Source: an uncultured Bacteroidales bacterium (GTDB lineage: Bacteria > Bacteroidota > Bacteroidia > Bacteroidales > Paludibacteraceae). From it: DNA of 33,309 bases. Shown here piece by piece: positions 1-33,309 of the stretch. The position numbers and the translations under genes were made by a program. The stretch covers positions 1 through 33,309 of the forward strand of contig CACYHE010000005.1 in assembly GCA_902774185.1 (NCBI GenBank), given 5' to 3'. The notes under the pieces are model-generated. The model saw nothing but the letters and a program-made list of their open reading frames with translations. It was not told where the DNA came from and made no database searches. The first letter of the stretch is position 1; each line of letters begins with the position of its first letter.

Positions 1-1
1 G

Positions 2-3000
2 TTTGGTGACGACAATATCGCTATCAATATTACCGGTGGTACGGCGCAAATCAAGAAAGGCTCGATTACCGGCGGTACCTATGGTATTCAATCTGCCGGA
101 ACAACGACTATCGAGAAGTTGGCTTCGGTTTACGGATATACCAAAGCGATGAAATGTACCGGCGGTTCGCTGACGGTCAATAACGGTAAATTCTATGACC
201 CGATGGACTTGATTGTAGATGACCCGGAAGGAACATTTACCTTCAATGCCGGTTATTTCCAAATGAATGGAACCGAAGCTCCTACGGCTTTCGGTAAGCA
301 AATTTGGCGTAATACGGCAGGAGCGGAAGCTCGTGCGGGTTATGCCTTTTTTGCGGGAAGCCAGGAGGCTGCACAGGCTTCGAATGTCAGTGTATGCCGT
401 ATCGGTCATACCTCGTATAACTCCTTGGAAGAAGCTTTGGCGTATGCCAATAACTCCGGCGAGAATGTCATCATCATCATGGAGAACGACTATACGTTGA
501 AAGCCGGCTATTATACCCTTCCGTCCAACGCAACCCTTATCGTGCCGATGTCGAACGATCAGGAAACGGCTAATCAGGTTGTGCCGCGTAGTACCGAGAA
601 TATTGCTGCTCCTGTTGCGTTCCGCAAACTGATCTTTGAGAACGGCGTAAATATGGAAGTGGCAGGTACCATTGAGTTGACCTGTACCCAATATGGTAAG
701 GGTGAAACGATGGGAGTTCCCGGCGGGAAATATGGTCACTTGATCCTGAAGCCTGGTAGCCATATGACGATCAATAATGGCGGTTATCTGCGAGCATGGG
801 GATTTGTTACCGGCGACGGAACCAAAGACGGTGCAGGCAATTACCTCTCCGGTGAGATTGATGTACGTCGTGGCGGTACGGTGCACGAGATGTTCCAAAT
901 GGGCGACTGGAAAGGTGGTGACTTGTCGTTCACTATTGCCATGGAAATTCCGGGCATGAATCCATGCTGGCGTGATATGGCGCATCTTTTCCCGATATAC
1001 ACGTACTTCATCCAGAACGTAGAATCGCCGGTGAAGTACCATCCGGGAGGCTCGCTCATTTGTGCGACGTCGGTGAATGTAGCAAGTTCTATCAATGCAT
1101 ACGCCAACGATATTAAGGTAGTTGGTAAAGATGGCGAAGCAGCGATGTTCTTGATGGATGAGATGGCAGATGCAGAGAATACATGGGTTCGCAAATACTA
1201 TGATGCCAAGAAGGACCAACAAGTTTATGAAGTCAATAGTGGTGCAAAATTGGGTTCGATGGTCATAAACTTGGGTGAAGTGCCGGCTGCTATGATTAAT
1301 CCGGGCACTCCGGGATCTTTGAACTTGGTATTGGACTCCCGTAAGTTTGTTCTGCCGTTGACGAACAACTTCAAGATCCACCTGCTCTCCGGCTATATGG
1401 AGTTCACGCAGAGTACGTCCTGTCTGCCGGGTATGGAGGTAGAAGTAGATAAGGAAGCTGAAGTGGCAATTACGAAAAATAATGATGCCTCTATCGTCTC
1501 TGGTGCGCTCTATTTCTACGATGCTGACCAATGGAGTTTCCAAAATTTGCAGCTTGGCGGATACGTAGGCACCAGCGGTAAGTACGGTGCGATTGTACGT
1601 TATTCAGCTACCTGGGATTTAGGGACGAATGGCGCAACGAAAAAACCGAATGTGCGCAACATCGATTCGCCTGCTGCAATAGGTGATGCGATTCTGAATG
1701 TACATGGAACCTTCCGTATGGGTGCGGGTTGTGCGGTTTATACCACATGGTCGAAGAATATGGAGACCTTCCAAATAGACGAATCAGGAACTGGTGGCGC
1801 AAACGTCATCTCTTCTAACGAAGATGCCGGTACGTTCATCTTTGATGCCGATGCTCCTGCCTTCGAAGGAATCCAAATGGATGGCGAATATAATATCACC
1901 GGCTTCGGTCCCAATGTCATTGTGAACTATGACCCTAATGATTATGGTATTACCTCTCCGATAGCATATCCGGTTCAGATTACGACGGTTATGGCTTCAA
2001 GTACAGTTAAACTGAAGAATGGCGATGGTACGTTTGTGAGCACCGATGGTACACTGGCCGGTACATCTTATTGCTTCCGCGATGGTCATTGGACAACGAT
2101 GCAGGTAGCTGAAGATCCGTGCTTCATGAAAGAAATCGTAGGTGGTCAAACAACCTATTATGCGAAACCGCAAGAATATGTGGCTGTCAATGCTACATGG
2201 GATGGTGTACAGATGGTAGGCAACGCCGACCATACCTTTAGTGATAAAGCCGGCGCAGGACGTCTCTTTATCCTTATGGCAGATGACTGCCAATGGTGGG
2301 AGGTAGAGAAGAAGGACAACCTCTACCATTGTATCCACCCCAATAACGATACCTATTACTATTGGGACGAGACAGAAGACAAATGGATGGAGCAACGCTT
2401 TACCATCACCTGGCTTAACTGGGATGGTACGGAGATCAAATCCTACACCTATGACCCGAATACGGGAGAACCGGAAGAAGTGGAGTATAGCGTTACCTAC
2501 GGTACGCAGGCGGAATATCTTGGTTCTAACCCGACTCGTGAGCCGAGTGATGACTATACGTATGACTTTGCAGGCTGGACTCCGGAACTCGGACTGGTTA
2601 AGAGTAATGTTACCTATACAGCTACATACAAGCAACAGCCGCGTAAATATACCATTACCTTCACCGAAGAAGGCGGTAAGGAGATTGAACGTCAGTTCCT
2701 CTTACTCAATGAATGGCCGGTTTGTGAGAATACTCCGACCAAAGCTGGTCATACGCTCCAATGGGAACCGGAAATCCAAGCAGTAACGGGCAACGCTACT
2801 TATCGTGCCACATGGCTCGAGAATCCGCCTACAGAGTATCAGATTACGTTCTATGACTATAATGGAACATCGGTTCTCAAACAAGGCAATGTGAACGTAG
2901 GTGATATGCCGACTCCGCCGGCTCAGGTGAACGGCAAACCGGCTACGTCGGAATATACATACGTGTTCGATCATTGGTCGCCGGCAGTGGAGAAAGTTTC

Positions 3001-5476
3001 GGCAACCAGTGCAAAATCCTATACGGCAGTATATCGCGAAGAGGCGCGTAAATACACCATCTCTTACTACAAAGAGGATGGAACAACCCTCATCACTACG
3101 GAACAACTATCGTATGGTGCGATGCCGACTCCTCCGGATGTAACGAAAGAAAATCCGGAAACTGGACATACCTATACGCTGGTATGGAAGACGGTAGATG
3201 AAACAGGTGGTATCCAGACCGTAATGGCTGATGCTTCTTACAAGCCGACCTATCTTGATGTACTGAATAAATATACTGTGACGGTGAAGAGCAATCCTTC
3301 GGGAGCTTGCTCAAGTACCGGCGCAGGTCTCTATGACTATAATACATCGGCTACGATTACACTCGTCGTAAATGACGGTTATACCTTTACTGGATGGAGT
3401 GACGGTTTGGAAGGCACCAATACCTCTCGTACTATCATCGTAACGGAGGATAAGGAGTTAGTTGCTAATTTCACTGTGGCAAATCCTGATTATACGATCA
3501 CATGGAAGAAAGAAGATGGTAGTGCAAATTTGGTTGCTCCTGTAGGTCAGAAGTCCGGTACTGCAACTATCTATTCCGGCCCTACTCCGACGAAGCCTTC
3601 TATCAATCAATATTCGTACACCTTCTATGGCTGGACCACAAGGGATAACGATGGAAACATCCTCAATACATACAAGAATGGTATGACGCCGGTGGCTTCT
3701 GCCGACGCAACCTATTTTGCTTGTTTCACTCCTGTCATCAGACAATACAACGTAGCCTTGAGTTCCAACATTCCGAATGTATGCACGCTCGTAGGCGCAG
3801 GTTCCTATGATTATAGTGAGTCCTATGAGAACGCTACCGTGATTGTTTCCGGTTATGATGCTGTCAACTATACTTTCGACGGTTGGTATAAGGGTGAAGA
3901 CCAAGTAAGTGCGGCTGAATCGTATTCCTTCGCCGTTCAGAGCGATGTGGACCTCATAGCTAAGTTCTCGCCGGTAACCTATACCATTACGTGGAAGAGC
4001 GAAGACGGAAGTGGCACGCTGGAGACAGACGCAGAACAAGCCTACGGTGCAGCAACTGCATATAACGGCACAGAGCCTACCAAAGACGGCTATAGTTTCA
4101 TCGGATGGACTACGGCTGCTAACGGTGAAGGTTCGTTCTATGCGAAGGGTGCTACACCTGTCGTTTCCGGTGATGCAGTGTACTTTGCTTATTTCGCAGA
4201 GAATACAAAAAATCTTGTTATCGAAGTAGGCGGTGATCCTGTCACATTAGGAGCACCTACAGATTATAACACCTTCACGATTACCTCGAATGGTGTAACA
4301 TCCGGTCAGTTGATGGATGCTGAGAATCTGTCCTTGTTAGGTGAAGCTATCTTCAAACTGCAACCGGAAAGCGCTATTCCTGGTCGTACATGGTATGCCG
4401 TAGCGGCTCCGTGGCAGGTGGATGTACGTACCGGTATCTATGCAAACGGTAACCATCTGAACGTCGGTGTGGACTTTGATATCATTGAGTTTGATGCGGA
4501 ATCGTATGCAACGAAAGAGGCAGGTACCGGTAACACGAACATCTGGAGATATGTAGAGGAGAATAGCGGTGTAATGCAGCCGGGTAAACTCTATCTGATC
4601 TACCTCGCTTCTGCAAAATCGTCTCTTGAGTTCCATAAGACCGGCGGCGGTATATCAACGACCACATTGTCTCTGACAACTACCAGCGGTAGCGGCGACA
4701 AGGCAAACTGGAATGCAATTGCTAACCCGGCATTGTATCATGCTGATCTTGGTATATCTGTCATTGCGGATGCTTCGCAAGATGTACTGCAATATATCAA
4801 TGGCGGATACACCCCGACTTCTGCAGCAAATATGATTGTGGGCGCTCCGATCTTTGTTCAGGTTAATAATCCGCAATCTACGGTAAATGCCAACGTACAT
4901 GGCGTAGCTCCTGCTCCTTACCGTCGTGCTCCGCAAGCTCAGACCGCAGACAACCGTTTTGTAGTGGAGATTGCGCGCAATGGTCAGATGAATGACCGTC
5001 TGATCGTCCAAACGGCTGATGAGAAGGAGAACACCTATGTCATCGGTCAGGACCTCGCTAAGATGGGCGTAGGCACCAAGACCGCACAGATGTGGATGAA
5101 TCGCTATAACACGAAACTCTGTAAGAACACCGTGGAGATGGCTAACGACTATGCTGAGTATCCGTTGAACATCTATGTTCCGACTGCAGGCGAGTACACG
5201 CTTACGGCTGCGCAGCAGAGAGGTGATGTGGACTTGTACCTCACCTTGAATGGCGAAGCAATCTGGAACCTCAGCGAGGGTGCTTATGTGGTTAACCTCT
5301 ATAAGGGCACAGATGCCAACTATGGCTTGCGCATCAGCGCACGTAAGACGCCGACCGGTGTGGACGAGGCAATCGTAGATGCACAAGGCGATACCCGCAA
5401 AGTGATCATTGACAATCAAGTCTTCATCATCCGTGGCGAGAAGGTTTATACCATCGATGGTCAAATCGTAAAATAA
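2..5476 (+). CDS. Giant secreted surface protein, 3' part (5' end outside window)
   Basis: The frame is open from base 2, so this is the last 1824 residues of a longer protein. Residues 1 to about 85 are the end of a beta-helix-like region with Gly-Gly-Thr turns. A middle globular region contains the SLEEALAYA segment near residue 142. Residues about 800-1400 hold roughly eight InlB-type (Listeria-Bacteroides, Flg_new) repeats, recognisable by recurring YTITW, GYTFTGW and YTATY strands. The last about 420 residues are a non-repeat beta-rich domain ending in IIDNQVFIIRGEKVYTIDGQ followed by IVK. That tail resembles the C-terminal sorting tails of type IX secretion cargo in Bacteroidales (inference from family knowledge). 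It is probably a cell-surface adhesin or matrix protein. The same domain order recurs in the protein starting at 26224. A 44-residue ORF follows 12 bp after the stop. The family assignment is firm; the molecular function is unknown. Confidence 0.9.
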   Translation, partial: FGDDNIAINITGGTAQIKKGSITGGTYGIQSAGTTTIEKLASVYGYTKAMKCTGGSLTVNNGKFYDPMDLIVDDPEGTFTFNAGYFQMNGTEAPTAFGKQIWRNTAGAEARAGYAFFAGSQEAAQASNVSVCRIGHTSYNSLEEALAYANNSGENVIIIMENDYTLKAGYYTLPSNATLIVPMSNDQETANQVVPRSTENIAAPVAFRKLIFENGVNMEVAGTIELTCTQYGKGETMGVPGGKYGHLILKPGSHMTINNGGYLRAWGFVTGDGTKDGAGNYLSGEIDVRRGGTVHEMFQMGDWKGGDLSFTIAMEIPGMNPCWRDMAHLFPIYTYFIQNVESPVKYHPGGSLICATSVNVASSINAYANDIKVVGKDGEAAMFLMDEMADAENTWVRKYYDAKKDQQVYEVNSGAKLGSMVINLGEVPAAMINPGTPGSLNLVLDSRKFVLPLTNNFKIHLLSGYMEFTQSTSCLPGMEVEVDKEAEVAITKNNDASIVSGALYFYDADQWSFQNLQLGGYVGTSGKYGAIVRYSATWDLGTNGATKKPNVRNIDSPAAIGDAILNVHGTFRMGAGCAVYTTWSKNMETFQIDESGTGGANVISSNEDAGTFIFDADAPAFEGIQMDGEYNITGFGPNVIVNYDPNDYGITSPIAYPVQITTVMASSTVKLKNGDGTFVSTDGTLAGTSYCFRDGHWTTMQVAEDPCFMKEIVGGQTTYYAKPQEYVAVNATWDGVQMVGNADHTFSDKAGAGRLFILMADDCQWWEVEKKDNLYHCIHPNNDTYYYWDETEDKWMEQRFTITWLNWDGTEIKSYTYDPNTGEPEEVEYSVTYGTQAEYLGSNPTREPSDDYTYDFAGWTPELGLVKSNVTYTATYKQQPRKYTITFTEEGGKEIERQFLLLNEWPVCENTPTKAGHTLQWEPEIQAVTGNATYRATWLENPPTEYQITFYDYNGTSVLKQGNVNVGDMPTPPAQVNGKPATSEYTYVFDHWSPAVEKVSATSAKSYTAVYREEARKYTISYYKEDGTTLITTEQLSYGAMPTPPDVTKENPETGHTYTLVWKTVDETGGIQTVMADASYKPTYLDVLNKYTVTVKSNPSGACSSTGAGLYDYNTSATITLVVNDGYTFTGWSDGLEGTNTSRTIIVTEDKELVANFTVANPDYTITWKKEDGSANLVAPVGQKSGTATIYSGPTPTKPSINQYSYTFYGWTTRDNDGNILNTYKNGMTPVASADATYFACFTPVIRQYNVALSSNIPNVCTLVGAGSYDYSESYENATVIVSGYDAVNYTFDGWYKGEDQVSAAESYSFAVQSDVDLIAKFSPVTYTITWKSEDGSGTLETDAEQAYGAATAYNGTEPTKDGYSFIGWTTAANGEGSFYAKGATPVVSGDAVYFAYFAENTKNLVIEVGGDPVTLGAPTDYNTFTITSNGVTSGQLMDAENLSLLGEAIFKLQPESAIPGRTWYAVAAPWQVDVRTGIYANGNHLNVGVDFDIIEFDAESYATKEAGTGNTNIWRYVEENSGVMQPGKLYLIYLASAKSSLEFHKTGGGISTTTLSLTTTSGSGDKANWNAIANPALYHADLGISVIADASQDVLQYINGGYTPTSAANMIVGAPIFVQVNNPQSTVNANVHGVAPAPYRRAPQAQTADNRFVVEIARNGQMNDRLIVQTADEKENTYVIGQDLAKMGVGTKTAQMWMNRYNTKLCKNTVEMANDYAEYPLNIYVPTAGEYTLTAAQQRGDVDLYLTLNGEAIWNLSEGAYVVNLYKGTDANYGLRISARKTPTGVDEAIVDAQGDTRKVIIDNQVFIIRGEKVYTIDGQIVK

Positions 5477-5488
5477 GGAGGAAGAATT

Positions 5489-5623
5489 ATGAAAAAGAAA
5501 CTATATATTTTCCCTCTCACAGAGGTGATGAACGTAAGCACCGAGTTGATGCAACATGTGAGCACAACGAGCGAAGGCAATGATGATTTTCCGGATGGTC
5601 CTTCCTTTGCACCGGTGTTTTAA
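5489..5623 (+). CDS. Small 44-residue protein downstream of giant surface protein
   Basis: This ATG-to-TAA ORF begins 12 bp after the giant gene's stop. It is preceded by AAGGAGGAAG, one of the few good Shine-Dalgarno-like sites in the window. It encodes a Lys-rich start (MKKKLYIFPLTEV), then VSTELMQHVSTTSEG, and an acidic/proline end (NDDFPDGPSFAPVF). There is no convincing signal peptide or membrane segment. A strong terminator follows 42 bp later, so it is probably the last gene of the surface-protein operon. From memory, Bacteroidales genomes contain many short orphan proteins beginning MKK..Y..P..EV, and this may be one of them. No function is assigned. The RBS, spacing and terminator make translation likely. 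Confidence 0.7.
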   Translation: MKKKLYIFPLTEVMNVSTELMQHVSTTSEGNDDFPDGPSFAPVF

Positions 5624-5665
5624 TTAAGGATGATCGATTAGAGATTATCGATTATCGGATTATTG

Positions 5666-5704
5666 AAAAATCGCATGTACGTGAAAGCGTATGTGCGATT
5701 TTTT
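5666..5704 (+). terminator. Rho-independent terminator
   Basis: A 16-bp stem is formed by AAAAATCGCATGTACG and CGTATGTGCGATTTTT, with two G-U pairs and the loop TGAAAG. It begins with an A run and ends with a T run, so it could work in both directions. It closes the unit made of the giant protein and the 44-residue ORF and insulates it from the ATPase gene. Confidence 0.88.
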
Positions 5705-5713
5705 GCAAATAAA

Positions 5714-5745
5714 TTTGCATAATTCAAAAAAAAGCATTAATTTTG
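5714..5745 (+). promoter_or_regulatory. Bacteroidetes-type promoter P1 (ATPase 1)
   Basis: TTTG at 5714-5717 and TAATTTTG at 5738-5745 (consensus TAnnTTTG) are separated by 20 bp, the usual spacing for the primary sigma factor of Bacteroidota. The intervening AATTCAAAAAAAA tract resembles those of the other ATPase promoters here. Confidence 0.8.
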
Positions 5746-5757
5746 CACCGGATTTGA

Positions 5758-5794
5758 ATTTTATTACTTTTTAATAATTATTAAATAATAAAAT
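5758..5794 (+). promoter_or_regulatory. AT-only nested inverted repeat in 5' UTR of ATPase 1
   Basis: Outer arms ATTTTATTA (5758-5766) and TAATAAAAT (5786-5794) match perfectly. They enclose a perfect 16-bp palindrome, TTTAATAATTATTAAA (5770-5785). The structure lies directly before the ATG at 5796 and replaces any Shine-Dalgarno site. It could control translation or be a cruciform-forming or recombination site; this is inference. Confidence 0.6.
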
Positions 5795-5795
5795 C

Positions 5796-6926
5796 ATGAA
5801 AGCGAATGATAATCCGTTTGTAATCAGTGGTTATGAGGGTGCACACTATTTCTGCGACCGCGAAAAAGAGACTGAACAACTCCGTCATGAGGTTGCCAAC
5901 GGTAATAATGTGGCGCTCATCGCCGCTCGTCGTATGGGTAAGAGTGGGCTGATTGAGCATTATTTAAGCCAACTGGAGATACAGGAGCGCTATTACACCT
6001 TTTTTATTGATATATATGACACTAAATCGCTTCGTGAGTTGGTGCGCAAACTCAGCCGTGAGATACTCCTCCGTCTGAAGCCTGCAGGCGCTCGAGCCAT
6101 GGAGCGCTTCTGGCGGACCATGCGGTCTATCCAGTCCGGCATAAGCTTTTCTCCGATGGGCGAACCGAGTTTCACTGTTCAAATTGGCGACATCAAAGAA
6201 CCGGAGGCTACCTTAGATGAAATCTTCCGCTATTTGGAGTTGGCTGATAAACCGTGCATTGTGGCAATCGATGAGTTCCAGCAAATAGGTAAGTTTCCTG
6301 AGAAGAATATAGAAGCTATGTTGCGGACTTATGTACAGCAATGCCATAATGCACAGTTCATCTTCTCCGGAAGCCAGCGTCATGTCATGAGCACGATGTT
6401 CACCAGTGCGTCGCGACCGTTCTATCAAAGTGTGTCTATCATGCATATTGACTCGATAGACAGGACGACCTACGATGAGTTTGCCAAATCACTTTTTATG
6501 GAAGGAGACCGCACCTTGGCGGATGGCGTGACGGAGGCTGTATATGCGCTTAGTAGAGGAGTAACATGGTACACCCAGAAGTTATTTAACGTCTTGTATG
6601 GATATACGCGCGAAGGGGAGAAGTGTGAAGTGGAGCAGGTAGATGAAGCGCTGGATTATATTCTTAAAACGCAGTCGTATGTATATGAAGAGACCATCTC
6701 CCGTTTGCCGGAGAAGCAGACCATAATACTCATAGCGCTGTCTAAAAACGGACCTACGCAAAGCATAACTTCCGCTGCTTTTGTGGAGAAATACAGCCTC
6801 CAGTCGGCAAGTACGGTGCAGTCGGCTATGAAAGGTCTGTTGGAAAAAGACTTTGTTACCTTTGAGAAAGGTGTTTATTCTGTTTACGACATATTTTTGG
6901 ATTACTGGATCCAACGTATGTATTAA
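5796..6926 (+). CDS. P-loop ATPase 1 (archaeal-ATPase/STAND-like, no nuclease tail)
   Basis: 376 residues. The Walker A-like motif AARRMGKS is at residues 43-50; it lacks the first glycine but keeps GKS. The hydrophobic strand CIVAIDEF gives Walker B acids D159-E160, and FIFSGSQRH follows as a sensor strand. The C-terminal third looks like a winged helix (SASTVQSAMKGLLEKDFV). This architecture matches the ATPase_2 (PF01637) type proteins that are multicopy in Bacteroidales and whose role is poorly known. It is close in length and motif order to the gene at 11687 (376 and 377 residues). It has its own promoter at 5714 and is followed 21 bp later by the DUF4105 gene with no terminator between, so it probably heads that transcript. 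The start is the only ATG fitting the family N terminus. Confidence 0.88.
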   Translation: MKANDNPFVISGYEGAHYFCDREKETEQLRHEVANGNNVALIAARRMGKSGLIEHYLSQLEIQERYYTFFIDIYDTKSLRELVRKLSREILLRLKPAGARAMERFWRTMRSIQSGISFSPMGEPSFTVQIGDIKEPEATLDEIFRYLELADKPCIVAIDEFQQIGKFPEKNIEAMLRTYVQQCHNAQFIFSGSQRHVMSTMFTSASRPFYQSVSIMHIDSIDRTTYDEFAKSLFMEGDRTLADGVTEAVYALSRGVTWYTQKLFNVLYGYTREGEKCEVEQVDEALDYILKTQSYVYEETISRLPEKQTIILIALSKNGPTQSITSAAFVEKYSLQSASTVQSAMKGLLEKDFVTFEKGVYSVYDIFLDYWIQRMY

Positions 6927-6947
6927 TTCCTTAATCCCGAGTAAACT

Positions 6948-7847
6948 ATGTTGCGAAAAATCTATACTATCCTATCATTACTCTTGTTAGCGGCCTCTCT
7001 GTCAGCCCAAGAGCAGGAGATGACAGTTGCGGAGCGGAATGCTGCGCAGGGTTTTAATGACACAATCGACCGATTAGATCCGGACTTTGTAACGGTGAGT
7101 TTGTGTATAGCTGATCCTACAGATCAGAGCCAGGATTATTTAGGTATGACTGGGCATTCTTTTTTACGTCTCCAATGTCCTACCTTTGGACTCGATTATT
7201 GTTTCAGTTATGAAAGCGAGAAGATCAAAGGGCAGTTATGGGATTATTTGACGGGCAAACTGAGAATGGGCATGTTTGCTGTATCGACAAATGAGTATTT
7301 GGAAGACTATCGTATATGGAAACGGGCTGTGCATGAATATAGAATCAACATGCCGGCTGATGCTGAGCTACGTCTTTGGGAGCAGATGGATAACCATATG
7401 ATGTCGGAAAATGACATGCAGATGGATCTGGTTAAATATGATTGTGCCAATACCCTCTTACGTTACGTGGAGCGCGCCTTGTCGCCCACGCAGATCACGT
7501 ATCACTGGCCGGAGAAATTCTTAACAAAATCGGCTATGGAACTTGCGGAGGAGCAGTTGGCTAATTACCCATGGTCATTGTTAGTGGTGCGTTTGACGGC
7601 CGGGAAGGAATATGCAAAACTGACGACTCCCAAGCAGAAAGTGATTTTCCCGACCGATTTGTTGGAAGTCTGGTCACAATCCACCATCAATGGTGAGCCG
7701 ATGTTGAAATATGTGGGTGAGTTAGTGGAAGCGGAACAGGTTGTGGTTAAAAAACCTTGGTTCACTCCGCAAGTATGCGGCATACTGCTGTTGCTGGTTT
7801 GTGCAGGAGGATGTATTTGGATGCTTGTGCGTAAGCGCAAAAAATGA
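6948..7847 (+). CDS. DUF4105 / Lnb N-terminal-like periplasmic protein with C-terminal membrane anchor
   Basis: 299 residues. A signal peptide (MLRKIYTILSLLLLAASLSA) is followed by a periplasmic domain with GHSFLRL (H70) and YDCANTLLRYVE (C166). These are typical positions of the His and Cys motifs in DUF4105 (PF13387), a permuted papain/NlpC-like fold. A C-terminal hydrophobic helix (about 274-292) ends in RKRKK, giving a single-pass anchor with the basic end in the cytoplasm. The next gene starts within its stop codon region (4-bp overlap), showing tight coupling to the condensation-fold protein. DUF4105 proteins occur in Bacteroidota lipid and pigment gene clusters, where their task is not established. 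An amide- or ester-cleaving role on an envelope lipid is possible but inferred. Confidence 0.78.
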   Translation: MLRKIYTILSLLLLAASLSAQEQEMTVAERNAAQGFNDTIDRLDPDFVTVSLCIADPTDQSQDYLGMTGHSFLRLQCPTFGLDYCFSYESEKIKGQLWDYLTGKLRMGMFAVSTNEYLEDYRIWKRAVHEYRINMPADAELRLWEQMDNHMMSENDMQMDLVKYDCANTLLRYVERALSPTQITYHWPEKFLTKSAMELAEEQLANYPWSLLVVRLTAGKEYAKLTTPKQKVIFPTDLLEVWSQSTINGEPMLKYVGELVEAEQVVVKKPWFTPQVCGILLLLVCAGGCIWMLVRKRKK

Positions 7848-8980
7848 CAAAGGACCGACCCAAATATCCGCTCTTGCCTTTTGCCCAATTGATATGGGAT
7901 CAAATGCAATATCTTCCCGATATATATCGGGATAAGGTTTCGTTGACCTTTGGTGCATTAACTATAGATGTATCCCGTTTGCAAGATGCGGTAGAAAAGG
8001 CTATGCATAATCATCCGGTTTTTTCAACAATAATCACAGACCAAGGGGAGCAGTATTTCCAACCGTCCGATGATATCCTCAAAGGGCAGTTTCATGCTAT
8101 CGAATACCAACTCGATGGGGATAAGTATACCATGCAGTTTGCGTTTAGCCGGATTTTAGGGGATGCGTATAGCTTTCGGTTGTTGTTTCAAGATATTTTT
8201 CGCGCTTATACGGGAAAACCTCTTTTCGAAGATCACTATTGGGATTTCCTCCATAGGTACGAACAACTCAAGTCCTCTCCTCGCTATGAAGCAGATCGGC
8301 AGTGGTATGAAGAACATTTCGGCGAAGTCACATACGATGTCCGTCCTAATGTAGATACGAATGAATCGTTAAGTCAGTTTGGAGAAGAAGGAGTAATCGT
8401 GGATGATCTGACAGATGTAAGACCTCAAATACAACCTGTCCTTGATCAATATAAACTATCTGCTTCGCAGTATATATCTTTGTGCGTGGCCCTATCTATT
8501 ATGGAGTACAACGGCACTGATTCGGCTGCACTGACGTGGGCATATCTTGGACGAGAGACGATGGAAGACATGGCAGTTTTTGGATCCTTGCACCGAGATA
8601 TACCGATTAAAATCACGAAGAAAGAAAGTTTTTATAAGCAAGATTTGTTACGACAAATACAAGCACAAATGACGCAAAGTATTGCGCATAGTTCGTATCC
8701 GTACACATTGCTCGCTCCTCAAAATCAGATATGGGATTATGCGGTAAATGTACTGACTTCTATTACAGAAGAAAGACTAACGCAATATGCACCTATTCCA
8801 GTGCAACTGCATATCGAAGAAAATAGGCAAGCGATGTCGTTGCTGGATGTAGATGTGTATGATGATGGAGGCATGGCAATCGTATATCGCTATAGTGCAA
8901 CCCATTATAAACCCGAATCCATCCAAAAATTCGCGGCATTAGTACGCAAATATGTTGAATGGCTTTTAGAAAGTGAATAG
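7844..8980 (+). CDS. Condensation-domain-fold protein, catalytic HHxxxDG lost
   Basis: 378 residues. Overall layout resembles the NRPS condensation/acyltransferase (CAT-like) fold: an N-terminal FAQLIWDQMQ segment, a core motif region at residues 102-108, and a later region equivalent to the DFG lobe. Where the family has HHxxxDG this protein reads SRILGDA, so both histidines and the glycine are replaced and only the structural Asp remains. It is therefore either catalytically dead, a binding or partner subunit, or an enzyme using other residues. It overlaps the DUF4105 gene by 4 bp (ATGA) and overlaps the decarboxylase start by 8 bp, within a short tandem repeat. It could modify or hand over acyl chains from the ACP pathway downstream. 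The fold call is moderate and the function is unknown. Confidence 0.65.
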   Translation: MTKDRPKYPLLPFAQLIWDQMQYLPDIYRDKVSLTFGALTIDVSRLQDAVEKAMHNHPVFSTIITDQGEQYFQPSDDILKGQFHAIEYQLDGDKYTMQFAFSRILGDAYSFRLLFQDIFRAYTGKPLFEDHYWDFLHRYEQLKSSPRYEADRQWYEEHFGEVTYDVRPNVDTNESLSQFGEEGVIVDDLTDVRPQIQPVLDQYKLSASQYISLCVALSIMEYNGTDSAALTWAYLGRETMEDMAVFGSLHRDIPIKITKKESFYKQDLLRQIQAQMTQSIAHSSYPYTLLAPQNQIWDYAVNVLTSITEERLTQYAPIPVQLHIEENRQAMSLLDVDVYDDGGMAIVYRYSATHYKPESIQKFAALVRKYVEWLLESE

Positions 8981-9003
8981 TGAAGAGTTAATAGTGAATA
9001 GTG
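8972..9003. repeat. Short tandem repeat at the gene junction (AGTGAAT units)
   Basis: AGTGAAT, AGTGAAGAGTTAAT, AGTGAAT and AGTG run consecutively. The repeat contains the last codons and stop of the upstream gene and the first about 10 codons of the decarboxylase gene, so both termini are partly repeat-encoded. Confidence 0.8.
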
Positions 9004-10016
9004 CGTTGCGTGCTTTGTTGGAGCAGCGACTGCAGCAAGCGGCGATCGAGAATCCGCATCGTGAGACCAATCCGGTGCGGACGATAGAGGATTGGTGTGC
9101 CTATGTGGAGCGCTTTGCGTATCTGATGCCGTGGCAGGGGATGGATGTCGGCGAGGAGGCTTCCTTCTTCCGCCGCATTGACCAGAATATCGGCTATTTC
9201 TATTTTCTATTGGGTGATCTGCAGTATGAACCGCGTATCGCACAATGGCTCAAAGCATACAATATCGCATGGGGCGAGTGGCTCAGTAGTCCGGAGAGTT
9301 GGACGGAAGCGTATTACCGACTCGCGCTCTCTGATCCGCTTTTCGAACTCGCTACCGATCGCTACGAATCCCCCTCTAATTGGCATTGTTGGAATGACTT
9401 TTTCGCCCGCAAACTGCGAAGTCCTTTCACCTTTCACCTTTCACCTTTCACCTTTATCAGTCCCTGCGACGGCGTTATCGCAGAAGAAGGACTGATAAAA
9501 ACGGCTTCGATAGCTAACTGGCTGGATTTGCTCGGCGATAGCCCGTATCGAGAGTGCTTCGCTGGCGGCGAAACGACGCATATCGTCCTCGACGTCTTTG
9601 ACTACCATCGTTTCCATGCCCCGTGCGATGGTACGGTGCTGGAATGCAAGACCATCGAAGGCATCCATGCCGGCGGAGGTGTCATTATCTGGGACGAAGA
9701 GCAGGGTAGGTATCGCTATGACCAACTCGGCGTGACCGATTTTCAGATGTTAGAGACCCGTGGAGTCCTTATTCTCGACACCCCCGCTTTCGGCAAGATA
9801 GCCATCGTCCCCGTCGGTGTCCAGCAAGTATCTTCCGTCCAATGGACGATACCCTACACCGTACACCCTACACCGTACACCATCCACCAAGGTGAAGAGC
9901 TTGGTCGTTTTCAGTTCGGCGGAAGTGATATCGTCCTTTTTTTCGAGCCCAGTCGTGCCCCACTGATATCGCCCAAAGCCGTCAAAGTCGGCGATCCTAT
10001 AATCGAAAATCGCTAA
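8973..10016 (+). CDS. psd: Phosphatidylserine decarboxylase-family protein
   Basis: 347 residues, GTG start inside a repeat; the real start might be slightly downstream. Family landmarks are WNDFFARKL, SPCDG (D166), DYHRFHAP (H212, H215) and FGGSD (G317-S318). These match the Asp-His-Ser triad for self-cleavage, and Ser318 would become the pyruvoyl group of a small alpha chain of about 30 residues. The enzyme would decarboxylate phosphatidylserine or a related serine-containing lipid at the inner membrane. Two short tandem repeats are inserted in frame: SPFTFHLSPFTF at about residues 150-161, and PYTVHPTPYTIH at about 293-304. Both appear to lie in linkers outside the catalytic motifs. It sits at the end of the DUF4105-condensation unit and is closed by a terminator at 10029. 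It could be housekeeping Psd or a cluster-specific head-group enzyme. Confidence 0.85.
   Translation: MNSEELIVNSALRALLEQRLQQAAIENPHRETNPVRTIEDWCAYVERFAYLMPWQGMDVGEEASFFRRIDQNIGYFYFLLGDLQYEPRIAQWLKAYNIAWGEWLSSPESWTEAYYRLALSDPLFELATDRYESPSNWHCWNDFFARKLRSPFTFHLSPFTFISPCDGVIAEEGLIKTASIANWLDLLGDSPYRECFAGGETTHIVLDVFDYHRFHAPCDGTVLECKTIEGIHAGGGVIIWDEEQGRYRYDQLGVTDFQMLETRGVLILDTPAFGKIAIVPVGVQQVSSVQWTIPYTVHPTPYTIHQGEELGRFQFGGSDIVLFFEPSRAPLISPKAVKVGDPIIENR
9424..9455. repeat. In-frame 7-bp tandem repeat inside psd
   Basis: Four exact TTTCACC units (9425-9452) followed by TTTATC encode FTFHLSPFTF. Three units equal seven codons, so gain or loss of one unit would shift the frame. Confidence 0.9.
9852..9883. 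repeat. In-frame 14-bp tandem repeat inside psd
   Basis: Two copies of TACACCGTACACC (period 14) encode PYTVHPTPYTIH shortly before the cleavage motif. The unit is unrelated to the 7-bp repeat at 9425. Confidence 0.85.
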
Positions 10017-10028
10017 TCCCTAATCGAT

Positions 10029-10056
10029 AAAAATCGCTTCCCCTGAGGCGATTTTT
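10029..10056 (+). terminator. Rho-independent terminator after psd
   Basis: AAAAATCGC and GCGATTTTT form a perfect 9-bp stem around TTCCCCTGAG. It begins 12 bp after the decarboxylase stop and ends the unit headed by ATPase 1. Confidence 0.88.
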
Positions 10057-10060
10057 ATAC

Positions 10061-10090
10061 CTCTAAACTCTAAACTTTCAACTTTCAACT
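10061..10090. repeat. Short tandem repeats CTCTAAA / CTTTCAA
   Basis: Two short repeat types (CTCTAAA twice, then CTTTCAA twice) lie between the psd terminator and the promoter of ATPase 2. Confidence 0.75.
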
Positions 10091-10108
10091 GAAAATTCCA
10101 CGAATTTT

Positions 10109-10139
10109 CTTGCTATATCAAAAAAAAGTAGTACTTTTG
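10109..10139 (+). promoter_or_regulatory. Promoter P2 (ATPase 2)
   Basis: TACTTTTG (10132-10139) lies 19 bp after CTTG (10109-10112, one mismatch to TTTG). The spacer TATATCAAAAAAAAGTAG and the trailing GCAGCGGATTT match the promoters at 11582 and 14896. Confidence 0.78.
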
Positions 10140-10184
10140 CAGCGGATTTGTAAACGGCCATTAATATTAATACATATTAACATT

Positions 10185-11495
10185 ATGAAATTCTACGACA
10201 GAGATGCAGAATTGGAAGTGCTGCATTCGATAGAAGAGCAGTCGCGCAATAGTGCTACGTTCACGGTACTAATGGGGCGTAGGCGAGTAGGCAAGACATC
10301 ACTCATTATGCGCGCTATGATAGATGTAGAGTCAGCCTATCTCTTTGTCTCGAAGGATAACGAGGCCTTTCTCTGTCAGAAATTTCAGCGTGCCATAGAG
10401 GAGCAGTTACATATACAGGTTTATGGAACATTGACGCATTTCCGTGACCTGTTTGAGGTCATTATGCGTGAGTCCGTTACGCGCCATTTTACGCTTATTA
10501 TCGATGAGTTTCAGAATCTCTATAAGGTCAATCCTGCCATCTTCAGTGAGATACAGGATATATGGGATCGATACCACACGCAGTCGCATATCAACCTTAT
10601 TGCATCCGGTAGTATATTGTCGCTGATGAAGCGAATCTTCGAGAATGAAAATGAACCGCTCTATGGGCGTCCTACTTCCAAGATGACCTTGCGTCCGTTT
10701 ACGATCGAGACCTTCAAACAGATCTTCCGTGACCATTGTCCGAATTATAAAAATGAGGACTTGCTTTGTCTGTATATGCTTACCGGAGGCGTAGCGAAAT
10801 ACGTCGAACTACTGATGGACGCAGGCTGCTATACAAAGGAGAAAATGCTCAATTACGTGTGTCGCATGGATTCGTATTTCTTGTCAGAAGGTCGAGATTT
10901 GATCAATAACGAGTTCGGTTCGGATTATAATACCTATTATTCCATCTTACAACTTATTGCTTCCGGACTTAACCATCGTAGTGACATCGATGGCGCACTG
11001 CAGAAAGATAGCGGCGTGTATCTGCTTAATTTGGAGAATAATTTCGGCATGGTATCGCGTATCCGTCCGATTCTTGCTTCGCCGAATTCGAAGATTTCGT
11101 CCTACGAAATCACCGATCCCTTCCTGCGTTTCTGGTTCCGTTTTATATGTCCCTACCAGGCTTTGATAGAGAGCGGACAGTTGCGCCTGTTGCGAGAAAA
11201 TATCAATATCCACTATGAGCAGTTCACAGGTCGTACGTTGGAACGCTATTTCCAGACGCAATTGATGGAAACCGGCAATTACTCGCTGGTGGGCAATTGG
11301 TGGGATAAACAGGGAGGTAACGAGATAGATGTGGTTGCATTGGATGAGTTCAACCACACCGGATTGATTGCGGAGGTAAAACGTAACGATCGGAAATTGA
11401 GCATACCCAAGTTAGAAGAGAAAATGGGAAAATTACCTGGTTCATTCTGCAAATACCATTTTACAATGAAAGGTTTGTCCATAAAGGATATGTAA
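10185..11495 (+). CDS. P-loop ATPase 2 with PD-(D/E)XK (DUF234-like) C terminus
   Basis: 436 residues from the ATG at 10185. The frame is open further upstream, but that stretch is promoter and leader. Walker A is GRRRVGKT (31-38) and Walker B is LIIDEF (D107-E108), followed by the sensor strand LIASGS. A winged-helix region follows (ILQLIASGLNHRSDIDGAL). The C terminus carries EIDVVAL (D382) and AEVKR (E397-x-K399), the D...ExK signature of a PD-(D/E)XK nuclease fold as in archaeal ATPase-DUF234 proteins (PF01637/PF03008). Nucleic-acid cleavage is likely only by family analogy. It has its own promoter, a terminator upstream and the conserved 3' element at 11504, so it forms a self-contained cassette. 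A heavily deleted second copy lies at 23119 with the same leader. Confidence 0.88.
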   Translation: MKFYDRDAELEVLHSIEEQSRNSATFTVLMGRRRVGKTSLIMRAMIDVESAYLFVSKDNEAFLCQKFQRAIEEQLHIQVYGTLTHFRDLFEVIMRESVTRHFTLIIDEFQNLYKVNPAIFSEIQDIWDRYHTQSHINLIASGSILSLMKRIFENENEPLYGRPTSKMTLRPFTIETFKQIFRDHCPNYKNEDLLCLYMLTGGVAKYVELLMDAGCYTKEKMLNYVCRMDSYFLSEGRDLINNEFGSDYNTYYSILQLIASGLNHRSDIDGALQKDSGVYLLNLENNFGMVSRIRPILASPNSKISSYEITDPFLRFWFRFICPYQALIESGQLRLLRENINIHYEQFTGRTLERYFQTQLMETGNYSLVGNWWDKQGGNEIDVVALDEFNHTGLIAEVKRNDRKLSIPKLEEKMGKLPGSFCKYHFTMKGLSIKDM

Positions 11496-11503
11496 TACGA
11501 TTT

Positions 11504-11537
11504 TAATTTTTGGGATCATTGTTGGTAATTTTTGACC
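11504..11537 (+). repeat. Conserved 34-bp 3' element, copy A
   Basis: It begins TAATTTTTGG, continues GATCATTGTTGG and ends TAATTTTTGACC, so it has a direct repeat of TAATTTTTG at both ends. Copies follow the nuclease gene (24692) and the KilA-N remnant (26152). It is not a simple hairpin terminator. Confidence 0.85.
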
Positions 11538-11581
11538 CCAAGAAGAAAATCGTTAAATTCGATCATTTTGTGAACGATTTA

Positions 11582-11613
11582 TTTGCATATATCAAAAAAA
11601 TGTAGTACTTTTG
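11582..11613 (+). promoter_or_regulatory. Promoter P3 (ATPase 3, probably also fabG and ketosynthase)
   Basis: TTTG (11582-11585) and TACTTTTG (11606-11613) are separated by 20 bp, an exact match to the Bacteroidetes consensus. No other promoter or terminator is visible between here and the end of the ketosynthase gene. Confidence 0.85.
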
Positions 11614-11614
11614 C

Positions 11615-11657
11615 AGCGAAAAAAGTGTGACAAAAAATGTGTGACGAAAATTTCGCT
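11615..11657 (+). promoter_or_regulatory. Leader inverted and direct repeats of ATPase 3
   Basis: AGCGAAA (11615-11621) pairs with TTTCGCT (11651-11657). Inside lie two near-direct copies of AAAAAAGTGTGAC / AAAAAATGTGTGACG. A stem-loop in the 5' UTR is likely; its role is unknown. Confidence 0.6.
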
Positions 11658-11686
11658 ATAACTATAGTGTATAAAATCAGATAATT

Positions 11687-12820
11687 ATGACAGATAAGGC
11701 GATCGTTTTTAATCCGTTTTCTATTGCCTCATACATAGGACCGAAGTATTTCTGTGACCGTGACGAGGAGACGAAAGAGCTGGTGGGGGCATTGGCCAAT
11801 GGACGCAATGTAACGCTGATTAGTCCTCGCCGTGTAGGTAAAACGGGATTGATTCAGCATTTCTTTCAGAGTTTGAATCCGAAGGAAGTGCAGTGTTTCT
11901 ATGTGGATCTGTATAGCACTTCCAATCTGCAGGAGTTTACCAAACTCTTTGCACAAGAAGTGTTGACCAAGCGTATCACGCCATTCTCCGAACAGGTTTG
12001 GTCGGAGATTACCCATTTCTTTGGTGCGCTACGTCCGGTCTTCGGGGCTGACCCTATTAGTGGCATGCCGCAATGTACGATAGATATTCAGCCGCAACGA
12101 GAAGAATGGACTTTGCAGCAGATCTTTGCGTACTTGGAGAAATCGGCTACCCCTTGTTATGTTGCGTTCGATGAGTTTCAGACGATAGCGGAATATTCGG
12201 ATGTGAAGATGGAGGCTCTACTGCGTACCTATATCCAGCAGTTGCGTAATGTGCATTTTATCTTCTCCGGCAGCAAGAAACATATCATGACCGAGATGTT
12301 CTCTTCCGCCAAGCGTCCTTTCTATCGCAGTACGCAGATGATGCATATCGATGTGATCGACGAGCAGGTGTACTATGCTTTTGCTACCAAACATCTCTCT
12401 GCACATGGTCAAAACATGGAAGAAAGCACGTTCCATGACCTCTATGCCCTTGTCAACGGCTATACATGGAACATACAGAGCTTGCTCAATCGACTTTATC
12501 AAAGCGGAGTGGAGCAGATCGATTATAATAGGGTACTGATGACCCTCAATCAGATCTTGCTTGAGGAAGCGCCTTCTTATCAGATGATTTCTCGTCTTAT
12601 CACCGATCGCCAACTACAAGTGCTGCGAGCTGTAGCGAAAGAAGGAGGTGTCAAAGAGCCGGGCAGTAATGTGTTCCTTCAAAAGCACCAACTCGGAGCG
12701 TATAGCACTGTTCGCAGTGCAATACAGAATCTGATGGAGAAGGAGCTACTCTATCAAAACGATGATGGTGCGTATGTGGTTTATGAGAAGTTCTTTGCGC
12801 TTTGGTTGAAACAACATTAA
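11687..12820 (+). CDS. P-loop ATPase 3 (archaeal-ATPase/STAND-like, no nuclease tail)
   Basis: 377 residues. Walker A is SPRRVGKT (46-53), Walker B is YVAFDEF (D162-E163), and the sensor strand is FIFSGSKKH. A C-terminal winged-helix-like segment contains YSTVRSAIQNLMEKELL. Its order of motifs and many local strings (YFCDR, EALLRTY, FIFSGS) match ATPase 1, so they are paralogues of one subfamily. Without a nuclease tail it should act as an NTP-driven switch or DNA-binding protein (inference). It has its own promoter and a leader stem-loop. The stop is followed by a TAATTCCC tandem repeat and then fabG with no terminator, so the reductase and ketosynthase are probably transcribed from this ATPase's promoter. 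Confidence 0.88.
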   Translation: MTDKAIVFNPFSIASYIGPKYFCDRDEETKELVGALANGRNVTLISPRRVGKTGLIQHFFQSLNPKEVQCFYVDLYSTSNLQEFTKLFAQEVLTKRITPFSEQVWSEITHFFGALRPVFGADPISGMPQCTIDIQPQREEWTLQQIFAYLEKSATPCYVAFDEFQTIAEYSDVKMEALLRTYIQQLRNVHFIFSGSKKHIMTEMFSSAKRPFYRSTQMMHIDVIDEQVYYAFATKHLSAHGQNMEESTFHDLYALVNGYTWNIQSLLNRLYQSGVEQIDYNRVLMTLNQILLEEAPSYQMISRLITDRQLQVLRAVAKEGGVKEPGSNVFLQKHQLGAYSTVRSAIQNLMEKELLYQNDDGAYVVYEKFFALWLKQH

Positions 12821-12853
12821 TCCCTAATTCCCTAATTCCCTAATCACTAATCG
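12818..12853. repeat. TAATTCCC tandem repeat abutting fabG start
   Basis: TAATCCC, TAATTCCC, TAATTCCC, TAATCAC and TAATCG run consecutively and end 2 bp before the GTG start. They occupy the position where a ribosome-binding region would be. Confidence 0.85.
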
Positions 12854-12855
12854 AA

Positions 12856-13599
12856 GTGAAACGCTATGCATTAATAACCGGCGCAAGCCGGGGAATAGGA
12901 CGAGCGATTGCTATTGAGTTGGCGAAAGACGGCTGTTCTATCTTGCTAAACTACAAGTCCAATCAGGCTGCAGCTGAGGAAGCCAAGCGTCTGATTGAGG
13001 AAGCCGGCGGCGAAGCCGAACTGATGCCCTTCGATGTATCCCAACCCGATGCCATCAATGCCGCGCTGGATGCATGGTTCACCGCCCATCCGGACGACTA
13101 TATTGACGTGCTGGTGAACAACGCCGGTATCGTCGATGACGAGATTATGCTGGCGATGGAGCCGGAGCAATGGCATCGCGTGATTGATGTGAACCTCAAC
13201 GGCTTCTTCTATTGCACCCGCCGTGTCATTGAAGGAATGGTCATCAACCATCACGGGCGGATTGTTAATTTATCCTCCATTAGTGGGCAAGTAGGAAATG
13301 TCGGACAAGTAAATTATTCCGCTGCAAAATCAGCACTAATAGGAGCAACAAAGACAATAGCGAAAGAATTAGCACCTAAACATGTAACGGTAAATGCTGT
13401 TTCTCCCGGAGCAATAGAGACCGACATGGTTCGGGCTAGTGAAGAGTATATGCCGGAGTATATGCGCGATATAAGCAATATCCCTATGCGTCGTCTTGGC
13501 AAACCCGAAGAAGTTGCCTATCTGGTGTCTTTCCTTTGCAGCGATCGAGCCAATTATATTTCCGGCCAAGTAATTGGCATCAATGGCGCTGCTTTATGA
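12856..13599 (+). CDS. fabG: 3-oxoacyl-ACP reductase (FabG-like short-chain dehydrogenase)
   Basis: 247 residues, GTG start. The Rossmann motif TGASRGIG is at residues 8-15, VNNAGI in the middle, and the catalytic set is S141, Y154 and K158 (YSAAK) with the standard 13-residue Ser-Tyr spacing. The length and the C-terminal ISGQVIGINGA are typical of FabG, which reduces beta-ketoacyl-ACP with NADPH. The genes for ketosynthase, ACP and oxidoreductase nearby point to a dedicated type II pathway rather than the housekeeping copy. It lies 35 bp after ATPase 3 without a promoter of its own, and 34 bp before the ketosynthase. Both junctions are filled by short tandem repeats of different sequence. 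Confidence 0.93.
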   Translation: MKRYALITGASRGIGRAIAIELAKDGCSILLNYKSNQAAAEEAKRLIEEAGGEAELMPFDVSQPDAINAALDAWFTAHPDDYIDVLVNNAGIVDDEIMLAMEPEQWHRVIDVNLNGFFYCTRRVIEGMVINHHGRIVNLSSISGQVGNVGQVNYSAAKSALIGATKTIAKELAPKHVTVNAVSPGAIETDMVRASEEYMPEYMRDISNIPMRRLGKPEEVAYLVSFLCSDRANYISGQVIGINGAAL

Positions 13600-13600
13600 T

Positions 13601-13636
13601 GATAAATGGTAAATTGTAAATGACAAATCGTAAATG
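13601..13636. repeat. Degenerate TAAATnG repeat abutting ketosynthase start
   Basis: GATAAATG, GTAAATT, GTAAATGAC, AAATC and GTAAATG form about five degenerate units, and the last one supplies the ATG of the ketosynthase gene. Confidence 0.75.
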
Positions 13637-14872
13637 AATCGACGTGTCGTAGTAACAGGAATGGGTATTTGGTCATGCATCGGACAAGACCTGCAAACAG
13701 TCACCGAGAGCCTTCGTCAAGGACGCTCAGGAATTGGTGTACGGCCGGAACGAAAGGCGTTAGGCTATCATTCTTTATTATCCGGTATCGTTCCTCGTCC
13801 GGATCTGAAACCCTTGTTGGATCGCCGTTTGCGCAATACGCTTTCCGAAGAAGCCGAATATGCCTATATGGCAACGCGTGAAGCGCTGAACAATGCGCAT
13901 ATAGATGCCGATTATTGCCGGCAAAACGAACTGGGTGTTGTCTTTGGTAATGATACTTCCAATAGGGCGGTTGTGGAGTCTTATAATAACGCCGTGGAAA
14001 CAGGCAATACCTTCATGCTCGGTTCCGGCATGGCGTTTCAGGCACTTACCAGCAATGTGGCGATGAACATGGCGAATATCTTTCATCTGCGAGGAGCAAA
14101 CTTTACCACTCCTTCCGCATGTGCCTCCGGCGCGCAAGCGATAGCATTGGCAGCGATGCTTATTCAATCCGGTCAACAGGATATCATCGTTGCCGGAGGT
14201 GCACAAGAAACCAACAATATTTCCATGATTGCATTCGATGGAGTCAATACGCTCTCCAAACGCAATGAAGATCCGACTCACGCTTCGCGACCTTTTGATA
14301 AAAACCGGGATGGATTAGTACCAAGCGGTGGAGCTGCGGCTTTGGTATTGGAGGAATATGAGCATGCCATAGCGCGTGGAGCCACTATCTATGCCGAGCT
14401 TGCGGGTTTCGGATTCTCTCAGAATGAGACACCGCTTGGTCAACCATCTGTCGAAGGCGAATATAAAGCGATGCGCAATGCTCTTCGAAACGCCAACCTG
14501 CAACCGCAAGATATAGACTATATCAACGCCCATGCTACCTCTACCGTCTCCGGCGACATCGCAGAAGCGGAAGCAATAAAACGATTGTTTGTCCAATCAC
14601 CAATGATTTCGTCCACGAAATCTATGACCGGTCACGAATGCTGGATGGCAGGCACCAGTGAAGCGATCTATACGATTCTGATGATGCAGCATAATTTCGT
14701 CGCTCCCAGCATCAATATCGAGGAGTTGGACGAGTTCGCGAAAGACCTCAATATTGTTCGTGAGGCAAAAAAAGCAGAGATCAAAATTGCACTCTCCAAT
14801 TCCTTCGGCTTCGGAGGCACAAACTGTGTGTTAGTGTTTAGGAAGGTGATTGATTACCCCAAAATTGCCTAA
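13634..14872 (+). CDS. Beta-ketoacyl-ACP synthase (FabF-type ketosynthase)
   Basis: 412 residues. The catalytic triad is complete: C163 in SACASGAQ, H300 in NAHATST and H334 in KSMTGHE. The terminal FGFGGTNC glycine motif is present. It extends acyl chains on ACP by decarboxylative Claisen condensation. The HATST variant of the usual HGTxT suggests a specialised rather than primary-metabolism enzyme. A fragmentary second ketosynthase at 18234 suggests that the cluster once had a ketosynthase pair, as seen in aryl-polyene and other type II polyketide systems. A 105-bp gap separates it from ATPase 4, which carries its own promoter. Confidence 0.93.
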   Translation: MNRRVVVTGMGIWSCIGQDLQTVTESLRQGRSGIGVRPERKALGYHSLLSGIVPRPDLKPLLDRRLRNTLSEEAEYAYMATREALNNAHIDADYCRQNELGVVFGNDTSNRAVVESYNNAVETGNTFMLGSGMAFQALTSNVAMNMANIFHLRGANFTTPSACASGAQAIALAAMLIQSGQQDIIVAGGAQETNNISMIAFDGVNTLSKRNEDPTHASRPFDKNRDGLVPSGGAAALVLEEYEHAIARGATIYAELAGFGFSQNETPLGQPSVEGEYKAMRNALRNANLQPQDIDYINAHATSTVSGDIAEAEAIKRLFVQSPMISSTKSMTGHECWMAGTSEAIYTILMMQHNFVAPSINIEELDEFAKDLNIVREAKKAEIKIALSNSFGFGGTNCVLVFRKVIDYPKIA

Positions 14873-14895
14873 ATTCTCAAAAATATTCTAAAATA

Positions 14896-14927
14896 TTTGC
14901 ATATATCAAATATTTATTGTACATTTG
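14896..14927 (+). promoter_or_regulatory. Promoter P4 (ATPase 4, probably also ACP and oxidoreductase)
   Basis: TTTG (14896-14899) and TACATTTG (14920-14927) are separated by 20 bp. The flanks TTTGCATATATCAAA and TTTGCAGCGGATTT match P2 and P3 closely. Confidence 0.83.
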
Positions 14928-14949
14928 CAGCGGATTTTGAATTATAACA

Positions 14950-14983
14950 CGCCACGAAATAATAAAAACACATATTCGTGGCG
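14950..14983 (+). promoter_or_regulatory. 5' UTR hairpin of ATPase 4
   Basis: CGCCACGAA (14950-14958) pairs perfectly with TTCGTGGCG (14975-14983) around a 16-nt AT-rich loop. It ends 15 bp before the chosen ATG. The GTG within its right arm is in frame but is unlikely to be the start. Confidence 0.75.
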
Positions 14984-14998
14984 AAATATAACGCAATT

Positions 14999-16447
14999 AT
15001 GAGTGCGATTATCGGAAGAGACAAAGAGGTTGACGAGTTAAAACAACTGGTACAAAGTCAACGAGCAGAGTTTGTGGCGATTTATGGTCGTCGCCGTGTT
15101 GGGAAGACTTTTCTTGTAGATGAAGCCCTTCGAGAGGAGATCACTTTCCGTCATGCAGGATTAAGTCCTGTGGACGAGGACGGCAAAGCCAATAAGATGA
15201 AAGAGCAGTTGCTGCATTTCTATCATTCTCTACTGCTGCAAGGTTGGAAAGGAAGAAGTCGCCCGAAGAATTGGTTAGAGGCGTTCTTTCTGTTAGAGCA
15301 ACACCTGCAAGCCATTGATAATGGCGAACGGCAAGTGGTGTTTATTGATGAATTGCCGTGGATGGACACTCCGCGGAGCGGTTTCATAACGGCATTAGAG
15401 GCATTTTGGAATGGTTGGGCTTGTCATCGTCCTAATATGATGCTGGTCGTTTGCGGTAGTGCCAATTCGTGGATGTTGGATAATCTGGTCAATAATCATG
15501 GCGGGCTATACGGTCGTACAACCTACGAGATCAAACTTACGCCTTTTGCCTTAACTGAATGCGAGCAGTTCTACGAAAGTCGCGGCATACAACTATCGCG
15601 CTATGACATTGCGCAAGCGAACATGATTCTTGGCGGTATCCCATATTACATGGGGTATTTTACACGCGGAAAGAGCCTTGCGCAGAATATTGACAATCTA
15701 TTCTTTGCACCAAATGCCAAGTTAAAAGATGAGTTTGTAAAGCTCTTTTCCTCTGTCTTTACGAATCCCGAGGAGATGATGCGGATTGTACGTTATCTGG
15801 CTACGAAGCGCAAAGGATACACACGCGAAGAAATCGCCAAAGGCACGCACTTGAGTTATAATGGAGATCTTTCAAAATGGCTCAAAGCCTTGGCTGCTAG
15901 CGATTTCATTGTCAGTTATGTACCGTTCGGTGAAAGCGCACGCAATGTGCATTTCCGGCTTACAGATCCTTTCTGTTTGTTCTATCTGAAGTTCGTGGAT
16001 GGGCAATCGGAAATGGATGAAGCATTCTGGATGAATAATGTATATTCGCAAAAAATCAACAGTTGGCGAGGTTTTGCTTTTGAAGACCTTTGCCTGCGTC
16101 ATGTGGATGCTATCAAGCGTGCCTTGCAAATAGGAGGCATCTCATCCTCTCAATCCGCTTGGACAGTTAGCGGAGACGACCAGCAAGAAGGGACGCAAAT
16201 TGATTTGCTGATTTTAAGAAAAGATAATGTAGTGAACATGTGCGAGATGAAGTTCTACAGCGAAGAGTTTGCAGTACGAACGGACTATCATAAGAGATTG
16301 GTACATCGCACGAATGTTTTGCAGCCCTATCTTTCCCGCAAGATGGTCATTCATAGCACATTGGTGACGACATATGGGCTAACCTATAATCAGTATTCCG
16401 GGGATTTTGTGAACGTTGTGACAATGGAGGATCTATTTAAGGAGTGA
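14999..16447 (+). CDS. P-loop ATPase 4 with PD-(D/E)XK (DUF234-like) C terminus
   Basis: 482 residues from ATG at 14999, chosen because the family begins with IIGR and the upstream GTG lies inside a hairpin. Walker A is GRRRVGKT (30-37), Walker B is VVFIDELPW and the sensor strand is VVCGS. A winged-helix segment includes YTREEIAKGTHLS. The C terminus has GTQIDLLIL and MCEMKFY, a D...ExK nuclease-type signature. It belongs to the ATPase_2 plus DUF234 group but is a different subfamily from ATPase 2. It separates the ketosynthase from the ACP gene, and its promoter is the only one seen for the ACP-oxidoreductase block. The biological role of this family is not established. Confidence 0.88.
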   Translation: MSAIIGRDKEVDELKQLVQSQRAEFVAIYGRRRVGKTFLVDEALREEITFRHAGLSPVDEDGKANKMKEQLLHFYHSLLLQGWKGRSRPKNWLEAFFLLEQHLQAIDNGERQVVFIDELPWMDTPRSGFITALEAFWNGWACHRPNMMLVVCGSANSWMLDNLVNNHGGLYGRTTYEIKLTPFALTECEQFYESRGIQLSRYDIAQANMILGGIPYYMGYFTRGKSLAQNIDNLFFAPNAKLKDEFVKLFSSVFTNPEEMMRIVRYLATKRKGYTREEIAKGTHLSYNGDLSKWLKALAASDFIVSYVPFGESARNVHFRLTDPFCLFYLKFVDGQSEMDEAFWMNNVYSQKINSWRGFAFEDLCLRHVDAIKRALQIGGISSSQSAWTVSGDDQQEGTQIDLLILRKDNVVNMCEMKFYSEEFAVRTDYHKRLVHRTNVLQPYLSRKMVIHSTLVTTYGLTYNQYSGDFVNVVTMEDLFKE

Positions 16448-16518
16448 TTCCCTAACTCCCTAATTCGAAAATAAAAAACAAATAGTACATAGTAAATGAT
16501 TAAATAGTAAATGATATT
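16448..16518. repeat. Two tandem-repeat blocks abutting ACP start
   Basis: First comes TTCCCTAACTCCCTAATTCG (16448-16467), then TAGTAcATAGTAAATGATTAA and TAGTAAATGATATT-type units up to the ACP start at 16519. The second type is unrelated to the first. Confidence 0.75.
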
Positions 16519-16782
16519 ATGACCAAGCAAGAAATTATTGACAAGACGAATGCTTTTCTCGCCGATGAATACGAGAAAGACCCGGCATTGCTCAAGCCGG
16601 AGGCGCGTTTCCGTGAAGATTTGGATCTAAACAGTTTGGATTATATGGATCTCATGGTAATGGTTAAGCGCGAGTTTGATATCATGCCGGCTCCGGCAGA
16701 GATGAATCTTGTCGTTACACTCGGCGATTTCTATGATTTCATCGAGAAAAAACTAAACGAACCTAAGCAAACGAATGAGTGA
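16519..16782 (+). CDS. Acyl carrier protein
   Basis: 87 residues. The helix-II motif LDLNSLDYMDLM has Ser39 as the 4'-phosphopantetheine attachment site; the usual DSL is NSL here. The protein is acidic with the size of a discrete type II ACP. It carries acyl intermediates between the ketosynthase, FabG-like reductase and probably the FAD enzyme. The next gene overlaps its end by 8 bp, showing translational coupling with the oxidoreductase. Confidence 0.93.
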   Translation: MTKQEIIDKTNAFLADEYEKDPALLKPEARFREDLDLNSLDYMDLMVMVKREFDIMPAPAEMNLVVTLGDFYDFIEKKLNEPKQTNE

Positions 16783-18247
16783 TAAAAACCCACATACGGT
16801 TTGTATTATCGGTGGAGGCATGAGCGGACTCTTCACCGGTGCGCTGCTCGCCAAGAATGGTTATAAAGTGACCGTTCTGGAGAAAAATCATATCATAGGT
16901 GGAGGACTACAATCTTTCCGTCGTGGTGATGTGGTGTTTAATACCGGTATGCAGGCATTTTGCGGGTATGGAGATGATTTTGCTCTGAAGCATTTTATTG
17001 ACTATATAGGTCTTAATCATGAAGATATACATTTTGTACCGCTTGATCCCAACGCACAGGAAATAGTATGGACGGACAAGAAGCATGCATATCGGCTTCC
17101 TAAAACACGCAAACGGTATGAAGAATATCTGATTTCACAATTTTCGCACGAAGCAAAAGGAATTCATCAATTATTGGATGCCGTCTATGAAATAGGCAGT
17201 ACGTTTGATTATTTTTGGTTGCATCCCATGCAACTGCATCCGGCTGCAGCAAAATACGGAGTAATAACAGCCCGCCAATTATTGGAGCAATGCCTGACAA
17301 ATGAGAGGCTGATACGTCTATTTGAATATGTAGGAATGCATCTTGGATATAACCTTTCCTGCTTGCCAGCTACGGAATTAGGGATGATTCTAAATCTGTA
17401 TATAGAAGGAGGTTGGCGTATTGCCGGAGGCAACTTGCCGTTCGCCAAACAATTGGTGCAATTTATTGAAGAGAATGGAGGAAAAGTATATACTAATACG
17501 GAAGTCTCCAAAGTTACAGCAGAAAATCGCAAGGTTGTAAGTATAAAAACAGCGGATGGGCGAACATTTGTGGCTGATCAGTATGTATGTGCGATTCCTC
17601 CGAAAACATTCATCCAAATTACCGACGGGGAGGTGCTTCGTTCTACAACCTATGACCGTATTATGGAGTTCAATAATGATTCGTCGTGCTGCATTTATCA
17701 TATCAAGTTGAAACCGAATAGCATGAAATATAGTAATAATTTGATATTTGTACCCACGCCTACTGTCGATAACTCTTTACCCCATTATATATCCATGCTT
17801 ACTCCCCCTTCATTAAATCAAGGAGAGTGGGCGGATACGGTAGAAATTCTGACTTTTGCGCGTTATGGAGAATATAAGCAATGGGAGAATACAAAAACGG
17901 GGCATCGAGGTGCAGATTACGAAAAAAAGAAAGAGCAGTTATCTCAAAAAACGATAGCGTATGTATCTCAGTTCTATCCGGAATTAAGAGATGCAGTGGA
18001 TACGGTTTATATTTCAACACCTTTGACTGTCAGAGATTACTATGGTAATCCGGACGGAGCTGTGTACGCCCAGCAGGGTATGTTTGCGCCGGTTAAAACC
18101 AAAGCGTCCAATTTGTTTATGACTGGTCAGTCCGTGCAATATCAGGGACTATTCGGTACGCTGACGACATCTATTGCTGTTGCAGAGATAATGATGGGCA
18201 AAAGTTTAATCGGAGAAATCGCAAACGCATCAGATGGACGTGTATGA
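16775..18247 (+). CDS. FAD-dependent oxidoreductase, phytoene desaturase/carotenoid isomerase-like
   Basis: 490 residues. The N-terminal dinucleotide fold has IIGGGMSG (residues 11-18) and the ribose-binding E35, followed by GGGLQSFRRGDVVFNTG, typical of the phytoene desaturase/CrtISO/retinol saturase superfamily. The C-terminal FAD segment is NLFMTGQSVQYQGLFG. It probably desaturates, saturates or isomerises a chain made by the ACP-linked pathway; related proteins occur in Bacteroidota flexirubin/aryl-polyene-type clusters. It overlaps the ACP gene by 8 bp, and the broken ketosynthase starts inside its 3' end. The superfamily is certain and the substrate unknown. Confidence 0.88.
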   Translation: MSDKNPHTVCIIGGGMSGLFTGALLAKNGYKVTVLEKNHIIGGGLQSFRRGDVVFNTGMQAFCGYGDDFALKHFIDYIGLNHEDIHFVPLDPNAQEIVWTDKKHAYRLPKTRKRYEEYLISQFSHEAKGIHQLLDAVYEIGSTFDYFWLHPMQLHPAAAKYGVITARQLLEQCLTNERLIRLFEYVGMHLGYNLSCLPATELGMILNLYIEGGWRIAGGNLPFAKQLVQFIEENGGKVYTNTEVSKVTAENRKVVSIKTADGRTFVADQYVCAIPPKTFIQITDGEVLRSTTYDRIMEFNNDSSCCIYHIKLKPNSMKYSNNLIFVPTPTVDNSLPHYISMLTPPSLNQGEWADTVEILTFARYGEYKQWENTKTGHRGADYEKKKEQLSQKTIAYVSQFYPELRDAVDTVYISTPLTVRDYYGNPDGAVYAQQGMFAPVKTKASNLFMTGQSVQYQGLFGTLTTSIAVAEIMMGKSLIGEIANASDGRV

Positions 18248-18578
18248 AACCATGAAAGCCGAACATAATACGTTTATGCTTGGACCTAATGCGCAATTTC
18301 AAAGTGAGACTTCATCCGTTGTGATGAATCTGAATGCGATATTTCATCTGCGGGGGATCAATCTCTGTATTGGAGCAGCTTGTGCAAGCGGTAGCCATGC
18401 TATAGGTTTTGCCAAATTACTCCATGACCGGTCACGAGAACTGGATGGCAGGAGCAAGCGAAGCGGTCTATTCGATATTGATGATGCAGAACAATTTCGT
18501 AGCGCCCAATATCAATCTGGAGCACAAAATCGATGAAGCGAAAGATCTTAATATCGTTACAGAAATTCGCAAAAAGTA
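18234..18578 (+). pseudogene. Second ketosynthase, remnant with N-terminal, internal and C-terminal loss
   Basis: From 18234 the frame reads NTFMLGPNAQFQSETSSV, FHLRGINL and GAACASGSHAIGF. It aligns to residues about 117-180 of the intact ketosynthase at 13634, including the active-site Cys. At about 18419 the match jumps, in another frame, to SMTGHENWMAGASEAVYS and AKDLNIV (the region of H334 and beyond), ending IRKK at 18578. About 115 N-terminal codons, about 150 internal codons and the C-terminal FGFGGTN part are missing. The sequence differs clearly from the intact gene, so it was a distinct partner such as a chain-length factor. It ends exactly where an ATPase-type promoter begins. Confidence 0.85.
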
Positions 18579-18579
18579 G

Positions 18580-18587
18580 TATCTTTG
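18580..18587 (+). promoter_or_regulatory. Promoter P5, -7 element (ATPase 5 stub)
   Basis: TATCTTTG, preceded by CAAAAAGTAG and followed by CGGCC, resembles P2 and P3. No good TTTG lies 19-21 bp upstream, because the ketosynthase remnant is fused there. It may be weak, but it is the only candidate for the DUF3737 block. Confidence 0.5.
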
Positions 18588-18592
18588 CGGCC

Positions 18593-18647
18593 AAAAGTCG
18601 CCCGAAAAAGCGTAGTGATTTACAAAAAAGTCGCCCGAAAAAGCGTA
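18593..18647. repeat. 22-bp direct repeats in leader of ATPase 5 stub
   Basis: Two exact copies of AAAAGTCGCCCGAAAAAGCG followed by TA lie at 18593-18614 and 18626-18647. A shorter degenerate copy, CTCATCCGAAAAAATG, follows at 18662. The layout resembles the repeats in the ATPase 3 leader. Confidence 0.85.
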
Positions 18648-18703
18648 AGGTAGAGCGATAAACTCATCCGAAAAAATGTTAACAGACTAAAAACAAACGC
18701 GAT

Positions 18704-18754
18704 ATGTATAGACGAAAGATAGAAGAAGAACTGAAAGCGAACATAATTCCCTAA
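18704..18754 (+). pseudogene. ATPase 5 stub (16 codons left)
   Basis: The ORF reads MYRRKIEEELKANIIP then stop. MYxRKIEEEL is the usual beginning of the AAA/DUF4143-type ATPases of Bacteroidales (family knowledge). The match ends at KA, where a short tandem repeat begins. With the promoter and repeated leader upstream, this looks like the start of a deleted ATPase cassette. Confidence 0.55.
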
Positions 18755-18766
18755 TCAATAATTCGA
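18743..18766. repeat. TAATTCCC-type repeat between ATPase 5 stub and DUF3737
   Basis: ATAATTCCCTAATCAATAAT followed by TCG runs from the end of the stub to the start of the next gene. It is the same family as the repeat before fabG. Confidence 0.65.
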
Positions 18767-18767
18767 C

Positions 18768-19496
18768 ATGAATAGCATCAAAGACCAATATTTTGACGGC
18801 GAGCGCCCATTATACGAGAGTCGCGATTTGCGGCTGGAGCGCGTGCGAATAGGCGAAGGCGAGTCGGGATTAAAGGAATCGCGGTGGATTGAAGCTGCTG
18901 ATTGCGAGTTTGAAGGCATGTACGTCATCTGGGAATGCGAGGATGTGGAATGTCGTAATTGCCATTTCGCAGCCTCCGATCGCGCCCCTCTTTGGTACAA
19001 CCGCAATGTCCGTCTTTTCGACTGCCTCATTGATGCCCCGAAAGCACTTCGAGAGATAGACGGTCTAACCCTCGAACGACTGAAGATCACCGATGGCGCC
19101 GAGACCTTTTGGTACTGCCGAAACGGACAAATATCCGACCTCAAAATAGCGAACGGCCTCTATGCCTTTATGCATGCTAACCAATTGCAAATCAACAATA
19201 TCCAGCTGCAAGGTCGATACATCTTCCAATACGCCCGCAACATCGAGATCCACAACGCCATCTTCGACACCAAAGACGCCTTCTGGGAATCTGAGAATGT
19301 TACCGTCTATGATTCTACAATAAGGGGCGAGTACCTCGGTTGGTACAGCCGAAATCTCCGTCTGGTACGTTGTCGCATCTCCGGAACCCAACCCCTCTGT
19401 TACTGCCAAAACCTCATTCTCGAAGACTGCGTCCTTGATGAATCCTGCGATAGGGCGTTTGAGAAATCGAGTTATTCGATAATCCATAATCCCTAA
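18768..19496 (+). CDS. DUF3737 right-handed beta-helix protein, C-terminally truncated
   Basis: 242 residues. Family landmarks are YFDGERPLYESRDL, GESGLKESRWIE, LWYNRNVRLFDC, ETFWYC, KDAFWESENVTVYDS and GEYLGWYSRNLRLVRC, covering the whole repetitive beta-helix of DUF3737 (PF12541). The family normally continues beyond the AFE motif for a few dozen residues. Here AFEKSSYSIIHNP ends in a short tandem repeat (19472-19505), so the natural C terminus seems lost. The function of the family is unknown; cytosolic, with no signal peptide. The next gene begins 6 bp after the stop. Confidence 0.88.
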   Translation: MNSIKDQYFDGERPLYESRDLRLERVRIGEGESGLKESRWIEAADCEFEGMYVIWECEDVECRNCHFAASDRAPLWYNRNVRLFDCLIDAPKALREIDGLTLERLKITDGAETFWYCRNGQISDLKIANGLYAFMHANQLQINNIQLQGRYIFQYARNIEIHNAIFDTKDAFWESENVTVYDSTIRGEYLGWYSRNLRLVRCRISGTQPLCYCQNLILEDCVLDESCDRAFEKSSYSIIHNP

Positions 19497-19505
19497 TCGC
19501 GAATG
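19472..19505. repeat. Repeat spanning DUF3737 stop and next start
   Basis: TTATTCGATAATCCATAATC then CCTAATCGCGAATG encodes the last eight codons of DUF3737 and supplies the ATG of the next gene. Confidence 0.7.
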
Positions 19506-20699
19506 CATCTATTAGACAACTATATCATCGACCCGCACACGCGCTACGAAGGGCACACGCTCTATTATACGCCGGATAACGCAGATCCCATCGAGTTGCG
19601 TGGCATCCTGGCGGCTGCTATCTTGGCTGCCCTCATCGTCGATACCGATGAAGGCGATGCCCGCCAAATAGCCTTGGATACAGACGCCGAACGGGCAGAG
19701 TTCTTTGCACGCTATGAGCGTGAGGTAAGGCGAGACGATTGGGGCTATCTATCTGCCGAAATAAACCAACTTCGCGATAACTACGTCCAAATAGCAACCG
19801 GTCCCACCAAACTCATCGACCTTTGTCCCAATAATCGGCTTCTCAATCTGGCGATGGATTTGACCGTGGCGTACATGCAGCTTCTGGTGCTTAAGACCTT
19901 TAAGGAATATATATGGGAGGCTGTGTCATGGAGAGCGCCTTTCGCTCAATGGCTCTTGGATGCAGCGCGCGTGGAGACTCGCCGACAACGATACCTGCAA
20001 ATCGATTGGACCGATGCCCCAGCGGTGGATTTTCTCGCCAATTTCCAATCTTCAATCTCAAATCTCCAATCTTCAATCGATTCCCCCACTTTCTTCTTTG
20101 AAGGTGAAACAGCCGCCGACATCATGGAGCGCTACCTCCAATGGCTCTCCGACGAATATGTGGCGATGAAGCAAGAGCTACCCGGTTCCAAAATTACTTC
20201 TTCAGACCGTAAATATATATTCAATCAGGAAACCGATTGGGCGTTTCTGTCTGATGAGATAGAGTGTTTGGAGGCTTCTGAACAGAAAGATTGGAACCAA
20301 TGGCAAAAGGAGTGGGTTAAATTCCTTACCGAGCGCCTCTTGCCCAAGAAAGAGATCCGTTTCTGGGCGGATGATGTGCCGGAGAATGTACAGGAACATC
20401 TGCTCTACCATCTTCAACTCATGGAGCAACATCCCAATCATTTCAAGGACCTGACTACCGCCGTTTATGCCATGCGCCAACTCGGCTACATTCGTCGCAA
20501 ATGCTCCGATTATGCCATGCGTCAGTGGCTCAGTGAACACCTCAAAATCAATTACATGGAGCGCAACAACGCCTCGCAATTCCGGCGTGCCATGAAGGAA
20601 CATGGGCGCTACACCCCGGAAGTGCAAGACGAAGTAGAGCAGTTGGAGACAATGGGATTCTTCCGCTATCAACCAATCACCAATACCAATAACCAATAA
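19503..20699 (+). CDS. Unknown 398-residue cytosolic protein
   Basis: No family was recognised. The protein is rich in Trp, Asp, Glu and amphipathic helices, with no signal peptide or membrane span. Residues about 181-193 (FQSSISNLQSSID) are encoded by a 22-bp direct repeat, and the C terminus (YQPITNTNNQ) is encoded by a CCAATAA-type repeat. Basic segments near the end (AMRQLGYIRRK, NNASQFRRAMKEHG) suggest a helical C-terminal domain. It follows the DUF3737 gene by 6 bp and is probably co-transcribed. It converges with the minus-strand gene at 20743, and the 43-bp gap is tandem repeat. The uninterrupted frame and normal codon use support a real gene. Confidence 0.7.
   Translation: MHLLDNYIIDPHTRYEGHTLYYTPDNADPIELRGILAAAILAALIVDTDEGDARQIALDTDAERAEFFARYEREVRRDDWGYLSAEINQLRDNYVQIATGPTKLIDLCPNNRLLNLAMDLTVAYMQLLVLKTFKEYIWEAVSWRAPFAQWLLDAARVETRRQRYLQIDWTDAPAVDFLANFQSSISNLQSSIDSPTFFFEGETAADIMERYLQWLSDEYVAMKQELPGSKITSSDRKYIFNQETDWAFLSDEIECLEASEQKDWNQWQKEWVKFLTERLLPKKEIRFWADDVPENVQEHLLYHLQLMEQHPNHFKDLTTAVYAMRQLGYIRRKCSDYAMRQWLSEHLKINYMERNNASQFRRAMKEHGRYTPEVQDEVEQLETMGFFRYQPITNTNNQ
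20042..20079. repeat. In-frame 22-bp direct repeat inside the unknown gene
   Basis: CCAATCTTCAATCTCAAATC plus CCAATCTTCAATCG form two adjacent units (one partial) encoding QSSISNLQSSI. The low-complexity style matches the intergenic repeats of this district. Confidence 0.85.
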
Positions 20700-20764
20700 C
20701 CCTAACTCCATCACTCCTTCATTCCTTCATTCTTTCATTCCTTCATTCTTTCATTCTTTCACTC
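20671..20764. repeat. Two tandem-repeat blocks between convergent genes
   Basis: Block one (20671-20701) is made of ACCAATA units and encodes the end of the plus-strand gene. Block two (20710-20764) is made of CATTCCTT/CATTCTTT 8-bp units, and its reverse complement encodes the last codons (ERMKE) of the minus-strand gene. No stem-loop terminator is visible here. Confidence 0.85.
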
Positions 20765-21177
20765 CTCATCCCCCAATATATCTCCGAATACATCCAGCCA
20801 TAGAAATGCTTGTATTGCTTGCTTCCTTTGGGGATCGTCTTCAGGTACTCCGCGTACTTCTGCTGCCAGATACGCGCCTGGGCAATATCTTCTTCACCGA
20901 ACTCCTCGGGGTGATAGCACACGCGCTCGATGTCATGTGCCATCCGCTGCGCCGCTTTGATCATCTCCCGATTCCGCGTTGCCCCTTCGGACCACGGTCC
21001 TTCGTGGAAGTGGTACGTATACACCAGATGAATCTTACTTCCATCTGGGTCATACCATTTCTCTCCCCAGTCATGCCACTTGCAAACCAACCGTGCCCGG
21101 TTCGCCTGCCCGTCCTTCACACTATCCAGCGCACCTCGCACGGTGTCTATTCCATCTACATAAGTTAATCTTGCCAT
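20743..21177 (-). CDS. Unknown 144-residue protein
   Basis: No family was recognised. The protein is charged and Tyr/Trp-rich (KWHDWGEKWYDPDGSKIH, HFYGWMYSEIYWG), cytosolic, and begins MARLTYVDGIDTVRGALDSV, resembling small proteins seen in Bacteroidales prophage or integrative-element modules (weak resemblance). The start codon is immediately preceded on its strand by AAAAGAYA units (21179-21221), and the last codons lie in another tandem repeat, so both ends are repeat-bordered. It lies downstream of the DUF3987 gene on the same strand across a 321-bp non-coding interval. Confidence 0.7.
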   Translation of the reverse strand: MARLTYVDGIDTVRGALDSVKDGQANRARLVCKWHDWGEKWYDPDGSKIHLVYTYHFHEGPWSEGATRNREMIKAAQRMAHDIERVCYHPEEFGEEDIAQARIWQQKYAEYLKTIPKGSKQYKHFYGWMYSEIYWGMRSERMKE

Positions 21178-21498
21178 ATTTCTTTTGTCTTTTATCTTTT
21201 ATCTTTTGTCTTTTATCTATGTTCATTGGGGCGGATGACATCCGACATCGGTTCAACTACGGTTCAATTCCCTATCTATTTCCTATCAATCACGTATGAA
21301 TCCTAGACTTTACTCCTATCCTCTACCTAATCACAACCTATCCTCGTCCTTCTCTCTATGTCTATTGCCGGTGGATGCCATCCTCCGATTTTCATCATGA
21401 CGGTTTGACGGTTTCTATAGCTGTTTTTTGTCATTGCGCAGATGCTAATCTGCTTATTTTACGCATTTTATGTAGAAACCGTCAAAACCGTCAAACCG
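21178..21498. other. Non-coding interval with paired palindromes and iteron-like repeats
   Basis: This 321-bp interval has no credible gene. It holds the TCTTTTRT repeat, the palindromes CGGATGACATCCG (21232-21244) and GGATGCCATCC (21373-21383) in similar surroundings (ATTG..GG before, CCGAT or CGACATCGG after), a pyrimidine-rich stretch with several CCTATC copies, and the TGACGGTTT inverted array beginning at 21398. It could be the leader of the 144-residue gene or a replication/recombination control region of an integrated element. Confidence 0.6.
21179..21221. repeat. TCTTTTRT tandem repeat abutting the minus-strand start
   Basis: About five TCTTTTGT/TCTTTTAT units run on the plus strand. 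On the minus strand they form a purine-rich AAAAGAYA tract ending 1 bp before the ATG of the 144-residue gene. Confidence 0.88.
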
Positions 21499-21501
21499 TC
21501 A
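21398..21501. repeat. Iteron-like TGACGGTTT inverted array with central hairpin
   Basis: The left arm TGACGGTTTGACGGTTTCTA (21398-21417) holds two units. The right arm (21473-21501) holds three units in the opposite orientation, TAGAAACCGTCAAAACCGTC then AAACCGTCA. Between them GCAGAT/ATCTGC forms a perfect hairpin (21438-21453). The right arm overlaps the stop codon of the DUF3987 gene. Possible roles are a plasmid/phage-type origin, a regulator site, or a terminator. Confidence 0.8.
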
Positions 21502-22821
21502 TCCTACTTTTCGATACCGACCATGTTCCAATTTGATCACAATTCCCTCTTCTTGCCATTTGTCATTCCATCTTTCTGCGGTTCTTTCGGACACCCCCTG
21601 TGTTTTTGCCTCCTGTATCAGTTCCTTACGTTCGTAGGTTGCTTTCAACTGCTCAAATAGCACCTTCCTCTGATCCAGCGGCTTTATCTCCGGTACCACA
21701 TCCTGCGCGTCTCCGTCTATCATTCGGTACGCACTCGCCATATGCAGCAGCATCTTATTCCCGATCATCTCTGCCGTCTCATAATCCTCATCCAAACAAT
21801 AGAGAGCTTCGTCCGTTTTGCCGGATAGTATCCGGCTCTCTCCGTCCATTTCGTCCGAATTGAATTCAGACAACAGTTCGTTTCCTGCTCCGCGTGACAG
21901 CGCGGAGTTCCCCCTCATCGCCGTCAGTATCATAGCGATCCTTTCTATCTGCACGGCCATTCGGATGACGGCAGAGTGGAAGTTATCTCCCAACAGCCCG
22001 ATAAACGTTCCATACTCCGTCTCCAGATGTTCACCGAGACGTTCTTTTTGGGCGTCGGTTAGACTCCACTCCATTTCTTGATTCTGCGATAATTGCTCGT
22101 ACGTCCGCAGCATCCGCTGTCCTACGATCTTTGGGATAGCGCTCTGTCCGCCTTTGGATGAGACATAGCGCTTGTCAAAACCATTCGTGCCGCGGATGAC
22201 GACCGTCAGCAAACGGCTGAAGTATCCGTTCTCTACACTTGGCACCAAGGCTTTATACTGCCCGAACGTACCGGTCAGCAGCATACTCAGCCTCGGATTT
22301 TTGATCTCCGAAGCCCCTTTGACGCGATTCCGACTGATCGCCTCATGTTCTGCTGCCTTACGAAGCGCGGTGTTGTAGTTCGCCGCATCCGACTTCCAGA
22401 TGTCGGTGATCACGCTTCCTTCGCTCTCGTGCATATATCCGACACCGCCTTGCTCCTCCAACGCCTTATACCATGCCGCTAAGGTGCTGTCTCCCGCAAT
22501 CAGCATCGGATGCTGCTCATCGATCACGCGCACCATCTCTAATGCCTGGTTGGCGATGCCTTTACCGGAAGCCGCAGCCGCCAAGATGAAGCATTGCAGG
22601 TTGGCGTAGTACTTCTTGCCCGTTGGACCATAGGTAAAATACAGATTTGGTACGCACGCGCTTGCGGCTGCAAGTGTCGCCATGAGGATAATGTCCTTCT
22701 CCTCCGCCGTACTCGCCAGCGAAATCATCTGTTGTACACTCTCAGGGAGTTTTTGCATGTCGAGATGCTCGACGATGCGGAGGTCTTCCTGTTCCTCCAT
22801 CAAATTAAGGTTCTTAAGCAT
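21499..22821 (-). CDS. DUF3987 primase/helicase-like protein
   Basis: 440 residues if started at the ATG at 22821; an in-frame extension to 22920 exists but would run through the leader palindrome. It begins MLKNLNLMEEQEDL and soon reaches AAAASGKG, a P-loop-like motif of DUF3987 (PF13148). The family is common in Bacteroides mobile elements and prophages and is related to replicative primase/helicases. The middle contains GYMHESEGSVITDIWKSD and LLTGTFGQYKALV, typical of the family. The end (ERTAERWNDKWQEEGIVIKL) looks like a winged helix. It probably acts in element replication; the iteron-like array overlapping its stop supports this. No integrase or other phage gene is nearby, so it seems an orphan. 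Confidence 0.82.
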   Translation of the reverse strand: MLKNLNLMEEQEDLRIVEHLDMQKLPESVQQMISLASTAEEKDIILMATLAAASACVPNLYFTYGPTGKKYYANLQCFILAAAASGKGIANQALEMVRVIDEQHPMLIAGDSTLAAWYKALEEQGGVGYMHESEGSVITDIWKSDAANYNTALRKAAEHEAISRNRVKGASEIKNPRLSMLLTGTFGQYKALVPSVENGYFSRLLTVVIRGTNGFDKRYVSSKGGQSAIPKIVGQRMLRTYEQLSQNQEMEWSLTDAQKERLGEHLETEYGTFIGLLGDNFHSAVIRMAVQIERIAMILTAMRGNSALSRGAGNELLSEFNSDEMDGESRILSGKTDEALYCLDEDYETAEMIGNKMLLHMASAYRMIDGDAQDVVPEIKPLDQRKVLFEQLKATYERKELIQEAKTQGVSERTAERWNDKWQEEGIVIKLEHGRYRKVG

Positions 22822-22866
22822 AAAAATTAAGTTTTGGTTTAACATTGTTCGAAATCTCACAATATC

Positions 22867-22882
22867 GAGGTCTCGAGATCTC
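22867..22882. promoter_or_regulatory. Near-perfect palindrome upstream of DUF3987
   Basis: GAGGTCTCGAGATCTC has a perfect TCTCGAGA core and matching GAG/CTC outer arms with one mismatched pair. It lies 45 bp before the chosen start on the minus strand and may be an operator. Confidence 0.4.
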
Positions 22883-23045
22883 CAAGAGAAATCTATTATA
22901 TAATATATACGGCCCTGCAAACTCTTTCCCTATAGGCCTTGGTGGTATTTTAAAGTGGTGCAACAGCAAATTGCGGCATACGTAACTGCTATTCAGTATC
23001 TTACAAAAACCTATTTCCCTGCTGTCACATTTTTTTATAAAAATA

Positions 23046-23076
23046 TTTGCACAATTCAAAAAAAACAGTACCTTTG
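23046..23076 (+). promoter_or_regulatory. Promoter P6 (deleted ATPase copy)
   Basis: TTTG (23046-23049) and TACCTTTG (23069-23076) are separated by 19 bp. The downstream leader up to the ATG at 23119 is nearly identical to that of ATPase 2 (10141-10184). Confidence 0.78.
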
Positions 23077-23118
23077 CAGATTTGTAAATGGCTATTAACA
23101 TTAATACATATTAACATT

Positions 23119-23310
23119 ATGAAATATTCCATCTTGCAGCTCATTGCTTCCGGTCTTAATCACCGTAGCGATATTGACGGGGCGTACGAGATTACCGATC
23201 CGTTCCTTCGTTTCTGGTTTCGATTTATATGTCCCTATCAGGCATTGATAGAGAGCGGTCAGTTGCGTCTGTTGCTTACATTAAAAGGTCTTTCCTTAAA
23301 GGATATGTAG
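23119..23310 (+). pseudogene. ATPase 2 paralogue reduced to 63 codons by three in-frame deletions
   Basis: The ORF joins MK to YSILQLIASGLNHRSDIDGA, then to YEITDPFLRFWFRFICPYQA and LIESGQLRLL, then to LTLKGLSLKDM. Each block matches ATPase 2 almost exactly at protein level, while about 370 residues are missing in three deletions that keep the frame. Walker A, Walker B and the nuclease motif are all gone. Synonymous differences from ATPase 2 (for example TTACAACTT versus TTGCAGCTC) show it is an older copy, not an assembly artefact. Promoter and leader are retained. It could be a decayed cassette or an expressed mini-protein; the former is more likely. Confidence 0.88.
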
Positions 23311-23382
23311 TTTCCGTTTTTTACGATTTTGCTATCTTCTGTTTGCAAAAAATTCTTTTTCATTAAGATTTTTTCCTAAACC

Positions 23383-23414
23383 GTTGTGTATGTCAAAAAA
23401 AAGCATTAACTTTG
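23383..23414 (+). promoter_or_regulatory. Promoter P7 (YhcG-like nuclease)
   Basis: GTTG (23383-23386, one mismatch) and TAACTTTG (23407-23414) are separated by 20 bp, with a TCAAAAAAAAGCAT spacer as in P1. Confidence 0.72.
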
Positions 23415-23456
23415 CGGCGCTTTTTACGCGCCGCTTACACGTCACGTACATACGTG
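23414..23456 (+). promoter_or_regulatory. 5' UTR hairpins of the nuclease gene
   Basis: GCGGCGC (23414-23420) pairs with GCGCCGC (23428-23434) around TTTTTAC. CACGTA (23443-23448) pairs with TACGTG (23451-23456) around CA. Both lie between the promoter and the leader that ends at the ATG at 23520. Confidence 0.7.
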
Positions 23457-23519
23457 CACGATTATAATTATAGACGCTGTATAAAGCATAGTAAGAAAAC
23501 ATTTAATATACAAAAAGAT

Positions 23520-24683
23520 ATGAATGAAACAGCCAAATATGAAGCGAATAATCAGCCTATGACATTGTCACAGGATTTCGCTTCTGTGCTGCAGATCATC
23601 GAGCAAAATAGAGCTCAGGCTGTGCAGGCGATTAACCATGCATCTGTATTGACGGCATGGCAGGTTGGTGCGTTCGTATCGGATCGTATTAAGAACGCCG
23701 CATGGGGATCCAAAGTGGTGCAGCAGCTGGCGGAATATATCCATACGCAAAACCCGACATTGAAGGGATGGAGCCGTAGAACTATATACAAAATGGTTCA
23801 GTTCTATGAAACATATACTGCTGCTAGTTTTGTTGCACTGATTGAAAAACTGAAACTTAATAAGCAAATTGTGCCAACTTTATCGGCACAAATAGAGGAT
23901 TCGGAAATTGTGCCATTCAAAACGGCACAAAATGGACACAATTTAATTGTGTCATTTGAAATGGCACAAATTCCATCGTTACTGATGAAGACGGGTTGGA
24001 CAAACCATCAAATTATTTTAAATAGATGCGAAACGCCGGAACAATACGTATTCTATATCCTCTATTCGGAATTTGAACGTTTGCAAAACAAAGAGCTTGA
24101 GCGTGCTATCAAATCTGATGCATATTCTCGTGTGTTGAGCGACAAGAAATTGCAATCTGCGATGCTTAAGGAGACCTATCCGCAGGCAGAAGTTTTGCTA
24201 AAAGACAAGGCAATTTTGGAATTCTTGGGTTTGCCGCAAAGATACAAAGAATCGAAATTGCGTAAGGAAATAGTTTCGCACATGAAGGATTTTATTCTGG
24301 AAATGGGTAAAGATTTCCTCTTTGTAGATCAAGAACATACGCTTGAGGTGGGAGGTCAGAACTTTCGTTGTGACTTGTTGTTCTACCATCGCGCGTTGCA
24401 GTGTCTCGTGGCAATAGAGCTCAAAACGACTACGTTTGATCCGCGTGATTTGGGGCAATTGGAGTTTTATTTGGAGGCACTGGACCAAACAGAGAAGCGC
24501 AGCAATGAGAATCCGAGCATAGGCATATTGATGTGCAAGGATGCCAATCCGGAAGTAGTGCGCTATGCGTTAAACCGCAGCGTAAGTCCGACGATGGTTT
24601 CGAAATATGAGGAGCAGTTGAAAGTGGGAAGTGTTTTACAACGAAGCCTCGAGGAATTTGTAGGATTTATTAGTGAGAAATAA
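23520..24683 (+). CDS. YhcG/DUF1016-type PD-(D/E)XK nuclease
   Basis: 387 residues from the ATG at 23520; the frame is open upstream through the promoter, but the leader ending GATATG fixes the start. The N-terminal DUF1016_N-like helical domain contains WQVGAFVSDRI and GWSRRTIYKMVQFYETY. The C-terminal nuclease fold has FRCDLLFY (D285), AIELK (E300-x-K302) and then GQLEFYLEALD. The family (YhcG, PF06250 with PF17761) is linked to restriction-like or mobile-element functions, with exact roles mostly unknown. The linker between the domains (about residues 117-152) is encoded by an array of TTGTGCC/GGCACAA inverted repeats. Its leader and 3' element are shared with neighbours of other families. 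Confidence 0.9.
   Translation: MNETAKYEANNQPMTLSQDFASVLQIIEQNRAQAVQAINHASVLTAWQVGAFVSDRIKNAAWGSKVVQQLAEYIHTQNPTLKGWSRRTIYKMVQFYETYTAASFVALIEKLKLNKQIVPTLSAQIEDSEIVPFKTAQNGHNLIVSFEMAQIPSLLMKTGWTNHQIILNRCETPEQYVFYILYSEFERLQNKELERAIKSDAYSRVLSDKKLQSAMLKETYPQAEVLLKDKAILEFLGLPQRYKESKLRKEIVSHMKDFILEMGKDFLFVDQEHTLEVGGQNFRCDLLFYHRALQCLVAIELKTTTFDPRDLGQLEFYLEALDQTEKRSNENPSIGILMCKDANPEVVRYALNRSVSPTMVSKYEEQLKVGSVLQRSLEEFVGFISEK
23867..23971. repeat. Inverted-repeat array encoding the nuclease linker
   Basis: TTGTGCC units (23869-23875, 23908-23914) alternate with GGCACAA (23885-23891, 23924-23930, 23963-23969). GACACAATTTAATTGTGTC (23935-23953) is a perfect 9-bp-arm palindrome in the middle. The encoded repeats read IVPTLSAQI, IVPFKTAQ and IVSFEMAQI. 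Confidence 0.85.
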
Positions 24684-24691
24684 TCATAAAG

Positions 24692-24725
24692 TAATTTTGG
24701 GGACCATTGTTGATAATTTTTGACC
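24692..24725 (+). repeat. Conserved 34-bp 3' element, copy B
   Basis: TAATTTTGGGGACCATTGTT followed by GATAATTTTTGACC has three differences from copy A at 11504. It starts 8 bp after the nuclease stop codon. Confidence 0.85.
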
Positions 24726-24773
24726 AAGAGAAATAAATCCGTCCCATCTATTTAATCTGTGGGAGAAAATAAT

Positions 24774-24802
24774 AGAAAACATTTAAGATACAAAAAGATA
24801 TG
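24774..24802 (+). repeat. Shared leader GAAAACATTTAAGATACAAA.. before DUF3800
   Basis: AGAAAACATTTAAGATAC followed by AAAAAGATATG precedes DUF3800. The same segment with one change precedes the nuclease gene (23494-23522), and its final part precedes the KilA-N remnant and the second giant gene. Confidence 0.85.
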
Positions 24803-25543
24803 AAATACTACTTATACATAGACGAATGTGGGGACAATAACCTAAAGAACTTTGATGAGCAGTTCCCCATCTTCACGCTATGTGGCATAGTAGTGAGCGA
24901 AGACAAACGCGAATGGCTGGAGAAAGAAGTGCAGGCATTGAAGGATGAGTTCTGGGGAAATCAATACACAATCCTGCATTCCCGGGATATCCGCAAATGC
25001 CAACGAGGATTTGAGATATTGTTTGACTTGGATGTAAAGAAGTGTTTTTATGAGCGCGTTAACGCAATACTTGGAACAGCCGGCGTATATACGATAGTAG
25101 CTTGCGCGATATTGAAAGAACCTTATATTCGCAATTATGGTCGGTTAAATGATGTATATGCCCAATCATTATCGTTTGTATTGGAGAGAGCCGTCTTTTA
25201 TTTGGATAGCAAGAATGCGGAGGAAGAGATAGAACTGCACACCGTAGTTGAGCAGCGTGGAAAGAAAGAGGATGAGAAGCTGCGGATGTTCTATAATCAA
25301 TTACTGGGACAAGGTACTTATTGGGCAAGTGCAGAACGTTTAAGACGATATGCCAAATCTTTCAAACTTCTTCCGAAGAAAGCTAATGTGGTAGGTTTAC
25401 AAGTCGCAGATTTAGTGGCATACCCAATTACTCGCCATATATTGGACCCGAATGAGCCGAATATGGCATATGATGTGATAAAAAATAATATTTATACTGA
25501 AAACATGAAGCAGGTGGGCATAAAGATTATCCCGAATACATAA
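24800..25543 (+). CDS. DUF3800 protein
   Basis: 247 residues. The N-terminal YIDECGD (residues 6-12) is the DUF3800 signature, usually YIDESGD; the Ser is Cys here. A C-terminal GLQVADLVAYPI (Q201, D204) completes the acidic site. DUF3800 (PF12686) is an RNase H-like/PIN-like predicted nuclease family frequent in phages and mobile regions, and its activity is undetermined. No convincing promoter is seen directly upstream, so it may be read from P7 with the nuclease gene, 116 bp upstream. It is convergent with a candidate small RNA. Confidence 0.88.
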   Translation: MKYYLYIDECGDNNLKNFDEQFPIFTLCGIVVSEDKREWLEKEVQALKDEFWGNQYTILHSRDIRKCQRGFEILFDLDVKKCFYERVNAILGTAGVYTIVACAILKEPYIRNYGRLNDVYAQSLSFVLERAVFYLDSKNAEEEIELHTVVEQRGKKEDEKLRMFYNQLLGQGTYWASAERLRRYAKSFKLLPKKANVVGLQVADLVAYPITRHILDPNEPNMAYDVIKNNIYTENMKQVGIKIIPNT

Positions 25544-25620
25544 AAAAGGATTGCCCGAACTGACAATCCTTTCCAACCGGGGACACCCCAGTCCATAATT
25601 CCGACTCGCGGAATGTTCTC
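25543..25620 (-). ncRNA. Candidate small RNA, about 78 nt
   Basis: On the minus strand a canonical promoter (25626-25656) is followed within about 80 nt by hairpin ATTCCG-CGAGT-CGGAAT (25598-25614), a GGGG-TGT-CCCC hairpin (25579-25589), and a terminator stem AAAGGATTG/CAATCCTTT (25545-25572) with a T run. There is a short in-frame ATG (MDWGVPGWKGLS...) but no RBS, and the frame runs through the terminator. Promoter, compact folded body and terminator together favour a non-coding RNA. Confidence 0.6.
25545..25572 (-). terminator. Terminator of the candidate small RNA
   Basis: Perfect 9-bp stem AAAGGATTG/CAATCCTTT with a 10-nt loop. The T run lies on the minus-strand 3' side, so it acts mainly on minus-strand transcripts. 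It begins 2 bp after the DUF3800 stop. Confidence 0.75.
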
Positions 25621-25625
25621 GGCTG

Positions 25626-25656
25626 CAAAGGTACAACAAATTTTTGAAATAGCAAA
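25626..25656 (-). promoter_or_regulatory. Minus-strand promoter of the candidate small RNA
   Basis: On the minus strand, TTTG (25656-25653) and TACCTTTG (25633-25626) are separated by 19 bp, matching the Bacteroidetes consensus exactly. Confidence 0.75.
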
Positions 25657-25750
25657 ATTTTTTGATAAAAAAATGATAAAAATATGCATTTTTTGCATAA
25701 ACGATAGCAAAATAACAAAAACATCGAACAAAAAATCTATCGGCCAATCT

Positions 25751-25796
25751 TGACCGATTCAAATATAACGAAAAATTAAAGATACAAAAAGATATG
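25751..25796 (+). repeat. 46-bp leader duplicate, copy 1 (before KilA-N remnant)
   Basis: TGACCGATTCAAATATAACG, AAAAATTAAAGATAC, AAAAAGATATG. Copy 2 at 26180-26226 is identical except for one extra T and precedes the second giant gene. Confidence 0.9.
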
Positions 25797-26154
25797 ACAA
25801 CGCAAATATACATACAGAACCAACCTATCGCTATATTGTCCGTCAATAAAGAGGATTATATATCACTTACGGATATGGCGCATAGCCAAATGCAAGAGCA
25901 TATCATCTTTAAATGGATGAGCCTGAAGAGTACTATCGAGTATTTGGGCGAATGGGAAGCTTTGTATAATCCGAATTTTAATTATACCGAATTCGGTACA
26001 ATTAGAAATATGGCGGAGAGTGGAGAATTTAAATGCAGTATTCATCAATGAATCCATGCCTCAATCGGAGCGACTTATAAAACTGAATCAGATAGCAATC
26101 CATCAAATGCAAGTGTTGGAAAATGTTACGTCTCAGAAGATTCTTGCAGAGTAA
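25794..26154 (+). pseudogene. KilA-N/RhuM-type gene, internally deleted and frameshifted
   Basis: The first frame (25794-26051) gives the family N terminus: ISLTDMAHSQ, FKWMSLKSTIEYLGEWEALY and NPNFNYTEF. From about 26020 the homology continues in the +1 frame with NLNAVFINESMPQSERLIKL and NQIAIHQMQVL, the usual C terminus, ending at TAA 26152-26154. About 150 codons of the core are missing. KilA-N proteins are phage-derived DNA-binding proteins of unclear role. The leader and 3' element are both kept, so the cassette frame survives around a dead ORF. Confidence 0.85.
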
Positions 26155-26184
26155 TTTTTGGATCATTGTTGGTGATTTTTGACC
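26152..26184 (+). repeat. Conserved 3' element, copy C
   Basis: TAATTTTTGGATCATTGTTG followed by GTGATTTTTGACC is 1 bp shorter than copy A with a second difference. Its first three bases are the stop codon of the KilA-N remnant's second frame. Confidence 0.85.
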
Positions 26185-26226
26185 GATTCAAATATAACGA
26201 AAAATTTAAAGATACAAAAAGATATG
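26180..26226 (+). repeat. Leader duplicate, copy 2 (before second giant gene)
   Basis: Same 46-bp sequence as 25751-25796 with one inserted T. It includes the ATG of the giant gene and overlaps the end of 3' element C. Confidence 0.9.
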
Positions 26227-29200
26227 GAAACAAAAATTTTAAAATCAATCAATTTAATTCGCTGTGTTAGCGGGGCAAACCTAAACCTCATCCGCTACGC
26301 GGCAATGCTGCTGTGTGTGCTGCTGCTCGGGGTAGGTAATGCGTGGGCAGGAGGCGGTGGCACTAAATACTACTATGCCAAACTCACAATTAGCCAATCC
26401 GGTCCTACTGGTGCGGGTTTGGTGTATGTGGCAAACAGCAACTCCAAACCGGGATCGGCTAATGCCGGTAAGGCTGTAACAAGTACATCGACTACAACTT
26501 CCGGCGGAAATGTAACAATGTACTACTGGATTGATGTCAATGCAGGATACAATGTCTCGCTTTCAGGAGGGATAACTGCTGGTCCTGCTACGGGGGCAAC
26601 TCTAAATGGAAGTAAAGCATTGGCGACAGCAACTTCGGATGGTGAAAGTAAAGCAAAGGCCCATACCGCCACTGCAACTTTCGTGGCGGTGACGGTGAAT
26701 AGTGTAGATGCGGCATCGAAAGATCTTGCTCCTACCAATCCATCTATTGACTATCCGTTTACGGTGACGTTCGCTACATCTAATCTGAAAACGATTGCGC
26801 TGGACTTAAATAAATCGCCTGAGACAGCAGACGGCAAGTTTACCATTACCGGTTGGGCACAAGACGGGAACAATGTCGTAGCCACTGGAAAGTTTAACGG
26901 TGGCGATTCGTATGGTGGTGCAAGTCGTAATAATTCCACAACTGTTTCGCTGCAATCCAAAGCAAGCGGAAGTACAGCCAAGACTTGTACGGTAACCGCC
27001 AACTTCCCCGCATTGGCTTTCGTGGATGCAGATGTGATGGATGTATATACTACACAGAACGATGCTACTAAAACGGGCTCGGCAGACTTTAACTTCAATT
27101 ATGGCGCTGAGGATGACTTCCCGACAACTCCTTCGTTTACCCACACCAGTGGTGATGGTGCTTTCACGGTTACGGGATATGAGGTAACGTCGGATTTCTC
27201 CAAGGGAACCTGTAAAGTGACGGTTAACTATTCGTTCAATCCGAACGGTGTGGCCGGAACTACCAAAGAGGAGTTAAAGATTACTTCTGCCGGTGGTTTG
27301 GTGGCTACAGCTACCGTTACCGGTGAGTCTGAAGCAGAAGCAACAGAAGATGTCAGCGTGACCACGGCTGCCGGAGTAACAACCAATTATGCTACTTGGG
27401 CTGCCGGTTTGGCTGCTGCTAATGCAAGTTCCGGTTGTACGCTCACATTGCTGCGTGATATAGATTTGACTGAGACCTATGGAATAACATCCACACAAGG
27501 TATCACGCAAACTTTCACGTTGGACTTGAATGGTAAAACATTGAGTGCTGCGACAGGAGGTTCTATCCTTAATCCCAGTAAATCAGGCAAGACGCTTACC
27601 ATTAAAGATAGCAAAACCGGAGGCCGAATTGAAAATATCGCCTATCTAAATAACGTGCTGTATGGTATTAATGTTGGTGCCGGAGTGACGGTAAACATTG
27701 AAGGTGGAACTATCTATGTAGAGAATACTGCTCAATATGCGTACGGAACATCCACATATACGGATGGAACCCCTAACTTGCAGAGTATGCAAGCGCGTGC
27801 TATTCACATGGCGGCCACATCGAAAGTAAACATCAGCGGCGGTAAAGTGCATGCTGTTGCAACGCGTAATGCATTTGGTGTTCGCGAGGAAAGCAATTCC
27901 TCGAACACTTCCGAACTGAATATTACTGGTGGTGAGGTGCTAGGAGAAGCGCCTTGTTATGCGTATGGTATTTACGCCGGTGGCAAAGTAAATATTAGTG
28001 GCGGTACCGTAAGCGCGTTGCTGAATGACAAGACCGTTGATGGTAATACTACTTATACGGCGAATGCATGGAATGACTATACCTTGCACCGTTATGGTTA
28101 TGCAATTCAGATGTTTGCCGGTTCCAGTGCCACCAAAACCAGCAACTATTTTGGTACACTGAAGATAACCGGCGGTACAATCAACTCTACCAATGTTAAC
28201 AAGACGTTGAATGGAACTACAGTACAAACCGAGCATACATACGGTATCTATTTGAATGTTTCTGCTACTGGTGCGGGTGCTGGCAAGACTGGTCCCGACG
28301 GCACAAAGGTAATGAAGGCTTGCGCCATCGGTTCGATGGAGAATGCGACGATTAATGTCAATCATGCCGGTAGTACGGCATATGGTGTAATGGCTGTCGG
28401 ATGTTACAACTCGTTTGATAATACCACAACGCCGTTCACTATTAAAAATTCAACCATCAATGTAAATGCTTATGCATCAGCATATGGTGTGTATGCAAAT
28501 GCCTATGTGAACTGGAGTTCTACATTGACCGCTTTGACAGGTAATGGTGGATGTACCTATGGTAATATTGAATTGACCAATACGACTATTAATGCTACCA
28601 CTACTGGCGCCGGCGCATATTGCGGTTGGGCAGGTTGTACATCCGGTACGGTGGCCAATGCGAAAGACATAACTGGAAGTACTTCCACAGGAAACGGTAC
28701 CTATTATGGTGAATATGCTGCGGCTGGTAAGATAACGGTCAATAATGGTACCTATACAGCATCAGCTGGTACTTCCAGCGCGTATGGTTTTGGTTCTTCG
28801 GATCGTGCAAAGTGTGTCAGAAATGTGAATGGTGTGTTTTCCGGTCGTGATGCGGCAACTGATCCTCAGGGATCGTTGAGTGACAATACACCGACTTCGG
28901 AGGCTTATCCCGAACTCTATATCCACGGTGGAGATATTTCTGCTACCACAGGAACTTCGACAACAGCTATCGCTATCAAGTCCGGTGGTAATACCGTGAT
29001 TGATGGTGGAACCTTTAATGCTTATTCAGGTGCAGGCACCGCATACGGATTGTATGTAACTGCCGGTAAGACTACTGCGAATGGTGTGACTTTCCCCGCG
29101 AGCGCAACGACCAAGGCTTACGGTGTATATGTAACCGGAGGTATTTCCGACTGGAGTCTGTTCACTTATTATGGTGAAGTTGAGTTGAACAACTGTAACG

Positions 29201-32200
29201 CGTCAGGAACCGCCCGTACTACAACTGATGCGCGTGGCGTGTTTGTTGAGGGAAATACAAAAGTTTATACTCAGGCTTCGTTTGATGCCATGAAGTCTGC
29301 CAATAATAGTAACTATAAGAACTATGGTGACTACGCGCAGGTAGGCGAACGCGCATTCGTGGCTAAGGCGACTATCAATGGAGGTACTTATACGGCTACG
29401 GCTGAAACCACTACTGCGTATGGAATAGTGGTAACCTCAACGAGAGTTTCTACGAATAAAGAAGCGATTGCTTATAGTCCTTTGACAGTAAAGAATGCCA
29501 CTATTACGGCCAAGACCAATACGGGAACTACCGCTTATGGTGTGCAACCCGGTGGTGGTGGACTGATTGAGAATTGTACGATTACGGCTACTGCCGGTAC
29601 AACTACCGCTTCCGGTGTGCGCGCTATTGACAAGACAACGGTAATTAAAAATTCCACGATTACAGCTAAAGGTTCTAATACGGTATATGGTTTGGAAGGC
29701 TATGTGGATGTCAGTACAGCTCACGGTAACTGTTGGCACGGTGATTTTGACCTTACGGAAGCCGGTTCTACGAAAGTTACTGCAGAATCTACAGGATCTA
29801 CAACAGCATATACTATTTATCTTAATGCAAAGGCGGCTAATGTTGCCAGTGGAACTTTTGCAGGAGATTATGCAACAGCGGCAAATGCCACTATCAATGA
29901 AGGAGAGTATATTGCTAAGACGAATGGTGGAACTTCTGGATATACAATTGCGTTGACGGGTAAACAAACTAAAGGTGATGCCTCTGCTCAACCGGAGGTT
30001 CTGATCAATGGTGGTAAGTTCAATGGAGCTACTGCTGAAGTGGGAACAGCCGGTGTGATAGGACATGTGCAAATGAAGGGCGGATATTATGTGCATAATA
30101 CCAACCTCTCCAAATACATTCCGGAAGGTTACGAGGAGTTCCCGCTTCCTTCCGACCGTCCTGAATATACGGAGGGTTATCGCTATGCGGTAGAGCCGGT
30201 AGGTATGCACGGTATTGATGTGTGCCAGATTGGTTCGACCAAATACAAATCTTTGGAGGAGGCATTGCAGGTAGTTACGTCCGGTCAGACAATCTATATG
30301 ATTGCTAACTACACGATGGCAACGCCGGGTGATTATGTACTTCCTGCCAATGCCACCCTGCTTATCCCATACAAAGATGGAACCGGCAAAGGCGCTTCAA
30401 CGGCAATCGGAAACTCTGCCGTAACAAACTCGTCAGCTACGACTCCTTCTTTATTCCGTAAACTGACCTTTGGCAATGGCGTTAATTTGACTTGTTTCGG
30501 TACTATCGAGACGAGTGCACAGCAAAAATGTAACGGACAATATGGTGCTTGTGCCGGTATGGTGTCCGGTGCATACGGACAAATTCATCTGGAGGAAGGT
30601 TCGCACATTAGTATGGAGGCGAACTCCCGCTTGAATTGCTGGGGCTATATTACCGGTAAGGGAACTATTAATGTAAAGAAGAATGCTACTGTATTGGAGG
30701 ACTTCCAATTAGGTGACTGGCCCGGTGGAACGAATGCAAGTAACTTGAATAACAATAGTGATAAAGTATTCCCGATTACGCATTATTTCTATCAGAATAT
30801 CGAGTGTCCGATTACCTATCGTCCGGGATCAAGTGCGCTGGGTTCTTCGCATATCTATGCAAGTAGTACGGTAGTTGGTCAGGATGCTGTGAAGTTGGTG
30901 GGTACTTCCGGAGCACTATTCTTGATGGCTGACAATGACGAAAGTGCGGATACGTGGGTGATGAAAGATTATGACGAAACGACCGACCGATGTGTGTGGA
31001 CGATGAATAGTGGCGCCACCATTGGTAACTTGAATATTAATTTGCAAGCAAGTTTCCTCTCGTATAATTTCTCATCTGCGAACTATGACTTGCCTATTAC
31101 AACCAATATGACCGTTATTCTTAATAACGGGGAAATGGGTCTGTCGCAAAATACTGTATTCCTGCCGGGTTCCAAACTGATAGTAAACAAGCAAGGAACA
31201 TTTGCTATTAATGGTGTAAATGTGGTGGCTTATGACGCTTCGGATTGGACGGGAACAACGATATATCGTGCTACCTATTCTCCCACATGGGGTACAACTA
31301 ACCCGCGTTCTACTACGGCTATAGATGCAGAGTTCTTCCTGCATGGTAAGGTGAATATCAAAGGTAATGGCGGCCTATATACAACAACCAGTGGTGCTAA
31401 TGTTCACTCTACCAATGAAGATGCCGGAGAAGTGATTTATACCACTGCTGCACAAGGAAATAAAACTACTAAATATTTGAAACAAGGAGGTACTACACGA
31501 GCTTCTTTGACGGCCAATCCTGCCAAACTCAAGAATGGCAATGGTTCATACGCAGAATCGGCTGGAACTACTTCCGGTAAGACATGGACATTTAAGAACG
31601 ATGTATGGGATGCATGGGGCAAAGACGGATGCTTCTTTGTGAACGCGCAGGACGAACCTCATGCTAAGCCGGCGGCTTTGGTTCAGTTGACCAGCAAAAC
31701 TCCTGATGCCAATCATCTGCATCACGATGCTGCTACCGGAACGCGTAACTTCGTATGGGATGAGAACTGCTATTGGTGGGAAGTAGTAACAGAGCCGACT
31801 CCGGAAGGATATTATCGCTCTATCAATGCGGATAACAATGGTGATTATAATTACTATTACTACGACAATGCTGCTGCATGTTGGAAGATAAAGAAGATTA
31901 CCGTTACATGGAATATCAATGGTTCGAATACCAATTATTCCGTAGGTTACGGTGTCAAGCCGGAATGGTTAGGTGCCACCCCGACGAAGACGTCCTCTTC
32001 TTCCGATTACGTTTGGAGATGGGACGGTTGGACGATGGGTAGTGATCCAACTGTATTGGCTAATAACGATCTGCCGTATGTAACGGAGAACACCACCTTT
32101 ACGGCGCACTTCTATGAGAAGTACTACGAGTATAATGTTACGTTCAAGAACTCGGATGGTACTATCCTTGATTCGCGTAACTGGAGAGCGGGCACAACTC

Positions 32201-33309
32201 CTTCATACGAAGGCACGCCGACCAAGAATCCGACAGTTGATTATACCTACGAGTTCAATGGTACATGGTCTCCGGCCATTACAAAGGTAACCGGTTCGGC
32301 TACTTATACTGCGCAATATACGGCTACCCCGCGTGCGTACACGATCACGTTCCTTAATTATGATATGTCTGTATTGGGAACGGCAGAGGTGGTATATAAC
32401 GGCACGCCGTCGAATGCTACCTACTTGGCAGCAGTGGCTCCGATGACGGAAGATCCGTACAAGCCGGACAATAGTGCGTTCTCGTTCGAGTTCGCCGGTT
32501 GGAGACTGCAAGGCGCAAGCAGCAACGGTTTTGCACAAGTGAAGGGCGACCAGACCTATATCGCGCAGTTCAATCAGACAACCAAGAAATATAAGATTTC
32601 GTTTGTGGATGATGATGGTGAGACCGTGCTCCACTATCTGCAATTGGAATACGGTCAAACCCCGTCTTATACTTGGGCTAATCCGAGCAAACAGGATGCA
32701 GAATGGACCTATTCGTTCACAGGATGGACACCTGCAACCTTCTCCGAAGTGCAAGGCCCGCAGACATATGTCGCTAATTACAACAAGACTAAACGCAAAT
32801 ATGACATCACTTGGGTAGATGGCAACGGTGCGACCTTGAAGACCGATCAAGTGGCATACGGAGAAACACCGGCATATAGCGGTGCTACCCCGACGAAGAA
32901 TCCTACTGATGCAAATTGTTTCGTATTTAACAATACATGGTCGCCTGCAATTGTTGCTGTAGTTGGCGAGGCTACTTATACTGCTCAGTTTGATGCAACA
33001 GAGCGTAAGTATAGAGTGACATGGGATGCTGCTACAAATGGCGGAACTTGCGGTACAGACTATACCGACTTCTCGTACAATGCTGCGATTGGTACGTTGC
33101 CTGTAGCAACCAAGGAAGGCCATACGTTCAACGGCTGGTTCACGCAGGCTACTGGTGGTACACAGATCACAACTGTAACCAAAGTAACCGCAGACGTCAT
33201 ATATCATGCTCAGTTTACGATTAACAAGTATTCCTTCTCGATAGGTGTAACTCCTGCCGGTTATGGTAGTGTGGATGTCGCATCCATAACGCAGATTCCG
33301 CATGGAACC
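26224..33309 (+). CDS. Giant secreted surface protein, 5' part (3' end outside window)
   Basis: 2362 codons are open to the window edge. It has a signal peptide (hydrophobic MLLCVLLLGVG, probable cut after AWA at residue 42). Residues about 45-370 are Ser/Thr/Gly-rich beta domains. Residues about 370-1280 form a long repetitive beta-helix-like region with recurring AYG(V/I), (I/V)NGG and TIN motifs, resembling bacterial pectate-lyase-like or autotransporter passenger folds. A segment with SLEEAL (near 1344), LPANATLLIPY and FRKLTFGNGVNL matches the same segment of the protein at 2-5476. InlB-type repeats run from about residue 1893 to the edge (YEFNGTWSPAI, YTAQY). It is presumably exported and surface-anchored through type IX secretion. 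The leader is a duplicate of the KilA-N cassette leader, and no canonical promoter was found next to it. Confidence 0.9.
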   Translation, partial: METKILKSINLIRCVSGANLNLIRYAAMLLCVLLLGVGNAWAGGGGTKYYYAKLTISQSGPTGAGLVYVANSNSKPGSANAGKAVTSTSTTTSGGNVTMYYWIDVNAGYNVSLSGGITAGPATGATLNGSKALATATSDGESKAKAHTATATFVAVTVNSVDAASKDLAPTNPSIDYPFTVTFATSNLKTIALDLNKSPETADGKFTITGWAQDGNNVVATGKFNGGDSYGGASRNNSTTVSLQSKASGSTAKTCTVTANFPALAFVDADVMDVYTTQNDATKTGSADFNFNYGAEDDFPTTPSFTHTSGDGAFTVTGYEVTSDFSKGTCKVTVNYSFNPNGVAGTTKEELKITSAGGLVATATVTGESEAEATEDVSVTTAAGVTTNYATWAAGLAAANASSGCTLTLLRDIDLTETYGITSTQGITQTFTLDLNGKTLSAATGGSILNPSKSGKTLTIKDSKTGGRIENIAYLNNVLYGINVGAGVTVNIEGGTIYVENTAQYAYGTSTYTDGTPNLQSMQARAIHMAATSKVNISGGKVHAVATRNAFGVREESNSSNTSELNITGGEVLGEAPCYAYGIYAGGKVNISGGTVSALLNDKTVDGNTTYTANAWNDYTLHRYGYAIQMFAGSSATKTSNYFGTLKITGGTINSTNVNKTLNGTTVQTEHTYGIYLNVSATGAGAGKTGPDGTKVMKACAIGSMENATINVNHAGSTAYGVMAVGCYNSFDNTTTPFTIKNSTINVNAYASAYGVYANAYVNWSSTLTALTGNGGCTYGNIELTNTTINATTTGAGAYCGWAGCTSGTVANAKDITGSTSTGNGTYYGEYAAAGKITVNNGTYTASAGTSSAYGFGSSDRAKCVRNVNGVFSGRDAATDPQGSLSDNTPTSEAYPELYIHGGDISATTGTSTTAIAIKSGGNTVIDGGTFNAYSGAGTAYGLYVTAGKTTANGVTFPASATTKAYGVYVTGGISDWSLFTYYGEVELNNCNASGTARTTTDARGVFVEGNTKVYTQASFDAMKSANNSNYKNYGDYAQVGERAFVAKATINGGTYTATAETTTAYGIVVTSTRVSTNKEAIAYSPLTVKNATITAKTNTGTTAYGVQPGGGGLIENCTITATAGTTTASGVRAIDKTTVIKNSTITAKGSNTVYGLEGYVDVSTAHGNCWHGDFDLTEAGSTKVTAESTGSTTAYTIYLNAKAANVASGTFAGDYATAANATINEGEYIAKTNGGTSGYTIALTGKQTKGDASAQPEVLINGGKFNGATAEVGTAGVIGHVQMKGGYYVHNTNLSKYIPEGYEEFPLPSDRPEYTEGYRYAVEPVGMHGIDVCQIGSTKYKSLEEALQVVTSGQTIYMIANYTMATPGDYVLPANATLLIPYKDGTGKGASTAIGNSAVTNSSATTPSLFRKLTFGNGVNLTCFGTIETSAQQKCNGQYGACAGMVSGAYGQIHLEEGSHISMEANSRLNCWGYITGKGTINVKKNATVLEDFQLGDWPGGTNASNLNNNSDKVFPITHYFYQNIECPITYRPGSSALGSSHIYASSTVVGQDAVKLVGTSGALFLMADNDESADTWVMKDYDETTDRCVWTMNSGATIGNLNINLQASFLSYNFSSANYDLPITTNMTVILNNGEMGLSQNTVFLPGSKLIVNKQGTFAINGVNVVAYDASDWTGTTIYRATYSPTWGTTNPRSTTAIDAEFFLHGKVNIKGNGGLYTTTSGANVHSTNEDAGEVIYTTAAQGNKTTKYLKQGGTTRASLTANPAKLKNGNGSYAESAGTTSGKTWTFKNDVWDAWGKDGCFFVNAQDEPHAKPAALVQLTSKTPDANHLHHDAATGTRNFVWDENCYWWEVVTEPTPEGYYRSINADNNGDYNYYYYDNAAACWKIKKITVTWNINGSNTNYSVGYGVKPEWLGATPTKTSSSSDYVWRWDGWTMGSDPTVLANNDLPYVTENTTFTAHFYEKYYEYNVTFKNSDGTILDSRNWRAGTTPSYEGTPTKNPTVDYTYEFNGTWSPAITKVTGSATYTAQYTATPRAYTITFLNYDMSVLGTAEVVYNGTPSNATYLAAVAPMTEDPYKPDNSAFSFEFAGWRLQGASSNGFAQVKGDQTYIAQFNQTTKKYKISFVDDDGETVLHYLQLEYGQTPSYTWANPSKQDAEWTYSFTGWTPATFSEVQGPQTYVANYNKTKRKYDITWVDGNGATLKTDQVAYGETPAYSGATPTKNPTDANCFVFNNTWSPAIVAVVGEATYTAQFDATERKYRVTWDAATNGGTCGTDYTDFSYNAAIGTLPVATKEGHTFNGWFTQATGGTQITTVTKVTADVIYHAQFTINKYSFSIGVTPAGYGSVDVASITQIPHGT

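Follow-up and report, generated by a model that had tools for sequence, protein, structure and literature searches.

Stand-alone P-loop ATPase genes are insertions in a lipid-type operon of rumen Paludibacteraceae and may share promoters with it

Four stand-alone P-loop ATPase genes (A1 to A4) lie among the pathway genes of a lipid/fatty-acid-type cluster in the window, the 33,309-nt stretch of DNA analysed here. The gene order proposed by the first-pass annotation (ATPase1-DUF4105-condensation-psd, ATPase2, ATPase3-fabG-ketosynthase, ATPase4-ACP-oxidoreductase-ketosynthase remnant, DUF3737-unknown) was recovered, and the cluster in the window showed no transposase among its genes. The features are as follows.

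5665..5704 (+): terminator-like hairpin (fold z -5.4), 3' of the upstream surface-protein unit and 5' of P1
5714..5745 (+): P1, Bacteroidetes-type promoter (strict pattern at 5715), probably resident at the site
5746..5795 (+): 5' leader of ATPase1 with an imperfect palindrome of ~30 bp, conserved among orthologues
5796..6926 (+): ATPase1 (A1), PF01637 ATPase (Pfam match)
6948..7847 (+): DUF4105/Lnb_N protein, pathway gene (Pfam match)
7844..8980 (+): condensation-domain protein, pathway gene (domain match; in 45/178 genus genomes including this one)
8973..10016 (+): phosphatidylserine decarboxylase-like protein (psd), pathway gene (domain match)
10027..10058 (+): strong terminator-like hairpin (fold z -6.2) separating psd from ATPase2
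10110..10139 (+): P2 promoter (strict pattern at 10110)
10185..11495 (+): ATPase2 (A2), PF01637 and DUF234, PDC-S27-like (Pfam and PADLOC matches)
11513..11537 (+): 25-nt 3' repeat, present three times in the assembly
11583..11613 (+): P3 promoter (strict pattern at 11583)
11687..12820 (+): ATPase3 (A3), PF01637 (Pfam match)
12856..13599 (+): FabG-like reductase, pathway gene (domain match)
13634..14872 (+): beta-ketoacyl synthase, pathway gene (domain match)
14897..14927 (+): P4 promoter (strict pattern at 14897)
14978..16447 (+): ATPase4 (A4), PF01637, PADLOC PDC-S27; start codon uncertain, ATG at 14999 possible
16519..16782 (+): acyl carrier protein, ACP (domain match)
16775..18247 (+): FAD (CrtI/amine-oxidase-like) oxidoreductase (domain match)
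18234..18536 (+): second ketosynthase, remnant, judged from the layout of relatives and from 18421-18522, an 80% repeat of 14621-14722
18560..18754 (+): P5 region with a -7 element only, a start codon and 16 codons as putative ATPase stub (by eye)
18768..19496 (+): DUF3737 protein, the final cluster gene in many relatives
23047..23310 (+): P6 and the remnant, with an internal deletion, of an ATPase2 relative (families D6, D8, D10, D15)

All four ATPases exceed the PF01637 gathering cut-off of 33.2 (bit scores 43.6, 55.5, 39.6 and 55.9 for A1 to A4), and the 87%-complete assembly holds only five such genes, four of them in the window. The earlier assignment to at least three subfamilies held, as three kinds were distinguished: A1 and A3 (37% identical to each other), A2 with its DUF234 domain, and A4. 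Analysis with PADLOC matched A4 to PDC-S27 over residues 8-487 of 489 (5e-193) and A2 to the same model at 1e-41, with no good match of A1 or A3 to any PDC model, while a nearby YhcG/DUF1016 gene matched PDC-S02. PDC-S27 and PDC-S02 we take to be phage-defence candidates. Relatives of A1 at E<=0.001, A3-type genes counted in, occur in 116/178 genus genomes, and the C-terminal end of A1 appears winged-helix-like by eye in the alignment. The A1 leader is 0.88 identical where 4-fold sites are 0.43 identical (20 pairs, leaving out pairs of unequal CDS length and locus L080, which has no recognised promoter), and 14 of 20 A1 leaders have a fold z>2.

To describe the promoters, a strict pattern (TTG-N17-23-TAnnTTTG) was scanned over the + strand of 5476-18800. 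It gave five matches, namely P1 (5715), P2 (10110), P3 (11583), P4 (14897) and one within the FAD gene at 17174, against a mean of 0.66 and a maximum of 3 in 300 Markov-1 resamplings. The Bacteroides sigma-ABfr consensus consists of TTTG at -33 and TAnnTTTG at -7 (PMC7366714), and P1-P4 fit it with no difference from the description there, the TTTG being tested as TTG. The likeness among P1-P4 is mostly this consensus. The first-pass annotation had called P2, P3 and P4 near copies, which is overstated, as only the P2-P3 spacer identity (0.90) stands out from the baseline for other ATPase promoters of the genus (0.55 +/- 0.13); P3-P4 (0.75) and P2-P4 (0.65) are unremarkable. Its P5 did not hold up as a promoter, for the sequence near 18560 has a -7 element, lacks a -33 element and fails the strict pattern, and the ATPase stub behind it amounts to 16 codons read by eye. 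An uninformative sigma-70-type scan returned 41 matches against a shuffle mean of 28.9, and the terminator scan run with it listed neither of the strong hairpins (5665-5704 and 10027-10058) that folding gave. Hairpins like the one at 5665..5704 occur at the same site both with and without ATPase1 in the relatives whose sites were compared. The stem 3' of A2 is weaker (z -3.0). The 25-nt 3' repeat was considered as a general cassette end and ruled out, its only three copies in the assembly all lying in the window.

Promoters of this type accompany PF01637 genes across the genus. Drawn from ~150 best matches listed, 60 loci were taken, two of which ended at contig edges; 53 of the 58 usable genes had a promoter within 200 nt, against 18/97 other ORFs in the same loci and 14/1160 shuffles. 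Only 16 of 53 genes with a visible next gene were followed by a co-directional gene within 100 nt, indicating that most of these ATPases do not head an operon.

Comparison of the same lipid cluster in relatives lacking the ATPases revealed continuous pathway genes, as in G001 (DUF4105-Cond-PSD-KS-ACP-FAD-KS-FabG-DUF3737). Orthologous ATPases, moreover, occupy other slots elsewhere. In G035, A1 (88.6% aa) lies between PSD and FabG and A4 (73.7%) before DUF3737; A3 occupies the PSD/FabG slot in the window, G012 and G151, the slot between PSD and an AMP-binding gene in G074, and a position before DUF3737 in G150. The surroundings of the 20 A1 orthologues (68-94% aa) are mostly unrelated and mostly outside the cluster. 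Conversely, FabG is preceded by A1, A2, A3, AAA_14, Fic, AbiE or HipBA depending on the genome, and the PSD/FabG slot holds 11 module units. The occurrence of one ATPase in different slots, together with unrelated modules in one slot, shows that a continuous operon received the modules by insertion, as the first-pass annotation had supposed, and that module families differ between genomes and slots. The ATPases are not special in this respect, since HipBA, AbiE, Fic and AAA_14 genes behave alike. A second same-operon slot for an ATPase2-type gene in G113 was rejected, since the ACP-like gene behind it shows just 37% identity and nothing else from the pathway turned up in that stretch. Empty-site comparisons at uvrB (G104) and a DEAD-box gene (G174) met relatives whose surroundings differ or are too diverged.

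A census was taken of 44 loci from one genus of Paludibacteraceae rumen MAGs, comprising the window and 43 of the 44 other genomes with the condensation gene (L248 was too short; L250 of G113, without a condensation gene, was left out). Genes were assigned by the author as pathway or module from their families, and only plus-strand genes were counted; no module-labelled gene was found on the minus strand inside clusters, where eight unlabelled minus ORFs of at least 100 aa stayed unclassified. Small genes such as ACPs escape the layouts in, for example, L039, L041 and L044, which leaves some slot names and gap lengths coarse. Modules of any kind were found in 28/44 clusters. IVP genes, so named from a match below the Pfam cut-off, were first counted among these and then set apart because none of their eight units has a promoter; non-IVP modules (ATPase_2, AAA_14/DUF4143, HipBA, AbiE, Fic, Bro-N) occur in 25/44 clusters (24/43 without the window). 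Searching 200 nt upstream, a Bacteroidetes promoter was detected before 32/34 non-IVP units (30/32 without the window), the two units without one being the Bro-N gene of L222 and the HipA of L243, where HipB fell below the size cut. Pathway-to-pathway junctions, scored with the same 260-nt search window, had one in 8/188 cases (5/188 if the search stops at the previous gene), and module-to-pathway gaps in 2/42. The gaps behind A1, A3 and A4 in the window (21, 35 and 71 nt) are likewise promoter-free. A DUF4105 promoter was found in only 18/42 loci; that none lies between ATPase1 and DUF4105 is therefore nothing out of the ordinary by itself. Three of seven module-free PSD/FabG junctions (G078, G171, G199) also have a promoter, which therefore need not come from a module there.

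Filled and empty sites were compared. P1 and the corresponding site of G078, which lacks A1, are 0.95 identical in the spacer and 0.71 over 75 nt upstream, falling to 0.53 over the 50 nt after the core; G113 and the A1-free site of G190 gave 1.0, 0.79 and 0.56, whereas the two A1-filled sites (window and G113) are 0.90 identical after the core. As far as alignment can tell, these two filled/empty pairs show that promoter and upstream flank at the ATPase1 site are the site's own and that the ATPase starts at the start core TTTGCAxCG. Promoter and module also part company elsewhere. G188 and G150 have A1 coding sequences 99% identical and leaders 0.96 identical, with 0.65 in the promoter spacer and 0.47 upstream; and in G035 the unrelated A1 and A4 have 194/200 nt upstream in common, ending at GCAGCG. 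In the window, the 100 nt ending just inside P2 (10021-10120) match the sequence ahead of G150's ATPase1 at 93% identity. For orthologous ATPases in general, homology begins in the promoter/start region and stops near the stop codon, and flanks mostly differ; the 3' end fell between -34 and +24 nt from the stop in 31/38 pairs, with no common end seen. In other pairs the junction lies elsewhere than at the start core: L175 and L176 (98.7% identical) have 205 nt upstream and 70 nt downstream in common, including promoter and downstream hairpin, and L185 and L186 at least 399 nt upstream. That homology starts at the -33 element and the promoter travels with the ATPase was considered as a rule and ruled out by G188/G150, P1/G078 and G113/G190, although it is true of L175/L176.

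The ~200-bp promoter block upstream of A1 and A4 in G035 is a dispersed repeat with matches in 166/178 genus genomes, the weaker of which are perhaps due to the promoter alone. A search of Rfam with 10 loci carrying the repeat gave one sub-threshold match, elsewhere in its locus. Considered as a structured RNA, the repeat has compensatory changes in 9/38 predicted pairs among 15 related copies, with a covariation term of only -0.38.

We consider it probable (about 0.78) that small autonomous promoter-led modules have on many occasions entered what was a continuous lipid/fatty-acid-type operon. Single P-loop ATPase genes and TA-like or defence-like genes would insert between pathway genes, in the same direction and directly behind a Bacteroidetes-type promoter, with selection favouring such co-directional, non-disruptive insertions. 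Recombination would move the units, one of their ends lying within the conserved promoter/start core. Where pathway genes follow a module at 20-100 nt and lack a promoter of their own, the promoter ahead of the module would drive them too, by co-transcription. The claim that the ATPases now supply the operon's promoters is plausible at internal slots, given the census counts and the hairpin between psd and ATPase2, where the promoter may have come with the module or already stood there. At P1 the relation looks reversed: P1 matches the DUF4105 promoter of G078, which lacks ATPase1, and it therefore looks as if the ATPase took over the promoter that the operon already had. The ATPases may serve defence or addiction and act on the palindromic leader to repress their own expression; the genes behind them would then be partly under module control.

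The alternative raised by the first-pass annotation, in which every ATPase serves as dedicated regulator for the pathway genes that follow it directly, could draw on conserved palindromic leaders more constrained than synonymous sites, the winged-helix-like C-terminal end and the promoter-free gaps of 21-71 nt. It is nevertheless improbable, since A1 stands before DUF4105 in the window, before FabG in G035 and before different genes elsewhere, FabG follows many different modules across genomes, and clusters without any module exist; no constant partnership was found, and because partners change a dedicated pairing is not supported. That the ATPases are ancestral cluster parts, differentially lost, would suit the PSD/FabG slot being occupied in 11 units and the recurrence of A3 there in three genomes, yet unrelated families in one slot, the same ATPase in different slots and A1 orthologues mostly outside the cluster make it quite implausible. 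An artefact of MAG assembly or binning has a negligible probability: the genomes with named records are incomplete MAGs and 6/44 clusters reach to less than 400 nt from the end of their locus, but the pattern recurs in 25/44 genomes, and named records of some of these stem from several sampling projects.

A closer contender holds that these are classical moron-like units in which the promoter is part of the moving segment, without start-core joining. L175/L176 moved with promoter and downstream hairpin, L200 has sequence in common with L205 and L218 up to the -33 element, and internal-slot promoters are common at modules (32/34) and rare elsewhere (8/188). Against this, the promoter of the ATPase1 site matches the ATPase1-free site and not other ATPase1 genes, promoter and module change independently in G188 versus G150 and in G035, and three of seven module-free PSD/FabG junctions have a promoter; we give this account somewhat less than an even chance. 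Beyond repeated invasion itself, promoter cores might act as docking points at which leader and coding sequence of unrelated defence or addiction genes are pasted at transcription starts, including that of the ~200-bp hairpin-bearing repeat, by recombination or an RNA-templated process, the invader being expressed at once and taking over the following operon. This extension seems doubtful.

Phage morons are defined by their own promoter and own terminator. Such extra genes lie between genes of operon-like arrays, each with its own promoter, and often serve defence or fitness, according to a report on prophage accessory loci (PMC7067206). The modules here resemble them in having a promoter before nearly all non-IVP units, although at the ATPase1 site it is probably the site's own rather than carried. 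A terminator is present as the downstream hairpin in L175/L176, while A1, A3 and A4 have no terminator-like site in their gaps according to a scan that also missed two folded hairpins. The host also differs, being a chromosomal lipid operon whose flanking pathway genes recur in 44 clusters and, judged from these genes, not a phage or prophage. A4 resembles the defence candidate PDC-S27 over its full length and A2 more weakly; A1 and A3 lack a good match to any PDC model, and the genes here sit in a metabolic operon. Integron gene cassettes are exchangeable promoterless single-gene units behind a common promoter. The units here are likewise exchangeable single genes, but as a rule a promoter and leader accompany them, their slots are separate, and no end sequence common to them could be seen. 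Literature searches returned no description of this arrangement among the matches listed, subscription papers lying outside their scope.

Stand-alone P-loop ATPases in this genus behave like toxin-antitoxin and defence genes: they are promoter-led and mobile, and a metabolic operon tolerates them. Through the start-core junction, the movement of such units can be approached in a concrete, testable way. Should the promoters be active, ATPase-lipid associations annotated from gene order alone would be misleading, and operon expression in these rumen bacteria would be set in part by whichever selfish or defence module sits in front.

Promoter-led modules have repeatedly been inserted into a co-directional operon. 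The condensation gene served as the marker of the lipid cluster and was found (E <= 1e-20) in 45 genomes of the genus, including the window's own, in a search of 178. The gene order of the cluster was mapped at 44 loci, and in all of them DUF4105 immediately precedes the condensation gene or psd, while the gene content between and behind the pathway genes varies. The pathway is unbroken in G001 (genomes of the genus are numbered G), where it reads DUF4105, condensation, psd, ketosynthase (KS), ACP, FAD oxidoreductase, KS, fabG and DUF3737. Elsewhere the slot between psd and fabG is occupied by various genes.

Occupants of the slot between psd and fabG
Window: ATPase2 and ATPase3
G035: ATPase1
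G012 and G151: ATPase3
G149: ATPase2
G019, G107 and G017: AAA_14/DUF4143
G030: Fic
G026: AbiE
G191: HipBA

Module labels come from Pfam for representatives and from blastp to these representatives for the remaining genes, while the HipB, HigAB and RhuM labels were assigned by us from the sequence. In G035, G019, G012 and G001 no module lies between KS and ACP, the slot of ATPase4 in the window; in G177 this slot contains an A1-type ATPase. ATPase3 recurs between psd and an AMP-binding gene in G074 (86% at the amino acid level) and upstream of DUF3737 in G150 (74%). The surroundings of the 20 ATPase1 orthologues (68-94% at the amino acid level) mostly differ, with only nine recurrent neighbour families at 2-4 loci each when up to two neighbours per side are considered. 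The 44 layouts support, and extend to further module types, the proposal of the first-pass annotation that ATPase cassettes were inserted into the lipid operon. Some of these clusters are found in named Paludibacteraceae or Bacteroidales MAGs, several of which come from deer, goat, sheep, yak and cattle (rumen and forestomach). A 398-aa family without a Pfam match (window 19503-20699; loci L081, L082, L084 and L085) is encoded immediately downstream of ATPase1 in several genomes; in others it follows HipA or DUF3737.

Promoters coincide with the modules. When modules and 188 pathway-to-pathway junctions were scanned with an equal search window, a promoter lay within 200 nt upstream in 32 of 34 module units from the 44 clusters (30 of 32 without the window) and in only 8 of the 188 junctions; gaps from module to pathway gene had one in 2 of 42 cases. 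Unlike the other inserts, a four-helix 'IVP' gene resembling 23S intervening sequences, excluded from the 34, had no promoter in any of its eight units within the operon. Five of the eight promoter-bearing pathway junctions lie directly behind psd. Module-free junctions of psd and fabG carry a promoter in three of seven cases (G078, G171 and G199; loci L219, L224 and L232), and these promoters may be resident or left over from a module since lost. Across the genus, 60 ATPase_2 genes were taken from the best-match list and two were lost at contig edges; 53 of the remaining 58 have a promoter, which in 45 of them lies 48-88 nt from the start codon. By comparison, the promoter occurs before 18 of 97 other long ORFs in these loci and in 14 of 1160 shuffled upstream sequences. 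Of 53 ATPase_2 genes with a visible next gene, 16 have a co-directional neighbour no more than 100 nt downstream, and none of these 16 gaps contains a promoter. On these counts the ATPases would almost always come first in their transcript, heading an operon being the minority case.

The window covers the opening 33 kb of contig 5 in a 2.19 Mb assembly (87% complete), and the gene order originally described for it is correct. Every intact ATPase in the window has a Bacteroidetes promoter upstream. The strict promoter pattern has five matches on the plus strand of 5476-18800, namely P1-P4 and one within the FAD gene, whereas 300 Markov resampling runs gave 0.66 on average and never more than 3; P5, proposed as a fifth promoter, failed this pattern. 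The likeness among the window promoters is mainly the consensus of the phylum. Only P2 and P3, with a spacer identity of 0.90, exceed the level of unrelated ATPase promoters (0.55 +/- 0.13, with 1.5% of 1378 pairs reaching 0.84).

Pathway genes behind a module would be read from the promoter preceding that module. The best case for such read-through is the middle of the window, where a strong hairpin behind psd (z -6.2) would close the psd transcript and fabG and KS have no other visible promoter. At P1 the order is likely reversed, the operon's own promoter now having ATPase1 between it and DUF4105.

The edges of the moving unit were mapped with 38 orthologous ATPase pairs, some with shared flanks. 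For 34 pairs the alignable sequence begins in the promoter/start region, 49-106 nt upstream of the start codon; for 31 pairs its other end falls in the interval from 34 nt before to 24 nt past the stop codon. By three observations, the left edge lies in some cases at the start core, the transcription-start end of the promoter. Comparison of the window with the ATPase1-free G078 at the ATPase1 site gives identities of 0.71 in the hairpin flank, 0.95 in the promoter spacer and 0.53 beyond the core, close to the 0.47 of two unrelated leaders; G113 and the ATPase1-free G190 give 0.79, 1.0 and 0.56, and the two filled sites (window and G113) are 0.90 identical beyond the core. ATPase1 may have been gained at the window site or precisely lost in G078 and G190, the edge being the same either way. 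The ATPase1 genes of G188 and G150 are 99% identical in coding sequence and 0.96 in the leader, compared with 0.65 in the promoter spacer and a background-level 0.47 upstream. Two slots of the lipid operon are occupied in G035 by ATPases 1 and 4, which are unrelated and have 194 of 200 upstream nt in common, ending exactly at GCAGCG. Likewise, the 100 nt up to the start of P2, downstream of psd, show 93% identity to the sequence preceding ATPase1 in G150, which lies downstream of DUF3737. Loci L175 and L176 (98.7%) agree over 205 nt on the upstream side and 70 nt on the downstream side, promoter and hairpin included, which speaks against a strict start-core rule. The start-core junction is offered as a new but tentative part of the findings.

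The block common to both G035 slots is a dispersed repeat of about 200 bp that contains hairpins and ends in a canonical promoter. It comprises a promoter-like start, the hairpin TTCGAGG..CCTCGAA with varying loops, a second hairpin, an AT-rich palindrome and the canonical promoter.

Copies of the repeat in G035 and in the window's own genome
L036 (G035), end near 12117, minus strand: before ATPase1
L036 (G035), end near 6898, minus strand: before ATPase4
C5:90269-90389, C4:98168-98288 and C29:5712-5877: window's own genome, outside the window

With at most about four candidates scored per genome, matches occur in 166 of the 178 genomes (E <= 0.001), the weak ones perhaps being the promoter alone, and at 1e-20 in about 64 by hand count. 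In the window's own genome, where 40 of 67 candidates were scored, at least 38 matches reach E <= 0.01, many only in the promoter tail, and none of these 38 lies within the window. An ORF follows in 28 of the 30 best loci; named by eye, about 18 are of ATPase, YhcG, DUF3990, AlbA-like, HipA, AbiE or RelE type, and the rest include housekeeping and surface genes, for example ParC/GyrA and TolC. This promoter repeat, too, is put forward tentatively as new.

Further repeats and remnants were observed. A 25-nt repeat, GGAyCATTGTTGrTrATTTTTGACC, has only three copies in the assembly (window 11513-11537, 24701-24725 and 26160-26184), lying after ATPase2, a YhcG/DUF1016 gene and an ORF that by eye is KilA-N-like. 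An ATPase2-relative remnant (23047-23310), in which internal deletions leave one reading frame open, stands behind a nearly intact promoter and leader. Four consecutive window genes (23487, 24767, 25761 and 26191) have the leader ..ACATTTAAGATACAAAAAGATATG in common. The junctions at 6924, 10006, 12822, 16448, 18744 and 19473 are stop-codon-rich 8-nt repeats of the TAATTCCC type, and a comparable junction lies downstream of ATPase3 in G113. In G019 (L037:9560-9790), about four tandem repeats of ~56 bp with arms AGCCAAAT..TTGGCT were seen by eye directly before an ATPase4-type gene.

Our literature searches gave no description of this arrangement among the papers listed. Phage morons usually have their own terminator and a phage location, both of which the window's units lack. 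In its working the arrangement is like that of morons (PMC7067206), but moved to a chromosomal operon. The likeness to integron cassettes is limited to exchangeability.

ATPase1 leaders are 0.88 identical, compared with 0.43 at fourfold-degenerate sites (20 pairs), and a palindrome with z>2 occurs in 14 of 20 of them; among other ATPase_2 genes, 8 of 23 leaders have one. This conservation and the palindromes mark the leaders of the ATPases as functional elements. In a second A1 subfamily (L070, L071, L074, L075 and L078), variants of TTTTTCCATAAAATAATTTCCATAAAATGGAAAAAT lie shortly before the promoter and may be an operator. The company kept by these ATPases (HipBA, AbiE, Fic and the PDC-S27 and PDC-S02 candidates) suggests a candidate role in defence or addiction. 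The first-pass observations largely held, and the insertion reading is supported; the alternative that each ATPase regulates the genes behind it is unsupported. Autorepression of the ATPases is a reasonable guess and, if true, the module would gain some control over the genes behind it, which is what is left of the regulator idea.
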